This document shows positions 1-64,000 of a stretch of 64,000 nt of DNA, one piece after another. This stretch comes from a virus. The position numbers were made by a program, and so were the translations under genes. The DNA lies in the IMG/VR virus record IMGVR_UViG_3300021964_007369, positions 27,801 to 91,800 of that record; one strand, given 5' to 3'. Below the pieces are notes generated by a model that had not been told where the DNA came from, ran no database searches, and saw nothing but the letters and a program-made list of their open reading frames with translations. The first letter of the stretch is position 1, and the number at the start of each line of letters is the position of its first letter.

Positions 1-575
1 TGCTTTCGTGTGTTGTGAATATTTGCCAAGTATTCAACTATATCAAGAAATTCATCTATTAAAAATGTTTCTCCGCCTAAGAATGTGTATATTACACTTT
101 CTTTATCTCCAGTGTTATTTTCTATATGTTTATACAAACTTGTAAGAGCCGCTTCTTGCCATTCTGCATCAGGCTCTAAAATAGGTACACCTAATTTTTT
201 TGCCCATAAACTACTTACTTCTGGTATACAATATATGCATGTCTGATTACATTTACTAGAAAGTGCTATTTCAATTCTGTAGGAAAGATCATTTTTTAAA
301 TTAGGTGTTGACTTGTTTAACCAATTGTTCCAAGTGTTGTATTGACTATTAGGGTGGTTAGAGCTACAGGCTTCACAACCTTTAGGAAAATTATTATTTT
401 TTATCCAATACTGTTTTGCTTCTGTTAGTTCTTTGCGGTCGGTCCAAAACTTTGGGTCTGAAATTTCTTCTATTGTAGGTGTTTCAAGTTGTTGTCTTTT
501 ACAACAATTTACAACTTCTTTTCTATGGATGTTTAAGTTTATGTCCGTCCATAACCTACTGCAAGGAGTAATCAT
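1..575 (-). CDS. Radical SAM protein with N-terminal twitch module (3' part cut by window edge)
   Basis: The first 191 codons are visible; the gene continues beyond base 1. The ATG at 575-573 shares one base with the stop of the upstream oxygenase gene (TAATG), so the start is set by translational coupling. Visible cysteines: C5, C24-C25, then C67xxC70, then the radical SAM motif CNQTCIYC (C109, C113, C116) that binds the SAM-cleaving 4Fe-4S cluster, and the GGE motif at about 167-169 that contacts SAM. The cysteines before the core match the twitch module of the other radical SAM genes in this operon and probably hold an auxiliary Fe-S cluster. Known of the family: SAM cleavage to a 5'-deoxyadenosyl radical. 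The substrate is unknown. The 5' part is the more distant member of the set: its first motif reads CSRLW rather than FCxxPW. Confidence 0.85.
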   Translation of the reverse strand, partial: MITPCSRLWTDINLNIHRKEVVNCCKRQQLETPTIEEISDPKFWTDRKELTEAKQYWIKNNNFPKGCEACSSNHPNSQYNTWNNWLNKSTPNLKNDLSYRIEIALSSKCNQTCIYCIPEVSSLWAKKLGVPILEPDAEWQEAALTSLYKHIENNTGDKESVIYTFLGGETFLIDEFLDIVEYLANIHNTRK

Positions 576-1333
576 TAGAATGCCTTTGTTATGCTCATTA
601 ACTTTAATACATTTTCCCAAGTTTTTGGTATATTCATTACAAGATGGATACTATCGTTTACCCAACTGTGTGTTCTATGAGTCTTTGTTGTGTCTACATA
701 GTAAACACCGCCGGGCTTTATTGGAACTTTTGTGTGTTCCATTTCCCATTCGAATTCGTCTCTTGTTACATTCCAACTAGGAAATGCAACTACTCTAAAA
801 GTGTCTCTTGTAAGTTTAGGATGATCTTTATGCGGAGGAAAATATCCTCCAGCATTTGCTTTAACTAACATTGTTCTACCTAATGGTTTCCAATAGTCTA
901 ATAATTCATGTAAACTAGGAAGCATATTATATGCTTCTGTAGGAGTGTTGAATTCTGTTTCGCTTAAACGTCTGCCAGCTTTTTTACATGCTTCTGGCAT
1001 ACTCAACCCTTCTTCCATAGAAGCATCAGGTAACCCAAAAAGAGATATTCCTTCTCTGTCGTTCATTATACCTTCTCTACGTAGGTACGGTACCCATCGG
1101 TCATCAAGTGCTTCAACTTCTTTCATAAATTGACTTGGATCTATTTTTATACTTAGAGGCTCCCAAAAACTAAGCATGCCTAATTGAAGTTCACACTTTA
1201 GATCTTCGTTACTAGGATCTAAAGACTCTGGATTGTCTAACCATGTTTGATAATAGTTTGCTTGTGTAGCTCTATTCGCAAGAGGTATTAAATTAAGTTG
1301 TTTACCGTCTTTATCGTATTTTTTATAGTCCAT
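575..1333 (-). CDS. 2-oxoglutarate/Fe(II)-dependent oxygenase-like protein
   Basis: 252 residues. Iron-binding HxD is visible as H168-x-D170 in GGYFPPHKDHP, followed about 50 residues later by THRTHSW (H219 and H222), one of which would be the distal histidine. The segment KPGGVYYVDTTKTHR resembles the end of the double-stranded beta-helix in aspartyl/asparaginyl hydroxylase-like and other 2OG oxygenases, which hydroxylate a substrate with O2 and 2-oxoglutarate. Such oxygenases are frequent in marine T4-like phages. The start at 1333 lies 11 bases after the nitroreductase-like gene. No good ribosome binding site is visible, and a TAAATA-like motif at 1339-1346 sits too close to serve as a promoter. 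Substrate unknown; its place in the operon suggests it tailors the same product as the radical SAM enzymes. Confidence 0.75.
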   Translation of the reverse strand: MDYKKYDKDGKQLNLIPLANRATQANYYQTWLDNPESLDPSNEDLKCELQLGMLSFWEPLSIKIDPSQFMKEVEALDDRWVPYLRREGIMNDREGISLFGLPDASMEEGLSMPEACKKAGRRLSETEFNTPTEAYNMLPSLHELLDYWKPLGRTMLVKANAGGYFPPHKDHPKLTRDTFRVVAFPSWNVTRDEFEWEMEHTKVPIKPGGVYYVDTTKTHRTHSWVNDSIHLVMNIPKTWENVLKLMSITKAF

Positions 1334-1344
1334 ACTAATATTTA

Positions 1345-2055
1345 TTAGCGGACCACGTTGTTAAACCACTTCTTTGGCTTTTGTCCTGTATGTGTGACAC
1401 CGTCTTTGTATGTTGTAAAGCTGTGGTCTGTATTTGAAATACCTGTTCCGATACCGACGCTTATCATAGGTCTACCTATATAATCTTTGTTAAAATAAAA
1501 TGTTTGATCGTTGAAAGTTACATTTATTTTTTGAAGATTAGAACCAAATCTATTCCAAATTTTTTCAGCATATTCATAACTTGTATTGTTGTCTTGTTTA
1601 ATAGCCCAACCATCTACACAAGCAATTTGACAGGCATCGTATCCTAGTTGTAAAGTTTCGGAAACAAGAATACCAGCATGGAAAGAATTATTTCGTATTG
1701 CTTCTGTATTTTTAGAAATCTTAATATAACCTCTTTGTTCTTCTGTTAATATTTCATTTAGGTCCTGAGGAATTTTAATTTGAAAACTTGTAAACATATA
1801 CGGAGCATCTTGTAACGCCGTAAAATACTCATTGTGTCCTTGGTATTTGTCATCTGTAAAATAAATGTTTTCTACTAACCAATTTTTTAATGCTTCATCT
1901 TCTGGTGTAAGCAAACACCAAACATGATCAATAGATCCTAATTGACTAGGAATGTATTGTATCATTTCTACTAGATTGTCTATATCCTGTTGTGCTGGAA
2001 TGATACTACTGTCAAACGCTCTTACCGTCCACCTATTTTTCCATTTATTTAACAT
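1345..2055 (-). CDS. Nitroreductase-like flavoprotein
   Basis: 236 residues. The N-terminus RWTVRAFDSSIIP followed by a helix and a PSQLG segment resembles the opening RRSxRxF...P...PS region of the nitroreductase family, which binds FMN as a homodimer and uses NAD(P)H. A later segment, ILVSETLQLGYDA, matches the family's hydrophobic helix before the second FMN-binding stretch, and PMISVGIGTG lies where the family usually has a PxxxxxxG strand. The usual residues are only partly kept, so activity is uncertain. The ATG at 2055 shares one base with the stop of the radical SAM gene before it (TAATG). In natural-product pathways such enzymes oxidise or reduce ring systems; that role here is inference. 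Confidence 0.6.
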   Translation of the reverse strand: MLNKWKNRWTVRAFDSSIIPAQQDIDNLVEMIQYIPSQLGSIDHVWCLLTPEDEALKNWLVENIYFTDDKYQGHNEYFTALQDAPYMFTSFQIKIPQDLNEILTEEQRGYIKISKNTEAIRNNSFHAGILVSETLQLGYDACQIACVDGWAIKQDNNTSYEYAEKIWNRFGSNLQKINVTFNDQTFYFNKDYIGRPMISVGIGTGISNTDHSFTTYKDGVTHTGQKPKKWFNNVVR

Positions 2056-3389
2056 TAGCTCTTCTTTAAATTGCTGTGCTCAGATATTTCATTATATTCA
2101 TTATCGTAAATGCCAGGGTATTCTTTATTTAAAATATCTAATTCAGGTATTGCTTCAAATACATTTGTGTCTCTGCTAAAATCTAATACAGCACTTTTTC
2201 TTAAAAAGTTTATAGCACCTTGTTCACTGTGTGGTTTCTCTAATTCGTTATAGAAAGTTTTTAAGTTTTGAGGATTATGCACAAAAGTAGATTTTTCATA
2301 TCTTTTAATTTTTTTTCTAATTTCTTTTTTAAATTTATCAGGTAATACTTGTATGTTAAATGCTTTTGTAAATACCGGATTTAACGCAGGAGTAAATCTT
2401 TCATTGTCGCTTCTGTATAATTCTTTAAATTCTTCTAACATCTCCGGTAGCCTAAAAATATTATAACACCCTAAACTTATGATAGGACTACATCTAATAT
2501 CAGCTTCAACTAACTTACGAATATTAGAACTAACTATTTTCCAGTCAGTTCCGTATCTAATCCATTCAGCCCTTGCACCTAGTTCGTCCACACTATTTTC
2601 AATGTACAATCTATCCTTCTTCCATTTCTTCCAATAGTCGATTACATTTTTTCCTTTATAATCTAACTTTAAAAGATTAGAATTGTATTTCATTTTTACA
2701 TTATATTTTTTAAGATTATCTAATTTTTCTAATATGTACCAATGCTCGTCCATTACAAGTGGTTCGCCGCCTGCAAAATAAATTTTTTCTACATCATGTA
2801 TAGCATCGTCGACCCAACTAATTTTTTCTCCAAAGTTTTCAACTTTATCCATAGCGATAGTATCTTCTTCCGATAATACTAATGCTTGCATTAATCGACT
2901 CCTAGCATTGTCCGACGTCATGCTTTTATACAAACGGTTTGCTTCAATTGTCCACCTACTGCTAAATTGTGGTGTACACATAACGCAAGTCATATTGCAA
3001 ATATTACTAAAACGTAAATCCCAATACCGTATTTTAAAATCTGGCAGTGTACCATCTTCTTGAGTTGTAGGAATTATATCCATTACTTCGTCTGCATAGT
3101 TATGAGTGAAAGCCCATTGCCTAGGACTCTTTACACCAATCTTTTCATAATTTACACATTTATGACAAGTGTCCTCAGGCAATATACCATTAAGCATATC
3201 AACTCTAAGTTTTTTCATTTTGTCACCGTTAAATATTTCATCTATAGTTTTTTCTTTTACATTACCTAAGATTGTAGGATTTGCTCCACGCTGGTGACAA
3301 CAAGGCACAACATCACCGTTAGGATTAATTGCTAAGTGTGACCAAGGATGTATACATAAACTAGTTGATTTTAATTTATAAGGGTTCAT
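2055..3389 (-). CDS. Radical SAM protein with N-terminal twitch module
   Basis: 444 residues. The N-terminal module has C12 in LCIHPWSHLA, the pair C30-C31 after NPNGDVVP, and C75xxC78. The radical SAM core follows with CNMTCVMC (C131, C135, C138) and AGGEP at 206-210. The order auxiliary-cysteine module then core is the reverse of ordinary SPASM proteins and matches the family named twitch domain-containing radical SAM proteins. The downstream nitroreductase-like gene starts on the last base of the stop codon; the upstream unknown gene ends 4 bases before the start. The C-terminal 230 residues have no motif I recognise and end in LDILNKEYPGIYDN. Substrate unknown. Confidence 0.88.
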   Translation of the reverse strand: MNPYKLKSTSLCIHPWSHLAINPNGDVVPCCHQRGANPTILGNVKEKTIDEIFNGDKMKKLRVDMLNGILPEDTCHKCVNYEKIGVKSPRQWAFTHNYADEVMDIIPTTQEDGTLPDFKIRYWDLRFSNICNMTCVMCTPQFSSRWTIEANRLYKSMTSDNARSRLMQALVLSEEDTIAMDKVENFGEKISWVDDAIHDVEKIYFAGGEPLVMDEHWYILEKLDNLKKYNVKMKYNSNLLKLDYKGKNVIDYWKKWKKDRLYIENSVDELGARAEWIRYGTDWKIVSSNIRKLVEADIRCSPIISLGCYNIFRLPEMLEEFKELYRSDNERFTPALNPVFTKAFNIQVLPDKFKKEIRKKIKRYEKSTFVHNPQNLKTFYNELEKPHSEQGAINFLRKSAVLDFSRDTNVFEAIPELDILNKEYPGIYDNEYNEISEHSNLKKS

Positions 3390-3393
3390 ACTA

Positions 3394-4293
3394 CTATTTA
3401 ACTTCCTTTATTTTTTCAGATATCTTTTTGGCAATATGTTTAATACTGTTAATATCGTAATGGTACGGACTTCTGCCTAATCTATGCTGATCGTCTCCAA
3501 CAACTTCTTCCCAATCAATTTCTAATAGTTTTGCTCTATAAGGACGCATCTGATGTTTAATACCTAGATGTATACCTTTTTGAAACCTGTGTACATCATA
3601 CCAACTGTTTACATCAAAATGTTTTCCATTTGTAACTTTGTTTTTAAATATATGTGTAAAATTTCCAGTGACTGGAATATCTTGATAGTATCCTATCTTT
3701 TTGTTAATCCAACGTCTAGCTGGTGGAGTATACACTAATTGTATTCTATCCTCAAATAATCCTGTGACTAATTCAGCAAAACGTCTTCCCCATTCACCTT
3801 GCATATTCCAATTTTCTTTTTGATTCCAAAATCCTCTAAATACTAAGTCGTCATCATATGTACATACATTACGTTTATCGTTCAGTATATCTAATATGTT
3901 TTCAGGAAACTTTAATTTAGTAAGTTCACTTGCTGATTTTTCTTTGATTAGTTGCTTAATTAATGTTACATGTTCTTTATTGTATTGACAACGTGCTTCT
4001 GATTCTCTTGTAAAACTAGCAATTAGATAGTTGTCTTTTTTATTTGTTTTAGGAACTATATCAAAATAATCTTTGCTTACAATTTCTTTGTATATACGTC
4101 TGCCAAACGGATACTTTTTTGCATCACTTTTATTATACCATTTGTCAACAGCATCAGCAATATATCCAATAGGTGAAAACAAACTACCTATAGTAGTTGT
4201 ATCTAATCTTTGAAATGTATGTTGCGGATATTTTTTAATTAGTATTGGTATAGTATCTTCTAATTCACATCCGCCCCAGAGGAAGAAGTTCAT
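3394..4293 (-). CDS. Unknown protein, possibly SGNH/DUF6270-like
   Basis: 299 residues, not firmly recognised. The N-terminus MNFFLWGGCELED puts a GGC turn right after a beta strand, as in the first block of SGNH-type proteins, and the C-terminus has HRLGRSPYHYDINSIKHI, where such proteins keep the D/H block. The middle part NYLIASFTRESEAR could be the strand before the conserved E/R of DUF6270, but this is weak. A short motif, THIFKN followed closely by GKHFD, also occurs as THIFKNGKHYD in the glycosyltransferase-like protein at 13452-14471, so the two may share a small domain. It overlaps the upstream radical SAM gene by 4 bases (ATGA) and sits among modifying enzymes. Function unknown. Confidence 0.45.
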   Translation of the reverse strand: MNFFLWGGCELEDTIPILIKKYPQHTFQRLDTTTIGSLFSPIGYIADAVDKWYNKSDAKKYPFGRRIYKEIVSKDYFDIVPKTNKKDNYLIASFTRESEARCQYNKEHVTLIKQLIKEKSASELTKLKFPENILDILNDKRNVCTYDDDLVFRGFWNQKENWNMQGEWGRRFAELVTGLFEDRIQLVYTPPARRWINKKIGYYQDIPVTGNFTHIFKNKVTNGKHFDVNSWYDVHRFQKGIHLGIKHQMRPYRAKLLEIDWEEVVGDDQHRLGRSPYHYDINSIKHIAKKISEKIKEVK

Positions 4294-5438
4294 ATATCCA
4301 ACTCCGGAACTACATCTACTAAATTTTGATTTCGACTTTCGTCTAACTTTGCAGTATACTCTTTAAATGCATCTAATTTATTTGACCAATCTTCTGCCCA
4401 CATGTAATCTATAATGCCTTGCACTTTAGGCAAATCTATATACGGTCTTAGTCTAAGGGCGGCTAAATTTTTCAAATCTTTCGGTAAACATCTTATGTTT
4501 AGATATTCAGGATGATTTAAAATATTAAAATATATTTTATGTTCATAGGGTAATGCCCATTCAATTAATTTATCTAAGTGTAATATGTTGTACATCTGCA
4601 CTGTACAATGTATTTCAATAGTTGCGTTATAAAGTTTTCTAATATCCTGAAAGTTGCGTTCTATAGTAGCCCAGTTACTAGGATATCGTATGTATCTATC
4701 AAGTTCGCCTGTTGCATCAATACTACAATTTAATTGTACATGTTTAAACTTACTCCATTTCCATATTAAATCTTTAGGAACATTTGTAAGATTAGTGTTA
4801 TACTTTAATTTTATTTTATGTGCTGTTTTATTATCTATAAAATAATCAAGCAATCTATGCTGTTCTTTAATAATAGTTGGTTCGCCACCTGTTAGATATA
4901 TTTCATCGACTGTATTAGCAATGCTGAATAAATTTTCCCAAGTCTTTTCATCTTCAGGCCAATCCATATTACTTAATCGTTTATATTCACTTTCACTTAG
5001 AGCTTCTTCAACTAGATTCCATTCTTTGACCCACATACTACTTGCATACGGATTGCACATTCTACATTTTAAATTACATAAGTTGCCTAACCGTAAGTCC
5101 ACATATTTAATATCAAAAGGTGCATCTACTGTATACTTAATATCTTCTTGCCATTTATGATTCCATGCTTGTCTTGCACTACGCACACCTGCATCTTCTT
5201 CACGGAAACATCTTGTACACATTTCAGGACGTTCACCGTCAAGCATTTGCTTACGTATTTTTTTATATACTTCGCTATTCCATGCTTCTTCTAAGTTATC
5301 TTTGTTTAGTTTAAAAGGGGTGCCATCTTCTTTGGTAATAAAATTTTGTCCAGGAATAGAGTTACAACACACACGAAGATTGCCACTAGCATTGGTAGCT
5401 AGATGCATCCACGGAAGTATACAAAATGTTTTACTCAT
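4290..5438 (-). CDS. Radical SAM protein with N-terminal twitch module
   Basis: 382 residues. The N-terminal module reads FCILPWMHLATNASGN with C6, the pair C24-C25, then C74xxC77. The radical SAM core has CNLKCRMC (C121, C125, C128) and TGGEP at 183-187. Closely similar in layout to the genes at 5431-6630, 6620-7744 and 8714-10120, and probably a paralogue of them. The start overlaps the upstream gene by 8 bases through the junction TATGAGTAA, which is reused at other boundaries of this operon. The tail ends in NLVDVVPELDI, a short acidic C-terminal motif (D-x-VPE/PxF) also seen in several of its paralogues. Substrate unknown. Confidence 0.9.
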   Translation of the reverse strand: MSKTFCILPWMHLATNASGNLRVCCNSIPGQNFITKEDGTPFKLNKDNLEEAWNSEVYKKIRKQMLDGERPEMCTRCFREEDAGVRSARQAWNHKWQEDIKYTVDAPFDIKYVDLRLGNLCNLKCRMCNPYASSMWVKEWNLVEEALSESEYKRLSNMDWPEDEKTWENLFSIANTVDEIYLTGGEPTIIKEQHRLLDYFIDNKTAHKIKLKYNTNLTNVPKDLIWKWSKFKHVQLNCSIDATGELDRYIRYPSNWATIERNFQDIRKLYNATIEIHCTVQMYNILHLDKLIEWALPYEHKIYFNILNHPEYLNIRCLPKDLKNLAALRLRPYIDLPKVQGIIDYMWAEDWSNKLDAFKEYTAKLDESRNQNLVDVVPELDI

Positions 5439-6630
5439 ATCTTTTAAACTCCGGTACTATGTCAAACAGATTAGTGTCTCTACTTGCATCTAATTTTTTA
5501 CTAAATCTTAAAAACTGATCCCAGTTTTCAGATTTTTGTTCAGCAAGTAAAAAATTTAAATTAGTATTAATAAATCTTTCTATACGCTTTTTTCGAGAAG
5601 TACTTATATCGTATGTTTTAACTTTTTCTAAATATGCTTTGTATTTCTTTTCTGCTGTATCCTTTAATCCCACAGGCAATATTTGGGGGTTAATAAATTT
5701 AGGTGCCCATGCAATGTTTCCGTGTACAGGTAAATCTAATTCAAATGTAAAGTAGTCATATGCTTCAGGCAGTCCCATTACATTCCAAGCACTATAACAT
5801 AATGCCGCTCTGGCTTCAAACTTATCACCTAGTTCTAATTTAACTTTCTTTAAGTTTTCTGCAATTTGTTTTGTGTTTGCTTCAGTACGAATATATTCAT
5901 TTAGTTCTGGATGACCGTCTATACTCAAACTTATATCAACACTTCTAAAATCTTTCCATGCTTCTAGTGCATCAAACTTTCCGTACTTTAGTTTACTTAA
6001 ATTTGTGCTGTACTTAACTGTGATATGTTCACCATGGGGCCTCAGTGCCTCTAATACCTTATAATGCATAGGATCCATTAGAGGTTCTCCGCCAGCAAAC
6101 TCCACTATTTCCATAGTTGGTGCTAGTTTTTCTATGTTAGCTAAGAACTCTGGATTGTTATAGTTTTCTTGTCTAGTTGTATCATTTTTCCAACCTATGT
6201 CTTCATATTCGTCTTTGACTTTAGCCCAATCTTTTAACCATGTCGTTGAAAGGTCTGGCTTACATGTTCTACAACGGAAGTTACATAAGTTACTAAGTTT
6301 TAATTCTAGCACTGGAATATTAAACGGTACTTGTGTATGTTCTTCGTCTTCATCAAACGGATACATCCAATTGCGGGTCTTGTTCATAGTTTGACGCATA
6401 CTAACACTGCCTTGGTCTTCTAATTGATAACAAGGCCAACAACCTTCTGGACGTTCATCGTTCAAAAGTTCTTTACGCAACTTTTGCATATGTTTATTAT
6501 TCCAAATTTGTTCTAGTGTTTCATCAGCAATATTACCTACAGTTTGCATACTTCTACAACAAGGAGCAACGTTACCGTCAACTCTTGTGCTTAGATGTAT
6601 CCAGGGTAATATACAAAAATTATTCTTCAT
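5431..6630 (-). CDS. Radical SAM protein with N-terminal twitch module
   Basis: 399 residues from the ATG at 6630. I prefer this start over one 33 bases upstream because it aligns MKNNFCILPW with the starts of its paralogues and overlaps the upstream stop by 11 bases, as is usual in this operon. Motifs: C6, C24-C25, C64xxC67 in the N-terminal module; radical SAM CNFRCRTC (C116, C120, C123); AGGEP at 179-183. The C-terminus NLFDIVPEFKRYE contains the tail motif shared by the paralogues. The last codons YE-stop form the TATGAGTAA junction with the next gene. Known of the family: radical chemistry on peptides or small molecules; the substrate here is not known. Confidence 0.9.
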   Translation of the reverse strand: MKNNFCILPWIHLSTRVDGNVAPCCRSMQTVGNIADETLEQIWNNKHMQKLRKELLNDERPEGCWPCYQLEDQGSVSMRQTMNKTRNWMYPFDEDEEHTQVPFNIPVLELKLSNLCNFRCRTCKPDLSTTWLKDWAKVKDEYEDIGWKNDTTRQENYNNPEFLANIEKLAPTMEIVEFAGGEPLMDPMHYKVLEALRPHGEHITVKYSTNLSKLKYGKFDALEAWKDFRSVDISLSIDGHPELNEYIRTEANTKQIAENLKKVKLELGDKFEARAALCYSAWNVMGLPEAYDYFTFELDLPVHGNIAWAPKFINPQILPVGLKDTAEKKYKAYLEKVKTYDISTSRKKRIERFINTNLNFLLAEQKSENWDQFLRFSKKLDASRDTNLFDIVPEFKRYE

Positions 6631-7744
6631 TCCAAATTTTCCTAAACTTTGGTTCAACATCAAACAACTTTTCGTTTCTGATTTTGTCTAATTTCTCAGT
6701 ATATTCTTTAAACTTCTTCCATTTGCTTTTATCTCGATTTTGAGTTTTTAACCATTTAACAATGTTATCAAAGCTAGGTTCTTTACTGTATCTTGCAATT
6801 AACTTTCTCTTTGTCTTGTCTGGTAAATTAGCAGGGTCTTGATAAGTCGGAAAATAACTAATATTACCAAATGCTTTACTATAATTTTCATGAGGGCCAA
6901 AATATTTTTTTATAACAGATAGCATTTGTTGTAGATGAAAGATATTATACATTGTAACTGTAATACTAATACCAGGAATAAAATTGGGCAGTCGGTCTCG
7001 CATATACTCCATATTTTTTACTGCTGTTTCAAGTGGATGATTAGGTCCGCCTCTTATATATTTGTAAAGTTCTCCTGTAGCTTCTAAACTTAGATTACAT
7101 TTTATTTTTTTGAACTGTTTTAATTTTTCAATATAATAATCACTTATGCCTGTGCCATTTGTAAAAACAACAAGTGTTGTATTTCTTTTAAAATTATCAT
7201 CTAATCTATCTATAAAGTTTAAGAACTGGTCAGTAACAAACGGCTCGCCACCTTTTACTTCTAATACAAAGTCGTCATAAGTTACATTATTACAATATTC
7301 AACAATTTGATCTAACCTATAATCAGGCATATCATATTTTGGTGTTATAACTCTTTCTAAATCAAATCCGCCTTCTACAAGTTTCTTTTCATCAGCAATC
7401 CATTTGGTGCTATTTCTACTTTCGCACATTCTGCATTTTAAATTACATGTATTACCAAATGTAATATCCAAATAAGTAATCTCGCCTTCTTTGGCGTCGC
7501 CCTTATTTCCTCGCCATTCTCGTCTACTCGGAATGCCTTTTTCTTCTGTAATCTTACAAACTTCACAACCTTTGTGAAGTAATCCTTTTTCTTTTACCTC
7601 ATTGTATGCGTTTGCATACCAATCAAATATATTTTCTTCGCCTTCTGGAGACACTGCATCTGTAAATATACAACAAGGTTTAATCGTACCTCTGTTGTTT
7701 ATATTCATATGATGCCATGGGCTTAAACAAAATTTCTCAGACAT
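6620..7744 (-). CDS. Radical SAM protein with N-terminal twitch module
   Basis: 374 residues from the ATG at 7744, chosen because MSEKFCLSPWHHM aligns with its paralogues and the ATG lies inside the end of the upstream gene (ATGTCTGA, 8-base overlap). Motifs: C6, C24-C25, C60xxC63, radical SAM CNLKCRMC (C100, C104, C107), KGGEP at 164-168. The C-terminus has KLFDVEPKFRKIW, the same short acidic tail motif as its neighbours. It is the shortest complete twitch-type member here. Its role is unknown; the run of four similar genes (4290-7744) suggests that a series of related positions or substrates is modified. Confidence 0.9.
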   Translation of the reverse strand: MSEKFCLSPWHHMNINNRGTIKPCCIFTDAVSPEGEENIFDWYANAYNEVKEKGLLHKGCEVCKITEEKGIPSRREWRGNKGDAKEGEITYLDITFGNTCNLKCRMCESRNSTKWIADEKKLVEGGFDLERVITPKYDMPDYRLDQIVEYCNNVTYDDFVLEVKGGEPFVTDQFLNFIDRLDDNFKRNTTLVVFTNGTGISDYYIEKLKQFKKIKCNLSLEATGELYKYIRGGPNHPLETAVKNMEYMRDRLPNFIPGISITVTMYNIFHLQQMLSVIKKYFGPHENYSKAFGNISYFPTYQDPANLPDKTKRKLIARYSKEPSFDNIVKWLKTQNRDKSKWKKFKEYTEKLDKIRNEKLFDVEPKFRKIWNEE

Positions 7745-8714
7745 GTTCTTTCCATTTCGTAGTATTGAGATCTGCCGCACAATTACACCATTGCTTTGCA
7801 CACAATATAGGATCTTGTTCTAGGGTAAAACCTGTTTCTATGTTACCCAATATGCCGCCCTGTTTGCAAGTAGCTCTATATACACTACCATCGTTATCAA
7901 TCATAAGCGTTTCTAAGCCTGCCATACACTTCCAACCTTTAAATGTATTCCATTTATTCTTTGTTAAAGTGTTTACATTATCTAGCCAATTTTTTTCTTT
8001 AGTCCATAGTTCGCAGTTTTCTTTATTAGTGCCTGCTTTGTTAAAACTATCCAAATATTCTAATTCTTCGTCGTTGTAATATCCTGTTGCTCCGCCCCAT
8101 TGAACTCCTTCAAATTCCATACCGCTTGCACCAGGCGGATTAAATTCGCCTTGCTTGTTTGTCATAGGACGTATTCTACGCATTACATATTGTATATCAT
8201 TTGTTTGTAGCCAGTCTACAACACCTTTAACTTCATCTAAGCGTCCAGGCAAATACATTAGATGAACATGTATATGTTTTGCTTTATCTTTTAAGCCTAG
8301 TAATACTTCTTTCATGTGTGGTATACGCAGATGTTCAAAGTGCCAACTAAAAATTATATTATCAATATACTCTAATGCTTTGGTATATTTTTCTAAAGGC
8401 AAACTTCCATTACTAATAATACTTGTTTCATCTACATTATATTTTTTAAACAATGCAAGTATATCTAATATTTGCGGATGTACAAACGGCTCGCCGCCTG
8501 TAAGGCTCATTCTAATTTTCTTATCTTTATAAAACTCTCTTAGTGTTTTGATTGTGTATTCAAAACTTTCAAGTGGCATATGTTTGCTTGTATTATCGTG
8601 TAGATCAGCACCACAGTAACTACAATCAAAGTTACAGCGTTTGCCCATATTCCATTCTATACGTACCCAAGATTTATATTTCTTAGCACTATGCTCTACA
8701 CGTACTAGATCCAT
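7737..8714 (-). CDS. Radical SAM protein with C-terminal SPASM-type domain
   Basis: 325 residues from the ATG at 8714, which shares one base with the upstream stop (TGATG); a TTG three bases earlier is in frame but less likely. Unlike its neighbours it has the standard order: the radical SAM motif CNFDCSYC near the N-terminus (about residues 27-34), LTGGEP at about 71-76, then a C-terminal cysteine region WKCMAGLETLMIDNDGSVYR...C...WCNC that fits a SPASM-type auxiliary cluster domain. SPASM proteins such as PqqE and AlbA mature peptides, and some act on other substrates. It may be the conventional maturase of the pathway, with the twitch-type enzymes as accessory members; this is inference. 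Confidence 0.9.
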   Translation of the reverse strand: MDLVRVEHSAKKYKSWVRIEWNMGKRCNFDCSYCGADLHDNTSKHMPLESFEYTIKTLREFYKDKKIRMSLTGGEPFVHPQILDILALFKKYNVDETSIISNGSLPLEKYTKALEYIDNIIFSWHFEHLRIPHMKEVLLGLKDKAKHIHVHLMYLPGRLDEVKGVVDWLQTNDIQYVMRRIRPMTNKQGEFNPPGASGMEFEGVQWGGATGYYNDEELEYLDSFNKAGTNKENCELWTKEKNWLDNVNTLTKNKWNTFKGWKCMAGLETLMIDNDGSVYRATCKQGGILGNIETGFTLEQDPILCAKQWCNCAADLNTTKWKEHV

Positions 8715-10120
8715 CAAAGATGTCCTTTAAATAACGGGAATATTTCTTCGAAATTATCGTAGCCTCTTGTTTTATTAACTAGTTTAATGTATTCTTTAAA
8801 TTCAGGCATACGTGCAGACCAATCTTCTGCGTTCATAAACCTAATAACACCTTGATAACGTTTTAATCCATAAGGTGCATTCATCCATTGCTCCTTGGTA
8901 ATACCTGCTTCTTTTACTCCGGTAAACTTGTCCCAGTTTTCATCAAGCCAAGGATAGAATTCGTTTTCATATTTGTCTGTAACTTGTTTCTTAAGTTCAA
9001 GCGGTAGTGTTTTAACATTTAGTTGTGGAGGCCAATATGCAAAATGCATGTTGATACCGCCTGCTCCAAATGGCCATTTGTTCCATTTTTTAAAACCTTG
9101 CTCAACTTTCCATTTTATAAAGTCGGGAATGTAACCAATATTAAGTGCCATAATAGTTGTTGCTGTTGTTACTTCGACGTTATCTGTAGTTGCGTCAAGT
9201 TTCCACATTTGTTCTACTTGGTGATTCCATTTACTAGGATAGCGTATATAATCATTTTGATCTCCAAGTGCATCAACACTGTAATGGAAACGCACACGCT
9301 TAAATTCTGCCCATAGGTCAAATAAATCATCACGCCACTCTACAGCATTTGAATTATATCGCAGTTCCATATTCTTAGCATGGCCACGTTTAATACATTC
9401 TTCTAGCAATTCATAGTGTTCGTCAATAATTAAACTTTCTCCGCCTGCAAAATACAGTTGGTACATATGCGGAATTTGATCCATTAGGTCTGCCCAGAAC
9501 CTTGGATTGTTTTTATGCCAGTTATAACTTGCTCCGTCATTGCGACCTTTGTTATGCCAGCCACTGGTATTTTTTAATTTTTCATTTTTCATTTGCGGAT
9601 ACATTTCGTTCCACTCTTTAATCCAACCTGTTGAATCATGTGGTGAACACATAACACATGCTAGTTGACATTTACTACCTAAACGCAAATCAATATATCT
9701 AATCTTTGGAGGTATGCTTCCATCTTCTTTTGTCTCGGCAACTAGTTCGTCAAGATTAAACCTATTACCCCAATACTCTGTTTCCCAATTACGTTTACTT
9801 AGGTGTCCTGACTCTTCTTCTTTATAACATTTTAAACAACTAGCAGGCTTTTCTCCACGCAACATCATTTTACGAACGTTACGCATATAGCCACTATTCC
9901 ATGCTTCTTCCAATGTTGTGTGATTAAAGTTAGCAGGAACGCCGTCGTCATTTTTTACAACGCCAACTTCTCCGCCGCCTACTTTTTTATTACTGTCTGG
10001 ATCTTGTACACTACTTGCATTTGATGTACAGCAGGTCCTCATCTTTCCGTCTGGTCTACTACTTAGGTGCATCCAGGGTAAAGCACAAAATGTTTCTGAT
10101 GGTAAGGGTTTATTGCTCAT
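8714..10120 (-). CDS. Radical SAM protein with N-terminal twitch module
   Basis: 468 residues from the ATG at 10120; an in-frame TTG at 10147 would overlap the upstream gene and add nine residues not shared with paralogues. Motifs: C12 in FCALPWMHLSSRPDG, C30-C31, C95xxC98, radical SAM CQLACVMC (C151, C155, C158), AGGES at 225-229, where Ser replaces the usual Pro. Long loops after the first cysteine pair and after the radical SAM loop, the latter rich in Trp, Asn and Lys, make it the largest class-A twitch protein here. The end shares a base with the start of the SPASM protein gene (TGATG). Substrate unknown. Confidence 0.9.
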   Translation of the reverse strand: MSNKPLPSETFCALPWMHLSSRPDGKMRTCCTSNASSVQDPDSNKKVGGGEVGVVKNDDGVPANFNHTTLEEAWNSGYMRNVRKMMLRGEKPASCLKCYKEEESGHLSKRNWETEYWGNRFNLDELVAETKEDGSIPPKIRYIDLRLGSKCQLACVMCSPHDSTGWIKEWNEMYPQMKNEKLKNTSGWHNKGRNDGASYNWHKNNPRFWADLMDQIPHMYQLYFAGGESLIIDEHYELLEECIKRGHAKNMELRYNSNAVEWRDDLFDLWAEFKRVRFHYSVDALGDQNDYIRYPSKWNHQVEQMWKLDATTDNVEVTTATTIMALNIGYIPDFIKWKVEQGFKKWNKWPFGAGGINMHFAYWPPQLNVKTLPLELKKQVTDKYENEFYPWLDENWDKFTGVKEAGITKEQWMNAPYGLKRYQGVIRFMNAEDWSARMPEFKEYIKLVNKTRGYDNFEEIFPLFKGHL

Positions 10121-10127
10121 ACTGTAC

Positions 10128-11195
10128 TTATTTAAACTGTTCTGCAAAGGGATCGAACTCGGCGCCGCATTTCATTGCACACACTTTAAGTTTACCATCA
10201 CTGCAACTAGGCTTTGCCCAACTTTCTTGTATACGATCAAATATACCTGTGTTAAAAACTTTTCCTAATCCGTTTCGGGCATCGAGTACACTTTTATCAG
10301 GAATAAAATCCCATATTTGCTCTACTTTAGGATCTTTATGCCACCATTTGTACATACGTCCAGCTGTCCAACAACAAGGTAATGCTAGTCCTTCTGCTGT
10401 GATGAACAAACTGTTTTCTTTTTTAACTTTACAAATGATAGGAGCCGCATCATAATATGCATCCATACTACCGTATTTCTTGAGGATAGTTTCTTGCTTG
10501 GTAAGTGCTTTGTTTTGGTACTTTGTGTCTGGCTTTTTGAGCTCTGCTGTATCTTTGCCTTTGCGGTCTTTGGCTTGGTGCTTTTCTTTCTTGTTTGAAT
10601 TTGTGTCAATAAATCTTCCCGTCTTCTTTTTCATAAATTTTTCGCACCCCCATTTGTTAGCAAGTGCTTCTGCTTCTTCAACTTGGTGTTGATTATGTTC
10701 AAATATTAAATAATCCCAACGTGCTCTACCTCCTGCATTTATAAATGCTTGCATGTTGCGTTCTACGTTGTCCCAAACAACACCTTGACGATATATATGG
10801 TTAGTATCGCGTAAACCATCAACGCTAAAAATAACAGCCCCCATGCGACCAAAAGTTGTCGCCAAGTCGCTCCACCATTCTTCATTCTTTGCGCCTCCAT
10901 TTGTATTCATGCTTAACCACATATTAGGATTGTGTTGTCTAAAGTATTTGAATATTTCTAATGTGTCTCGAGCAACAATAGGATCACCTAAGTTACCACA
11001 CATATACATTGTATCTAATTGCTTAATGAATTCAGGAGTGAATATGCGTTGGCAATCGTTAAGAGATAATTCATCTAAATTAATATGAGGATTAATTCCT
11101 TCGCCGTTCATATTACGATCACACATAGGACAACTTGCTTGACAGTTTTGTGTTACTTCAAGATGAATTGTTTTTATATCATTATACTGATACAT
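10128..11195 (-). CDS. Radical SAM protein with GNLGDP variant and C-terminal cysteine domain
   Basis: 355 residues. The radical SAM motif CQASCPMC (C18, C22, C25) is at the N-terminus with no preceding twitch module. The usual GGEP is replaced by CGNLGDP, a variant I know from some radical SAM families. The C-terminal half has ICKVKKENSLFITAEGLALPCCW and later PSC...CAMKC, a SPASM-like set of auxiliary cluster ligands. Between core and C-terminal domain lies a very lysine-rich insert (roughly 195-245). The ATG overlaps the stop of the kinase-like gene by 14 bases. It differs from the other nine radical SAM proteins in both motif and order, so it probably has a distinct job. Confidence 0.87.
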   Translation of the reverse strand: MYQYNDIKTIHLEVTQNCQASCPMCDRNMNGEGINPHINLDELSLNDCQRIFTPEFIKQLDTMYMCGNLGDPIVARDTLEIFKYFRQHNPNMWLSMNTNGGAKNEEWWSDLATTFGRMGAVIFSVDGLRDTNHIYRQGVVWDNVERNMQAFINAGGRARWDYLIFEHNQHQVEEAEALANKWGCEKFMKKKTGRFIDTNSNKKEKHQAKDRKGKDTAELKKPDTKYQNKALTKQETILKKYGSMDAYYDAAPIICKVKKENSLFITAEGLALPCCWTAGRMYKWWHKDPKVEQIWDFIPDKSVLDARNGLGKVFNTGIFDRIQESWAKPSCSDGKLKVCAMKCGAEFDPFAEQFK

Positions 11196-11673
11196 TGAGC
11201 TCTCCTAATCTTTTGTTCACTAACCAAGCAACTGTCTGTAAATTATTAAAATATTTCCATGGCATAAAATCTGGAGTAACTGAAAAACTATCTGCATCAA
11301 TTAGCATTACTTTATTTTGTTTTGTTATAACAACATTATTTAATGATAGATCTCTATGCATAAAAAATTTGTCACTCCATCTATTTTTACTTAACTCTAA
11401 TGAATCTAAATAAATTTGATTATAAGTTGCATATATGTCTATATAAGTTTGTCTCGAAAATCTATGATGCTGTGTTAATGCATTTTCTACATCGCACAGT
11501 ATATCAAGTTTTTCTGTAGTATACTGTGTAGGACTTATCCAAGATATTACCTTCATAAAATGATCTTTATGACTTGACAATTCTCTATACAAATTAAAGT
11601 CTGATAAACTCCATTCATTTTTGTACAATGTTTTTCTTATACAGTTGTCTTCTATCTCAATCTTAGCTTCCAT
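11182..11673 (-). CDS. Small kinase-fold protein (APH/LPS-kinase-like)
   Basis: 163 residues. The catalytic loop HRDLSLNN (H106, D108, N113) is followed by LIDADSF with D126, matching the HxDxxxxN and IDxD motifs of aminoglycoside phosphotransferase and lipopolysaccharide kinase-like folds, which move phosphate from ATP to a hydroxyl of a sugar or small molecule. A possible ATP-contacting Lys (K14) and helix Glu (E31 in YREL) lie in a very short N-lobe. At 163 residues it is much shorter than usual family members (250-300), and the C-terminal lobe stops soon after D126, so it may be minimal or inactive. It overlaps the upstream 75-residue gene by 11 bases and the radical SAM gene downstream by 14. 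Confidence 0.65.
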   Translation of the reverse strand: MEAKIEIEDNCIRKTLYKNEWSLSDFNLYRELSSHKDHFMKVISWISPTQYTTEKLDILCDVENALTQHHRFSRQTYIDIYATYNQIYLDSLELSKNRWSDKFFMHRDLSLNNVVITKQNKVMLIDADSFSVTPDFMPWKYFNNLQTVAWLVNKRLGELNVSV

Positions 11674-11890
11674 CTAGAACCATCTTTACATCTTTGCCGG
11701 GGCCAACACGACTGGGCAGATCACCGTATTCTTTTACATACCAATCAATTACTGCAACATACCAATTTTCACTGTTATGATGAGCTTGTTTGTTAAACTG
11801 CCAAATATTATTGTTAGTGGCTTGCATTGTACTTAACGCTCTAGCACTTTCGGTTTGCAGTTCTCTGAGTGTTAGTTTCTTTTTTTCCAT
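11663..11890 (-). CDS. Small protein of unknown function, translationally coupled
   Basis: 75 residues, not recognised. The ATG at 11890 lies 19 bases inside the upstream SGNH-like gene, and its stop overlaps the kinase-like gene by 11 bases, so it is held tightly between them and is very likely translated. The first half is helical (KKLTLRELQTESARALSTMQ) and rich in Gln and Asn; the second half has WYVAVIDWYVKEYGDLPS with aromatic residues and ends in VLDGS. There is no cysteine, signal peptide or membrane segment. Being the smallest protein of the modification operon, it is worth considering as a carrier or peptide substrate, but nothing in the sequence proves that; a regulator or subunit is equally possible. 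Confidence 0.6.
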   Translation of the reverse strand: MEKKKLTLRELQTESARALSTMQATNNNIWQFNKQAHHNSENWYVAVIDWYVKEYGDLPSRVGPGKDVKMVLDGS

Positions 11891-12630
11891 ATCTTATTGT
11901 ATATCCTTTTGGCAAGATCATCATGATAACCTTTAATAATATGATTACATGCTGTATGAACTTTTTCATTTGGGTTATAATTAGGTGTTAAAGACATTAT
12001 ACTAGGATAAACTATATCTTTAATATATTTAAAATCATCGGCAGGATCAACTCCTTTTGTAAACCAAGCAGGAGTCTCTACTAGAATATAATCTACGTTA
12101 GGAATACTATCCATAATTTTAATTAATCCTAGAAAAGGTAACACTCCAATTATTTCTAATTCTAAATTACTAAACTTCTCTGCGTAGTCGGATAGTACTA
12201 ATTTTTTAGTTTTTGTATATTCGTTTGTACTACTAACCATATTCCATAGTAGGGTATTGTTTGGGTCATTTGGATAAAACAATCTCTGCGGATTGGTCAA
12301 CCCTATGACTGCTAAAATTTTTTCACGTTGTTTACTTAATTGTATTAAATCTTTAGTAGAATCAAGGGCAATGTTTGCTAAGCCGGCTCCGCCGAGGGCA
12401 TTATTAATTACTGGAACGTTTGCAAAGCGTCCAAGTGTAGTAGGGTATGAATTCTTTCTTTCTTCTGACTTCCAATCTTCTTTACTTTTATTTTTTCTTT
12501 TTTCGTTTGTTAACCTACACTTTTCAGTAACTTCGTCAGCTGATAAAGGACCCGTAGGATTATAAAGATGCTGAGCTAATCCAGATCCAGCAGTATAACT
12601 ATCTCCATTAGCGTATATTAGATCATACAT
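11872..12630 (-). CDS. SGNH/GDSL-like hydrolase or transferase
   Basis: 252 residues from the ATG at 12630, which lies inside the end of the methyltransferase gene (8-base overlap); an in-frame TTG six bases earlier is less likely. The N-terminal strand ends in ANGDSYTAG, matching the block I GDSx nucleophile region of SGNH-fold proteins. The C-terminal region NHIIKGYHDDLAKRI has the His (and a possible Asp) expected in the last block. SGNH proteins in surface-glycan clusters add or remove acyl groups, usually O-acetyl, on sugars. The fold assignment is fairly safe, the reaction and substrate are not. A second protein of this type is at 14450-15193. Confidence 0.65.
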   Translation of the reverse strand: MYDLIYANGDSYTAGSGLAQHLYNPTGPLSADEVTEKCRLTNEKRKNKSKEDWKSEERKNSYPTTLGRFANVPVINNALGGAGLANIALDSTKDLIQLSKQREKILAVIGLTNPQRLFYPNDPNNTLLWNMVSSTNEYTKTKKLVLSDYAEKFSNLELEIIGVLPFLGLIKIMDSIPNVDYILVETPAWFTKGVDPADDFKYIKDIVYPSIMSLTPNYNPNEKVHTACNHIIKGYHDDLAKRIYNKIWKKRN

Positions 12631-13465
12631 AACCAATCCTCATAAATCTTGTATATTTTTCTAAAGGCAATTTTCCTTCATACAATACTGTTGTAAGAGG
12701 TGCTTGGCTTGCAAATTCATCTAAATCATTTACGCAATTAACATGCTCATCTATTTCAAAAAAGTTATTACTTTGTAACACAACTAATTTACCTTTTGGT
12801 ATTTTTGTAAACCATTCTGTAAAATTTTCTATATGTTCACAACTTGTATTAATAATTGTATCAGGCTTATCTGTTATAGGATAACTCATCCTATTATTGG
12901 CATTGCTCCAATACTGCCAAGTATGTGTATCGTAACTAATATCGTGTATATCTGATACTAACGCTTTAAATTTCCATTGGTCAACAAACCAAGGCTTGTT
13001 AAAAACTTCTGCAATATTAACTGTTGATTCGTCAATATCAAAACTACGTATTTTGTTTATACGAAGATTACTTTCAAATAACATAGTAGCTAGAGTAGCG
13101 TACCAACCTGCACATAAAAATACTGTTCCTATATCAGGAGTAACTTTTCTAAGTTCTTGTACTAGCCAAACCTTACTTTGTAGTTGGCCGCGGGCAAAAC
13201 AATCTTCATCAATAATAGTTTCGTTTATAGTAAAATTTTTAAAAGCTGAAGTAAACTGTGTCCCTACAAACTTATCTAATAGAGGCCATAACTTCCATTT
13301 ATTATCTTCCATTACTAGTTTGCGTAGATCATCTTTGTTATTATCTTGTACAATCCTAAAAATGCTACTGAGGTCTTTGTCAATATATGCTCTACGTAAA
13401 TCGCTTAGTGTACTCTTTGTAGGATATAATATTTCGTATCTATCTAGTAATTCATGTATTTGCAT
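12623..13465 (-). CDS. Class I SAM-dependent methyltransferase-like protein
   Basis: 280 residues. TVFLCAGWYATLA (about 114-126) matches the first strand and glycine turn that bind SAM, although the usual GxGxG is reduced to AGWYA. FDIDESTVNIAE (about 142-153) provides the acidic residue that holds the ribose of SAM, and INTSCEHIENF lies where the post-motif strand is expected. The N-terminal ~90 residues are helical and have no motif I recognise. Start and stop both overlap neighbours (14 and 8 bases). Similar proteins occur in other T4-like marine phages as hypothetical methyltransferases. The acceptor is unknown; a sugar or a small molecule of the same pathway is inference. Confidence 0.65.
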   Translation of the reverse strand: MQIHELLDRYEILYPTKSTLSDLRRAYIDKDLSSIFRIVQDNNKDDLRKLVMEDNKWKLWPLLDKFVGTQFTSAFKNFTINETIIDEDCFARGQLQSKVWLVQELRKVTPDIGTVFLCAGWYATLATMLFESNLRINKIRSFDIDESTVNIAEVFNKPWFVDQWKFKALVSDIHDISYDTHTWQYWSNANNRMSYPITDKPDTIINTSCEHIENFTEWFTKIPKGKLVVLQSNNFFEIDEHVNCVNDLDEFASQAPLTTVLYEGKLPLEKYTRFMRIGYV

Positions 13466-14471
13466 TAAATTGTTCCTTTAGCCATTCAAAGTCATTAATT
13501 TTTTTGATTGCATCAGTGTTGCCTTTGTTAGCAAGTCCATACTGTCTGCCAGCTCTTGCACCTTTGATAGCATATTCGCCAAACGGTGCTCCGTTGTTTT
13601 TCGTACACCATATTTCCAAACGCTCATTAGTTTCATCGTCTTTTTGTCTATCAATAACTTTACTTGCAAGTTTACAACATTCTCTAAATGCACTTTTCCA
13701 TGTAGCAAACTCATTTGAATTAAAACTTGTAATACACGACATTTGATCCACTGCTTTAAACTTATTACTAATACTAGTTGTCATATCTGCTGTATCAACA
13801 TTCATGTCAATAGTCTTTTGTGTTGGAAATAATTTAATGCCTCCATATCCGTACACTAGATCATTTATTGGATTTCGACTACGGAAAACATGTACTGCAT
13901 CTTTATTCCAACACTCTACTTGGTAATCAAAATTAAATTCATCTACTACAGTTGCATCGCCATCTACAATATAAAACATATCTGTAGTTGCTAGTTTGGC
14001 GGCTTCAATATGTGCTTGGTGTATTCCTTTTACATCTTCGACTCTTTTGCAGGGGAAACGTCCATTAAGTAATCTATAATTGTCGTCGGCTGTTGGTTCT
14101 TTATAACTTATCATCACTATGTCATACTTAGGTATGATAGGATTACTTGCAACTATATCTAATTGTTTTTTCTTAGCAAAGAATCTATAACTTAGTTCTT
14201 GTTTACTTGGAGTTGCATTATTCGGAAACAAACACATACCATCATAGTGTTTACCGTTTTTAAAGATATGCGTATACTCGGTACTATGCGAATCTACTGT
14301 ATAATTAAAATCATAGTCTACTCTTATGTCATCCCATATAGCATAAAAATATTTTGTTAAACATATTTCTTTTGCATGGTCAAAGTTCGTTGCTTTCTTT
14401 AGTACGGGAATTTGTTTTTTGTGTGCATTATAGTTCTTTGTATTGCTACCTACATATATGACGTCATACAT
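13452..14471 (-). CDS. Glycosyltransferase-like protein with VDGD motif
   Basis: 339 residues. The central part IVMISYKEPTADDNY ... FYIVDGDATVV has a DxD motif at 170-172, the usual nucleotide-sugar/metal site of GT-A fold enzymes. The protein at 17917-18840 shares the pattern (S)Y.EP.A..NY, H.A...A, VDGD.TV, and a later GGIKLFP/GGLKCWP segment, so the two are paralogues. The first ~105 residues are an extra domain with THIFKNGKHYD, a motif also seen at 3394-4293. The ATG at 14471 is 22 bases inside the upstream SGNH gene, the longest overlap in the operon. Donor and acceptor are unknown. A glycosyltransferase role fits the context, but a non-sugar nucleotidyl transfer is not excluded. Confidence 0.6.
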   Translation of the reverse strand: MYDVIYVGSNTKNYNAHKKQIPVLKKATNFDHAKEICLTKYFYAIWDDIRVDYDFNYTVDSHSTEYTHIFKNGKHYDGMCLFPNNATPSKQELSYRFFAKKKQLDIVASNPIIPKYDIVMISYKEPTADDNYRLLNGRFPCKRVEDVKGIHQAHIEAAKLATTDMFYIVDGDATVVDEFNFDYQVECWNKDAVHVFRSRNPINDLVYGYGGIKLFPTQKTIDMNVDTADMTTSISNKFKAVDQMSCITSFNSNEFATWKSAFRECCKLASKVIDRQKDDETNERLEIWCTKNNGAPFGEYAIKGARAGRQYGLANKGNTDAIKKINDFEWLKEQFNANT

Positions 14472-15193
14472 TCGTACACCTCCTTTGCAAAAATTTCGTG
14501 CATTTGTTCAGTTGGATGTGACCCTGGTAATCTTGTATGCATTTTATTACTATAATCTAGTAACGTTTGACCAAAGTTTACTTTTACATCAAGTAAATTA
14601 TATAATTCGCAATCACGATTCTTTGTAGGGTCAATAGAAAAATGACACATTCCTGAATCTATTATTAACACAGGAATGTTTCTTGATGCTAATAAATTTT
14701 TTGTTCCAGTAATTACATTATATGTACGCCATAGGTTGTCGTAATCATTTGGCTCTGCTAACAAATTTGTTAACCAACTAGGACGTTGAGGGAGAAAACT
14801 TCTAAAATTATATTCAGTATGTTCACTGTGCATTGCATGACCAAATCTTGCAGGGTGTGTCAACATAATTATTACTAGATCGGGCTTACGGAAATTTCTT
14901 GATATTTGTTTGAGAACACGCCAACATATTTCTTCGTTACTAATTCCGCCCATAGAAACATTTTGTACTTCAAAATACGGATCTAATTTTTGTAACTTGG
15001 CAGGCCAAGCACGATCTCGTTGTCCGTTGAGTACTTCTTTGTATTTTGGTTTGTCATGATTCCACAAATTTGCTAATTGTTTCTGATGTTGTTCATGCAG
15101 GTTTTTGTTTACATCGCTTTCAAGATACCCTGGTACAAGTTCTACCAACTCATCACCTGCCGTAAAACTACAACCTGAAGTTATGATTTCCAT
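14450..15193 (-). CDS. SGNH/GDSL-like hydrolase or transferase
   Basis: 247 residues. The N-terminus MEIITSGCSFTAGDE has the GCSF turn typical of a branch of phage SGNH-like proteins in which the nucleophile is the Ser after Cys. The C-terminus has LPGSHPTEQMHE, matching the block V region with a catalytic His. VIIMLTHPARF in the middle fits the strand before the third block. It overlaps the radical SAM gene upstream by 13 bases and the glycosyltransferase-like gene downstream by 22. It is only distantly similar to the SGNH-like protein at 11872-12630. Probable role: acyl transfer or ester cleavage on the product being made; substrate unknown. Confidence 0.65.
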   Translation of the reverse strand: MEIITSGCSFTAGDELVELVPGYLESDVNKNLHEQHQKQLANLWNHDKPKYKEVLNGQRDRAWPAKLQKLDPYFEVQNVSMGGISNEEICWRVLKQISRNFRKPDLVIIMLTHPARFGHAMHSEHTEYNFRSFLPQRPSWLTNLLAEPNDYDNLWRTYNVITGTKNLLASRNIPVLIIDSGMCHFSIDPTKNRDCELYNLLDVKVNFGQTLLDYSNKMHTRLPGSHPTEQMHEIFAKEVYECMTSYM

Positions 15194-16536
15194 GAGTCGT
15201 AAACTCCTTTACAATAGTCATAAAACGCAGTATATTCAGGAAACGTGTTTAATAAGTTAGTTCCAATACGTTTATCATTTTCTGTAAAGAAACTATAAAA
15301 GTCTCTTTGTCCTTGTTTAATTTTTTGCGGATCAACAGGATTTTGATACATATAATCACGTACACGTTGCATCTTTGCAATTTCAACACTAGTAAAATAG
15401 TCTTTGTTGTTACTCATGTACTCTAAGTGTTCATCCATAAACTTGTTAAACATTTGAGGTAATATATTGATCATCCAATGCGGCGGCTCTTTTAGATATG
15501 GCGTATCAAATGCAAGTGCTTCTTTTCCGTATATCTTGCGCCAATGCATAACACGTTGTAAAAAGTTTTGGAATGTTGCTACACATAATACGTTAAATGT
15601 ACACATGATGTTAACTTTGAATCCACGCTTAATTGCTTCTTCAAAGTTTCTCTCCCAATGATCACATTTTAATCCTGTACGCATATACTCTGCTTGTTCT
15701 CCCCAACCTTCAATACTTGTAAACAAACTAAACTTTCGTATCTTCTTTTGATCTAATAAACTTTGTACTCTATCATACATCCTGTCCATTTTTGCAGTAG
15801 TAACACCTAAGTTACTATTAATGCTAATTTCTAATTGTGGTGCTGGTTCTTTTTCTAATAAGTCAAAGAACTGCATTGCACCGGGATTCATTAGAGGCTC
15901 GCCTCCTGTAATTCTAAGTGTGTGTAGATCTTTACGTAGATCAGGCCACCATTTCCAAAATGCCTCAATATAAGGATTTTCATCCTTGGGTGCGTAGTAA
16001 CGTCCGTTATCTAAAAATTCTGTGCCGTATTGATTATATGTTAAATCATAATTGCCATGTTTCTTAATCTCATCCATCCACTTTGTACTTGCTTGGGGAC
16101 AACAGTATCCACAACGATAATTACACCCGTTACCAAAACTAACTTCTAAATAACGTGGATTTACATTTTCTAACCAATGCTTTTTTGATATCTCTTCAAT
16201 CTCTGGTTCAGACCAATCACTTGCACTGTGTATCATCCTATCTGATATTTGATCTCCTTCAAGGTCTTCAATGTTCCAGCAATAGTAACATTCTTCAGGA
16301 CGCTCACCTTCTAACATTTTTTTACGCTGTTGTTTTTTCCATGCTGTATTGTGTAAAGCACTTGGATCAGCTTTTATTTCAGCTAGAGGTATATGCTGTG
16401 GACGTGGATGATAGCAACTATGATTATCACCTGTGTGCAAATACAATGTTTCATGAAGCCACTTCATTGTGCAAAATCCTTTGCCAATTTTGTTTAATCT
16501 ATCACGTACATCTTTAATATCGTCAACTCTACTCAT
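15181..16536 (-). CDS. Radical SAM protein with variant (class B) N-terminal twitch module
   Basis: 451 residues. The N-terminal module reads FCTMKWLHETLYLHTGDNHSCYHP: C22, one Cys at 41 followed by YHP in place of the CC pair, and C83xxC86. The radical SAM motif is CNYRCGYC (C138, C142, C145), and C146 directly follows. TGGEP lies at 210-214. It is paired head-to-tail with the similar gene at 16529-17920, with which it shares this variant module, the H-N-T/K-rich segment after it and the overall length; the two are clearly paralogues distinct from the class with PW...CC. Start overlap is 8 bases via TATGAGTAG. Substrate unknown. Confidence 0.9.
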   Translation of the reverse strand: MSRVDDIKDVRDRLNKIGKGFCTMKWLHETLYLHTGDNHSCYHPRPQHIPLAEIKADPSALHNTAWKKQQRKKMLEGERPEECYYCWNIEDLEGDQISDRMIHSASDWSEPEIEEISKKHWLENVNPRYLEVSFGNGCNYRCGYCCPQASTKWMDEIKKHGNYDLTYNQYGTEFLDNGRYYAPKDENPYIEAFWKWWPDLRKDLHTLRITGGEPLMNPGAMQFFDLLEKEPAPQLEISINSNLGVTTAKMDRMYDRVQSLLDQKKIRKFSLFTSIEGWGEQAEYMRTGLKCDHWERNFEEAIKRGFKVNIMCTFNVLCVATFQNFLQRVMHWRKIYGKEALAFDTPYLKEPPHWMINILPQMFNKFMDEHLEYMSNNKDYFTSVEIAKMQRVRDYMYQNPVDPQKIKQGQRDFYSFFTENDKRIGTNLLNTFPEYTAFYDYCKGVYDSWKS

Positions 16537-17920
16537 AATAATCCTTTAATGACGGGAACACATCTACAAAATTTGTATTTCTACGTTTGTCATGTTGTTG
16601 AAAGAATAACTTAAAATTCTTTTTTGCTGTTTCTCTGTCAAAGCCTGTATCAGCCTTAATCCAGTTTATTAGTCTTTTAACTTTGTTTATTTCAAAATCA
16701 CTAAATCCTTGGAATTCATTTTTATCACCGTCCTTATTATATTCCATATATTCTACACATTGTTCTAACTGTATAACACGTTCGGGCATTAGCTTAGGAT
16801 TCATATAATCAGGATTTGTTAATTGTGGAATATCAAACCATATCATTTGTCTTTGTTTGCTGTACTGTGTTCGTAACTTGTGTATTTGTTGCATATAATT
16901 AAATATCCCATTATAGCTAAGTGTATTGAATGTTATGATAAATGTTAAACTGTGTTTATCACATTGCTCTAAATATTGTACAACATTTTTATAAAATACA
17001 TCAAAGTCTAAACCGTTACGAATATATTCCGCTTGTTTGCCCCAACTGTCTAAACTTGCAAACAACATAAAATGATCTAGGTTAGGTGTAAGTGTTTGCA
17101 TACTATTAATAAACTTTTGCCATTGTCCTTTAGGAGGGCAACAGTTACTTGTAATACTCATATGCAAATCTTCTTTAGGATTTTCTTTTACATAATCAAA
17201 CATTTTAAAAGTATTTTTATCCATCAACGGTTCGCCACCGGTCATTCTAAATGTTTGAAGTGTAGGATAAATTTCTGGTAACCATTTCCAAAATGCATTT
17301 AAGTACATGTTGTCAGGACTGTTATCTACCTTTTCCATATACTGCATATCATTATGCTTGCGATTATGTAAATTGTACGGTCCTTCTTTTTTAATTTCTT
17401 TCATCCATTCTGTACTCAATATAGGAGAACAATATGAACACTTAAAATTACATGCTTGGTTAAAATTAACTTCTACATATCTTGGGCGGGCGTTGCCATC
17501 CATACCTAATTGCTTTGCTTCTTCTATAAGACCTGGTTCGTATACATCTTTACTTCTATATGCTCTATCACTTAGTTGTGAACCACTGTCTTCAGTTTGC
17601 CAACAGAATTCACACTCAGGTGGGCGTATTCCGTTAAGCATCATACCACGCTGTTCTTTTTTATGCTTGGTATTATGTAAGGCGCTGTTATCATCTTCGA
17701 GCTCTGTTTTTGGAATGAGATGACTTTTGGGATGATAACAGCTATGTGTCTTTCCGGTCGGTATATGTATGCTTACATTAAACCATTTGGCTAGACAAAA
17801 ACTTGGGCTAACTTCATTAAGTTTTTCTAACACGACTTCAGCATCGTGCATATATCGACTTTCAAACTTGCCGTCGATTTTTCTTAATTCATTACCTTTT
17901 ATGTTTCTATTATATTTCAT
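16529..17920 (-). CDS. Radical SAM protein with variant (class B) N-terminal twitch module
   Basis: 463 residues. FCLAKWFNVSIHIPTGKTHSC contains C42 and C61, followed by YHPKSH; then C103xxC106, the radical SAM motif CNFKCSYC (C157, C161, C164), and TGGEP at 227-231. Paralogue of the gene at 15181-16536. The ATG overlaps the upstream glycosyltransferase-like stop by 4 bases (ATGA); an internal ATG at codon 24 is possible but the coupled start is preferred. The end, DYYE-stop, forms the TATGAGTAG junction. The first 40 residues carry no cysteine and vary from the paralogue. Substrate unknown; the position directly after a glycosyltransferase-like gene hints at action on a glycosylated or sugar-like substrate. 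Confidence 0.9.
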   Translation of the reverse strand: MKYNRNIKGNELRKIDGKFESRYMHDAEVVLEKLNEVSPSFCLAKWFNVSIHIPTGKTHSCYHPKSHLIPKTELEDDNSALHNTKHKKEQRGMMLNGIRPPECEFCWQTEDSGSQLSDRAYRSKDVYEPGLIEEAKQLGMDGNARPRYVEVNFNQACNFKCSYCSPILSTEWMKEIKKEGPYNLHNRKHNDMQYMEKVDNSPDNMYLNAFWKWLPEIYPTLQTFRMTGGEPLMDKNTFKMFDYVKENPKEDLHMSITSNCCPPKGQWQKFINSMQTLTPNLDHFMLFASLDSWGKQAEYIRNGLDFDVFYKNVVQYLEQCDKHSLTFIITFNTLSYNGIFNYMQQIHKLRTQYSKQRQMIWFDIPQLTNPDYMNPKLMPERVIQLEQCVEYMEYNKDGDKNEFQGFSDFEINKVKRLINWIKADTGFDRETAKKNFKLFFQQHDKRRNTNFVDVFPSLKDYYE

Positions 17921-18840
17921 TCAATATCTATAAACTGCTGATTACTATTTCTACTAGGATTTTGATATACTGTTTTAAAGAAAGCACTTTGTTCTGGATC
18001 TAAAGGATCAGTTGCAATAGGAATATCTAATTCATGTTTAAGTGTTTCTCCTAGTCCCATAATTTCGTATGGCAACTTATCTTCAGTAATTCCACTATAA
18101 TTCTTTTTCCATATATCATTTAGGTATTCAAAGTCACGTACATTTACATAGTCCCAATCAGTACACATAGTTTTATACAATCCTTCTCTTGCTCCATAGA
18201 TTGCCCAATTACCATTTTCTACATCTGCACCTACCATTAACCAAATCCAAAGTCTATGCAAATTTTTCCAATGACCGTTTAAGAATTCTTGCTTGGTAGA
18301 TTTTACACCTCTGTCAAGTGCCATCTTAACTCCTTCACGGAATCCAGCACGCCAGGCTTGTTGTGGAGTATAATTATTCCACACATCAGAATAGCAACTA
18401 TTTTGTTGTATATACTTTAAGTCCCAACAAAAGTCTACCTGTGCATGTGGATTATCCGGATCAGCATTCTCGTGTGTTTTCATATTAAGTACAAACTCTT
18501 TAGGCCAACATTTAAGTCCACCGTTGCCGTATAACAATCCGTTAATTACATTCTTGCCACACCAACTAATAACACAATTTTCTAAATCTGTATGTTCATC
18601 AAAGTCTATTTCTTGCTCTAAGAACTTTGGGTGTACTGTGTTATCGCCATCAACTGTAATAAATCTGCTTGTTTCACTTAGGTTAGCACAGGCTTTGTGT
18701 GCGGCGTCTGAGCCTTCTACACCGTGTACACGTTTTGCCCATGGTACTTTAGTAAGTAAATCTGCATAATTTTTTTCAGCATTAGGTTCATCATAACTTA
18801 AATAGATGATATCACAGTCAATAACTTTAAATTTGTTCAT
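17917..18840 (-). CDS. Glycosyltransferase-like protein with VDGD motif
   Basis: 307 residues. IIYLSYDEPNAEKNY at the N-terminus, AHKACANLSETSRFITVDGDNTVHP with DGD at 64-66, and GNGGLKCWP further on give a GT-A-like layout: a DxD that would bind a metal and a nucleotide sugar. It is a paralogue of the protein at 13452-14471 but lacks that protein's extra N-terminal domain; an FREGVKMALDRG segment aligns with its FRECCKLASKV segment. The C-terminus is longer and hydrophilic. Start and stop overlap neighbours by 4 bases each. Known of such phage proteins: found with sugar-modifying genes. Donor, acceptor and even the sugar nature of the substrate are unproven. Confidence 0.6.
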   Translation of the reverse strand: MNKFKVIDCDIIYLSYDEPNAEKNYADLLTKVPWAKRVHGVEGSDAAHKACANLSETSRFITVDGDNTVHPKFLEQEIDFDEHTDLENCVISWCGKNVINGLLYGNGGLKCWPKEFVLNMKTHENADPDNPHAQVDFCWDLKYIQQNSCYSDVWNNYTPQQAWRAGFREGVKMALDRGVKSTKQEFLNGHWKNLHRLWIWLMVGADVENGNWAIYGAREGLYKTMCTDWDYVNVRDFEYLNDIWKKNYSGITEDKLPYEIMGLGETLKHELDIPIATDPLDPEQSAFFKTVYQNPSRNSNQQFIDIE

Positions 18841-19361
18841 GTTAGGTCCTTGTAATTATATTTTGCAAATTGGCGTTTTGTATAGATACTAAAGTTCTTA
18901 CTACTATCGAATAAGCAAGAATTATCTTTTCGTAAATCAACTCTAAATAAATGATATAATATGTGAGGATTATCTTTAGCTGTAATGCTAAAACTTGTTT
19001 CACTGTCTAGGCTTGTTGTATCTAATATTTTTTTAATTCTGTCATTTATATTAATTTTAAGTTTATCACCGTCATAGGTTATTTCAATATCTGCATCATC
19101 TATTCCGGATTCAATTTTTGTATATCCTTGATATGTTTGTAGTATTTCTGCTTCATGCTTTAGTTCAAACTTTGAGTCTATCGTATTAAACACAACTCTA
19201 TAATCTGCTTTATTATCTTTGAAGTTTAAAATTCTTTCAACAGATGAAAAATCAACTTCAATATTATCATATCCTTCTGCTTTACTTGGTCCTACAGAAT
19301 AAATTTTTCCAGTTGCAATTTCAAAATTCACAATCATTTGTGGAGTACAATCTATATTCAT
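18837..19361 (-). CDS. Unknown protein, beta-rich
   Basis: 174 residues, not recognised. It is predicted by eye to be mostly beta strands (alternating hydrophobic and polar residues, e.g. DADIEITYDGDKLKININD) with no cysteine cluster, catalytic motif, signal peptide or membrane segment; single cysteines lie near both ends. It overlaps the upstream GT8-like gene and the downstream glycosyltransferase-like gene by 4 bases each, so it is co-translated with two sugar-related enzymes. It may be a binding or structural partner of those enzymes or of a virion protein. I do not assign a function. Confidence 0.55.
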   Translation of the reverse strand: MNIDCTPQMIVNFEIATGKIYSVGPSKAEGYDNIEVDFSSVERILNFKDNKADYRVVFNTIDSKFELKHEAEILQTYQGYTKIESGIDDADIEITYDGDKLKININDRIKKILDTTSLDSETSFSITAKDNPHILYHLFRVDLRKDNSCLFDSSKNFSIYTKRQFAKYNYKDLT

Positions 19362-20176
19362 AACACTTTACTTTCGTATTTTTTAATTAAACTTTCTGTA
19401 ACAAAATGATTTTCTGTATAATGAAATATACCTTCTTGAATAAAATTACCAATTATAAGTTTTACATCATCTGTAATTGTATAAGATACTCTGTCCTGCC
19501 AAGTAGAAGATTCGTTGCGCCAATCCTGGGCTCTTGATTTCATATGTGTAAATGTAGGCAAATTAATTTTAGGATTAGTAACTTGTTCTTCGATGTCCAT
19601 TGCTTTGATAGCAATGCTTGCAGTTACATCCATACTTGCATTTTTAGGATATTTTTTAGGAACATATTTTCCATAAAATAATTCTCTGTTGTTAATGATT
19701 AATTCTAAAAATTTATAAAATTCTAATGCTAAATTAGATTTTTTAAAATAATGATATCCAAAGTAAACGTTAGGTAAGTTGTTTACAGTAAATGCTTCTC
19801 TATAATAATCACTAGTTACTATATTATTTCTATATGTATGTACTTTGTTTGTAAAGAACAGTTCATAATTTTCAAGTAATTTCCAATAATGGCTTACATC
19901 TGTAAGAAATAACATATCGCTATCTAATATAACAGTTTCTTCATACGGTGATATATGATATAGTTTCCATCTATGTTCTACAGCATAACGTTGCTCTTCG
20001 ATCCAAGGTATATCTATAATATTATCAAATAGGCTTTTGTATTTTTCTGGCACTGGCGTGTCTGTTGCAATACTTACGCTATCAATTTGTTGTGTGTGCT
20101 TTATACTCATTGCACATAGACACGCTTGTATTACATATTCAGGTCCTGTAGCAAGTATTAGATATCCTTTACTCAT
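19358..20176 (-). CDS. GT8-like glycosyltransferase
   Basis: 272 residues. YLILATGPEYVIQACLCAMSIK at the N-terminus and ISPYEETVILDSDMLFL with DSD at 85-87 match the nucleotide-sugar binding half of GT8-type (glycogenin/LgtC-like) GT-A enzymes. The next gene upstream (20169-21029) shares these blocks, so the pair arose by duplication. A later segment THMKSRAQDW may supply the His often found near the end of GT-A folds. The ATG overlaps the upstream stop by 8 bases via TATGAGTAA. Expected role: transfer of a sugar from a nucleotide donor in the cytoplasm of the infected cell; acceptor unknown. Confidence 0.7.
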   Translation of the reverse strand: MSKGYLILATGPEYVIQACLCAMSIKHTQQIDSVSIATDTPVPEKYKSLFDNIIDIPWIEEQRYAVEHRWKLYHISPYEETVILDSDMLFLTDVSHYWKLLENYELFFTNKVHTYRNNIVTSDYYREAFTVNNLPNVYFGYHYFKKSNLALEFYKFLELIINNRELFYGKYVPKKYPKNASMDVTASIAIKAMDIEEQVTNPKINLPTFTHMKSRAQDWRNESSTWQDRVSYTITDDVKLIIGNFIQEGIFHYTENHFVTESLIKKYESKVL

Positions 20177-21029
20177 ATATCATTTCCTCACGTATACGAT
20201 CGTTAAGACTAAATTTATTCATTACATGCATATCAAGTCCTTTTGTTGAAATTGCATTGTAATGACCAGTTGCTCCTTGTTGTTCAACTAAAAATGTATT
20301 TTCGCCTGCTTCCATTTCTATAAAAATGTCTCTATCTAATGTATAATATAATTTTCCTGGAAATTCTTTAGCATATCTTCCTGTTGTACCGTTTAGAATA
20401 TGTAATGCTATACTAAATGCATGATCATTTCTAAATGTTGTTGTACCAACATCATAGATTAAACTGTAATGTTCCCAATTACGTACTACATGTCTTAGTG
20501 TATCAAAAAATAACGAAGCATATTTTCCTTTGCGAAAGAAAAAACAAGTAGCCCAGTAAAAATCTATCCCAGTATCATTAATGTAGTCAAACTCATAGTC
20601 ATGTCTCCAACCTGATATATCAGTAGCGTCTTTATAAATTAGTAAATCATTTTTATCCTGAAATGCTTTTAGTAATTTTTTACTGTTAATCACATAATCT
20701 GTATCAATAACAATAGTTTCATCGTACGGCGACAGGTCATATGCCATATGCCTGTGCGAATTTCTAAATTGTAATACCTTGTAAGACGTTGACCCGTCAT
20801 AGTATCGTTTATAATTTAAAGGTAGTATACGTCGATTTTCTAAATCTATAATTTTATCAAATAGATTTCTATACTTTTTATATTTGCTGTTGAAATGAGC
20901 TCTATCAGTGGTTACTAACGTTACAGGTATGTTTAAAAATTGTTTGGCTCTTTTAGCAACAAAACACGCTTGAAGTACATAGTCAACATTATCATTATTT
21001 ACAGCAAATAGTAATATGCCTCTACTCAT
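20169..21029 (-). CDS. GT-A-type glycosyltransferase-like protein
   Basis: 286 residues. ILLFAVNNDNVDYVLQACFVAKRAK and LSPYDETIVIDTDYVINS with DTD at 109-111 give the same nucleotide-binding layout as the gene at 19358-20176. FYWATCFFFRKGKYASLFFDTL further on resembles the acceptor-side region of GT8-like proteins, and an HYNA segment near the C-terminus may provide a metal-binding His. It overlaps the 115-residue first gene of the operon by 8 bases (TATGAGTAG). The assignment rests on motifs and on the paralogue; donor and acceptor are unknown. Confidence 0.68.
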   Translation of the reverse strand: MSRGILLFAVNNDNVDYVLQACFVAKRAKQFLNIPVTLVTTDRAHFNSKYKKYRNLFDKIIDLENRRILPLNYKRYYDGSTSYKVLQFRNSHRHMAYDLSPYDETIVIDTDYVINSKKLLKAFQDKNDLLIYKDATDISGWRHDYEFDYINDTGIDFYWATCFFFRKGKYASLFFDTLRHVVRNWEHYSLIYDVGTTTFRNDHAFSIALHILNGTTGRYAKEFPGKLYYTLDRDIFIEMEAGENTFLVEQQGATGHYNAISTKGLDMHVMNKFSLNDRIREEMIYE

Positions 21030-21369
21030 ATTTCAGCAACCCTAAAACTTTTCTATTTTTTATTAACTTATTATACTCTGTATGAAATCTATTTGAAGCA
21101 GTAAAATACACGTTCTTAATTTCTTCTAAGAAATCAGTAGGTGTCACTTCAACAGGTTGAGAATTGTCGTCAATAAGAATGAGAGAGTCTTGATTGCTGG
21201 TTGCCATATAACTAACAAAATTTATGAGTTCAGGATCTACTGTAAATTTAGAACCGTTGTGGTAATAAATTAGATCTTCTTGATACTTTTCGTTTAGTAT
21301 ACGCTTTTGATTGTTTAATGTTACATTAAAGTTAGAGAACTCTAATGCTTTTTCTAGTCTTTTGTCCAT
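21022..21369 (-). CDS. Small conserved-type phage protein of unknown function, first gene of the accessory operon
   Basis: 115 residues. ATG at 21369 with AAGGAATGAG as ribosome binding site; a sigma70-type promoter lies 24-52 bases upstream. The sequence is helical at both ends (RLEKALEFSNFNVTLNNQKRILNEKY and FHTEYNKLIKNRKVLGLL) with a short beta hairpin LILIDDNSQPVEV in the middle. No cysteines or catalytic motif. The middle reads like a ligand or partner binding strand followed by an acidic helix. Being first and best placed for expression it could be a scaffold or regulator for the operon, but that is inference. I do not recognise the family with confidence. Confidence 0.7.
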   Translation of the reverse strand: MDKRLEKALEFSNFNVTLNNQKRILNEKYQEDLIYYHNGSKFTVDPELINFVSYMATSNQDSLILIDDNSQPVEVTPTDFLEEIKNVYFTASNRFHTEYNKLIKNRKVLGLLKYE

Positions 21370-21392
21370 ATCTCATTCCTTATACTTGTTAC

Positions 21393-21421
21393 AGTATACG
21401 ATATTTAAGACTAAATGTCAA
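21393..21421 (-). promoter_or_regulatory. Sigma70-type promoter of the accessory operon
   Basis: On the minus strand TTGACA (21421-21416), a 17-base spacer, then TATACT (21398-21393). Perfect -35 and near-consensus -10, with the first ATG about 24 bases downstream of the -10. The gp55 and gp47 promoters have the same TTGACA and 17-base spacing. This indicates reading by host RNA polymerase with its housekeeping sigma factor early in infection, before gp55 acts. Confidence 0.8.
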
Positions 21422-21439
21422 GTAAAATATTAGATCTGA

Positions 21440-22366
21440 CTATGATAAATTGCGTGAAGTAGCAAATACTGGCTTATTAACATCAACACTATTAATATTA
21501 GATGGTCTGTTAACCTGTACAGTACTAGTTGTTCTTGGGGTTACTGCTTCGTCAAAGTTTGGATTAGGACCTTTGTCGTCATTGAAGAAGATTCTAAATC
21601 TTATTACAGCACCGTCATTTGTATCTTCTTTACCTTGAATTGTAAAGTCATTTTCGCTATATGAACTAGCAGTTTTTGTAAAAATGGTTTGATATGATGT
21701 TGTTAAATCAGCATGTCCTATTAAAGTACCTTCTGAACCGTTAGTAGTCTGTGTATAACTCATACGTATTGTACCTGCGGCATTTAACAAGTTGCGCCAA
21801 TCATTATTAATAGATCCGCCACCTGATGCTAGACTTGCACTAAACAAAATTTCTCCGCCTGCATTAAAAAATGCACGTCTATGATCTGTTGCTGTGATAT
21901 TAGTTGTAGTACCGTCGCCGTTTGTTACGTTATATGCTTGAAATGTTACAGTAACTTCATGATAAATTGTTCCATTCCAGTCTGTGTCAGTAAAACTTTC
22001 AACTCCTGCTTCAACACTTGCTTGACCTGCGGCAATATTTAATCTATCATTAACAATATCTAATGATAAACCTTCGTATTGTACAAGACCTTTTTTGTTA
22101 GTAGCGTTACTATCTTCAACTGTGTTTCCAACTGCAATAGTTGCAATTTCTGCAGGAATACTTCCAGATTGGTGTATTCTACATTTTCTCATATCAGTAT
22201 ATAACTCTGACATATGAGATGCTTCAATTGTTGTATTTGCAGATACTTGACTACTAGTTACCGATTGTCCATAACCTTCATTACCAGCACCTTTTCCTAA
22301 AATTGTTGCAATTCTTGCTTGTACTGCATTGTACCTTGCCGCTGTAATTGTATCGCCTACTGCCAT
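21440..22366 (-). CDS. Virion-associated or adhesin-like protein
   Basis: 308 residues. Starts MAVGDTITAARYN with AAGGA upstream; a TATAAATA motif lies 42-49 bases upstream. Contains a short helical N-terminus, a central region naming a 15-20-residue heptad-like stretch (KCRIHQSGSIPAEIA), and a beta-rich C-terminal half (ISYHEVTVTFQAYNV-type strands, NDWRNLLNAAGTIRMSY, VIRFRIFFNDD) rich in Thr and Asn. This composition and its place after the tail fibre genes suggest a tail or fibre component. Proteins of this kind recur in T4-like marine phages without assigned function. No enzyme motif is visible. It is the last gene of the late virion block before the accessory operon. Confidence 0.6.
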   Translation of the reverse strand: MAVGDTITAARYNAVQARIATILGKGAGNEGYGQSVTSSQVSANTTIEASHMSELYTDMRKCRIHQSGSIPAEIATIAVGNTVEDSNATNKKGLVQYEGLSLDIVNDRLNIAAGQASVEAGVESFTDTDWNGTIYHEVTVTFQAYNVTNGDGTTTNITATDHRRAFFNAGGEILFSASLASGGGSINNDWRNLLNAAGTIRMSYTQTTNGSEGTLIGHADLTTSYQTIFTKTASSYSENDFTIQGKEDTNDGAVIRFRIFFNDDKGPNPNFDEAVTPRTTSTVQVNRPSNINSVDVNKPVFATSRNLS

Positions 22367-22407
22367 TTCAAATCCTTATTCATTAACTACGTATATATTC
22401 GTAAGTA

Positions 22408-22415
22408 TATTTATA
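22408..22415 (-). promoter_or_regulatory. T4-type late promoter motif
   Basis: TATAAATA on the minus strand, an exact match to the T4 late promoter core recognised by gp55. It spans the stop codon of the gene at 22411-23883 and lies about 42 bases before the start of the gene ending at 21440. Confidence 0.6.
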
Positions 22416-23883
22416 CTTTTAAAACACATTCGATTAATTTTTCCGAGTCGTCATCATGTGATTCTAGTGCAATACCGACTAAACCTGTAGAAGCTATTGT
22501 AGTACATACTCCATCTGCCCATGCATACACAGGTTGACCTTTTGATACTGGTCCTTTAACTCTAACTGGCACACGACCTTTTAATGCTATTGCTTGTCCT
22601 TCAGCATCGCTGTTCATTAAGTATGCAGGATTATCACTAATTGTTCCTACGCACATATCTGAAGCTTTAGCTGGACGAACTTCTGCTTCGCCGCCAACTG
22701 CTACTGCTGTACCTACAGGTAATTCTTCATTTGTTGCATATATTTCTGCTAAGTCAGCATATCTTGCTGTAGTAGCTGTACCTTGAAATAGATTTGCATA
22801 TAAATCACCATCATTATCTCTAATTGCTACTGTGTTTGCTGTTGAAGATGTTGATCCTGAATAATCAGTTCCACTTAATCTAATTGTACTTGCGGCTGTT
22901 GCTAATCCGTTGAACGAATTTGCATAAACTGTTTGCCATTTAAATGACGAACTACCTAAATCATAACTTAATGTAGTTGCAGGATTAAATCCTGTTTCTG
23001 TAATTTTTGCAATTTGTGTTTCTACGTTACTTGAAGTAATTGCAAATCTTAATTCTGTACCAACTTGGTTAACAATTTTACCTTGATTGCCATCTTCAAT
23101 AGAAATAAGCAAATCATTTGATGTACCAATTGTTAATCCATCATCAATAAATCTAGCAATACTGTTAAAAGAAGCATCAGCACCTGGTTCTGATTGAATA
23201 AAGTTTGACGCCGCTATTCCACCAAGTTTAAGTGCGTTAGTTGCTGTTCCCCAAAATCTATGATCTGAGCTAGTAACACCGTTTGTGCTATCTGTAGTAT
23301 TTCTTAAAGTAAGACCTTTTCGTACAACATCAAAACCTGTAATTGCATTTAATGGATCCGAACTGTCAATTGTAAACTGTTCCGAACTAACTGTAAATAA
23401 TGTTTCGTCATTTACTACTGCTGTTACTATTGTTCTAAGTTGTGCTGTGGTATCACGAACTTCTTTAGTAACCATTTGGCTAACACTATCACCTGTTGAT
23501 TGTGGTCCAACTAAAACAAATCCGCCTGCTCCGGCGTTGGCATACAATTGATTGTTTGTAGTGTCCCACCAAAAATCACCTTCGGTTAAACCTACTGGCT
23601 GTGTGGTGCTAACTTCTGCTCCGCCTGTTGTACGGAATTTTGTACCATCGTAAAATTTAAGTTTACTAGATGTGCTATCGAACCAAATTTGTCCTGATAT
23701 AGCTCTAGTAGGTTGCTGTCCACTTGCAAAGTTTTCAAGCAATGCAACCATGTTTTCATTTTGTATTTCACCGTATCCAGCGTAGTTTTTACCAACTAGC
23801 TTAAGATCGGTAGTCTGATCAATAGTACCATCTTCAACCACTGTAAGTTGCGTACCGTTTGTCTTATTAATTATGTATGCCAT
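22411..23883 (-). CDS. Tail fibre-like protein with C-terminal TARYADLAE domain
   Basis: 490 residues. The first ~130 residues (NKTNGTQLTVVEDG, GRNY-like GKNYAGYGE, NENMVALLENFA, GQIWFDST, GDFWWDTT, VGPQ) are shared with the next two genes. The middle is beta-rich. The C-terminal ~120 residues begin TTARYADLAEIY and contain AVGGEAEVRPAKAS, NPAYLMNS, ALKGRVPVRVKGPVSKGQPVYAW, a domain seen at the end of many T4-like tail fibre proteins. Probably a distal or accessory fibre protein that helps trimerise or bind the host. ATG at 23883 with AGGAG upstream and a TAAATA-type motif 25 bases upstream. Confidence 0.7.
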   Translation of the reverse strand: MAYIINKTNGTQLTVVEDGTIDQTTDLKLVGKNYAGYGEIQNENMVALLENFASGQQPTRAISGQIWFDSTSSKLKFYDGTKFRTTGGAEVSTTQPVGLTEGDFWWDTTNNQLYANAGAGGFVLVGPQSTGDSVSQMVTKEVRDTTAQLRTIVTAVVNDETLFTVSSEQFTIDSSDPLNAITGFDVVRKGLTLRNTTDSTNGVTSSDHRFWGTATNALKLGGIAASNFIQSEPGADASFNSIARFIDDGLTIGTSNDLLISIEDGNQGKIVNQVGTELRFAITSSNVETQIAKITETGFNPATTLSYDLGSSSFKWQTVYANSFNGLATAASTIRLSGTDYSGSTSSTANTVAIRDNDGDLYANLFQGTATTARYADLAEIYATNEELPVGTAVAVGGEAEVRPAKASDMCVGTISDNPAYLMNSDAEGQAIALKGRVPVRVKGPVSKGQPVYAWADGVCTTIASTGLVGIALESHDDDSEKLIECVLKV

Positions 23884-23907
23884 CAGTTATTAACTCCTAA
23901 TCGTATG

Positions 23908-23915
23908 TATTTATC
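23908..23915 (-). promoter_or_regulatory. T4-type late promoter motif
   Basis: GATAAATA on the minus strand, 25 bases before the ATG at 23883 of the tail fibre gene ending at 22411. One mismatch to TATAAATA. Confidence 0.55.
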
Positions 23916-23916
23916 G

Positions 23917-25716
23917 TTAAACACTAGAAGTCAGGTCTTCTATATATGCCCAAGAACCACCCACTACTCTAAATAATTTCAATGATCTATCAACTGTTAA
24001 AGATACCTGACCTGTTACATCAATAAATGTAATATCTCCTAAAACAGATGCAGAACCATCATCGTCACCGTTTCCATCTAATGCCTGTACAGCTACCTGT
24101 GTTTTTTGCAAGGCTGATATTAAATTAGCCCCTGTAAATGTTGCAGTAGCACTTGTTGTATCTGTGCAGTGTATTTTAGCTTCTGTGCCGTTTTCTTTAG
24201 TGGCCGCAGGAGCAATATCGTTTATAACTAGTGCTACTTGTGCATTTGTTAATCCTGTAACATCTAGAGCAAAACTTAGTGTTTCTAAGTTTATTGCACT
24301 ATCGACATATGATTTAGTAGCAACATCTTGTGCATCTGTAGGATTAGCAACACCACCAATTTTCTGGTTGTTGGTTACTAAGATTGTACCTGCACTTTCA
24401 ATTTGTAATCCTGAAAGGTTTGACGTTATTTTGTTTCCGTCAATATTTACATTATCAATATCAACACTTTGTAAAGCACCTAGTGATGTAATACCTGGAG
24501 CACTTGTTCCTTGAATAAGTGTAATACCAGATGATTTTAATGCTGTACCTGCTAAGTTAATTCCTACATTACTAGTCCAAGAATTTGTTGCTAAGTCCCA
24601 TACAAACTCTTTGCCGCCTGCTTGTGATTGTAAAATTATTCCACCACCGTCAGCAGTAGCATCGTCAATTACAGTACTGTCATCAGTTATACCTAATTCG
24701 ATATTTTTATCTTTAACACGTAATACTTCAGTTTCAATACCAATTCTAGAACCTTCAATAATTAGATCGCCGGCAATTCTTGCAGAACCATTTACGTCTA
24801 ATGTATATTGTGGAGAATCTTGGAATAATCCAACCCTTTTTGTACTGGTGTCAATATATAAAGCATCAATAGGACCATCAGTAGTTCTTACTCTTACTCG
24901 CCAGTCATGATCAGTAAGCTGATTTTCTGTAACAAAACTTGTTCCTAATACATAAAGTTTATTATTTTGTGATGTACCAACTGTTAAACCTTGTGAGTTC
25001 TGAATAATCAATGCACCACTTGTTGTACCATTTGTATCTGCTGGAAGAAACTGTGCCGCAAGTCTTGAAGTACCTGTTGCATCAATCAATGCATCAGCTC
25101 TTGTTGCTGTGCCGTTCCATTTAAAGTCAGCATCAACAACATTAAATCCTTTTTGTATTGTACTAGACAATCCACCTAATGCTGTGACAGCACCAACTGA
25201 TGGAGTAAATGAAATTTTACTATAAATGCCTACAATAGTATTTCCAATATAAAACTGTACTACAGTTCTACTTGTACTTTGATTATCAAGTACAGTTGCA
25301 ATTTTAGTTCCTGATATTCCTTGGAAAGCACTATACTCTGGTCCTAAAAGATATGTCTGATTGCCATCATAGAAGTACATTTGTTTTGATTCATTATTAA
25401 TCCACAAATCGCCTTCAACCATGTTAGGTTCTGTCGCACTAACAATTGGTCCGCCGCCTGATGTGAATTCAGTGCCTGTGTAAACTTTTAATCTATTTGT
25501 ACTTGTGTCCCACCAAAGTTGTCCTGTAATAGGATTTGCTGGAGGCAATGTATTTGCAAAATTTTCTAATACGCTAACAAAGTTTTCGTTAATAAATTCA
25601 CCAAACCCTTTGTAATTACGTCCTATTAATGTAATGTCTGTAGAACTATTATCTATTTGCCCGTCTGCTAGATCTACAAGTAAAGCACCATTTGTTTTGT
25701 TTATTTGATAACTCAT
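23917..25716 (-). CDS. Tail fibre-like protein, paralogue of its neighbours
   Basis: 599 residues. Shares the N-terminal domain with the genes on both sides: INKTNGALLVDLADG, GRNYKGFGEF, NENFVSVLENFA, GQLWWDTS, EGDLWINN, LLGPEYS. Similarity to the gene at 25716-27737 goes on to about residue 330. The middle has SPQYTLDVNGSARIAGDLIIEGS and KDKNIELG, phrases typical of tail fibre shafts. The C-terminal part is beta-rich and ends in a small hydrophobic domain with no collar motif. Start shares one base with the upstream stop. Likely part of the fibre or fibre attachment complex; receptor binding by this one is unproven. Confidence 0.7.
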   Translation of the reverse strand: MSYQINKTNGALLVDLADGQIDNSSTDITLIGRNYKGFGEFINENFVSVLENFANTLPPANPITGQLWWDTSTNRLKVYTGTEFTSGGGPIVSATEPNMVEGDLWINNESKQMYFYDGNQTYLLGPEYSAFQGISGTKIATVLDNQSTSRTVVQFYIGNTIVGIYSKISFTPSVGAVTALGGLSSTIQKGFNVVDADFKWNGTATRADALIDATGTSRLAAQFLPADTNGTTSGALIIQNSQGLTVGTSQNNKLYVLGTSFVTENQLTDHDWRVRVRTTDGPIDALYIDTSTKRVGLFQDSPQYTLDVNGSARIAGDLIIEGSRIGIETEVLRVKDKNIELGITDDSTVIDDATADGGGIILQSQAGGKEFVWDLATNSWTSNVGINLAGTALKSSGITLIQGTSAPGITSLGALQSVDIDNVNIDGNKITSNLSGLQIESAGTILVTNNQKIGGVANPTDAQDVATKSYVDSAINLETLSFALDVTGLTNAQVALVINDIAPAATKENGTEAKIHCTDTTSATATFTGANLISALQKTQVAVQALDGNGDDDGSASVLGDITFIDVTGQVSLTVDRSLKLFRVVGGSWAYIEDLTSSV

Positions 25717-27737
25717 TAGCCACCTACCCCTGTATATATAATGTAATTCATTGTGGTAAACGGTTGCATAACATCTAATGGTTCACCAACTGCATCGTTA
25801 GTTAATATTCCGCCTGATGTTGGATATGCTTGTCCAGCCTGCGAACCAGTTGGAGCATCATATTGAATACCTTCTGGGTCAGTTGGAACACCTTGAATAT
25901 CTCTAATAACATAGTACTGGTCACCACTTGGACCACGTAAATCATGTTCGTGTTCAGGTAAGTTCTCAACTTGAATATTTTTATTCTCATTACCGCCCGA
26001 GTTACCAATAACGTCTGCGTTAACATTTGTAACTCTTCCTGAACTTGTGCCACCCATATTATCAGCACCTAGTGGCTGACGTCCTCTTAAATCTGGTACA
26101 GCAAAGAATCCCGAAGTAACTAGTGATTGGTCTTTATATTTGTAACCTATTGTTTGAAATAGTGTTAAGAAATCTGAAATTTTAACTTCTGTTCCGTCAC
26201 ACAACAACCAACCAGATGGTGAAGTATCGCCTGCAAATGGACTTACAACACCTACAGGTGAAACACCTGTAACACTGTTTAATAAGTTACGCTGTGTTAT
26301 TTTGTATACACCCGGTGTACCACTTGTTCTGTTTATAATAAATTCGTCATCAATGTTTGATGTTGATACATCAGTTTTGTTAGCAATAAATGCATTACTA
26401 ATAGTACTTGTAAAAATTTTGTTTGTGCCACCTTGTTGTCCATCAAATGTAATTTGATTAGAACTTACATCGCCTTGCACTTCAAATGTTGTTGCTGTTG
26501 CTAATTTATTTGTACTTCCTGAACGTCCTGATACTGTACCTGTTACGTTACCTGTTAAGTTTCCAGTAAATGTTGTAGCATAAACATTTGCATACTTAAG
26601 AGATGCACTACCTAAAGTACTTGTATTATTAGCTTGTGGTAAAATATTAGCACTGTTAATATCTCCTGTAACATTTAAATCAGTACCAACATATAATTTC
26701 TTAGCAACTCCTAGGCCGCCTTTTACAGTTAGTGAACCTGTTCCAGTACTACTTGAATCTGCTGTACTATTTACAATTACTGCACCACTTGACTGAATAT
26801 TACCTGTAACATCTAGTGCTTCAATTGGACTCGGATTATTAATACCTACTTTTTCAGTTGAATCAACTCTAATAACATTTTTACTTACACCCAAGTTATT
26901 AATTCTTATATCAATACTTGAACCTGAGGTTAAGTTACTTATAATACCACTTGTGCCTTCAACGGCAAATGTTACAAGTCCATCCTGTCCAACTTGTAAT
27001 CCTTCATTGTTTCTAATAACAATCGGACTTGTTGTTGTACTTGTAATATCACTTCTTAAAAAGTTTGATGCTTGTACAGGCTCTCCGCCAATAACTAATG
27101 CTTCTGCTTTTTCACTTATACCGTAGTACTTCGGACTTGCATTTAATAAAGTTCTTGTTGATAAGTTAACACCTGCATTAATTGCTGTAAAGCCTGCAAT
27201 AGTTGATTTCGGTGTAAATCCTTTTGTACTATAAATTGCTAGTACTTCACCTTGTACTTCAAATGTTAATACTGTGTAATTAATGTCGTCTGTACCTACA
27301 AGCACAGTTGGCTTTGTACCAGTTAAAAGTCCGTCACTAAATTCTGGACCAACAAGTATCCAGCCAGTACCTGTAAATAGGTATAGCTGATTGTTATCTG
27401 TATCACTCCATAAGTCACCTGCTATAGCAGATGATACATCTGGTTCAATGTCACCTTTTTTAATTCCGCCTGCGTTTACCCATGATGTTCCATCATATAT
27501 TTTTAATGTTGAAACTCCTACACTTGTATCATACCACAGTTGTCCTGCAACTGGATTTAATGGTGCAGTTGGATTACTAAAATTTTCTAACAGTTGAATA
27601 AAGTTTTGTCCAATAACCGTACCGTAGTTGGCAGTGTTTCTTCCTGGAATACTTAAACTAGTTGTAGTGTCAGTGGTTCCGTCTTCCACTGTAATTGGTG
27701 TTTTATTCGGATCAGTAAAATTTATTGAATATGCCAT
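25716..27737 (-). CDS. Tail fibre protein with tail-collar domain
   Basis: 673 residues. N-terminal shared domain (GRNTANYGTV, NFIQLLENFS, GQLWYDTS, GDLWSDTDNNQLYLF, LVGPEFS). The shaft has GINNPSPIEALDVTGNIQ and KGGLGVAKKLYVG, as in phage fibres built from repeated beta structure. The C-terminal ~170 residues start PVGVVSPFAG and include SGWLLCDGTEV, FQTIGYKYKD, FAVPDLRGRQPLGADN: a phage tail collar domain (PF07484), which usually sits at a distal fibre joint. Start shares one base with the upstream stop (TAATG). Domain order fits a short or side tail fibre. Of the three paralogues only this one carries the collar domain. Confidence 0.85.
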   Translation of the reverse strand: MAYSINFTDPNKTPITVEDGTTDTTTSLSIPGRNTANYGTVIGQNFIQLLENFSNPTAPLNPVAGQLWYDTSVGVSTLKIYDGTSWVNAGGIKKGDIEPDVSSAIAGDLWSDTDNNQLYLFTGTGWILVGPEFSDGLLTGTKPTVLVGTDDINYTVLTFEVQGEVLAIYSTKGFTPKSTIAGFTAINAGVNLSTRTLLNASPKYYGISEKAEALVIGGEPVQASNFLRSDITSTTTSPIVIRNNEGLQVGQDGLVTFAVEGTSGIISNLTSGSSIDIRINNLGVSKNVIRVDSTEKVGINNPSPIEALDVTGNIQSSGAVIVNSTADSSSTGTGSLTVKGGLGVAKKLYVGTDLNVTGDINSANILPQANNTSTLGSASLKYANVYATTFTGNLTGNVTGTVSGRSGSTNKLATATTFEVQGDVSSNQITFDGQQGGTNKIFTSTISNAFIANKTDVSTSNIDDEFIINRTSGTPGVYKITQRNLLNSVTGVSPVGVVSPFAGDTSPSGWLLCDGTEVKISDFLTLFQTIGYKYKDQSLVTSGFFAVPDLRGRQPLGADNMGGTSSGRVTNVNADVIGNSGGNENKNIQVENLPEHEHDLRGPSGDQYYVIRDIQGVPTDPEGIQYDAPTGSQAGQAYPTSGGILTNDAVGEPLDVMQPFTTMNYIIYTGVGG

Positions 27738-28348
27738 TAGCTAGTTAACCCCGATAAACTTTGTACCCTTACTGTGTAATCAATTTGAATTAATCTATTC
27801 AAACTTTTTTGTACAGGATGGAAAATAACATGTGTTAACAATCTGCCAGTGCCAGTTGGGTCATATCCAACTAGACCTAATTCGTCAAATACGTATAAAT
27901 TTTCTGTACTTGATGCATTATCAATTGCATCTTGCCCACTTGGCTCACCATAGTCTAATAAGCAAGTAACTAGAATATCTGTATAGTTAGTGCCACTTAC
28001 ATGTCTTGTTTCAATTTTGTTACGTGTAGGATCAAGGTTATTAACACTTCTATCGTCAACTACTTTTGTATAAGTTTGATTATACAAACTTGCATTTGTT
28101 CCTGTTGAGTTAGGTGTTAAGTATGTAATAATACCTGTTGGGTCTATACTTGTGCCGCCATTTCCAAATGCCATTTGATATATAAATCCTTCACCTGCAT
28201 TACTTAAACTTTCTGCTAGTGAAATACTCATATTCTCATAATGAATAGCATTTCTTTTGTCAATAAGAACTTCTCCGCTTTTAGGGTCGGATATTTTAAT
28301 GTGTCCTTGTATTAACGTTCCTTGTGTGTCTTTAAATTTATCTGTCAT
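27737..28348 (-). CDS. Probable baseplate or tail structural protein
   Basis: 203 residues. Not matched to a named T4 gene. MAFGNGGTSID and TRHVSGTNYTDILVTCLLDYGEPSGQ are phrases found in structural proteins of T4-like marine phages placed between the large wedge protein and the fibres. Mostly beta with a short N-terminal helix; no enzyme motif. Start ATG 28348 with AGGATC upstream and a TAAATA-type motif about 20-26 bases upstream; the stop shares a base with the next gene. Likely an adaptor between baseplate wedge and fibres, by position only. Confidence 0.6.
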   Translation of the reverse strand: MTDKFKDTQGTLIQGHIKISDPKSGEVLIDKRNAIHYENMSISLAESLSNAGEGFIYQMAFGNGGTSIDPTGIITYLTPNSTGTNASLYNQTYTKVVDDRSVNNLDPTRNKIETRHVSGTNYTDILVTCLLDYGEPSGQDAIDNASSTENLYVFDELGLVGYDPTGTGRLLTHVIFHPVQKSLNRLIQIDYTVRVQSLSGLTS

Positions 28349-28366
28349 TTCATGATCCTATATACG

Positions 28367-28374
28367 TATTTATT
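28367..28374 (-). promoter_or_regulatory. T4-type late promoter motif
   Basis: AATAAATA on the minus strand, inside the end of the giant gene and about 20 bases before the ATG at 28348. Gives the fibre genes their own late start besides read-through from the giant gene. Confidence 0.5.
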
Positions 28375-31300
28375 CGGGCAACGCGGCTTGCTCTGCCTTC
28401 AAGAAGCGTGTTATCAAATTATTTGTAGTTTCTAATGAACTTCCGTTCGGTGTCCATAGTCTACCAATTTTCCTTGTTATTATTACTTTTTCTCCCATTT
28501 CAGGTGCTACAGCTAGTGTTACAACACTTGTAGTACCGTCTACAGTAAATTCCGCCGGAATTGTTTCATCCGCTTCCGGTGAATCTTGATCAAGCAAAAC
28601 ATTAAACTTACTTATTGAATTTTTACGTAAACGCTTTCCGCCTACAAAAACATCAAATTCGTTGTTAGTAGCAGGAGTAAATCCTAAATCATATGCTGTA
28701 GTACTACCGTCTCCGTCAAATGTAAGTGTTACTGTTTCGTCTTTGTACGGTACAGTTTGCTGGAAGCCTTGATTTAATACTTCACTTCCTGCTGTATGAG
28801 TAGTTGCTACTCCTGTACCTAATGTTCCTCGAGTAAGTTGTGATAACTTGTTTTCAGTCATTTTAAAGAATTCAATTCTTTCACTTCCTATCATAATTAC
28901 TCCAGGTAAATTATCTTTTGGATTAGGCTGGGCAATTCCTGAAACATCATCTAATACTATTTCCTTATCAAATACATTTAAGTCATTTAATAGTCTATAT
29001 TCCTTTGCATCACCTAAGCGTTTGTAAACAGTTCTATTAGTTAAATCTTTAAATTGTCTAAAGCCAAATTTATTTCCAAGCACGCCTTCAGTACTAAACT
29101 GTATAATTTCTATAGTATCGTTATCTGCAGGATTATTTTTTAACTTAATTGCTTTTTTATTGCTTGTAAGTTTATAATCTATACTAGGTGTTAAAAGGAC
29201 TTTATTTAATGTTACCCACACATAGTTTACATCTACAGGAATATTAGGTAACGGTACTACACCATTACGTAATCTATGATATTCTTCATGTTCATCTGTT
29301 CCAACAGTTAATGCAACTCTGTTTACAACATCAAAGTTTTGTTTTTCAATATTTTGTACATCGTGATTACTAAAATGATAAACTTCAATCGTTTGGTTTA
29401 TTGTTGGTATACTATCAAATGTAATTGTAGTAAATCCTGTACTATCATCATCTACAGTTGTTAACGAGTATTCACTATCAACTGTTACATAAATCTCTAA
29501 TAAGTCTCCAGGTACACCAACGCCTTCAAATAATTCAATACTACTATTGAACGGACGTATGATATAGTCCTGAGCACTTATAAGTTCTCTGGTACCATTC
29601 AGATAAACTTTAATATCGTTACTACTTAATTTGCCCGGCTCTTGTTGCCATTCTCTCATTTGATATTCTCTACCAGTAACAACATTAAATGTTTCTTTGT
29701 AACCACTTGATAAAATTGTATTTCCTACTTTTACAATCATATTTTGTATTGCAGGCTGTGCTGTGAAAGGAGTTAGGCTAAGTGTAAACGTTCCTGTTGA
29801 TCCGTCTCCAACAAAATTGTCAATTTTAATCTCACTAAATGTTTGTGCTTCGCCTTCGTAGATTGCATAATTGATAATGCTTCCATCTTTTGGTGCTTCA
29901 CCAAATGTTAACACGTAACGTCCGTCAACTATGTCAATAATACTTTCAGGTACTTTGCCGTCTATCGTTACATAATAATTTACTTCGTCTTGTTTATTAA
30001 CTCTAGTTACAAAAGAAGTTGTTGATCCATCTCCTATAAACACATCCATGTCTAATATTTTTTCACCATTACCTGATAAGCTAACAAGATTTACTAACGA
30101 ACCAGTAGACGGTGCTGTTGTAAATGTTATTTGTTTATTAGCATAGTCAACTGTGTATTGTGTTTTTGCATATAAAGTACTATTAACTTTGATAAACAAA
30201 CTATCTTCATTTTGTGGTAACACACCAAATTTAAATACTGTAGTATTGCCGTCACCTCTGTATGAGTTGCTACTAATAACACTTCCGCCTTTTCCTGATC
30301 TATGGAATACTTTAATGTCAACTGTATCTAATATTTGTCCTGGAACTAATTCTTCCGGACCCTTTGATGTTGTAGGTGTAACAAATCCATCACCATCGAT
30401 AATAATATCTTCTGGTCTAACTCCTGAAGCTGTAGTATAATTTAAATTTCCACCTTGAATAAGTGTATCATAACTTGCAGGGTCTGCAACAAAAGAACCA
30501 TCTGATGTTTGCTTTCTAATTATGAAAATATCTTCATCTTGTACAGTTACAACTTCTTCATCAAATTGTACTATATTTTCTAAGTTCTGATCATCTTGGA
30601 ATGTAAATCCTGTTTGACCGGATCCTGTAATACTAGAAATAATTGCAGAAGTATTTGTTTGTGCATCTGTTCCGAAGTTTGGATCATCTATTCTAATACC
30701 GTTTCTATAAACATTATAAACAGTACCCGAAGCCAAAGGCTTGGCTAATGTATAAACTTTAGTACTATCATCTGTAATTCTAAATACTTCGTCTTCGTAT
30801 GTTGTATCAAATGTATCGTAAGAGCTTGTGAACCATTTATCTGCGTCCCAGCCTGCGCCGCCGCCAAAGTTAATACTGTTAACTTCAACTCCGCCATAAT
30901 CAATTCCCTCTAGTAATTGAGAAAGATCATTTGCTAACATACCTGTTGTTGGATTATAAAATAATGATATCCTGTCTTGTGCTTGCAACATTGTAATATC
31001 TTTGTTATATTTTATAACAATATTACTGTTTGTTGTTGGAGCAGTATTAAACGATACTCTACCTGTTTGTCTAGTATAACCTTTTTTAGTATCTTTGATA
31101 TTAGATATAGTATACTGACTTCTTAGTGCTTCGATACCATTTACTGTTATAGTAACTGAATTTGTATCTAAGCTCATAGGATATTTTAAATCAAATAACT
31201 GTTGGTTTGCTAAACTTACGAAACTTTCGGTAGTATCAAGTGTTTGTAAGAGCATAGTGCCGGTTGTTCTATCAAATTTACAAATAATATGTGCATTTCG

Positions 31301-34300
31301 AATTTTTCCGTTACCTAGTTCTGCACTTACTGAAGCTTCAACGCCACCGTCTTCAATACTTCCGTTTAGTGTAACTGCTGGTGCTGTAATATATCCAGAC
31401 CCTGAATTAGTTACCTTAATACTAGATATTTTTCCGTTAGATCCTAAGTATGCCTGTGCTGTTGCTCCACTACCGCCGCCACCAGTAATTACTACTGCTG
31501 GAGCACTACTATAAAGTTTTCCGGCGTTTCCTATTACAATTTTAGTTATTTCGTATCCAACATTGTCAATAAAATATTTACTAGGATAGATATCTGTCTC
31601 TGCATCGCCTGTTAATACTCTATCACCATCAACAATAATTCCTTGTGGACGTATTTCTCCTGCACGTTCGTTATATACCGGTGGAGCATCAAAATCGGTT
31701 ACACTAGATTGTGAATTTTCAATCTGTGTGTAAGAACTTACATATTCACGTATCTTAGATTTGTATGGCTTTGCTTCTTTGATAAACTCTTCATAACTTG
31801 GTAAACTATCATTTTTAAATGTAATTTTTTGTTCTAAGTTTCCAACATTATGTTTTGCTTTTACAAAACTTGTTTTAAATGCCCAATCAATGTATGGCTG
31901 TTCTGCAAATGCATAACGTAAACTACTAAAGAATAATTTATTATATTCTATTTCAAGATCTGTTATAAAGATTTTTTCTTTAATTGCAGTTAATATTATT
32001 CTTAATTCTTCAACTGGTTGTAAATCAAAAAATCCACTATCGTAACTAATACCGTCAAACCCAGTATTTGATATTTTACTATCATAAATTAAACTGTTAA
32101 ATTTAATTGTACCATTTTGTCTACCAACTGTTTGATAATTTACTGTATAGTCAACACCCGGCAAGTCGTTAATTTTCTTTAGCAATAACCAGCCGCCTGT
32201 TCCTACACTATTAATTTTTACAACACTACCTAACGAGTCTTGTATTGACTCTAATTCGTATGCACCGTTAACAACAAAATTAATTGCAGTGTTTGCATTA
32301 TAGCCTGTGGCATACCAATCAATGTAACTCCAATATCTTGATACATTGTATGCTTGACTTGATGCTCTCTGGAATGTTGTACCTGTTAATGCATAAGTTG
32401 CCCATCTACCACCAATTGTTTCGTCTGCATTTATAAGAATTGTAAATGGCCTAACTATTGCAGAAACAGAATCGCTATAATTTTTACCTTCGTTAATAAT
32501 ATTTGCACTATTAACTTTACCATCAGAATCAATAGTTAATGATATTTCTCCTGCTTCGCCTTGAGAATCAATAATCTCAACTGTAGGAGGAGTAATATAG
32601 CCGGCACCTTGATCAGTAACTTGTATTTCTGCAATTTTGCCATTAACAAGAATTAAGTTTAATTTTGCTTGTTTAACAGTTGCAGTATTAACTAATCTCA
32701 ATTCTGCATATGTATCAATCGAACGATCAAATTCATTACTTGCAATACTCGGTGTAGGCGATCTTCTATTTAAATCACTTAGATCATATTCATCAACGAT
32801 TAACTTTTCTTTTAGTACAATATTAATACGTTCAAATAATTGTTTTACTGCTTCGTTACGGTTTATAAACATACTTTGACGTGGAATGTTTTGTATTCCG
32901 TACTTTTGCTTTGCACTTAGTACAGGATCTGGAACTACTCTTGCCTGAGCATCATATCCAATTAAACTGTCAAACCATTTACGTTCAATATCTACATTAG
33001 GCTTACTATTAGCAAGTCCTTCAGTTAATATTTGATACTCGTTATGTATATTAATATCTTGATTGTCCAACGTCCAATATCTTACATTTAGTGCAATGTC
33101 ATTATCTTCTATTAAACTTTCGCAGTTGTGTAAAGCAAATTTATTGTTACCAAGGAATGTTAAGAATTTGTATCCTTGATTATCAGGGTTGTCAATAAAT
33201 TGTGTAACTTCAAACGCACTTATCTTTCTGCCTGGTATATTTGGAACAATTCTTTTATTCTTAACCCAAAAGTAATAATAAGTTGTAAATGTACCTGTTG
33301 ATTCGTCATACTCTCTTATTAAGCTGTATGCATTGTTACCATATAACGATACACCACTAATACCTTGAGCAAGGCCTGATTCACTATCTGCTAACTGATC
33401 CCATTGTTCTGGATTAAGTGTCGATTGTACCCATTCGTAAACATTAACAGTTGTTCCGGGGAACTTTGAACTAAAATTGTTTATACTTGTTATAATATCA
33501 CCTTGATAAGGATTAATCCAACGTGTTGAATCAATATCCCACCATAGTTTTCCAACAAACTTTTTATTTGTGTAGTTTAGTGTATCTTGTGTTGCTACAT
33601 TATCAGTTACATTACTATATGTTGCAGGATCATAACTTGTTTTAAATGCAAGTTCTTGTTCTGCAGGACCTGCAATTTTTCCTTGTATAGGATCAATATA
33701 GTCTAAGTAAGTAACTAGTTTCTGAGTTTTTGTGTTATACAAAAACGCTCCATTAAATTTTTCTAAGTTTGCTTGATCAATTGGCGAACGTAACGTTCTC
33801 CATGATTTTGACCCTCTTATCTTCTTATAATCTATAATGAGACCTTTTGCAGTTGTACTATCATCTGGATTATCGTATTCAGGTAAACTTACATATACAT
33901 GATTGGAACTTACTTTAACATTATCACCGTAGTATAATACATCTCTGTTTAAACTAAAGTCTTGTGCATATACTAACGTATTATTAATCAGCTCAAATAT
34001 ACTAACTGTTCCACTATCACTGTCAGTGGTTACAAATGTTGTTAATTTATTATCAAATACAGTTGTGCCACTATCAAATCTTGTTTTATTTTCAATGTCT
34101 CCGCCTCTTGACGTAACTGATAGCGTTCCAGCATCGTAACTTAAAGCAGTACCAAACTGTGTGTTAATTTCTTTATCAATACTTCTAATAGTTTGAGTTA
34201 AATCAAATGTTCCGTTTACTTGATTATAAACATAAACAGTTCCGGAGTCAATTGCTTCTACGCTATTTTGTGGAGCACCTATAAATATTTTTGTTCCGTC

Positions 34301-37300
34301 ATCGGAAATACTTAGGCTTGCTCCAAATCCTTCATACTCGCTAATAGGAGAGTCTATAATTTGACTATATTGATATCTTCCGTTTGTCTTTCTATAGACA
34401 GCAACTTTTATTAGTGGCTTAGTACTGTCTTGATGATTAGTATAAGAAGCTGTTGTTACAAGTACTTCACCGTTTGCACTTACATCAAATTGTTCTCCAA
34501 AATTAGTAAGTAAATCTTGTTCAATTGCACTATCATCGCCTAATGTAATTCCACTTAGGTTCGGAATAAAGCCTTGTATTGCTGTGCTTTCAGAAATTTC
34601 AGTCCAAAAGTTGCTATTAAACGCTTGACTTGTAAGATTAGTTTTTGCTGTGTACAATTTATTATTATAGAATACAATTTCATCTTCAAAATAATCTGTT
34701 GTATTATCAAATACACCTCTATACTTAGGATCTTTACCTAATTGGAAAGTTGTATCGGTGCTTGTTTTATTAAAGAAATACAATCTTCCTTCATTATCTT
34801 CAGTATTATTTCCTGATGCATGAGCAATAATTGTATAGGTTGTGCCATCTTTAACAATTTTAATCTTATTACCTAGACGTAGATTATTTTGTGCTGTAGG
34901 CACTGTGAAATATCCATCTAAATTATAATCTTTTCCTGAACTTTTCTTGTATACTCCAATAACACCTTCATTTGTAAACCCACTTGCACTTGCTGTAGAT
35001 GATACTGGAATTTTATTTGTTTGTTGCCAGTCAAAGTTAAACTGATTCGGAGCGTCTACTGTTCTAGTAATACCTGTCTTTGATGTGTCTTCATATATCC
35101 AATATTCTAATCCAGTTAAACTAGTACTTGGACTAATAGGGATATCCTCTCCTTGATCAACTACAATTAATTTTCCAGCTGTTGCTGTATCAAGTTTAGT
35201 ATTAACAATATTACCAACAAGTCTTTCTGTACTATCATTTAAGAAAAACGATAGTGTAGATAAATCATTGTTTGCTTGTCCTAAACTCCAACCTGTAGTT
35301 GTATTTTTAACAAATAATCTTACTCTATCAAATAATCTAATAACTTTGGTTACTTCTGCACTTGCATTTGTTGCTTGGTCAAGAACTGTATCACCTACAA
35401 CAGGTATAAAAGGATTACCTTGTAAGTCAAAGTTTGTAAACAATACTTCAATTTCGCCATCCCATATATCATTTACAACATGTGTTGAACTGTTTAGATA
35501 ACTAAACGACAATCCTATAGCCGACGGGTTTTGTACAGCATTATTAACTCTTAGTGTATTAAGATTAAATCTAAATAGATCACCAATATCTAAAGTAGAG
35601 TTTACTGGTGCTCTAAATATCCATTCACTTGATAATGTTACAACTTCAGTTTGTCCTTCGACAAAACTTAAAGTTTCAATATAACTAATTGGAGTAACTT
35701 GTGCGGCAGGTACTGTTTTTAAATTATCATAGATATTTTGATATAAGTTTACAGTATCTACTTCATCAAGTTTAATAATATCTTTAATTATTAAATTTGG
35801 ATTAGTTTCAGCAACTACATCACTACTAAAAGTAGAACCAACATTTATTAACCACCAGCCATTGTAAGCTGTATAATCAGTTGGGAACACTTTTGTATAT
35901 TCACCTAAGTATGCAACTCCTGAATATATATCATCAGTAGTTTCAAAATCACCATTTACATCTTTTAAATAAATTATTGTTTTATTATCCGGATTATTAA
36001 ACCTATAATAAACTTCTGCTTTACCAGCGGTAGTTTGTACAGTATCACCTACACCCGGAACAGCTTGTGTGTTATCAATAAGAATAATTAAATCAATTTT
36101 TTCAACAATACTATGTTCACCGTTTATAAATTCTTTCGAAAGTACTGGACTATTGTCAAACGGTAATACTCCGCTTGCACTTAAAGTTGTATACTGATTC
36201 CATTTTAATTGTAATTTATCGCCTATCTTTGTAGCTTCGTACTGTGTAGCAGGTGCTTTAATTAAAATATGATCAGTTGCTTCAGATGGAAAGCTATAAT
36301 TTCCTCTAATTATATAAGGTATGTCTGGATAGTTTCCGTTTGCATCTACTAAAGGACTTATATTCAATGCACTACTATTAAATGTAGTAAATGTTGTTGT
36401 TTCTGCAGGGAGTATCTGTCGTCTTGCTCTCCAAAGTTGTTCTTTATACGAAACAATATCACCCTGGGCATAAGTTCTACCAAATTCAAACGTATCTTGA
36501 TATTGAGTCTTTACATTACTTGCATCAGGTGCTCCTATTGCAAAATATTCAGCATCTTTACTTATTGCAATACCCTTGCCAAAATTTGCATCAGCATCAA
36601 ATAGTGTAGAAGCTTCAGGTATATTTTGATTCTTTTTAAAGTCCTCTGATTCAGAAGCTCTTAAGAACACATCTACATCACCAATTCCTGAACTATTTTT
36701 GCCAGAAGCTATAAGTGTAGTGTTGTTAAGATCGACTGAAAAAGCACTTCCTAAAGTAGTACCTGTTTCGTCTGCTTCTATAAGTTTATCTTCTGAGTAA
36801 ATTATGTTATTCTGTAATACTTGCCACTTGCCAGTATCATCGTCATCAACCCATACTGTTTCGTCATTAAATAGTTTTGTTCGTGCAACAAATTCATTTA
36901 AATTTGAAAGTTTACTAATTCTTGCACTTTCAAATTTTGTTAAAAATCCATCAATGTTTTCTTCGTCAGTTACAGTACCTTGAATGGTAAGTTTGTTAAT
37001 ACTAACTTCTGTAACTTTATAGAATCCATCATTAGACGTATTAACTAATCCTACTATATCTCCAACTGTTATACTAGGAATAGTATCTAATGTTAAAGTA
37101 GCAGTATCACCGTTATTAACAATGTCTGTAATTCTATTTTCAGTACCGATGTGCTTATAAACATTCCAACTTTGTTTTTCGATTGCTACCCATACATATT
37201 CACCTGTAGCTACAAGTGTAATATCAAGGTCTGCAATGTTATCATAATTTAAAACTTTAAATTTAACATCGTCAGTATTAACATATCCAGCGTCTTTATA

Positions 37301-40300
37301 AGTTCCATCTGCAAAATACTTTGTAGGAAATGGTTTATGATCATAGTTATTAGGTTTAACATATACATCGCTAGGTAATGCTTTAACAATTAAACTAGTA
37401 TCTCTTGGATCTATTTGATTTACTAAATCAATCGGTTGTGGAGATAGTCTAAAATCTTTTTCATTAAGTTTAATTTCAAATTCTTCAAATCCACTACTTG
37501 CACCATACTGTCCTGACCTAATAGCCCATTCTTCAAAGAACTCTAAGCTCTCTTTACTGGCACTTCCTAGTTTGTCAAATAACTTTGTTAGTGCATTTTT
37601 TGTACCTTTGTCTCTAATAAAGCCTTGATAGAATTTGTATTGGCTAACGGAATCTGGAATAATATTTTCTAAATATTTTCTAGTTTGATAACCTATCAAA
37701 TGCTGTGCAAGTTTTTGTTGCTCAGTATCAAAATTATCACTTTCTAAATCATAAAAGTCTGCAAATTGATTTGCTTTATAATCCCAGTTAGGCAATAATC
37801 CTGATTCAGGTTTACTAGCTAACGCTATGAAATCGTCTGACTGGAATTTTTGTGATCCTATAATTTTGTTTTGTGCAGTATAATAAAACTGTTTGTATTT
37901 TACAATATCACCTATTGCATAATCTTTCCAAGCAACCCATTCAGTAGTTTCAGCAGAGTCATATATAAATCCTGGAATGTCTAGGCCGCCTGTCCAATCA
38001 TCACTTCTATAACCTAAAACTTTAATTCTTTCTTGCCTGTATCCACTTGGCTTATCATAGATAGTATCATTGAATACTGTGCTGTTATCTAATAATACAA
38101 CGTGTTCTTTTTGAACTGTTGGTATTTTAATATGGAATATGCCGTCAGCAGTATTAACAGTTTGTAACCCAAATTGATTACTATTATCTCTCGATATACT
38201 AGAAAACTCAGGAATAAACTTCTTTCCGTCGGCTTTTAGTAAACTATAATCAAAGAAGTTGTTAAACACATCATCAACTACTGCATATTCTTTTTCAAAT
38301 TTAATTATATTAGCACTAGGACTAATTGTTAATAAAGTTCCTTCTTTCCAATTCTGCAAAGTCCAGAACATAAACTCTTTTGCACTTAATTTCCAATCTT
38401 CAATTGATGTAATATTTGAATTGAAATTATCAAAAACAAAACCTTGAGCTTTTAAATATTCACCGTAGCCCAGTATAAAATCTACAACACTTTGTACATC
38501 TGAAAATGTTGTTCCATAACTTACTTCGGAAACTTCTTTTTCGTATACTTTTGCTATTAATGCTGTTGTGCCACCGTCTTCTGGTAAGAAAGGAAGTTTT
38601 GCAAAGTTATCTGCATTAAATGTATCTGAACTAGTATGTGCTGTAGTTACTCTATAAAATGTTGTATTAAACTGTACTATCTGATCCTGTGTATACACAC
38701 TATTAGAATCCCACGAAATAAATGACTGGCTTATTCCACCAATTCTAATTGCAGGATCATTTTGTTGTCTAATAGGAGCAAAATATTTAAACACAGGCGA
38801 AGTTTTATCATAACCTCGTACCATAAACCCATTAGCTCTTTTTTCTATAATAATTCCACTATAAGATACTAAGTCTAAAGGAGAACTAGTGTTTAAAAAT
38901 ATTTTATAATTTTCATCAGGAACAAAAAGATTTCCTTCATTAGTTGGAGTTCTGCTATCAAGAATTAATTTAAATTTATCTTTTTGTGTAAACCCGCCAA
39001 TTTTTATACCTAATTTATTATTAAGAGATTTAATTTCAGTCTTGTATTTTTTATAAGATTCTTCACTATTGCCTAATAAAATTGCTTGCATGTAATTTAC
39101 AAGACCTGAAGTATTTACTCTAGTATCATCATCTGCACCGTTAGGAAAAATAATATTTGTAGGTGACAAACGTTTACCTGTTGTTCCGTAAACTAAGTTT
39201 CCTGAAGCATCTCTTGAAGTTCTACTTCTATCAAATGCTGTTGCAAATACTTTTGATGGTTGATTTATTAGCCATGCTATTAATACTGAGAACGAGTAAT
39301 CAGAACTTTTACGCCATGCACTTTCAACTGGGCCTTCGTCACCGAATCTAAACGAGCTTGCAAATAAAGGTGTAATTGTATTTTTTGCTAATCCAGTTAA
39401 GTTCGGAGGCATTAGGTTTCCGTCATTATCAACAGGAATATATTTTAATAAATCTACATGTTTATATTTAGAAACTGTTTTTGTAGGTTGGTTTATAATT
39501 CCGTTTTGTATATCTGTCCATAAAACAAGGTTATCACTTGTATAAGGTGCAGTACCATATTCATCATCCCACCATGTGGGTTTGATAGTAAATCCTAAAC
39601 ACTCCCACGGATGTGTATGAGGTCTATCAGTTCCGTAGTATTCTTTATATATTGCTCTCCAATATCCAGGTAAATTATCTCCGTTTGGATATTGAGCGTG
39701 ACTATAATTATAAGTAAATCCATTGCCTATAGCATGTATTGTATTGTTTGTATAATCTATACTGCCAACTAAATCTAACCATTGATTAAAATCTACAATT
39801 AAAGAACTAGTAATTTCATATCGGTCAAAGTTTGTAGGATTTTCATAAGAACCTATAAAATCTTCTATATTAAATATAGTTTGATCGTATGCTTGCTTTA
39901 TATTATTGTAGATTCTTTTTTCTAATTCAATAATTAAATTATCTCTATAATCACCATAGGCTTTAATCTTACTTCCGTCGTGACCTTGAATCGTACATAC
40001 TAGTTTTGGATATGATTCGTAATCGTCAATATTATTTCCTGCTTCAGTACCACCAGTTGTAGGTAGATAAAAAACAATATTTGAACCATCAAACATAATA
40101 GGCTTGCTAGTTCCGTTGCCGCCGTTGTCAGTATCTAAAGAATTAGCATCTACTTCAGTAGTATACAAAGGATAATACCAGCCAAGTTTATTATTTTCAG
40201 TTCCGTATATTTTAAATGGGCCAGTTGTTTCAGGATCATTTAATACATATGAATCATCTATTGTAGCTGTAGGTATATACTTCGGATACAATCCTAATTT

Positions 40301-43216
40301 AGTAGGAGTAGCTGGTATCCAACACCCATCAGTTGACGTATAATCGTATATTGTTATTTGATCATTTTCAACTAACGTTCCTGTAATATTAATAAAGCCT
40401 TCGGTTGTTAAAACATAATCTTCATTTATTACTAGTTGTTGGTTATTTTTATAAACTGCTATTGCACGATTTGAAAGTACATTATTATCAAAAGTATCAC
40501 CGAAGCTAAAAAATTTGTCATTAATATCAAACACAGTATAATCGTATCTTAAAAATCCTTCAAAAGGAACCATGTCTGAAAAATAAAACGGATCAGTTTT
40601 TGTTTTATCTTGCATCATAGTTTTTAAAATAAGATCTACATGCTCCTTAACTGCGCCGTCGTATCCTAAAGAATCTGCTGTTTGGATGAACAAACGTTTA
40701 AACTTACCGTATTCAGCTTTTGCAAATCTAATTGCTTTTACAATATCACTTTCTTTATTTGTTAAATGATATGCTGAAAGGTTAATACTTCCGCTATGTT
40801 GTACAAATCTTGTTCCGTATTTTGATACAGGTCCTAAGTTTCTTAGGTTACTTGTTCCTGGATATGTTCCTTCAAAATCAGGAGTGTTTTCAATAATACT
40901 TTCAACGTGATCACTTACTTGTCCAAAAGTAAATGACGTAACATTTTCGTTAAGAGGATTATTTTCTAAGTTAATTGGAAACTCAAAATATCCGTTTGAA
41001 TTTTTCTTTGCTTTTGATTGTGTTTTTACTATTAACTTATCAGTTTCTGATAAATTATTTTCTAAGTTAACAAATCTAATATCATTTAAATTATATAAAC
41101 TATAATCTGAACCATTTTTTAGTTTTTTATTGTTAAGAAAAACTTCAACTATTAAATCTGATAAATTTCCACTATTTTTGTATACATCTATAGGATAATC
41201 ATTTATTAGTTCTTCTGTGTTATATTGTCTAACAACTTTTTGTTTACTGTCAGTGTCAGCCTTTATCCAGGATGTTACACTACTAAACTTTGTTCTATCT
41301 TGATATTGTTGTAAAAATAAATTATCTGTTGTTACGGTAATAACATCAGTACCTGATTGATAATTGAACTCATCACTTAGCAAATTAAAATCAAATATTA
41401 TATCTCCACTATTATTAATACTTTTATAACTTAACGGAAATCCTAATTCAGTATCTACTGTTCCAGTACCTTCTTTATAACTAAAAAGTTTAGTACCTGT
41501 AAATGTACTTGACTCGTATGTTGAAACACTTACTCCATCGTTATCAAACAAATCAAACAAAGGTGCTTGATTAATCTTAGTTTTTTCCTGTGCTATATTC
41601 CAAGTAGTTCCGTTATAAAATAAAATTTTACCTTTGTAGGCATTACCTGTTTTAACAAGTACTGTTTCGTTTAGTAAAGGATCGGAATCAGTTTCTTCTT
41701 TAAGAGCAATTTGTGTATTACCATTATGTAAAAGTAATGTAACTTTATAAACTTTGCCTTTTACTCGTGCATCAGTGTCTGCTCCAAATATAACACGCAT
41801 TCCTTCAACAAGTTCAATACCATCAACATTATAACCTAAACTACCTTCAACAACCGATAATGCATCTTTAGTAAAGTTATCAAATACGTCAACATCTTTT
41901 TTAACTTGTGTACCAGTGTTAATAAGTTTTAGTCCTTCGTCAAACTCAATAATAGGACGCTTTGCTCTATTATTTTGATCTAACAATGTTGTTAGTCCTA
42001 ATATTTTACTTGTAGTTGCAACAGTATCTTTATGGAACCATTTATTATATCTTGACCACTGGTTACTATCTGGTGAAGATCTATTAATAACAATATAATC
42101 TTTTGTTCCAGCATAACTTAGAGCATCATCAAAAGGAAGTTTGTCAAAAGGATTAGTATCAAATTCTGTGTTTATATCAGATAGATAACTTGCTGTAATT
42201 TCTAAATTATTAGCCAAAACTAATTTAATAGACTTACCAACACCTTCAACATACCATTCGCCTGTATCATATTTTGCTGGACTTACAATGCCTTCAAATT
42301 TTAATTTCATTCCATTTGAAAGTTCATATCCATTATTCATGGTATATGTTTTTCTGCCTATTATTTCTTCTTCAACATTTATTTCACTGTTTTCTTCTAT
42401 GTTTAATATTTTGATTAAACCACTTGCTTCAATATCAAGGTCATTCATGTAATACAAGTAAGGCGGTGCATCTAACGGAACAGTAAATGTAACTACTCCT
42501 TGCTCAACTTTTTGTTCTGATAAACCTTTGTTGTACAAATTATCATCTGCGATTCTACTAGTATTTCTAATAGCAAATGGCATATCATCTGTGTTAATAT
42601 TAAATGTATACGTTTGTCCACGATAAAGTGTAAGAGTAGGATTTGGTGTAGGTGTATCGTCGTCAAATGCATATGCAATATTGTCAACATTATCTACTTT
42701 TGTCACACTAATTGTTGATTGCAAATTTCGAGGTTCGCCAATTACAGTAATACTGTCTGGGCCGTTTGGTAGCCAATAGTATTCGCGGAAGTTAGTAAAC
42801 TTATCCCAATCAATATTAGGATTCCATGCATAATATTCTTGTGCATTTAGTTTACTATGATCTGTAACATTTCCTTGTCTTACTTTAATACTGTTGACAT
42901 AGTCATTATAATCAGCATAATAGTTTACGTTGTCAAGGTCATCTTCAATTACAACTGCTGGTTCAAGTTGATAATTTGATCTTTCATCACTTACATCACC
43001 AATATAGTTGTCTATTGTTTGGTTGTATGCTTTAGATGATTTGCGTCCAAAATAACCGTCAATCTTTTCAACTACACCAGGTTGGGTAAGTTGATCTAAT
43101 GTGCTGGTTAGAAATTTTTGGTTTGCTACTGTTCTAAAGTACTTAGGAAGCAACTCATGACTTCTACGCTTTTTATTGTTTTTTCCTAAAGGAATATTAA
43201 ATTCATCATTGGCCAT
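28370..43216 (-). CDS. Giant virion protein, probable baseplate wedge/peripheral protein
   Basis: 4948 residues in one open frame, about 23% of the window. Features by rough residue: 165-275, a cupredoxin-like beta domain (LTLYRGQTYTFNINTD, DAPPYLYYMNDLD); 2200-3100, FG-GAP-like repeats (FGASLSISDDGTKIFIGAP, AISKDAEYFAIGAPD); 3530 and 3900-3940, glycine-rich repeats of the GSGYxxxP type (GAGYITPPTVEI, GSGYITAPAV); 4320-4840, modules starting GDGSTTxF. T4 gp7 is about 1030 residues; I cannot align this protein to it. It follows gp6 by one shared base and lies before the fibres, so it is most likely a baseplate wedge or peripheral protein. Low-complexity or fusion origins are not evident: the frame is continuous with coding character throughout. 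No cysteine-rich or catalytic region seen. Confidence 0.75.
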   Translation of the reverse strand: MANDEFNIPLGKNNKKRRSHELLPKYFRTVANQKFLTSTLDQLTQPGVVEKIDGYFGRKSSKAYNQTIDNYIGDVSDERSNYQLEPAVVIEDDLDNVNYYADYNDYVNSIKVRQGNVTDHSKLNAQEYYAWNPNIDWDKFTNFREYYWLPNGPDSITVIGEPRNLQSTISVTKVDNVDNIAYAFDDDTPTPNPTLTLYRGQTYTFNINTDDMPFAIRNTSRIADDNLYNKGLSEQKVEQGVVTFTVPLDAPPYLYYMNDLDIEASGLIKILNIEENSEINVEEEIIGRKTYTMNNGYELSNGMKLKFEGIVSPAKYDTGEWYVEGVGKSIKLVLANNLEITASYLSDINTEFDTNPFDKLPFDDALSYAGTKDYIVINRSSPDSNQWSRYNKWFHKDTVATTSKILGLTTLLDQNNRAKRPIIEFDEGLKLINTGTQVKKDVDVFDNFTKDALSVVEGSLGYNVDGIELVEGMRVIFGADTDARVKGKVYKVTLLLHNGNTQIALKEETDSDPLLNETVLVKTGNAYKGKILFYNGTTWNIAQEKTKINQAPLFDLFDNDGVSVSTYESSTFTGTKLFSYKEGTGTVDTELGFPLSYKSINNSGDIIFDFNLLSDEFNYQSGTDVITVTTDNLFLQQYQDRTKFSSVTSWIKADTDSKQKVVRQYNTEELINDYPIDVYKNSGNLSDLIVEVFLNNKKLKNGSDYSLYNLNDIRFVNLENNLSETDKLIVKTQSKAKKNSNGYFEFPINLENNPLNENVTSFTFGQVSDHVESIIENTPDFEGTYPGTSNLRNLGPVSKYGTRFVQHSGSINLSAYHLTNKESDIVKAIRFAKAEYGKFKRLFIQTADSLGYDGAVKEHVDLILKTMMQDKTKTDPFYFSDMVPFEGFLRYDYTVFDINDKFFSFGDTFDNNVLSNRAIAVYKNNQQLVINEDYVLTTEGFINITGTLVENDQITIYDYTSTDGCWIPATPTKLGLYPKYIPTATIDDSYVLNDPETTGPFKIYGTENNKLGWYYPLYTTEVDANSLDTDNGGNGTSKPIMFDGSNIVFYLPTTGGTEAGNNIDDYESYPKLVCTIQGHDGSKIKAYGDYRDNLIIELEKRIYNNIKQAYDQTIFNIEDFIGSYENPTNFDRYEITSSLIVDFNQWLDLVGSIDYTNNTIHAIGNGFTYNYSHAQYPNGDNLPGYWRAIYKEYYGTDRPHTHPWECLGFTIKPTWWDDEYGTAPYTSDNLVLWTDIQNGIINQPTKTVSKYKHVDLLKYIPVDNDGNLMPPNLTGLAKNTITPLFASSFRFGDEGPVESAWRKSSDYSFSVLIAWLINQPSKVFATAFDRSRTSRDASGNLVYGTTGKRLSPTNIIFPNGADDDTRVNTSGLVNYMQAILLGNSEESYKKYKTEIKSLNNKLGIKIGGFTQKDKFKLILDSRTPTNEGNLFVPDENYKIFLNTSSPLDLVSYSGIIIEKRANGFMVRGYDKTSPVFKYFAPIRQQNDPAIRIGGISQSFISWDSNSVYTQDQIVQFNTTFYRVTTAHTSSDTFNADNFAKLPFLPEDGGTTALIAKVYEKEVSEVSYGTTFSDVQSVVDFILGYGEYLKAQGFVFDNFNSNITSIEDWKLSAKEFMFWTLQNWKEGTLLTISPSANIIKFEKEYAVVDDVFNNFFDYSLLKADGKKFIPEFSSISRDNSNQFGLQTVNTADGIFHIKIPTVQKEHVVLLDNSTVFNDTIYDKPSGYRQERIKVLGYRSDDWTGGLDIPGFIYDSAETTEWVAWKDYAIGDIVKYKQFYYTAQNKIIGSQKFQSDDFIALASKPESGLLPNWDYKANQFADFYDLESDNFDTEQQKLAQHLIGYQTRKYLENIIPDSVSQYKFYQGFIRDKGTKNALTKLFDKLGSASKESLEFFEEWAIRSGQYGASSGFEEFEIKLNEKDFRLSPQPIDLVNQIDPRDTSLIVKALPSDVYVKPNNYDHKPFPTKYFADGTYKDAGYVNTDDVKFKVLNYDNIADLDITLVATGEYVWVAIEKQSWNVYKHIGTENRITDIVNNGDTATLTLDTIPSITVGDIVGLVNTSNDGFYKVTEVSINKLTIQGTVTDEENIDGFLTKFESARISKLSNLNEFVARTKLFNDETVWVDDDDTGKWQVLQNNIIYSEDKLIEADETGTTLGSAFSVDLNNTTLIASGKNSSGIGDVDVFLRASESEDFKKNQNIPEASTLFDADANFGKGIAISKDAEYFAIGAPDASNVKTQYQDTFEFGRTYAQGDIVSYKEQLWRARRQILPAETTTFTTFNSSALNISPLVDANGNYPDIPYIIRGNYSFPSEATDHILIKAPATQYEATKIGDKLQLKWNQYTTLSASGVLPFDNSPVLSKEFINGEHSIVEKIDLIILIDNTQAVPGVGDTVQTTAGKAEVYYRFNNPDNKTIIYLKDVNGDFETTDDIYSGVAYLGEYTKVFPTDYTAYNGWWLINVGSTFSSDVVAETNPNLIIKDIIKLDEVDTVNLYQNIYDNLKTVPAAQVTPISYIETLSFVEGQTEVVTLSSEWIFRAPVNSTLDIGDLFRFNLNTLRVNNAVQNPSAIGLSFSYLNSSTHVVNDIWDGEIEVLFTNFDLQGNPFIPVVGDTVLDQATNASAEVTKVIRLFDRVRLFVKNTTTGWSLGQANNDLSTLSFFLNDSTERLVGNIVNTKLDTATAGKLIVVDQGEDIPISPSTSLTGLEYWIYEDTSKTGITRTVDAPNQFNFDWQQTNKIPVSSTASASGFTNEGVIGVYKKSSGKDYNLDGYFTVPTAQNNLRLGNKIKIVKDGTTYTIIAHASGNNTEDNEGRLYFFNKTSTDTTFQLGKDPKYRGVFDNTTDYFEDEIVFYNNKLYTAKTNLTSQAFNSNFWTEISESTAIQGFIPNLSGITLGDDSAIEQDLLTNFGEQFDVSANGEVLVTTASYTNHQDSTKPLIKVAVYRKTNGRYQYSQIIDSPISEYEGFGASLSISDDGTKIFIGAPQNSVEAIDSGTVYVYNQVNGTFDLTQTIRSIDKEINTQFGTALSYDAGTLSVTSRGGDIENKTRFDSGTTVFDNKLTTFVTTDSDSGTVSIFELINNTLVYAQDFSLNRDVLYYGDNVKVSSNHVYVSLPEYDNPDDSTTAKGLIIDYKKIRGSKSWRTLRSPIDQANLEKFNGAFLYNTKTQKLVTYLDYIDPIQGKIAGPAEQELAFKTSYDPATYSNVTDNVATQDTLNYTNKKFVGKLWWDIDSTRWINPYQGDIITSINNFSSKFPGTTVNVYEWVQSTLNPEQWDQLADSESGLAQGISGVSLYGNNAYSLIREYDESTGTFTTYYYFWVKNKRIVPNIPGRKISAFEVTQFIDNPDNQGYKFLTFLGNNKFALHNCESLIEDNDIALNVRYWTLDNQDINIHNEYQILTEGLANSKPNVDIERKWFDSLIGYDAQARVVPDPVLSAKQKYGIQNIPRQSMFINRNEAVKQLFERINIVLKEKLIVDEYDLSDLNRRSPTPSIASNEFDRSIDTYAELRLVNTATVKQAKLNLILVNGKIAEIQVTDQGAGYITPPTVEIIDSQGEAGEISLTIDSDGKVNSANIINEGKNYSDSVSAIVRPFTILINADETIGGRWATYALTGTTFQRASSQAYNVSRYWSYIDWYATGYNANTAINFVVNGAYELESIQDSLGSVVKINSVGTGGWLLLKKINDLPGVDYTVNYQTVGRQNGTIKFNSLIYDSKISNTGFDGISYDSGFFDLQPVEELRIILTAIKEKIFITDLEIEYNKLFFSSLRYAFAEQPYIDWAFKTSFVKAKHNVGNLEQKITFKNDSLPSYEEFIKEAKPYKSKIREYVSSYTQIENSQSSVTDFDAPPVYNERAGEIRPQGIIVDGDRVLTGDAETDIYPSKYFIDNVGYEITKIVIGNAGKLYSSAPAVVITGGGGSGATAQAYLGSNGKISSIKVTNSGSGYITAPAVTLNGSIEDGGVEASVSAELGNGKIRNAHIICKFDRTTGTMLLQTLDTTESFVSLANQQLFDLKYPMSLDTNSVTITVNGIEALRSQYTISNIKDTKKGYTRQTGRVSFNTAPTTNSNIVIKYNKDITMLQAQDRISLFYNPTTGMLANDLSQLLEGIDYGGVEVNSINFGGGAGWDADKWFTSSYDTFDTTYEDEVFRITDDSTKVYTLAKPLASGTVYNVYRNGIRIDDPNFGTDAQTNTSAIISSITGSGQTGFTFQDDQNLENIVQFDEEVVTVQDEDIFIIRKQTSDGSFVADPASYDTLIQGGNLNYTTASGVRPEDIIIDGDGFVTPTTSKGPEELVPGQILDTVDIKVFHRSGKGGSVISSNSYRGDGNTTVFKFGVLPQNEDSLFIKVNSTLYAKTQYTVDYANKQITFTTAPSTGSLVNLVSLSGNGEKILDMDVFIGDGSTTSFVTRVNKQDEVNYYVTIDGKVPESIIDIVDGRYVLTFGEAPKDGSIINYAIYEGEAQTFSEIKIDNFVGDGSTGTFTLSLTPFTAQPAIQNMIVKVGNTILSSGYKETFNVVTGREYQMREWQQEPGKLSSNDIKVYLNGTRELISAQDYIIRPFNSSIELFEGVGVPGDLLEIYVTVDSEYSLTTVDDDSTGFTTITFDSIPTINQTIEVYHFSNHDVQNIEKQNFDVVNRVALTVGTDEHEEYHRLRNGVVPLPNIPVDVNYVWVTLNKVLLTPSIDYKLTSNKKAIKLKNNPADNDTIEIIQFSTEGVLGNKFGFRQFKDLTNRTVYKRLGDAKEYRLLNDLNVFDKEIVLDDVSGIAQPNPKDNLPGVIMIGSERIEFFKMTENKLSQLTRGTLGTGVATTHTAGSEVLNQGFQQTVPYKDETVTLTFDGDGSTTAYDLGFTPATNNEFDVFVGGKRLRKNSISKFNVLLDQDSPEADETIPAEFTVDGTTSVVTLAVAPEMGEKVIITRKIGRLWTPNGSSLETTNNLITRFLKAEQAALPE

Positions 43217-46200
43217 TAGTAAGCACTTCCTCCGCTACCGCCGCTAGATCCACTACCGCTATTGCTACTTGAACTGCTACTTGAACTGCTACTTGATAGT
43301 CCTACATTTATACTACTTTGCACACCAACTGGTGCTGTAATAGATGCTGTAACAATGTCGCCGTTTTCTGCTTTAATTCTTGTTGCTGTAATACTATCAA
43401 TTATTTCTATATTATCTACTGTTGCTCCACTTACAAAAATTTCATAGTCTTCTGCTTTAATTTCGTACAGGCTACCAAATGCTTGAGAATCTTGTGTTGG
43501 AACAATAACAATGTTTGCTATATCAGGTGCAGTTGCATTCATGATATATGTTGCAAGTTCTGTAAAACTAAAGTTATCACCAAAATCCCAATTATCTAAT
43601 GTAAAGAATTGATTAATTGCTTGCACAACTCTTGTTTTAATATCGCTATCGTTAGTTACTTGGTCTGGATTTTTAACTATTTTAAATTTTGCTTGCACGT
43701 CTTCAGTTGCCTTATTTCCAAATAGTACTTTGTATCTAACAGGGTGATAAATGATTTCATCACTCACTGATTTCTTTTTATTAATTTCTGCACCGTAAGA
43801 CAAAAATAATTCATCACTACTTGGCGGCAATGGTTGTGTAGGTATACCACCTTTAAGCCATTTTCTAAAGTTTGTATCGTACTGTCTTGTTAGTATATAT
43901 GTGTCAATAATATTACTTGAACTAGGATCGATTCTACTATTTTCATCTGCACTGTGAACATACTGGAATCTTAAATTTGCTCTACCTACAAAGGCTTTAT
44001 AACTTGCACTTATAGTAAGCACTGTTCCATTAATATATTTAAATGCATTAATGTCTGCAATATAAAATACTTGGCCGTTATCATATTGACTATACGCACC
44101 TATATCAGTTTCAGTAGCAACAATTTTTACACTATTACTATTATCATAAACAAATATATTGCTACCTTGTGACGAGTTAGTTTTCTTTAGTATAATATAT
44201 TTTTGTAATGGATTAACTAATTCATCAACAACATTTTCAAAAATGTCTGGGTCATCAACTACACCGTCGTCGTTTTTGTCGTAAAAACCTGCTTCAATTT
44301 TTTTACTATTAACATAACCGTCAATGTCTCTAAACTCTTTAACAATTTCCCAAATAATACCGTTAGTATAAGGAGCTGTTGTGTCTGGCTTAGTATTAAT
44401 ACTTAATAACTCAATTTTATCTTTAATTAATTGACTAGTTTTATTGTCATAAATTTTCTTTGTGCTATCGAAGTAAAAGTTTACTTCGTTATCGCTTTCA
44501 AACACATATCTTAAACTACGCTGTGTAATTGTATACGATTCGCCATTAGTTTCAAACAATAATAACCAACTTGAGTCAAGTTCAGCATTACTAATATCCC
44601 CTGCTTTACCATTACTAAAATCGCCTGCTACATTTAGATTTTCTTTTGTAATAACACGCCATTCTCTTACAGGTTGATCATAACGTAATCCAAAAGTTTT
44701 GTAAGCAAATACTTGATCGATAATTTGTGTTTTAACATCTGTAGATAGGAATCTATTTAATTTTGGTCTTACTTCTTGTAGTACTGCTCCTGTTGGAACT
44801 ACATCGTTAAATGTAATAGGTCCAGATCCGTCTGTTTGTACTTCAGTTCCGTTGCCAACTACACTAATAACTCTTAACCATTTGTAAGTACTCGATCCTG
44901 TATGATCCGCTGAACCAAGCATAGAAGTTCCGTCCGGCATAAAATGATATCCAGGCGCTGGAGTAAATTTAACTAGGCATCCTGGTTCAATATATCTTAA
45001 CGCACCGCCAGTAAACGATCCAACTTGATACTTTTCATCATTGGTGTCTATCAAATAACCTGTACTAGCATTTGTTGATTTGCTGGATTGTACAAGTGTG
45101 GCACCTAAGTCGTTAACAATAATTTTTGAATAGTTGCTGTTATAAAAATTATTAATATCTCTACTACTAAGTAAAGGCTGAATTAAATTTTCAATTTGAC
45201 CTTCGATGTCAGTTTGTGAAGTAAATGTAAAACTGTATTTGTTTACATATTGTTCTTTATAAAGTACACCGTCATTGGCGTATATATTTGTACTAGAGTA
45301 TTTTGCAGTTGGATCTTTTAAATCAAAGTATCTACTAATACCACTCGATGTACGATTAACACTTTTTGTTTTAATAATTTCTTGGCTAACCCCTAAAGGA
45401 ACAACTTGATAATCTTCAGCTGTTATCATTCTGTCTTGTGAATAATATGTTTGCGGTGCAAGGTTTCTTATACTAGCACTTGTTTCACTTACACTTGCAT
45501 TATCAATATTAGATTTTAATCCAAGGCCTATTGTTAGTGTTTCTCTAGTTCCTGCTTTACTTGTATAATCAACTGTTATACTAATGTTTACAAGATCTTC
45601 TGGTCTAATAATAAACTGTCTATTAGCACTTTGTCTATAATATATTCTAAATGAGCCTCTTGGTAAGTTACCAAAAATTCCGTCAGCAAATATTAAATTA
45701 ATTCTATCATCAACTCTTGTTTGTACTGCATAAACATTACGTTTATCTTTTGAGGTTGAGTTGTATATTACGTTATTGCCAGTTGTTGAATCAACTTTAG
45801 ACCAAAGCTGTGATTCAAATCCGATACTATTTAATTTGTACAACCAGACATCACTGTTATTAATGTTAGTTGCATCAATGTTAACAATTTGATTGCTTGT
45901 AGGATTATCAATTGTGAAAGATCCTGTTTGTGTTAATCCTTGTCTAAAGTGTACAAAGTAACCTGTGTTACTACTTCCGTTACCTTGGCCGTCTTCTCTG
46001 TATAAGAATCCTAAATTATTTCCAGGCAATGGAGCTTCTTCAACAATATTGCCAGCATTAATATTTGAACTTGTAACTTCAAATTGTGTATTGCTTCCGT
46101 TTACTGTTTTACTAAAACTATATGTTGGAACGTTAGTGTTCGTAGCATTAAAACGATATTGCTGTGTAAGTACACCATTAACTGTATCTGAGTTATTTGG

Positions 46201-46716
46201 TTTACCAATAATACCATTTTGAGGTAATGCTGAATTTAACGTTTTTGTAAATTGTTCTTGCCAATTTTCATTGCTAGGATCATTCCAAGTAATTGTTTGT
46301 CCAGAAAGATTTATTCCATTACTGTCAATAATAGATTCTGTACTTGATATGCTTTCTAGTTTTAATAAACCGTTTGCCGCTTGGTTACGCTTAGGATTGT
46401 ATGAAAGCAAACGTGCAAGACGTAATACACTTTCTCTACGATCTGCAAGTTCAATAAAGTTTTCTCTAGCATTTAGGTCTGATCGGAAAGCAAGGTTTTG
46501 CCCGAGGAAAGCAATCAAATCTATAAGAGCTAGGTACTCTGAACTTTCAATATAATCGTTAAAGTCTTCTGGATAATTTTGACGTAGGTATCCTATCATC
46601 GCACGACGAAGATTGTCGAAATCGTATGATTTAAAGTCTGCATTTCTAAAGCTCTGGTATACTTTTTTCCAGTCTTCAGCTAATAATAATCTGTTTTGTC
46701 TATCTGTTGTTGACAT
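43216..46716 (-). CDS. 6: Baseplate wedge protein gp6
   Basis: 1166 residues, against 660 in T4, but similarly long in marine T4-like phages. The N-terminus (LLLAEDWKKVYQSF, FDNLRRAMIGYLRQNYPEDFND, YLALIDLIAFLGQNLAFR, ARENFIELADRRESVLRLARLL) is the conserved gp6 opening that forms the wedge dimer core with gp7 and gp53. The C-terminus ends in a Ser run and a Gly/Ser-rich tail of about 30 residues encoded by 12-base repeats. ATG at 46716 with GAGG upstream and a TAAATA-type motif at 46737-46744. The last base is shared with the giant gene start. Confidence 0.93.
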   Translation of the reverse strand: MSTTDRQNRLLLAEDWKKVYQSFRNADFKSYDFDNLRRAMIGYLRQNYPEDFNDYIESSEYLALIDLIAFLGQNLAFRSDLNARENFIELADRRESVLRLARLLSYNPKRNQAANGLLKLESISSTESIIDSNGINLSGQTITWNDPSNENWQEQFTKTLNSALPQNGIIGKPNNSDTVNGVLTQQYRFNATNTNVPTYSFSKTVNGSNTQFEVTSSNINAGNIVEEAPLPGNNLGFLYREDGQGNGSSNTGYFVHFRQGLTQTGSFTIDNPTSNQIVNIDATNINNSDVWLYKLNSIGFESQLWSKVDSTTGNNVIYNSTSKDKRNVYAVQTRVDDRINLIFADGIFGNLPRGSFRIYYRQSANRQFIIRPEDLVNISITVDYTSKAGTRETLTIGLGLKSNIDNASVSETSASIRNLAPQTYYSQDRMITAEDYQVVPLGVSQEIIKTKSVNRTSSGISRYFDLKDPTAKYSSTNIYANDGVLYKEQYVNKYSFTFTSQTDIEGQIENLIQPLLSSRDINNFYNSNYSKIIVNDLGATLVQSSKSTNASTGYLIDTNDEKYQVGSFTGGALRYIEPGCLVKFTPAPGYHFMPDGTSMLGSADHTGSSTYKWLRVISVVGNGTEVQTDGSGPITFNDVVPTGAVLQEVRPKLNRFLSTDVKTQIIDQVFAYKTFGLRYDQPVREWRVITKENLNVAGDFSNGKAGDISNAELDSSWLLLFETNGESYTITQRSLRYVFESDNEVNFYFDSTKKIYDNKTSQLIKDKIELLSINTKPDTTAPYTNGIIWEIVKEFRDIDGYVNSKKIEAGFYDKNDDGVVDDPDIFENVVDELVNPLQKYIILKKTNSSQGSNIFVYDNSNSVKIVATETDIGAYSQYDNGQVFYIADINAFKYINGTVLTISASYKAFVGRANLRFQYVHSADENSRIDPSSSNIIDTYILTRQYDTNFRKWLKGGIPTQPLPPSSDELFLSYGAEINKKKSVSDEIIYHPVRYKVLFGNKATEDVQAKFKIVKNPDQVTNDSDIKTRVVQAINQFFTLDNWDFGDNFSFTELATYIMNATAPDIANIVIVPTQDSQAFGSLYEIKAEDYEIFVSGATVDNIEIIDSITATRIKAENGDIVTASITAPVGVQSSINVGLSSSSSSSSSSSNSGSGSSGGSGGSAY
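43263..43298. repeat. Three tandem 12-base repeats coding a Ser run in gp6
   Basis: The unit tgctacttgaac (plus strand) occurs three times in a row, the last copy with changes at its end. In the minus-strand frame it codes for serines in the C-terminal Ser/Gly tail of gp6. Such slippage-prone repeats are a likely length-variable site. Confidence 0.75.
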
Positions 46717-46736
46717 CTATTTTCCTCTTACAAACT

Positions 46737-46744
46737 ATTTATTT
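46737..46744 (-). promoter_or_regulatory. T4-type late promoter motif
   Basis: AATAAATA on the minus strand, about 20 bases before the gp6 ATG (46716). Lies between the gp25 stop and gp6. Confidence 0.5.
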
Positions 46745-46763
46745 GATTGAGAAAAGTACATAC

Positions 46764-47210
46764 TTAATTCAGTAATCCATTACGCTCGTCAAACTGAAAT
46801 TTTAGTTGTTCTGAGATGTTATATGGCAAGTAAGTAATATTGCACTCTATCTGTATTCCATGCTCAAAGCTGTCTACTATTATGTTTGACGCTCTAGTTC
46901 TAGGATCATAATTAACAATTTGTGTTACATTCTTCGCTATTGCTTCTTTTAGTGTTTCTGTTAGTGGTTCAAACAAGGCATCCCAAATAATACAACCAAA
47001 TTCAGGATTTTCTAATCTTTCACCTTGTCTTATATGAAAATGATTAAGCAAATCTTGCTTTATAAGTCCTATATCATAAAGTGCAAAGGATTTGTTTGAA
47101 TTGTTTACTGTAGATGTGCCCCTATATGCTCTAGATGGTACATTAGGCTTCGGCGCTTCGGGCGTTTCAATTTTAATATTTTTATATAAATCTTTTTCTA
47201 CACTACTCAT
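46764..47210 (-). CDS. 25: Baseplate wedge protein gp25
   Basis: 148 residues from the ATG at 47210 (MSSVEKDLYKNI), preferred over an upstream in-frame start at 47267 because the longer form would overlap the PAAR gene and its extra residues look random. LYDIGLIKQDLLNHFHIRQGERLENPEFGCIIWDALFEP and the later VNYDPRT segment are the gp25/IraD-type fold that starts the sheath on the wedge. It stands between the PAAR tip and gp6, the common order in T4-like baseplate operons. Length is close to T4 gp25 (132). Confidence 0.93.
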   Translation of the reverse strand: MSSVEKDLYKNIKIETPEAPKPNVPSRAYRGTSTVNNSNKSFALYDIGLIKQDLLNHFHIRQGERLENPEFGCIIWDALFEPLTETLKEAIAKNVTQIVNYDPRTRASNIIVDSFEHGIQIECNITYLPYNISEQLKFQFDERNGLLN

Positions 47211-47218
47211 AACACTAT

Positions 47219-47491
47219 TTAACCTATTATTACCTGCGTTGCACCCGTATCTCTCACGTGTCCGCAACTGTCTGCATCACCTTGTCTATTAATAGGAATG
47301 CCGCCTATTGTTACTAAAGCATTACCATTTGCAGTTACTGGTGAAGCATGTTCGCCAACACCATGACTTTCTATAGGATCGCCGTCTGTAGCAATCGGCT
47401 GTCCTCCTACAGATACAAGTGTTTGTTTTGTACTTGTTATTGCCGCGCCTGCATCATTTTGGTCGCCTAATCTATGTATTTGTCCTGGCAT
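47219..47491 (-). CDS. 5.4: PAAR-repeat spike tip protein (gp5.4-like)
   Basis: 90 residues. Built of PAAR-type repeats: HRLGDQNDAGAAI, GDPIESHGVG, GNALVTIGGIPINRQGDADSCGH with the histidines and cysteine that bind metal at the sharp tip of the cone. PAAR proteins cap the central spike (gp5 beta-helix) of T4 and of type VI secretion. The gene shares one base with the hydrolase gene upstream and ends 8 bases before the gp25 start. Function is as expected for membrane piercing at injection. Confidence 0.93.
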   Translation of the reverse strand: MPGQIHRLGDQNDAGAAITSTKQTLVSVGGQPIATDGDPIESHGVGEHASPVTANGNALVTIGGIPINRQGDADSCGHVRDTGATQVIIG

Positions 47492-48249
47492 TATACTGTA
47501 GAATCCGTTCCTGCTGTTGCCGCCGCTGTACCATCAATAGGTACATTGTACTGATCGGGTATACTCCAATTACGTTTAATGCTTTTTACGTACTGACTTT
47601 TGCTGTTAAATTGATAATTAGAAACTTTTGCATTATTTCCTTGGTTTCCGCCGAGTACTTTAATAACACCGTTTGAAGTAATTTCTTGTACAAATCCAAT
47701 GTGTCCGCCCGAACGTGTTTTTGATTTAAAAATAATAACGTCCCATTTACGTATTTGACTTGTGTCGCGCCAATCAACTTCGCTACCCCATTTATACCAA
47801 CCTTGACTACTCATTGTTTTTAAAGTAGGAACTCCTGCTGTAAACAATGCCCAACTTACAAATGCCGCACACCATGCATATGCCATTTCACTACTATCTC
47901 TAGTGTAAGCGTTACCACATACTTTATAAGTTTCTAATATTCTTGGGTTGCCTGGATTTCCTCTTTCACGCCAGTCCTGTGTAAGTACATTTTTTAGCAA
48001 GGCATCTAACTTTTCCCATCCTGGACCTTCAGGTAAAGGACCTGGTGTAATATTAGGATCCATTGGAGGTAAATTACTGCTGTTAACATAGCCGCCGCCA
48101 CTTGGGCCGCCGCCTGTTGGAGCTGGATAGTCTCCTTCTAAATCTAAATAATTGTATCTATTTGATTCAATTAATTCGTTCCAGCCTGCATTGTCTTGAA
48201 TTTGTGCAGGATTTACTACTGGACTATTTGGTATTAAAATTTGACACAT
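47491..48249 (-). CDS. Cysteine peptidase/amidase, NlpC/P60-CHAP-like (TIGR02594 type)
   Basis: 252 residues. After a low-complexity N-terminal ~75 residues rich in Pro and Gly, a C-terminal catalytic domain shows YAWCAAFVSWAL with C127, RSGGHIGFV with H183, and VLGGNQGNN with N202, the expected Cys-His-polar triad of bacterial-wall peptidases of this superfamily. WDVIIF before the His fits the fold. Likely cuts peptide bonds in peptidoglycan. It lies directly between PAAR and the gp5-like hub, so it is probably a spike-associated hydrolase rather than the lysis endolysin; no signal peptide is present, which fits a virion role. Confidence 0.82.
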   Translation of the reverse strand: MCQILIPNSPVVNPAQIQDNAGWNELIESNRYNYLDLEGDYPAPTGGGPSGGGYVNSSNLPPMDPNITPGPLPEGPGWEKLDALLKNVLTQDWRERGNPGNPRILETYKVCGNAYTRDSSEMAYAWCAAFVSWALFTAGVPTLKTMSSQGWYKWGSEVDWRDTSQIRKWDVIIFKSKTRSGGHIGFVQEITSNGVIKVLGGNQGNNAKVSNYQFNSKSQYVKSIKRNWSIPDQYNVPIDGTAAATAGTDSTV

Positions 48250-48250
48250 A

Positions 48251-50773
48251 TTAAACTCCTATTGTCCTATTAGGATCTCTAATCCAGTCTGGATCATATC
48301 TTCCGTTTGCTAAAAACTTAGCGTTGTAATATCCTTGATCTTTAGGACGTCCTAAATTATAGCCGCCTTCTGTTCCAGCAATAGCAAATCTAAAATTACC
48401 TAATATTCCGCGACCAAAATCTTTGTAACGTTCTTTTAGGTATGCCGCTGTTACAGCAACGCTTGCTTCTACATCTGTTAATAGTAATGTAGGATCATCA
48501 ACAATTTTAACACCAAAAGGATTATATTCTGAAACTAATGCTTCGTCTGTTAGTCCTGCTAATTTACCATAACGTTGGTAATTTGCTTTACCTGTTAATT
48601 GGATCAATCCTCTACCTATAAACTTGCCTCCGTCACCTGGTGATGTATTTCCCATGCCAGGTCCAATACTACTTGTATTACCATATACAAGTTCAAAGAA
48701 TTGTGTTTTGTCTGCTTTAATTGTTGTGAGCTGTGAATCACTAACTGTACGTGCCGCACTAAAGATAGAGCGTATTCTATCATTACTTGTTCCGGCATAG
48801 CTAGATTCTGTTTTAAGCTGAAGTGCTGATTCTGTTTCAGCACATGCTATTGCTGAATAAACTTGTTCTTCTGTAAATCCTTGAGCTGACAGTGCCGCCG
48901 CAAATTTACGTGATAGCTCTTGTTTGCTAATTTTTGTTGCTGGCGGATCTGGTGGAATATCTGCCGCCGCTGTTGGGTCAAAACTGGAACTACCTTCAGG
49001 TGCTCCGCTACTATTGTAACTGTTTGGCACTGAGCCTGACTCAGTAACTGTTCCTGCTGGTCCACGCTTAAATGTATCAGGTGTACTAGGTGGATAAGTT
49101 TCACCTTGTTGATTACCTGCTCTAGTATTTGCATGTCCATATTTTATAGGATCCATATTTTCATGTTCAAACCACGGTTCGTGTTGTGGCACTCTAGATG
49201 TCGGTAATGCCTTTTCAGGTGGTGTAGGTGAAGTTACATATGGTGCCGCTGGTATGGTTGCAGAATCTGGAGCTGTTGGTTCAATATTTTGTATGTCAAT
49301 AGTTGCATCACTTTTAACATAAACAATTCCTGTGCCTTTAATATTAAAACTTTCACCTGACGATAACCTTGTTTGTGCGCCAGCTTTAATATTAAAGTTT
49401 GTATCTGATTCTTGTTTAATATCGCCTAATGCTTTAATATCAATAGTTCCATCAGTTGACACTTTTATACTTGCACAAGACTCTATTCCTAAAGTTGTAG
49501 CACTTCCTATTGCCATATTACCTGTACTAATAAAACTTCCTTGTCCTTGTGAAGCCATCATTGTGTTGCCTTCAGAAAATGTTATCATGTCACTACTTGT
49601 GTTTAGTGTAATATCTTTACTTGCATTTACACTGTAGGTTGTTCCGCTTATAATATTTGTGCTGTCAAAACTACTTTGTTTAATTTTGTTTGCAACTACA
49701 TTTAAATCTTGTCCAGCAGTTAAATTAATATCTCTATCTGCTGTAAAATTTAAATCTTGTTGTGAGTGTACACTTACACTATCAGCCGCATAAATGTCAA
49801 TTTTACCATTTGATGTTAATTCTATCCATGCTGTACCTCTGCCATTAGCAATATAAATTAAATCTTCGGAGTTATGCATAAGGATCTGATGTCCTGTACG
49901 TGTTCGTAGTCTAACCAAATCACTAAACGGAAGTGATTGATCTCCTCCTGTTTCGCCAGCTTCTTTATTAACATACTGCATTGCTGTATCTTTAGGATGG
50001 CCTTTTCTAATTAATCTATGATCTCCGTCATCCATAGCAAATGAACTGCCACCTAATCTACTTCTATAATAATCAACTGCTTGACTAGTAGGTCCATATT
50101 TTCCTTTAGGTGCGCCTTGGCGTTTATCTAATGGTCCAGGAGTACTCCACCCAAATACATTACTAGGAACTTCTCTTCTAGCACCTGTTGTAGTTACACC
50201 TCGTATTTCGTCTTCAACTAATCCACTAGAGACAAGTTGATTAACACTATCAATATTAATTGGTTTTTTGTAACTTGTTGGATTTGGCCCTGTATTATTA
50301 AGTTTTTTATTATATTCACCTGTAGGTAATTTTTTACCTTTTAAATCCGATGGAGTGCTATCTGACGTAAGTGTTGTACTAGGATTTCCTGGTACCATAA
50401 AATTCATATATTCGTCTTGAATACAGCCAATCCAATATGCTTGGTTTAAAGAACCTTCTGCAAGTATTACTAAAACCTTTGTACCTGGATCAGGCGGTAC
50501 TGCCCAAAATCCATAACTTTGTTGTGTTGAACGATAATCATCATTTCTTGTATTACTAGAAACATCACTTACACCATAAAAAGGCATAAGATATCTTGCT
50601 GTAATTATTTGACCTTCTTCGTTTGCATCGTTACCACTAAATGCATTAGTTTGTAATTCTACTCTTAGGTCTCCAGAATGCCTAGGATCAACGTGACTAA
50701 TAACTTTTGCAACATATGGTCCTGGATTATCAATAGCTTTTCTTGCATAAGGGGTCCGTTTATTTACTGGCAT
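48251..50773 (-). CDS. 5: gp5-like baseplate hub/needle with C-terminal GH19-like lysozyme domain
   Basis: 840 residues. Residues ~15-130 form an OB-fold like T4 gp5 N-domain (GPYVAKVISHVDPRHSGDLRVEL, PDPGTKVLVI, AYWIGCIQD). Residues ~315-500 are a triple beta-helix-like repeat (short strands of 8-residue repeats, e.g. DLNFTADRDINLTAGQDLNV). Residues ~620-830 resemble GH19 chitinase/lysozyme (AIACAETESALQ with E647 as likely catalytic acid, then GDGGKFIGRGLIQLTGKANYQRYG). In T4 gp5 the lysozyme is in the middle; here it is at the end. The start overlaps the upstream gene by one base. Role: pierce the cell envelope. Confidence 0.87.
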   Translation of the reverse strand: MPVNKRTPYARKAIDNPGPYVAKVISHVDPRHSGDLRVELQTNAFSGNDANEEGQIITARYLMPFYGVSDVSSNTRNDDYRSTQQSYGFWAVPPDPGTKVLVILAEGSLNQAYWIGCIQDEYMNFMVPGNPSTTLTSDSTPSDLKGKKLPTGEYNKKLNNTGPNPTSYKKPINIDSVNQLVSSGLVEDEIRGVTTTGARREVPSNVFGWSTPGPLDKRQGAPKGKYGPTSQAVDYYRSRLGGSSFAMDDGDHRLIRKGHPKDTAMQYVNKEAGETGGDQSLPFSDLVRLRTRTGHQILMHNSEDLIYIANGRGTAWIELTSNGKIDIYAADSVSVHSQQDLNFTADRDINLTAGQDLNVVANKIKQSSFDSTNIISGTTYSVNASKDITLNTSSDMITFSEGNTMMASQGQGSFISTGNMAIGSATTLGIESCASIKVSTDGTIDIKALGDIKQESDTNFNIKAGAQTRLSSGESFNIKGTGIVYVKSDATIDIQNIEPTAPDSATIPAAPYVTSPTPPEKALPTSRVPQHEPWFEHENMDPIKYGHANTRAGNQQGETYPPSTPDTFKRGPAGTVTESGSVPNSYNSSGAPEGSSSFDPTAAADIPPDPPATKISKQELSRKFAAALSAQGFTEEQVYSAIACAETESALQLKTESSYAGTSNDRIRSIFSAARTVSDSQLTTIKADKTQFFELVYGNTSSIGPGMGNTSPGDGGKFIGRGLIQLTGKANYQRYGKLAGLTDEALVSEYNPFGVKIVDDPTLLLTDVEASVAVTAAYLKERYKDFGRGILGNFRFAIAGTEGGYNLGRPKDQGYYNAKFLANGRYDPDWIRDPNRTIGV

Positions 50774-53532
50774 TATAAACCGCCTCCGCTTTTAAGTTTT
50801 GCTTTAATACGTTTACGTTCTTCTTCAGTTCTTATTCCATTAATATAAATTTCTTTTTCTTCTGCGTTTGCAACATTACCTAGTTCGCCAGCTGTAAGAT
50901 TACCGTTGCCGTCTGTATCTAATATCTTAAATGCTATTTCTTCTTTAGATGCTCCGGCGTCTTGCATTTCTGAAATTAGTTTTTCTTTAGCGTGTTTTAC
51001 TGCAAGCAATGATTGTTTTTCGTCTGTTGCTACTTGAGTTAGCTGTTGATTCTTACGTCTAATCATTGCTAATTCTTGTGTAAACTGTCCACCACTAAAA
51101 GAACTTGTTAAAGTGTTTACCATATACAACCCACTAAAAGCATCAACGCCTACCGAATCTCCAAAGTCGTACATACCGTTTGACTTTATATCTATTGGTG
51201 TTCTAAAATTCAATCTAATGTCCACTTGTCCTGATTGGTAATCCATTGTAGTATCTGATGTTAAATTAAAAAATTCAGTTTCCTTAGCAGAGTAATTTCC
51301 CATACCACTATCTGCAAGATAATACGGATCTCCCCAAATCTTCATTGTAGTACTAATTAAGTCTACATCCGAATTGATTAAGGCATCATTGAAACGTCGG
51401 GCAATTTCAACTTTACCCGATTCTGATATTGCTCCAGCTGTTCCGTTTTCAGTTCCTAATGTAGTGTTTACTGATGCTCCGTCACCTTGTACATCTTGTG
51501 CCGCATTTGAAATAACATATTCCTCGTTAAGTTCTGACTCATCCTTAGATCCTGACAATGCACTTAAATCAGTACTTGCTTTATTTCTATTTGCTGTTGG
51601 ACTAATTGCTTGGAAAAATGCATTTTGAAACTGTAGATTAAATTCTAAAACATCTGTATTTTTTCCTGTATACATATAATTGTATTCTCTAGCACACTGT
51701 CTTTCAAGTGCTTTATAACCGGAGTATGCTCTGTTAGGACTTGCAAATACACTTTGGTGTACTTTCCATGGAACAATTTTATATACAATTACTCTCGGCG
51801 GACGTCCTGTTTGTGCTTCTTGTTGTTTGTTATCTATGTTATAAATGTTTGCTTCAATCTTAAACCAATCAACCATGCCCTTTTCATCTGGCTGTGTATC
51901 AGGAGAACTATTCTCACCGTATAAACTAATTAAAACTAAATCTTCTAATATTTTTTGTATTTTTGATCCTTTTGCAAATTTAATACTTCTACGTGCAGGA
52001 TCAATAGTTATGTTATCTCGTTTTAATAATCCGTTTTCTTTATCATAATTAAAACTTGCTTGGCCAAATGGTACTGTTCCCGGACCTAACGGATCAACTA
52101 TACTAATTTGTGCTTGTCCTATATCATTTACATTTTCTGTTGATTCATTAAAACTCTTAATTGTTTCACTAAGATTTGATCTTTTTAGAATATAACCTTT
52201 TTGGTTATACAAAAAATTTCTATATTCTTGTTGGTTGTCAGCATCAATATATGTCCCTGAACTTATACTGTCAATAGCTCTTTGTAAATCTGTAGAATTA
52301 TAAGTATTAACACGTCTTGCTGGTGCAGGGAAATCACTGAAATCTGATGCATAAGAATTACTTGTTGTTTGAGTAGCATGATCATCTTCGTCTGAACTTT
52401 GTATTGCAGTAGCTAAACTAGATCTATCTTTTGGAAAAACAAAAACATATTCATCAGGTTCGACGCCAGCTTGTGCTTCTACGTTTCTTAATAAATGTGT
52501 ATTAATAACTGTTGCTAAACTTCCTGCGCCAGTTTGTATAAGTTCGTTAAGTGTTCTACCTGTAATTTCAATATCAACAGGTAATGTTTGTACTGCATCA
52601 CTAAATGCTTGATCGTTAAACGGAACACCTCGCATGTTATAAACACTTCCTTGTGTAGTAACTTCAAATTCACCGTTAACCCATTTAAAAGGAAAAATTC
52701 TTCTAGTTTTTCTAGGACGATACATTTTTCCAGCACTGTCCCAGCCTGTAAATTCAAACATGAGTGCATACGGTGCTTCTAGAAAATTTCTATGACCTGC
52801 TTCTCTTGCCGCTATTTGCATTGCTTGAACAAATAATCCCATACTATAAGGTTCAATAATATCAAAACTCATGTGAGTTGCATTTGTTCCTCTTGATTTT
52901 ACGTTAGGATGAATAATCTGTTTCATTTCTATATTATCGATATAGAATTCAATTTTTTTACCGTTCCTTTCAAATGCTGTCATTACTTTTGCATCGCCGG
53001 CGCCGCCGGAACTTCGGCAAACTACGTGTTGTAGTCCTGCTGTTCTGTATGTTGTATCTGGTGTGTTTAATTCATCGCTTGAAAGTGCCGCTAGTGTTAC
53101 AATATAGTTGTAAGTCTTAAAAGCGTTTAAAGGATTTTTTAAAGGTCCTGGTAAAGGAGTTGATATTCCCGGAGTACTAGTGTCTATGCCGTCAAGTATA
53201 TAATCTCCACCGGGTATGTTTCCATCTGGATTAAAACTTGTATTACCAAATGATGCTGTTGCTAAATCTTCTTCAAGCTCTTTAAGATCGCTTGCTATTG
53301 AAATTTTTGTATTTTGTACTTGAGGAATAGATTTAAAAAGATCAGTTAACGTTTTGTCCATTCCAGGCAACAACGTTTCTGATATAATTGGATTATCTTT
53401 AAACAATCCGTTTACTATAGGAGACAAATCATTTACTACTGTGCCGCCTAGTTCAGCTGTTTTGCCAACTAAGTTACTAACATCTTTATCAATTTTTCCA
53501 ATTAAAGCGTCAGGATTAAAATTTCTAGACAT
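50773..53532 (-). CDS. Large baseplate hub-associated virion protein with EF-hand
   Basis: 919 residues. The first ~110 residues are helical; from about 150 a beta-rich body follows (MTAFERNGKKIEFYIDNIEM, PYALMFEFTGWDSAGKMYRP, DEYVFVFPK). Near residue 870 there is a canonical 12-residue EF-hand loop, DTDGNGNLTAGE, with D/D/N/E at positions 1, 3, 5 and 12. After it the C-terminus is Lys/Glu-rich. It stands between gp53 and the gp5-like hub, so it is probably a hub or tube protein such as a gp27-type component, but I cannot align it to a named T4 protein. No enzyme motif is visible. Confidence 0.65.
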   Translation of the reverse strand: MSRNFNPDALIGKIDKDVSNLVGKTAELGGTVVNDLSPIVNGLFKDNPIISETLLPGMDKTLTDLFKSIPQVQNTKISIASDLKELEEDLATASFGNTSFNPDGNIPGGDYILDGIDTSTPGISTPLPGPLKNPLNAFKTYNYIVTLAALSSDELNTPDTTYRTAGLQHVVCRSSGGAGDAKVMTAFERNGKKIEFYIDNIEMKQIIHPNVKSRGTNATHMSFDIIEPYSMGLFVQAMQIAAREAGHRNFLEAPYALMFEFTGWDSAGKMYRPRKTRRIFPFKWVNGEFEVTTQGSVYNMRGVPFNDQAFSDAVQTLPVDIEITGRTLNELIQTGAGSLATVINTHLLRNVEAQAGVEPDEYVFVFPKDRSSLATAIQSSDEDDHATQTTSNSYASDFSDFPAPARRVNTYNSTDLQRAIDSISSGTYIDADNQQEYRNFLYNQKGYILKRSNLSETIKSFNESTENVNDIGQAQISIVDPLGPGTVPFGQASFNYDKENGLLKRDNITIDPARRSIKFAKGSKIQKILEDLVLISLYGENSSPDTQPDEKGMVDWFKIEANIYNIDNKQQEAQTGRPPRVIVYKIVPWKVHQSVFASPNRAYSGYKALERQCAREYNYMYTGKNTDVLEFNLQFQNAFFQAISPTANRNKASTDLSALSGSKDESELNEEYVISNAAQDVQGDGASVNTTLGTENGTAGAISESGKVEIARRFNDALINSDVDLISTTMKIWGDPYYLADSGMGNYSAKETEFFNLTSDTTMDYQSGQVDIRLNFRTPIDIKSNGMYDFGDSVGVDAFSGLYMVNTLTSSFSGGQFTQELAMIRRKNQQLTQVATDEKQSLLAVKHAKEKLISEMQDAGASKEEIAFKILDTDGNGNLTAGELGNVANAEEKEIYINGIRTEEERKRIKAKLKSGGGL

Positions 53533-53533
53533 A

Positions 53534-53833
53534 TTAAATTCCTAACATTGTTCTGAGCTTATCTCCTTGCGGCAGATATATTTGTGTCCCCGGTAACATA
53601 TCGTAAATTGGATCTTTTATAACATCCATATTACGTTGAGCAAATACCCACCATAATTTAGGGTCATCATACAAATCGTACGCTAAAAGATCTGGACGAT
53701 GTGTGTATTGTGGTTCAATTTTATATAGGACATCATTAGTTTCCTGTGGAACTGGACGTATCTTAAAATGTCCTAAATGAAAATTTTCTTGTCTTGTTTT
53801 TGAATAAGGACTTGTTTCACCATAACTTGCCAT
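53534..53833 (-). CDS. 53: Baseplate wedge protein gp53
   Basis: 99 residues, shorter than T4 gp53 (196). Conserved block YTHRPDLLAYDLYDDPKLWWVFAQRNMDVIKDPIYDM then PGTQIYLP is the typical gp53 domain. Gp53 joins wedges around the hub. The N-terminus (GETSPYSKTRQENFHLGHFKI) is shared by related short forms in marine phages. Overlaps the gp48-like gene by one base. Confidence 0.9.
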   Translation of the reverse strand: MASYGETSPYSKTRQENFHLGHFKIRPVPQETNDVLYKIEPQYTHRPDLLAYDLYDDPKLWWVFAQRNMDVIKDPIYDMLPGTQIYLPQGDKLRTMLGI

Positions 53834-54693
53834 TAGATAAATCCTCTACCGCTTAATATCATATCACCTCTAACAAAACTATCTAAACTAAACTGTTCTA
53901 CTTCTGATCTACTGTAGGTTGGTTGTACTGTAACTGTAATTTGCGATTCAACTGGAGTGAAACTTACACCTTGAGCACTTTCTACTCCATTTTGTACACT
54001 AGTGTTATTACCTATCTGTGTTGCTATGTAATCTATTTCACCTGGAAGGTCTAGTGTAAAGTTTGTTATTACTACTGGAACATCGTTGAATACATAATCT
54101 CCGTATCCGTTAAGTCTAACAACTGGTGGCGGATTACCGTTATTCGCAGATTGCCCATAATACATTTTAGTAACTGAACGTAAGTAATGTAATACAGCTA
54201 CCCAATACTGTGCTTCTAATGCATTTTGAATTACAAAAGGACCAGTAATAACCATTTGATCAATTTGGCTGTTCTCATAAGCATAGAAAGGATAATTAGT
54301 ATGTACAGGTTGAATTGCTTGATAGTTTGCTGTATGCGACATAACTATCGAAGGCGTAAACGGAAACGTTAAACCACCTGTTGCAACTAATGGCGATAAT
54401 ATAGGATTACTATTGACAAAGTTTGGATCCATCGGAAGTGATAACCTCACTCTCCAATCTTTTCCTTGTGTGCTTGAAAAGCTCGCCGTTTCAGCGACTA
54501 TACTAGTCGGACTACCATCTTTAGGAAGATTTGTACTCCTGTTTAATTTTGCAAAACCTGCGGGGTTTGCAGACAGTTGTGCAAAATCTTGGACAGTTTC
54601 TTTGACAATGTTGGTTGCATTTTGTGCCATTCCTTTGGCCTTATCTGCAAACGAATCATACGTAACATTATCGAATATATTAAATCTGGACAT
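53833..54693 (-). CDS. 48: Baseplate tail-tube cap/initiator-like protein (gp48-like)
   Basis: 286 residues. A helical N-terminal ~60 residues (FADKAKGMAQNATNIVKETVQDFAQLS), then KDWRVRLSLP, GGLTFPFTPSIVMSHTANYQ, QMVITGPFVIQNALEAQYWVAVLHYLRSVTKMYYG, and VPVVITNFTLDLPGEIDYI. The DWRVRL and WxAxLHYLRSxTKMxYG blocks recur in the tube-cap gp48 and tube-initiator gp54 proteins of T4-like marine phages and in sheath-less tube-like folds. I favour gp48, but gp54 is possible. ATG 54693 with AGGAG upstream. The gene pair with gp53 is conserved order. Confidence 0.7.
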   Translation of the reverse strand: MSRFNIFDNVTYDSFADKAKGMAQNATNIVKETVQDFAQLSANPAGFAKLNRSTNLPKDGSPTSIVAETASFSSTQGKDWRVRLSLPMDPNFVNSNPILSPLVATGGLTFPFTPSIVMSHTANYQAIQPVHTNYPFYAYENSQIDQMVITGPFVIQNALEAQYWVAVLHYLRSVTKMYYGQSANNGNPPPVVRLNGYGDYVFNDVPVVITNFTLDLPGEIDYIATQIGNNTSVQNGVESAQGVSFTPVESQITVTVQPTYSRSEVEQFSLDSFVRGDMILSGRGFI

Positions 54694-54713
54694 AAAGTGT
54701 TCTCCTACTACAT

Positions 54714-54720
54714 TATTTAG
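54714..54720 (-). promoter_or_regulatory. Possible T4-type late promoter core
   Basis: CTAAATA on the minus strand, 20 bases before the gp48-like ATG and back-to-back with the gp55 sigma70 promoter. Only the TAAATA core is kept, so this is tentative. Confidence 0.4.
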
Positions 54721-54749
54721 TTGACAAAGTTAAGTACATAGTTTATAAT
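54721..54749 (+). promoter_or_regulatory. Sigma70-type promoter of gp55
   Basis: TTGACA (54721-54726), 17-base spacer, TATAAT (54744-54749): a perfect consensus promoter. AGGAG at 54762-54766 and a GTG start at 54773 follow. It supports early expression of the late sigma factor by host RNA polymerase. Confidence 0.9.
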
Positions 54750-54772
54750 ATATATAATTTTAGGAGAATCAT

Positions 54773-55600
54773 GTGAAAAGAGTGAATTATTTAAACAATA
54801 AAGACATATTGAAAGAGATACACAAATCAAAATCAACATTTTGTAGTTTTGTAGATCCTGCATATGCACAATACGATATAATACTACCTAGTGTAGATAA
54901 AATTAATATCCGTACAGTTGCAGAAGCAAAGAGAAATAAAGCAAAAAGACTAACACTAGCCGATTACGAAGCAAAAAAAGCACAAGGAATCAAGGTAAAA
55001 CAATCCGAATGTGAAGTAGAATACACTAAAATGATTAAAGAAGAATTAATTTTTCGTGTAATGACGTATGATCATATACCAGAAGAACCAGGACGCAAGA
55101 AAAATCCTAAAACTATTGCAGATACTAAAGAGAAGTTAAATTTTCCTCCATTTGTGCATTACAAGTTTGATGACAAAGGAGAATTAGTTGTTGTTGGTAA
55201 ATCACACTGGGAAGGTGGCATGGACAACGGATACTTTAATAAAACAGGAGGCAAGGCAACTAATAAACTTGCTATGATGTGGATGAAACTGTGTGATAGA
55301 TATGCAACTAGAGGAAATGTACGTGGGTACACATACAATGACGAAATGCGTGGACAAGCAATTCTGCAATTAGCACAGATTGGCTTACAGTTTGACGAAT
55401 CAAAATCAAATAACCCTTTTGCTTATTATACTGCGGCAGTAACAAATTCATTTGTAAGAGTTATTAATATAGAAAAACGTGCTCAGAATATTCGAGACGA
55501 TATATTAGAAATGAACAATATGAATCCAAGTTACACTCGTCAAATGAAGGGTGAGTGGGAAGCACAACAGAAACGCGAAACGGATTTATCCAAAAAGTAA
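54773..55600 (+). CDS. 55: Late transcription sigma factor gp55-like
   Basis: 275 residues. GTG start with AGGAG six bases upstream; the ATG at 54771 is directly followed by TGA in frame, so GTG is the real start. The C-terminal ~100 residues, from YTYNDEMRGQAILQLAQIGLQFDESKSNNPFAYYTAAVTN to the RAQNIRDDILE helix, match sigma region 2 of T4 gp55, which binds RNA polymerase and the TATAAATA late promoter. The N-terminal ~170 residues are longer than in T4 (185 in total), with Lys-rich charged helices and a KFDDKGELVVVGKSHWEGG hairpin. It should drive the late promoters found in this window. Preceded by a perfect sigma70 promoter. Confidence 0.88.
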   Translation: MKRVNYLNNKDILKEIHKSKSTFCSFVDPAYAQYDIILPSVDKINIRTVAEAKRNKAKRLTLADYEAKKAQGIKVKQSECEVEYTKMIKEELIFRVMTYDHIPEEPGRKKNPKTIADTKEKLNFPPFVHYKFDDKGELVVVGKSHWEGGMDNGYFNKTGGKATNKLAMMWMKLCDRYATRGNVRGYTYNDEMRGQAILQLAQIGLQFDESKSNNPFAYYTAAVTNSFVRVINIEKRAQNIRDDILEMNNMNPSYTRQMKGEWEAQQKRETDLSKK

Positions 55601-55609
55601 TTTTTTTGC

Positions 55610-55638
55610 TTGACAAAGCACTATAATGAACGTATAAT
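55610..55638 (+). promoter_or_regulatory. Sigma70-type promoter of gp47
   Basis: TTGACA (55610-55615), 17 bases, TATAAT (55633-55638). Perfect consensus, just downstream of the gp55 stop. It gives gp47/gp46 an independent early start. Confidence 0.9.
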
Positions 55639-55667
55639 ATTATAGATTATGGAAAGAGGTACAAATT

Positions 55668-56678
55668 TTGTTCAAAAAAGCGGCAGTATTCACTGACATT
55701 CACCTTGGATTAAAAGGAAACAGTAAAGTACACAATGACGACTGTGAAGCATTTGTAGATTGGTTTATTGAGCAAGCTCAAGCCAATGGATGCGAAACAG
55801 GTATTTTTTGTGGCGACTGGCATCATAATAGAAGCAGTCTTAACCTAACAACTATGGACGCAACAATACGTTGTCTTGAAAAGTTAGGCGGAGCATTTAA
55901 AAACTTTTATATGTTTGTTGGTAATCATGACTTGTATTATAAAGACAAACGTGACGTAAGTTCAACAGAATTTGCTAGACATATACCAGGCATCACTGTT
56001 GTAGATAAATTTACTGAGATTGAAGACGTTGCATTGGTTCCTTGGCTTGTAGGTGATGAATGGAAAAAGATTGAAAAATGCACTGCCAAGTATATGTTTG
56101 GTCATTTTGAACTTCCTAGCTTCTATATGAACGCTATGGTACAGATGCCTGATCACGGTGACTTAAAAGCACAACATTTTAAGCATCAAGACTATGTGTT
56201 TAGTGGACACTTCCATAAACGTCAAGTACAAGGTAAGATTCATTACATCGGTAATGCATTTCCGCACAACTATGCAGATGCATGGGACGATGAGCGTGGC
56301 ATGATGATACTCGATCGAGAAAATAGCAAAGATCCAGAATACCTTAATTGGGGACAATGCCCGAAATATAGAACTGTTAAGTTATCTCAATTAATCGACG
56401 AACAAGAATCTTTAATAAAACCCAACATGTATCTACGTGTTACTTTAGATCTTCCTATATCTTATGAAGAAGCAAGTTTTATTAAAGAAACTTACATAAA
56501 CAATTTTGGGTGTAGAGAGATTACACTTATACCACAGAAACAAGATGAGGAAATATCAACTTCGTTGGATATATCAAAGTTTGAAAGTGTTGATGAAATA
56601 GTTTCTAAAGAAATTAGTGAAATTGATAGTGATAGTTTTGATAAGAAGACATTGTTAGATATCTATAGCGACTTATAA
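55668..56678 (+). CDS. 47: Recombination endonuclease subunit gp47 (SbcD/Mre11-like)
   Basis: 336 residues. TTG start at 55668 with AAGAGG upstream. Phosphoesterase motifs: DIHLG (10-14), GDWHHN (~46), GNHD (~86-89), GHFE (~145) and SGHFHKR (~181), the metal-binding set of Mre11/SbcD nucleases. With gp46 it resects and processes DNA ends for recombination-dependent replication and packaging. The C-terminal ~100 residues carry the gp46-binding region (helical, acidic, KKTLLDIYSDL end). Gene order gp47 then gp46 with no gap matches T4-like phages. Confidence 0.96.
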   Translation: MFKKAAVFTDIHLGLKGNSKVHNDDCEAFVDWFIEQAQANGCETGIFCGDWHHNRSSLNLTTMDATIRCLEKLGGAFKNFYMFVGNHDLYYKDKRDVSSTEFARHIPGITVVDKFTEIEDVALVPWLVGDEWKKIEKCTAKYMFGHFELPSFYMNAMVQMPDHGDLKAQHFKHQDYVFSGHFHKRQVQGKIHYIGNAFPHNYADAWDDERGMMILDRENSKDPEYLNWGQCPKYRTVKLSQLIDEQESLIKPNMYLRVTLDLPISYEEASFIKETYINNFGCREITLIPQKQDEEISTSLDISKFESVDEIVSKEISEIDSDSFDKKTLLDIYSDL

Positions 56679-58451
56679 ATGATAAAAATTAAAGACCTAA
56701 CCGTAAAGAATTTCATGAGTGTGGGTAATCAAACCCAAGCTGTTGACTTTGATAAGCAACAACTTACACTTGTGTTGGGAGAAAACTTAGATCAAGGCGG
56801 AGACGATAGTGGTTCACGTAATGGTACAGGTAAGACTACAATTATTAATGCACTAAGTTATGCATTGTATGGATTAGCATTAACAAACATACGCAGAAAT
56901 AACTTAATTAATAAAACTAATTCAAAAGGTATGTTAGTTACACTACATTTTGAAAAAGATAACGTAGACTATCGCATCGAAAGAGGTCGTAGTCCTAATA
57001 TTCTTAAGTTTTATGTAAACAATGAAGAACAAGAAATGACAGACGAATCGCAAGGCGATAGTCGCAAAACACAAGAAGATATTAACACACTTCTTGGTAT
57101 GAGCCATGATATGTTTAAACATATTGTTGCACTAAACACTTATACTGAGCCATTCCTTAGTATGAAACAAAATGATCAACGTGCTATTATAGAACAGTTG
57201 TTAGGTATTACTATTCTTAGTGAAAAAGCTGATATCCTAAAAGAACAAGTTAAACAAACTAAAGATGCTATTACACAAGAAACCTTAAAGATTGAAGCAA
57301 TACAAACTGCTAATAGTAAAATTGAAGGCACTATTACTAGTTTACAAGGAACGCAACGTGCTTGGATTGCTAAGAAGCAACAAGACATGAATAATTTAGC
57401 ATCTGCAATCGACGAATTAGAACACTTAGATGTTAATGTTGAGTTAGAATCACATGAAAAACTAGTAAATTGGAACGAGCATAACAATGCTATTTTGGCT
57501 CTTAAAAAAGAATTAAGCACATTGGAGCCAGCATTACAACGTGCGGAGAAGAGTGTTGAAAAAGCAACTAAAGACATATCAAATCTTGAAGAGGCTACTT
57601 GTTATACTTGTGGACAAGAACTACATGCAGATAAAAAAGCAGAATTAGAAGCACGTAAAGAAAAAGAATTAGATGAGGCAATCGACTATCGATCGGAGAT
57701 TACTAAAAAAGTAGATGACGTTATTAAAGGTCTTGATGACATTGGTGATATCAATGGCAAACCTACTACTTACTATGAAACAGCAAAAGAAGCATACGAG
57801 CATAGACAAAATGTTGACAGTTTAAAAACTGCACTTGAAAATAAAACATCTGAAACAGATCCTTATCAAACACAGATTGACGAATTAAACAATACTGCTA
57901 TACAAACTGTTGACTGGGTTGAAGTTAATCAACTTACAAATTATAAAGACCATCAAGAATTCTTGTTGAAACTGTTAACTAACAAAGATAGTTTTATTCG
58001 TAAGAAAATTATTGAACAAAACTTAGCATACTTAAACAATAGACTTACATATTACTTGGATAAGTTAGGATTACCGCATCAGGTTGAATTCTTAAACGAC
58101 TTAACAGTACAAATTACACAACTTGGACAAGACTTAGATTTTGATAACTTGAGTAGAGGTGAACGTAATAGACTTATACTTGGTATGAGTTTTGCATTTA
58201 GAGATGTTTGGGAAAGTCTATATCAGAATATCAACTTATTGTTTATTGATGAGTTAATTGATAGTGGCATGGATATTTCAGGTGTTGAAAATTCACTTGC
58301 TGTAATTAAGAAAATGGGTCGTGAGCGTCAAAAAAATGTATTTTTAATCTCACACAAAGACGAGCTTATAGGACGTGTGAATCATTTGCTTAAAGTAGTT
58401 AAAGAAAATGGGTTTACATCATATGAAAATGATATTGATATTGTAGAATGA
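56679..58451 (+). CDS. 46: Recombination endonuclease subunit gp46 (SbcC/Rad50-like ATPase)
   Basis: 590 residues, near the T4 length (560). ATP-binding loop SRNGTGKT at 46-53 (Ser in place of the first Gly). A coiled-coil arm runs about 180-450 around a zinc hook CYTC at 308-311, which joins two molecules. The signature LSRGERNRL (~490) and Walker B LLFIDELID (~520), then the H of ISHKDEL, complete the ABC ATPase. The start follows the gp47 stop directly, and the stop overlaps the next gene (ATGA). Confidence 0.97.
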   Translation: MIKIKDLTVKNFMSVGNQTQAVDFDKQQLTLVLGENLDQGGDDSGSRNGTGKTTIINALSYALYGLALTNIRRNNLINKTNSKGMLVTLHFEKDNVDYRIERGRSPNILKFYVNNEEQEMTDESQGDSRKTQEDINTLLGMSHDMFKHIVALNTYTEPFLSMKQNDQRAIIEQLLGITILSEKADILKEQVKQTKDAITQETLKIEAIQTANSKIEGTITSLQGTQRAWIAKKQQDMNNLASAIDELEHLDVNVELESHEKLVNWNEHNNAILALKKELSTLEPALQRAEKSVEKATKDISNLEEATCYTCGQELHADKKAELEARKEKELDEAIDYRSEITKKVDDVIKGLDDIGDINGKPTTYYETAKEAYEHRQNVDSLKTALENKTSETDPYQTQIDELNNTAIQTVDWVEVNQLTNYKDHQEFLLKLLTNKDSFIRKKIIEQNLAYLNNRLTYYLDKLGLPHQVEFLNDLTVQITQLGQDLDFDNLSRGERNRLILGMSFAFRDVWESLYQNINLLFIDELIDSGMDISGVENSLAVIKKMGRERQKNVFLISHKDELIGRVNHLLKVVKENGFTSYENDIDIVE

Positions 58452-58669
58452 ACGATATAGAAGACGATATACACGATCAATTAACAAAAGCGTATCTTGA
58501 TTATTTCAAAGCAAACGAAAAGTTTGAAAGAAATAACTCTATTAGAACACATCGAGAAGTAAGAAAATGGCTACGGGTAATACGTAGCCTAGCAAAACAA
58601 CGTTCTGACGAGATACATCTAAAGCATACAACTACAAGGCAAACCAGATCAGGCGACGATAAAAAATAG
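58448..58669 (+). CDS. Small protein of unknown function next to gp46
   Basis: 73 residues. ATG overlaps the gp46 stop by 4 bases, so it is co-translated. Nearly all helical and highly charged: DDIHDQLTKAYLDYFKANEKFERN then THREVRKWLRVIRSLAKQRSDEI. It is reminiscent of small conserved T4-like phage proteins placed after gp46 but I cannot assign a family. It has a Lys/Arg-rich C-terminus that could touch DNA. Confidence 0.6.
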   Translation: MNDIEDDIHDQLTKAYLDYFKANEKFERNNSIRTHREVRKWLRVIRSLAKQRSDEIHLKHTTTRQTRSGDDKK

Positions 58670-58686
58670 GTCCAATATATAATGCT

Positions 58687-59136
58687 ATGCAGTGGACTTA
58701 TGACGGAAAAATAATAGACGAAATACCAGAAGAATATGAAGGATTTGTTTATCTTATTACCAATACCACTACAGGCCAAAAATACATAGGCAAAAAACTA
58801 GCAAAATTTAAAACTACTAAGCCACCACTCAAAGGCAAGAAAAACAAAAGACGAGGCTACAAAGAAAGCGACTGGCGTACTTACTGGGGATCCAGTGATA
58901 GACTAAACGCAGATGTGGCCGCACTAGGCGAAGACAAGTTTACAAGAGAAATACTATACCTATGTAAAGGTAGGGGCGAAATGTCCTATATAGAGGCAAG
59001 AGAACAGTTTGATAGGCGTGTGCTTGAAACAGATGAATACTATAATGGTATTATTAATGTTAGAGTAGGCGGATCAGACAAACTCAAACAGGCATTGCTA
59101 GAACAAAACATCAAGGCAAAACAATCTAACACTTAA
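58687..59136 (+). CDS. GIY-YIG nuclease-like protein
   Basis: 149 residues. GFVYLITNTTTGQKYIGKK is a variant GIY-YIG motif (VYLI ... KYIG), followed by the KK and the basic KTTKPPLKGKKNKRRGY stretch, then DWRTYWGSS, EILYLC and SYIEAREQFDRRVL with a Glu that may be the metal ligand. This fold is used by homing endonucleases, Seg-type enzymes and repair nucleases. No DNA-binding C-terminal zinc finger is visible. It follows the small gene after gp46 and directly precedes a non-coding stretch of 551 bases. A mobile homing nuclease or an ordinary phage nuclease are both possible. Confidence 0.75.
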   Translation: MQWTYDGKIIDEIPEEYEGFVYLITNTTTGQKYIGKKLAKFKTTKPPLKGKKNKRRGYKESDWRTYWGSSDRLNADVAALGEDKFTREILYLCKGRGEMSYIEAREQFDRRVLETDEYYNGIINVRVGGSDKLKQALLEQNIKAKQSNT

Positions 59137-59520
59137 GGTTGGCGGGCCAGTTTATAATACCGCTGAGTAAAGGGTGACGTGAAAATCACACTCGTACACG
59201 TTGAGCCGCGTCCGGTAGTAGGGCGGCAGGATTGGCGTAGATTGACTGTTAGCAATCGAAAAACACAACACAGTTCATAAAAACTCTTTAGCAATAGGAA
59301 CGAAGCGAGAGGTATTACGGTGTAGCGTATATTTTAAGAATATACGGCGTAGCGTAAGATGTCGACGTAGGTTGGGAAAGGTCAGAGCCCATTGAACTAA
59401 GTGTATAAACAAATAACCTACTTCCAATGTCTCGGCTGTGGCGAACTCACATGAAGACCAAGATTAGATGGAACCAGCGATTAGGTTCCGTCTGACTGAA
59501 ACAATCTACATGAAGTAACT
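59137..59520 (+). ncRNA. Candidate structured non-coding RNA of unknown class
   Basis: No open frame of useful length. My hand count gives about 44% G+C over 59161-59520 against 23% in the next 60 bases. Visible stems: 59206-59227 (GCCGC...GCGGC around a CC/GG), 59240-59257 (GATTG/CAATC), 59326-59346 (CGTATATT/AATATACG), 59367-59373 with 59415-59421 (GTAGGTT/AACCTAC), 59470-59475 with 59484-59489 (GGAACC/GGTTCC), and AATACC (59156-59161) with GGTATT (59311-59316) as a possible long-range closing pair. TATAAT at 59153-59158 could be a -10, but no good -35 is seen. I do not recognise tmRNA, RNase P or group I/II core motifs. Strand is assumed from the flanking genes. Confidence 0.5.
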
Positions 59521-59521
59521 A

Positions 59522-59542
59522 CAATATTACTTCGTAATATTG
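59522..59542 (+). terminator. Possible terminator hairpin
   Basis: CAATATTAC TTC GTAATATTG, a nine-base perfect stem with a three-base loop, followed by a weakly T-rich CTTTAATTATT. It could end the candidate RNA or the gp55-to-nuclease transcript. The A/T-rich stem is thermally weak, so this is only plausible. Confidence 0.4.
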
Positions 59543-59616
59543 CTTTAATTATTGTTTATCACTTCTATCACACATAATCAAATACGAAGTAAATAGTTTG
59601 AGCGTTAGCGAAAACA

Positions 59617-59637
59617 AATATCTACGAAGTAGATATT
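59617..59637. other. Perfect hairpin upstream of a late promoter
   Basis: AATATCTAC GAA GTAGATATT, a nine-base stem with a three-base loop, 12 bases before the late promoter motif at 59649. The rest of the stretch from 59543 to 59687 is AT-rich with a GCGTTAGC palindrome at about 59602-59609 and no further feature. Confidence 0.5.
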
Positions 59638-59648
59638 GAATATATATG

Positions 59649-59656
59649 CATAAATA
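59649..59656 (+). promoter_or_regulatory. T4-type late promoter motif
   Basis: CATAAATA, 32 bases before the ATG at 59688; one mismatch to TATAAATA. Suggests late expression of the next two genes, as for virion proteins. Confidence 0.55.
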
Positions 59657-59687
59657 ATGTATAAGACAAATATAGGTAGGAACACTA

Positions 59688-60395
59688 ATGAGATTAATTG
59701 ATATTACTTCAACAGATTCTGACTTAAACGAAGCACCTGCTGGTTTTTTTAAACAAGGACTTAAGAAGATAGGTGCAAAAGCGGCCGCTAAAGTTGGAAT
59801 GAAGGGTACAGCCGCAAGTTTAGCCCAGCAAGTAGACACTGGAGCGTCAGCAAACCAACTTAAAGTAGATCTTCAAGGATACTTAGGTGGTATTGGCGGT
59901 AGTTTAAAGAAATTAGATGCTACTGAACTAAAAGCATTTTTAGCAAGTAAAAAAATGCCTACTAATTCAGTACCTGCAAGCGGAATTGTTCCTCCAAAAG
60001 AATTAGATAACATCCTTTTAAAAACATTACAACAAAGTAAAAAAGTTACAGGCGCACCGGCTGTTGGAGCAAAACAAGATCCATCAGCAATCGGAAGCGG
60101 AACAGCACCAGCAGGTGGTGGACAAGCACAAGGTGGATCACAGGCACCACAAGCACAAGGTGGACAAGCACAAGGTGGACAAGCACCGGCACAGGGTGGC
60201 GGACAAGCGCCAGCGCCAAACGATGCTAATAATGACGGTAAAGACGATACAACAGGAAAAGTTATTCCAATGAAAAAACCTGGAGCGGCACCTGCCGCAG
60301 GCGGACAGGCTTCTGCTGGAATTCCTGATGCATTACAAACACAATTAGATGCGTTGACGCCAACTGAGAAAAAAGCACTAGCAGGAATAATATAA
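59688..60395 (+). CDS. Probable virion-internal or structural protein with QGGA-rich repeats
   Basis: 235 residues, not matched to a named gene. ATG with AGGTAGGA about 9 bases upstream. The N-terminus MRLIDITSTDSDLNE|APAG contains L-N-E, matching the (L/I)xE| cleavage rule of the T4 prohead protease gp21, as in T4 internal head proteins whose 10-20-residue targeting peptide is removed. Then comes a basic amphipathic stretch (GLKKIGAKAAAKVG), a middle helix region, and from about 143 to 177 a Gln/Gly/Ala/Pro-rich repeat, followed by a DANNDGKDD loop that could bind calcium and a hydrophobic tail (TPTEKKALAGII). A late promoter precedes it. Its stop shares one base with the next gene (TAATG). 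Confidence 0.6.
   Translation: MRLIDITSTDSDLNEAPAGFFKQGLKKIGAKAAAKVGMKGTAASLAQQVDTGASANQLKVDLQGYLGGIGGSLKKLDATELKAFLASKKMPTNSVPASGIVPPKELDNILLKTLQQSKKVTGAPAVGAKQDPSAIGSGTAPAGGGQAQGGSQAPQAQGGQAQGGQAPAQGGGQAPAPNDANNDGKDDTTGKVIPMKKPGAAPAAGGQASAGIPDALQTQLDALTPTEKKALAGII
60111..60212. repeat. Imperfect tandem repeats coding Gln/Gly/Ala/Pro-rich stretch
   Basis: Units like acaagcacaaggtgg repeat with variation across about 100 bases and code for QAQGG/QAPxQGG motifs in the preceding gene. Frame shadows of this repeat (His/Lys-rich) are not genes. Confidence 0.7.
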
Positions 60396-62572
60396 TGAAA
60401 CTAACAGAAGTAACAGGTTATAATTCAAAAACAGCACAAATCCTTAAAGAAGGATTTCAAGATCTTACTGAAACACAGATTGTTTATCTAAACAGGTGGG
60501 AAAAAGAACTTTGGCCATTAGTTGAACAATATGTTAATGAAGCGGCACAACAATTAACTCCAGATCAAATACAAGATATTTTTAAAGGAGCCGAAAGTGT
60601 TGCTGATGCTAGTGGCGAAAACAAAAATACACTAGGAAAAGCCGCCGGTGCTGTAGGAGCGGCCGCTAAGTTACCTATAGATATTGCTAAAAAAGTAGAT
60701 GCCAAAATTAATGAACTTGGTAAAATGGCACAAAATGCTGGTCCAGTTAAAAACATGGATCAAAAATTTGAGCAACTTAAAAAAGACATTACTGCAAATA
60801 ATTCAGATTCAAAAATTGTACAAGGAATACAAAAAGTAAGCGATTGGGCAAAAGAAAATCCAGGCAAAGCAAGTATTGCTGTAGGTGTTCTTACAACTAT
60901 AGCGGCTTTTGCAGGCGGACCAATGGGTGGCGCGGCCGCTGGTTTGGTATTACGTGCTTCTAAAGATTTATTACAAGGTGAAAAATTATCAACAGCAGTT
61001 GGTAAGTCAGTTAAAACAGCGGCATATGGTGCTCTTGCTGGTATGGCAATTCAAGGTTTAACTGATAATATGATTGACAATATTGCAACAGGTAGCGAAG
61101 CAGAAGCAGACGCAATGCTAGATGGTTTTGAAAAAGCTAATTTTCAAGCGTCTGTAGATGGCGCGGCGGCAGAAGCGGGTCTTGATGCAGGTGTGCTTGA
61201 TGGTGCTATGAACTATAGCAGTGAAGGTAACATAAACGGTTTCTATTACAACTATGATTTTACTATGACTGCAGATCAAGTTGAAAAATTTAAAGCACTT
61301 AAAGATGCCGTAACAAATTCAAAAACATTCAGCCCAGAGTTTTACAAAGCGGCTGGCGAATTACACGGATTTCTTTCAACAGCACAACAAGCAAACACAG
61401 ACTTATCAGCACTTGCACGAACAATAGCAAACATTCCAAAAGATGTGTTGACAGGTGATCAGATGGATGCGGCAATCGCTGTGCTTGACAATGCAGATGA
61501 AGCAATTGAAAAAATTATGGCTGTAGGAGGAGGCGCGGCTTCGGCGGCACAAGGTGCTCTTGCAACTGTAGATGATAATAATAAAAAAATGCACAAGGTC
61601 AAACCAATTGATCCTGAAGAAAAGAAACAATTAGAATTAAGTTTAAAAGGCGGAGAAGATTCTCCAGCAGACGATAAAGTTGCAGTGCGTGGAACTGAAT
61701 CTGTAGATTTTTCTAACGACATGGATGTGTTGTTTGATGAATGGTTGCGTGAAGCAGACCCTGCACAAGGTGAACTTCCATTAAACAATCCAAATACAAC
61801 AGGTGCAAAAGTTAAAAGAGGTTTTGGAAATTTAGTCAAAGGTGCAAAAGGCGCTGTTGGTAAAGCGGCTAGTAAAGTAAAAGCTGGTGCAAAAGAATTA
61901 ACATCTAACGTAACAGCGGCAAAACTAAATTCACAATGGAAAAAAATGGGAGAACCAACTGATGCAGGATCTATATACAATTTACTTACAACATTTGGTA
62001 TGGACGATGCAATGGTGCAACAAATTGCAACAGGTGCAAAAGTTGAATTAAAACCGTCAGGTGATGCAAAGACTGTTACAACAGCACCAGGCAAAGATGC
62101 AGGAGCAAGTAAAACAGGTGATGCGGCTGATACAACTACAAGTACAGTGAAAAAAGGTGACGTACAAGAAATAGGTGGTGTGCAATACAAATGGGAAGGC
62201 GCACTATGGGTTAATGTTTCAACAAATAAACCTGTAGGAATTATACCAGCGATTGAATTAGGATTACCTAATCCTAAAATTGATCCTATTGTAGCGGCGG
62301 CTAAAAAAGATCCAGAACTTGCAAAACTAATTAAAGCACAAATAACATCAAAAGGTGTAGAAGCAGGTACAGCTGGCGCGGCCAAAGCGGCTAAAGCAGG
62401 TGTTAAAGGTACTGGTAGTTTAGATGCAGGCGGAGTTGGAGCAGATAAAACAAAAATAGTTCCAGGTAGTAAGCCAAAAGCGGCACCAGTAAAAGCGGCA
62501 CCAAAAGCGGCACCAAAAGCGGCTAAGAAATCACCTAATCCAAAAGCACCACCTAAAAAAGCAGTAGCTTAA
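60395..62572 (+). CDS. Large probable virion-internal protein with histone-like C-terminal tail
   Basis: 725 residues, not matched to a named gene. The N-terminus MKLTEVTGYNSKTAQILKEGFQDLTETQ contains L-K-E and L-T-E, both fitting the gp21 cleavage rule, and another L-R-E|A lies at MDVLFDEWLREADPAQ (about 443-458). It has a hydrophobic Gly/Ala segment (IAVGVLTTIAAFAGGPMGGAAAGLVL, about 165-190), a long Ala-rich helical middle, and a C-terminal ~40 residues rich in Lys, Ala and Pro (VKAAPKAAPKAAKKS), similar in character to histone H1-like tails. These suggest a head-internal or ejected DNA-binding protein; that is inference. Its stop overlaps the convergent hub gene by 4 bases. Confidence 0.6.
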   Translation: MKLTEVTGYNSKTAQILKEGFQDLTETQIVYLNRWEKELWPLVEQYVNEAAQQLTPDQIQDIFKGAESVADASGENKNTLGKAAGAVGAAAKLPIDIAKKVDAKINELGKMAQNAGPVKNMDQKFEQLKKDITANNSDSKIVQGIQKVSDWAKENPGKASIAVGVLTTIAAFAGGPMGGAAAGLVLRASKDLLQGEKLSTAVGKSVKTAAYGALAGMAIQGLTDNMIDNIATGSEAEADAMLDGFEKANFQASVDGAAAEAGLDAGVLDGAMNYSSEGNINGFYYNYDFTMTADQVEKFKALKDAVTNSKTFSPEFYKAAGELHGFLSTAQQANTDLSALARTIANIPKDVLTGDQMDAAIAVLDNADEAIEKIMAVGGGAASAAQGALATVDDNNKKMHKVKPIDPEEKKQLELSLKGGEDSPADDKVAVRGTESVDFSNDMDVLFDEWLREADPAQGELPLNNPNTTGAKVKRGFGNLVKGAKGAVGKAASKVKAGAKELTSNVTAAKLNSQWKKMGEPTDAGSIYNLLTTFGMDDAMVQQIATGAKVELKPSGDAKTVTTAPGKDAGASKTGDAADTTTSTVKKGDVQEIGGVQYKWEGALWVNVSTNKPVGIIPAIELGLPNPKIDPIVAAAKKDPELAKLIKAQITSKGVEAGTAGAAKAAKAGVKGTGSLDAGGVGADKTKIVPGSKPKAAPVKAAPKAAPKAAKKSPNPKAPPKKAVA

Positions 62573-62796
62573 AAATAAGGTAATTTACTTTCTTTAGTAA
62601 TATTAAGATTTTCTTCAACTAACTTACCGATAATTTCTCTATCAGCAAAGTCTATGGCATATGCTTCGTCAAGACTAAGTCCGCCTCTCATGTGCCAACA
62701 AAGTTTATAAGTTTCAAACTTAATTTGTTTAACCCTGTCGTCTAGGACCTTAACCTCTTGCAATATACGCTCAAGAGGCCAGGTTAAGATCCTCAT
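62569..62796 (-). CDS. Baseplate hub assembly protein, gp51/gp28-like
   Basis: 75 residues. TYKLCWHMRGGLSLDEAYAIDFADREIIGKLVEENLNITKESKLPYF has the CWxMRGG and DREIIxKxxEEN blocks that I associate with the small T4-like hub assembly proteins (gp51 or the gp28 hub distal subunit). The ATG overlaps the stop of the gp26-like gene by 4 bases, and gp26/gp51-type genes are commonly neighbours in marine T4-like phages. The convergent 725-residue gene ends inside its last codons (4-base overlap). Which of gp51 or gp28 is not settled. Confidence 0.6.
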   Translation of the reverse strand: MRILTWPLERILQEVKVLDDRVKQIKFETYKLCWHMRGGLSLDEAYAIDFADREIIGKLVEENLNITKESKLPYF

Positions 62797-63677
62797 ACGA
62801 AAAAATTTGATTGATCAAATACAATTGGCACATCGTAAGTTTTAGGAGCACCAGCTTTTATTTCTTCTGGTGTTGCTTCAACTTTCATAGGCTTGTTACT
62901 AAAATTATCTTTAATCTTCTCTACGTGATTTCTAATTGCATTGTATACTTTTGCATCTGCATTTTCTACAAACTCTCTGATATGTGCAGTATTTGTAACA
63001 GGGTCTTCTTCCTGATATTGAATAGCACTAATACTATCACAGATCATATTAACGTTTATGTCTGTCATTGTCTTAAATGATGATTGAAATCTAGCAAGTT
63101 TTTCTTCTTGTTTCATATCTTCATTAGATACAGTTTGTAATAAACGTTGTTCTTCAAAAGTTTTCATTGCTACTGATGTAAATGTTTTATAAGACATAGG
63201 ACGTATTTGTACTAAAAATTCCCCAGCTTGTAAAATATCTTCATATTTTGTAGTAGTGTATTTGTCAAGCAATGTACGCATATCTAATTCAAATGATTTT
63301 TCAATATCTGTATTAGGCACTTTAGTATTCATTGTTAACTTTTCACCATACGTAGCAATTCTTATTGCAATTAATAAAGTGTCGAGGTCGATGCTAGGAC
63401 ATTGCCAAGCATCTTTTATATTAGGACAACAACTTTGCAATACATCTACAGTTGACTGACCATTTAATAATGCATCAGGAGTATTCATTGTAATTTCATC
63501 CTTTGCGGTCATTGCAAATATTGGCAACTCACCGTTTTCAGGATAATCTATTGTTCCTTTTGGCCAAAACTTACCACCACTTGGTAAACTAATATAAATT
63601 TTAGCTTGCCTGAAGTGTTTTGCTAAGGGGTTAGCCCCTAGTGGTTGTATTGGTTTCATTTCCATATTATCTGACAT
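62793..63677 (-). CDS. 26: Baseplate hub protein gp26-like
   Basis: 294 residues from the ATG at 63677, which has GGAG seven bases upstream; an in-frame upstream start at 63713 is less likely. Conserved region: YISLPSGGKFWPKGTIDYPENGELPIFAMTAKDEITMNTPDALLNG, then VDVLQSCCPNIKDAWQCPSIDLDTLLIAIRIATYGE, is the gp26-type hub family. T4 gp26 is 208 residues, so this form has an added C-terminal region. Gp26 is needed to assemble the baseplate hub. A TATAAATA motif lies upstream. Confidence 0.85.
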   Translation of the reverse strand: MSDNMEMKPIQPLGANPLAKHFRQAKIYISLPSGGKFWPKGTIDYPENGELPIFAMTAKDEITMNTPDALLNGQSTVDVLQSCCPNIKDAWQCPSIDLDTLLIAIRIATYGEKLTMNTKVPNTDIEKSFELDMRTLLDKYTTTKYEDILQAGEFLVQIRPMSYKTFTSVAMKTFEEQRLLQTVSNEDMKQEEKLARFQSSFKTMTDINVNMICDSISAIQYQEEDPVTNTAHIREFVENADAKVYNAIRNHVEKIKDNFSNKPMKVEATPEEIKAGAPKTYDVPIVFDQSNFFV

Positions 63678-63716
63678 GTTTATTCTCCAGCTAAATACAT
63701 TGTGTAGTAGCACTCG

Positions 63717-63724
63717 TATTTATA
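63717..63724 (-). promoter_or_regulatory. T4-type late promoter motif
   Basis: TATAAATA on the minus strand, an exact match, 40 bases before the gp26-like ATG. It lies in the divergent gap before the plus-strand gene at 63752. Confidence 0.65.
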
Positions 63725-63751
63725 GGACTCAGTTAAGTAGGTATTTAATAT

Positions 63752-64000
63752 ATGGCAGAAGTATCAGTAGAAATTCCAGGTATCGGACAGGTAAACGCAG
63801 TTAACGCGGCTACAGAGTCTACATTACAGGAAATTCTAAAAGCAATGAAAAAAGGCGGTGGCCTTGGTGGTGGCGGCGGCGCAGGTGGTGGCGGCGGCGT
63901 AGGTGGTGCGGCCGGAAAAGCTGGTAAAGAGCTAGGAAAATTTGAAAAAGAAGTAGCTGAATCAACTACAGCCCTTGACGATATGGGCAAAGCGGCTGTT
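63752..64000 (+). CDS. Probable tail protein, 5' part (tape measure-like), cut by window edge
   Basis: 83 codons are visible, running off the right edge. ATG with AGTAGG 11-16 bases upstream. MAEVSVEIPGIGQVNAVNAATESTLQEILKAMKK is followed by a Gly-rich linker (35-53) and a helix with KELGKFEKEVAE. Long tape-measure or hub proteins often open in this way, and the gene is divergent from the gp26/gp51-type hub genes. The assignment to gp29-type tape measure is a guess from context. Confidence 0.55.
   Translation, partial: MAEVSVEIPGIGQVNAVNAATESTLQEILKAMKKGGGLGGGGGAGGGGGVGGAAGKAGKELGKFEKEVAESTTALDDMGKAAV

Follow-up and report, generated by a model that had tools for sequence, protein, structure and literature searches.

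Organization of the Radical SAM Gene Block

We analyzed a window of 64,000 nucleotides (positions 27,801–91,800 of IMG/VR record IMGVR_UViG_3300021964_007369), taken from a 91.8-kb contig of a large marine virus that infects bacteria. The left third of the window is occupied by a minus-strand run of genes, most of which overlap or abut, in agreement with the co-transcription proposed in an earlier note on this DNA. The features are listed below in window coordinates.

22408–22415, minus: TATAAATA, late-type promoter ahead of tail gene o25
21393–21421, minus: sigma-70-type promoter opening the operon, TTGACA-N17-TATACT (11/12 match)
21022–21369, minus: o24, 115 aa, opening gene of the operon, always flanked by tail gene o25 and the GT8 pair
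20169–21029, minus: o23, GT8-type glycosyltransferase (family profile matching glycogenin-1)
19358–20176, minus: o22, GT8-type glycosyltransferase of the o23 family; phrog_1903
18837–19361, minus: o21, 174 aa, variable, without significant family match
17917–18840, minus: o20, probably a glycosyltransferase, from a conserved but unnamed family; invariant D64/D66
16529–17920, minus: o19, N-twitch radical SAM; NF033640, 315 bits
15181–16536, minus: o18, N-twitch radical SAM; PF04055, 38 bits; twitch cysteines
14450–15193, minus: o17, SGNH-like by motif only (GCS and SHP..H), without Pfam match
13452–14471, minus: o16, probable glycosyltransferase of the o20 family
12623–13465, minus: o15, putative class I methyltransferase, core gene
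11872–12636, minus: o14, SGNH/GDSL-like; PF00657, E 0.039, under the cut-off
11663–11890, minus: o13, 75 aa, predicted three-helix protein, core gene
11182–11673, minus: o12, kinase-fold-like; weak Pfam kinase matches, E 0.006
10128–11195, minus: o11, core gene, radical SAM of the GNLGDP type, SPASM-like at its C-terminus
8714–10147, minus: o10, N-twitch radical SAM, core gene
7737–8717, minus: o9, SPASM-type radical SAM; PF04055, E 3.6e-13
6620–7801, minus: o8, N-twitch radical SAM; NF033640, 233 bits
5431–6663, minus: o7, N-twitch radical SAM; Pfam match and twitch cysteines
4290–5438, minus: o6, N-twitch radical SAM; NF033640, 405 bits; AF2 pLDDT 94.7
3394–4293, minus: o5, no assignment, without database match
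2055–3389, minus: o4, N-twitch radical SAM; NF033640, 320 bits
1345–2055, minus: o3, labeled nitroreductase-like in the earlier note; without match in Pfam, PHROGs, or NCBIfam
575–1333, minus: o2, 2OG-type oxygenase
1–620, minus: o1, N-twitch radical SAM continuing to contig position 27164 (418 aa in full); NF033640, 155 bits

The ten radical SAM genes that the earlier note had counted in the window (o1, o4, o6–o11, o18, and o19; 1–21369) were all recovered, with the same division into eight twitch-type, one SPASM-type (o9), and one GNLGDP-type (o11) enzymes. Further members, for which it had suggested a search to the left, were indeed found there: the block extends 6.8 kb beyond base 1 of the window to contig position 21019, and includes an eleventh radical SAM gene (contig 24598–25719) beside a desaturase, two TauD-type genes, and further oxygenase-like genes. 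The whole block comprises 11 radical SAM genes (eight with an N-terminal twitch and three with C-terminal SPASM-like ends), a number that bears out the impression of an unusual count in one phage operon. Alongside these are a pair of GT8-type glycosyltransferase genes, two more genes for probable transferases, and several genes of the 2OG-oxygenase type.

The block immediately follows tail-fibre genes of its own strand and also lies behind a baseplate wedge gene; gp14 was not seen on its left flank. Phosphomannomutase-type and NAD-epimerase genes are located at the left end of the contig, and FolE and QueE are encoded elsewhere in the contig, outside the block. Tandem repeats in the window were small ones only.

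Features of the Radical SAM Enzymes

The CxxxCxxC motif and four N-terminal Cys residues are invariant in the eight twitch proteins of the window, so that both sets of cluster cysteines are kept. The auxiliary-cluster cysteines preceding CxxxCxxC were also invariant in an alignment of 61 sequences of o6 relatives. Scores against NF033640 (N_Twi_rSAM) were obtained for o1, o4, o6, o8, and o19; the curated cut-off of 170 bits was exceeded by all of these except o1, which fell slightly below it. Since the eight twitch enzymes were too diverged for one joint profile, searches were performed with single proteins. The proteins above the cut-off share with NF033640 the N-terminal auxiliary-cluster cysteines and the radical SAM core, but here the family occurs as arrays of 5–21 per phage record. 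The literature on this family gave it a name, but no enzyme activity, substrate, or function was found there.

For the N-terminal auxiliary-cluster region, a match (E 1.9e-8) was obtained to the twitch of the aminocyclitol dehydrogenase BtrN. The best fold match of the o6 model was SkfB, a RiPP maturase, followed by matches including viperin, BlsE, and MoaA, all of which reflect the shared radical SAM core (TM about 0.4). Viperin-like antiviral nucleotide synthesis was rejected, as the likeness is confined to this common core.

Radical SAM subfamilies were almost never duplicated within a locus (two same-locus duplicates versus 48 expected; shuffle minimum, 31), and the eleven enzymes of the present block are intact and mutually non-redundant.

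Distribution and Variability of Related Arrays

The earlier note had proposed a comparison with related virus genomes. Blocks of this type were found in more than 130 distinct loci, and this recurrence shows that the block is not a chance assembly. The related loci derive from jumbo-type myoviruses, and all 50 of the longer related records contained 5–21 twitch radical SAM genes. Relatives differ strongly from one another in this region, with the accessory gene set swapped among phages. Such variability behind tail fibres could also be expected from a neutral build-up of unrelated cargo, an explanation that we regard as highly improbable given that core gene order and promoter are conserved, cysteines are intact, dN/dS is low wherever estimable, and the one-per-locus composition is non-random. 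Solitary genes scattered at random, or decayed genes, which the earlier note had named as evidence to the contrary, were not what we found: arrays recur and are under purifying selection wherever this could be estimated.

Searches with the baseplate wedge and SbcC proteins placed jumbo myoviruses as the closest relatives. Assignment of the virus to the pelagimyophages, considered from the literature on their host recognition cluster, was rejected on the same searches. No match to o13, o20, or o23 was found in cultured phages.

Glycosyltransferases and Accessory Enzymes

Four genes had been called glycosyltransferase-like. Two of them, o22 and o23, were assigned to GT8, as their family profile matched glycogenin (E 4.6e-6 over profile positions 4–106) with the D-x-D motif kept. 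The other two, o16 and o20, belong together in a conserved family that keeps D-x-D invariant and was without a match among solved structures (PDB); o20 was present in 86 of the 132 distinct loci. Pfam GT8 missed the phage GT8 proteins as a general companion across related records, as they are too diverged, and the family profile alone detected them. The order o25-o24-GT8 is near-invariant: all 35 distinct loci carrying o24 had GT8, and 33 also had o25.

The 2OG oxygenase assignment of o2 was supported by an HxD...H triad invariant in 11 relatives, and its family, found in 38 of the 132 loci, was the most frequent accessory family, behind only the core genes and the GT8 pair. The methyltransferase call for o15 is retained as putative, with motifs present and profile support absent, and the SGNH, kinase, and nitroreductase labels were backed by weak or no profile matches. 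Comparison of o15, U3, U4, and U7 with solved structures returned no match. Related arrays also encode an inosamine-phosphate amidinotransferase homologue (1bwd, E 1e-25), a carbamoyltransferase, and a sulfotransferase.

Core Cassette and the Small Protein o13

The recurrent cassette consists of a transferase, the putative methyltransferase, the 75-aa o13, the GNLGDP radical SAM, and a twitch radical SAM. Of the 132 distinct loci, 83 contained o15; the o11 subfamily (45% identity) was present in 69 loci, and the o10 subfamily in 74 loci. The small protein o13 was conserved over its full length (73% mean column identity over 46 sequences), never occurred without a nearby radical SAM gene in the loci retrieved with it, and was commonly followed by o11 as the next gene. 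Its AF2 model is a compact three-helix domain (pLDDT 83) for which comparison with PDB folds gave no match, including to a leader-binding (PqqD/RRE) domain or a carrier protein; an acyl or peptidyl carrier, suggested by a Ser at a helix start, and an RRE were both rejected on this basis.

These properties bear on whether the block encodes a RiPP-like or diffusible small-molecule pathway, in which o13 would be the substrate, a leader-binding partner, or a scaffold. Its small size, strong conservation, strict radical SAM linkage, and usual position just ahead of o11 suit such a pathway, as does SkfB as the best fold match of o6. However, o13 is conserved throughout, whereas a precursor peptide with a variable core was not found in the block, where the only small candidates were o13 and o24, and the gene overlaps leave no gaps for a further precursor gene. 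Moreover, Pfam scans of the block detected no RRE/PqqD domain, protease, or transporter, and the fold matches of o6 are those of the common core. We therefore consider this pathway quite unlikely. The absence of a variable precursor and of a leader-binding domain from so packed an operon favors a glycan over a peptide as the target.

Promoters and Timing of Expression

The earlier note had described the operon as early. A near-consensus sigma-70 promoter opens it (21421–21393) despite its position behind tail-fibre genes, and an operon-start promoter matching at least 11 of 12 positions was present in 22 of 31 distinct loci of relatives, versus 141 of 2880 background upstream regions. The same promoter class precedes sigma/replication-type genes in the contig. 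Since the promoter is conserved here and in most relatives, the operon is probably expressed early, and late expression, which position after tail genes had suggested, was rejected.

The position leaves room for another reading, in which the enzymes modify tail fibres or other virion proteins of the phage itself through glycosylation and radical SAM edits of peptides or sugars, thereby changing how receptors are bound or concealing the virion. The run begins right behind the tail-fibre genes, the o25-o24-GT8 adjacency is near-invariant, and the late-type TATAAATA ahead of o25, one of four copies in 91.8 kb (three minus-strand copies lie at gene starts), could read through into the operon. Nevertheless, the operon has its own conserved promoter of a class seen before sigma/replication-type genes, and tail-fibre neighborhoods of T4-like phages commonly carry unrelated cargo (PMC7029224); we consider virion modification rather unlikely.

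Comparison with Known Phage Systems

In the cultured Vibrio phage K566, twitch radical SAM genes are grouped with a pair of GT8 genes next to LpxC (E 1.3e-40) and an annotated PagP. The K566/K567 island (VPK566_0302-0314) resembles the present block in its four same-family radical SAM genes and GT8 genes adjoining LpxC/PagP, but is smaller and is without o13 and the core cassette. Its authors called this acquired island with lipid A genes anti-defence, and left the radical SAM genes undiscussed (PMC12028318). LpxC exceeded the cut-off in one of 48 related records, K566 only; it was thus rejected as a general companion, and the link to lipid A is not general.

According to an earlier proposal for pelagimyophages, phage glycosyltransferases in the host recognition region change the surface of the host (PMC7029224). 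That cluster, situated between VrlC and gp14, likewise combines a variable tail-fibre region, GT8-type glycosyltransferases, and radical SAM cassettes, the last touched on in passing. The present block follows a baseplate wedge gene and tail fibres, and the virus is nearest to jumbo myoviruses by its baseplate and SbcC proteins. The T4-like environmental genome TARA_ERS488813_N000010 has a similar number of radical SAM genes (12) in one marine phage genome; the available part of that report counts them as Fe-S proteins, and describes no operon, cassette, promoter, or pathway (PMC5332604). Thus, marine phages with multiple radical SAM genes have been counted before, and our literature search found no description of the present organization. 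Phage serotype conversion by O-antigen modification is comparable in that phage glycosyltransferases would change a host surface glycan, but differs in the many radical SAM steps here; Pfam scans of the block proteins detected no GtrA/GtrB-type genes, flippase with bactoprenol glucosyltransferase, or O-acetylase.

Putative Function of the Block

The earlier note had left glycan, peptide, and metabolite open as products of a tailoring pathway; phage-borne, co-transcribed tailoring stands, with a glycan favored and a peptide disfavored. Our best explanation, in which we place slightly less than even confidence, is that the block encodes a modular pathway for tailoring glycans of the host envelope, with an inferred substrate and chemistry. 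Host RNA polymerase would transcribe the operon early. Each radical SAM or 2OG enzyme may carry out a single defined modification of sugar or cyclitol residues, such as epimerization, dehydrogenation, dehydration, or hydroxylation, and the glycosyltransferases would attach the modified residues. The product could re-coat an envelope glycan, LPS or equivalent, and thereby block adsorption of competing phages or mask receptors. A point against this model is that Pfam scans of the block turned up neither a flippase or polymerase nor an O-antigen ligase or bactoprenol transferase; the pathway would thus depend on host machinery for attachment and export.

A glycan is supported by the GT8 pair at the operon head in every locus carrying o24, the sugar-type enzymes of related arrays, the phosphomannomutase-type and NAD-epimerase genes at the left end of the contig, the BtrN twitch match, and the GT8/LpxC/PagP neighborhood of K566; against the envelope as its site, the location right behind tail-fibre genes fits virion-protein modification equally well. 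Further points in favor of the pathway as a whole are its one-per-locus subfamilies, its conserved promoter, purifying selection wherever estimable, and the surface-altering role proposed for pelagimyophage glycosyltransferases, whereas the restriction of the LpxC link to K566 counts against it. The differently assembled versions carried by relatives suggest a mix-and-match pathway for an unusual sugar. A more far-reaching proposal, possible though doubtful, is a combinatorial virus-borne assembly line in which a fixed core (o13 as scaffold or substrate, GNLGDP and twitch radical SAM enzymes, methyltransferase, and glycosyltransferases) joined by lineage-specific, non-redundant radical SAM, 2OG, and transfer enzymes would make lineage-specific, previously unseen cyclitol- or aminosugar-like sugars or glycopeptides during infection.

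Combinations of oxygenases, transferases, and radical SAM enzymes are also known from hypermodification of phage DNA. A chain of oxygenase, radical SAM, transferase, and kinase modifying bases against restriction would be consistent with the early-type promoter and with FolE and QueE in the contig. However, the latter form a separate 7-deazaguanine-type set outside the block, and thymidylate-synthase-type genes, including hydroxymethylases, were found in two of 12 large related records, the present contig being a fragment. A search for Tet/JBP oxygenases gave no signal in these 12 records, nor in its control. We regard DNA modification as improbable.

If envelope glycan tailoring is correct, jumbo-type marine phages would constitute a large reservoir of uncharacterized radical SAM chemistry in exchangeable pathways, and phage remodeling of bacterial surfaces would draw on a much wider chemistry than the glucosylation and acetylation switches known so far. 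The twitch radical SAM family would gain a biological role, a question that can be tested in culture with the island of Vibrio phage K566.

Extent and timing of the gene run

Genes o24 (the first operon gene, 115 aa) to o1 lie on the minus strand, mostly overlapping, as one run from a promoter at window positions 21421–21393. The run extends past window base 1, first into one oxygenase-like gene and then, where the earlier note had proposed looking for further members, into an eleventh radical SAM gene with its own promoters, followed by an FA-desaturase gene, two genes of TauD type, and two without an assignment. Its left end is contig base 21019, facing plus-strand genes, and it is broken by one plus-strand gene (contig 25794–26504). 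This gene encodes 236 aa with no family assigned and has relatives in 19 of the 132 distinct array loci. Pfam identified 11 radical SAM proteins across the block, and all eight twitch proteins kept the radical SAM CxxxCxxC motif and four N-terminal Cys.

Features of the virus contig
contig 27801–91800: window, within the 91.8-kb virus contig
contig 438–1951, left of window: phosphomannomutase-type and NAD-dependent epimerase genes
contig 10388–11975, left of window: GTP cyclohydrolase I and QueE-like genes
window 28370–43216, minus strand: 4948-aa ORF between the baseplate wedge gene and tail-fibre genes

The genes at contig 438–1951 possibly serve nucleotide-sugar supply, and those at 10388–11975 suggest a separate 7-deazaguanine pathway. 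Among cultured phages, the baseplate wedge and SbcC-type proteins were most similar to those of jumbo myoviruses, for example Salicola SCTP-2, Agrobacterium Atu_ph07, Sinorhizobium Phosso, and Pseudomonas PA5oct. The wedge gene was found in 31 of 50 longer records, the remainder being fragments or too diverged; related records reached up to 236–328 kb.

Upstream of o24 lies TTGACA-17-TATACT, with at least 11/12 matches at this site in 22 of 31 distinct relatives and in 141 of 2880 other upstream regions. The same promoter class precedes genes for GTP cyclohydrolase, exonuclease, late sigma factor, and SbcD-type protein, and the late-type motif TATAAATA precedes a baseplate hub gene and tail gene o25 as well as the eleventh radical SAM gene. 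The conserved promoter and the gene classes behind each promoter type therefore suggest that the operon is probably expressed early, as the earlier note had claimed. TATAAATA seems to be avoided elsewhere in the contig, since it occurs four times in 91.8 kb, below base-composition expectation, and the three minus-strand copies sit at gene starts.

Distribution and composition of the arrays

With o6 (an N-twitch radical SAM protein) as query, IMG/VR returned 80 loci; adding the window's own contig and one cultured phage gave 82 loci, in which the number of radical SAM genes ranged from 1 to 11 (median 6). The twitch family (NCBIfam NF033640) occurred in 50/50 longer records (5–21 copies each), only two of 274 genomes (one bacterial class) passed the cut-off, and none of 14 control genomes did; the family is therefore mainly viral within the sampled set, but not exclusively. 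One of the two was a phage-like contig that binning had placed in a MAG and that also carries tail genes; a single twitch copy lay in another bacterial genome. The gammaproteobacterial MAG MED685 (L164, L167) includes a phage contig with radical SAM arrays.

The putative methyltransferase o15, the 75-aa protein o13, the GNLGDP radical SAM protein o11, and the twitch protein o10 were all present in 44 of 142 distinct loci, most frequently ordered o15-o13-o11. Mean column identity of o13 was 73%, and every locus fetched with it contained radical SAM genes. In an improbable alternative, a RiPP-like or diffusible small-molecule pathway would use o13 as substrate, leader-binding partner, or scaffold; however, no variable precursor was found in the operon, and the predicted structure of o13 matched no RRE or carrier fold.

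The operon head, o25–o24–GT8–GT8–o20 (o20, a probable glycosyltransferase), was near-invariant wherever visible, and arrays diverged from locus to locus behind the core. Because of the operon's location, tail fibres or other virion proteins still stand as an alternative, if unlikely, modification target.

Grouping at 45% identity split the radical SAM proteins of 98 loci into 183 subfamilies, with two within-locus duplicates against 48 expected under label shuffling (2000 rounds; lowest count, 31). Within the window no radical SAM pair exceeded 35% identity. Orthologues in other loci reach 95% identity. This pattern would fit distinct jobs better than recent tandem amplification. Where estimable, dN/dS was 0.03–0.49, with dS often saturated.

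Radical SAM cassettes have been published from the host-recognition regions of pelagimyophages (PMC7029224), phages from the Tasman Sea have been described as enriched in radical SAM (PMC7150976), and one T4-like Tara genome is on record as carrying 12 radical SAM genes (PMC5332604). In the open-licence literature, we found no description of the core cassette, o13, the one-per-locus composition, or the promoter, and no function assigned to the twitch family.

Possible target of the pathway

Profile comparison showed the o22/o23 family to be GT8-like, and in the twitch enzymes the region of the N-terminal cluster matched BtrN. The AlphaFold model of o6 (pLDDT 94.7) was uninformative on substrate because its low-TM matches spread over many radical SAM cores; the predicted fold does not tell sugar from peptide substrates. 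Related arrays also carried carbamoyltransferase and sulfotransferase families, besides the recurrent companions below.

Companion genes in related loci
L008, 4574–5620: inosamine-phosphate amidinotransferase homologue
L041, 17343–18965: B12-type radical SAM protein
L005, 20048–20791: QueC-like PP-loop protein (borderline)
L003 (Vibrio phage K566), 11962–23241: four N-twitch-type radical SAM genes, two GT8 genes, a GT4-like gene, PagP, and LpxC

Hypermodification of phage DNA bases is very improbable: hydroxymethylase-type genes were mostly absent, occurring in 2 of 12 large related records. Tet/JBP had no match in these 12 records, where the control was likewise silent.

The GT8 genes, the BtrN match, the companions, and the K566 neighbours point towards envelope glycans or lipid A, a putative link by gene neighbourhood. 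LpxC as a general companion was not borne out across related records. In cultured phage K566, the twitch family and two GT8 genes adjoin LpxC and PagP; the authors of PMC12028318 regard this island as acquired and anti-defence, with lipid A genes among its contents. Vibrio phage K566 offers a practical test system.
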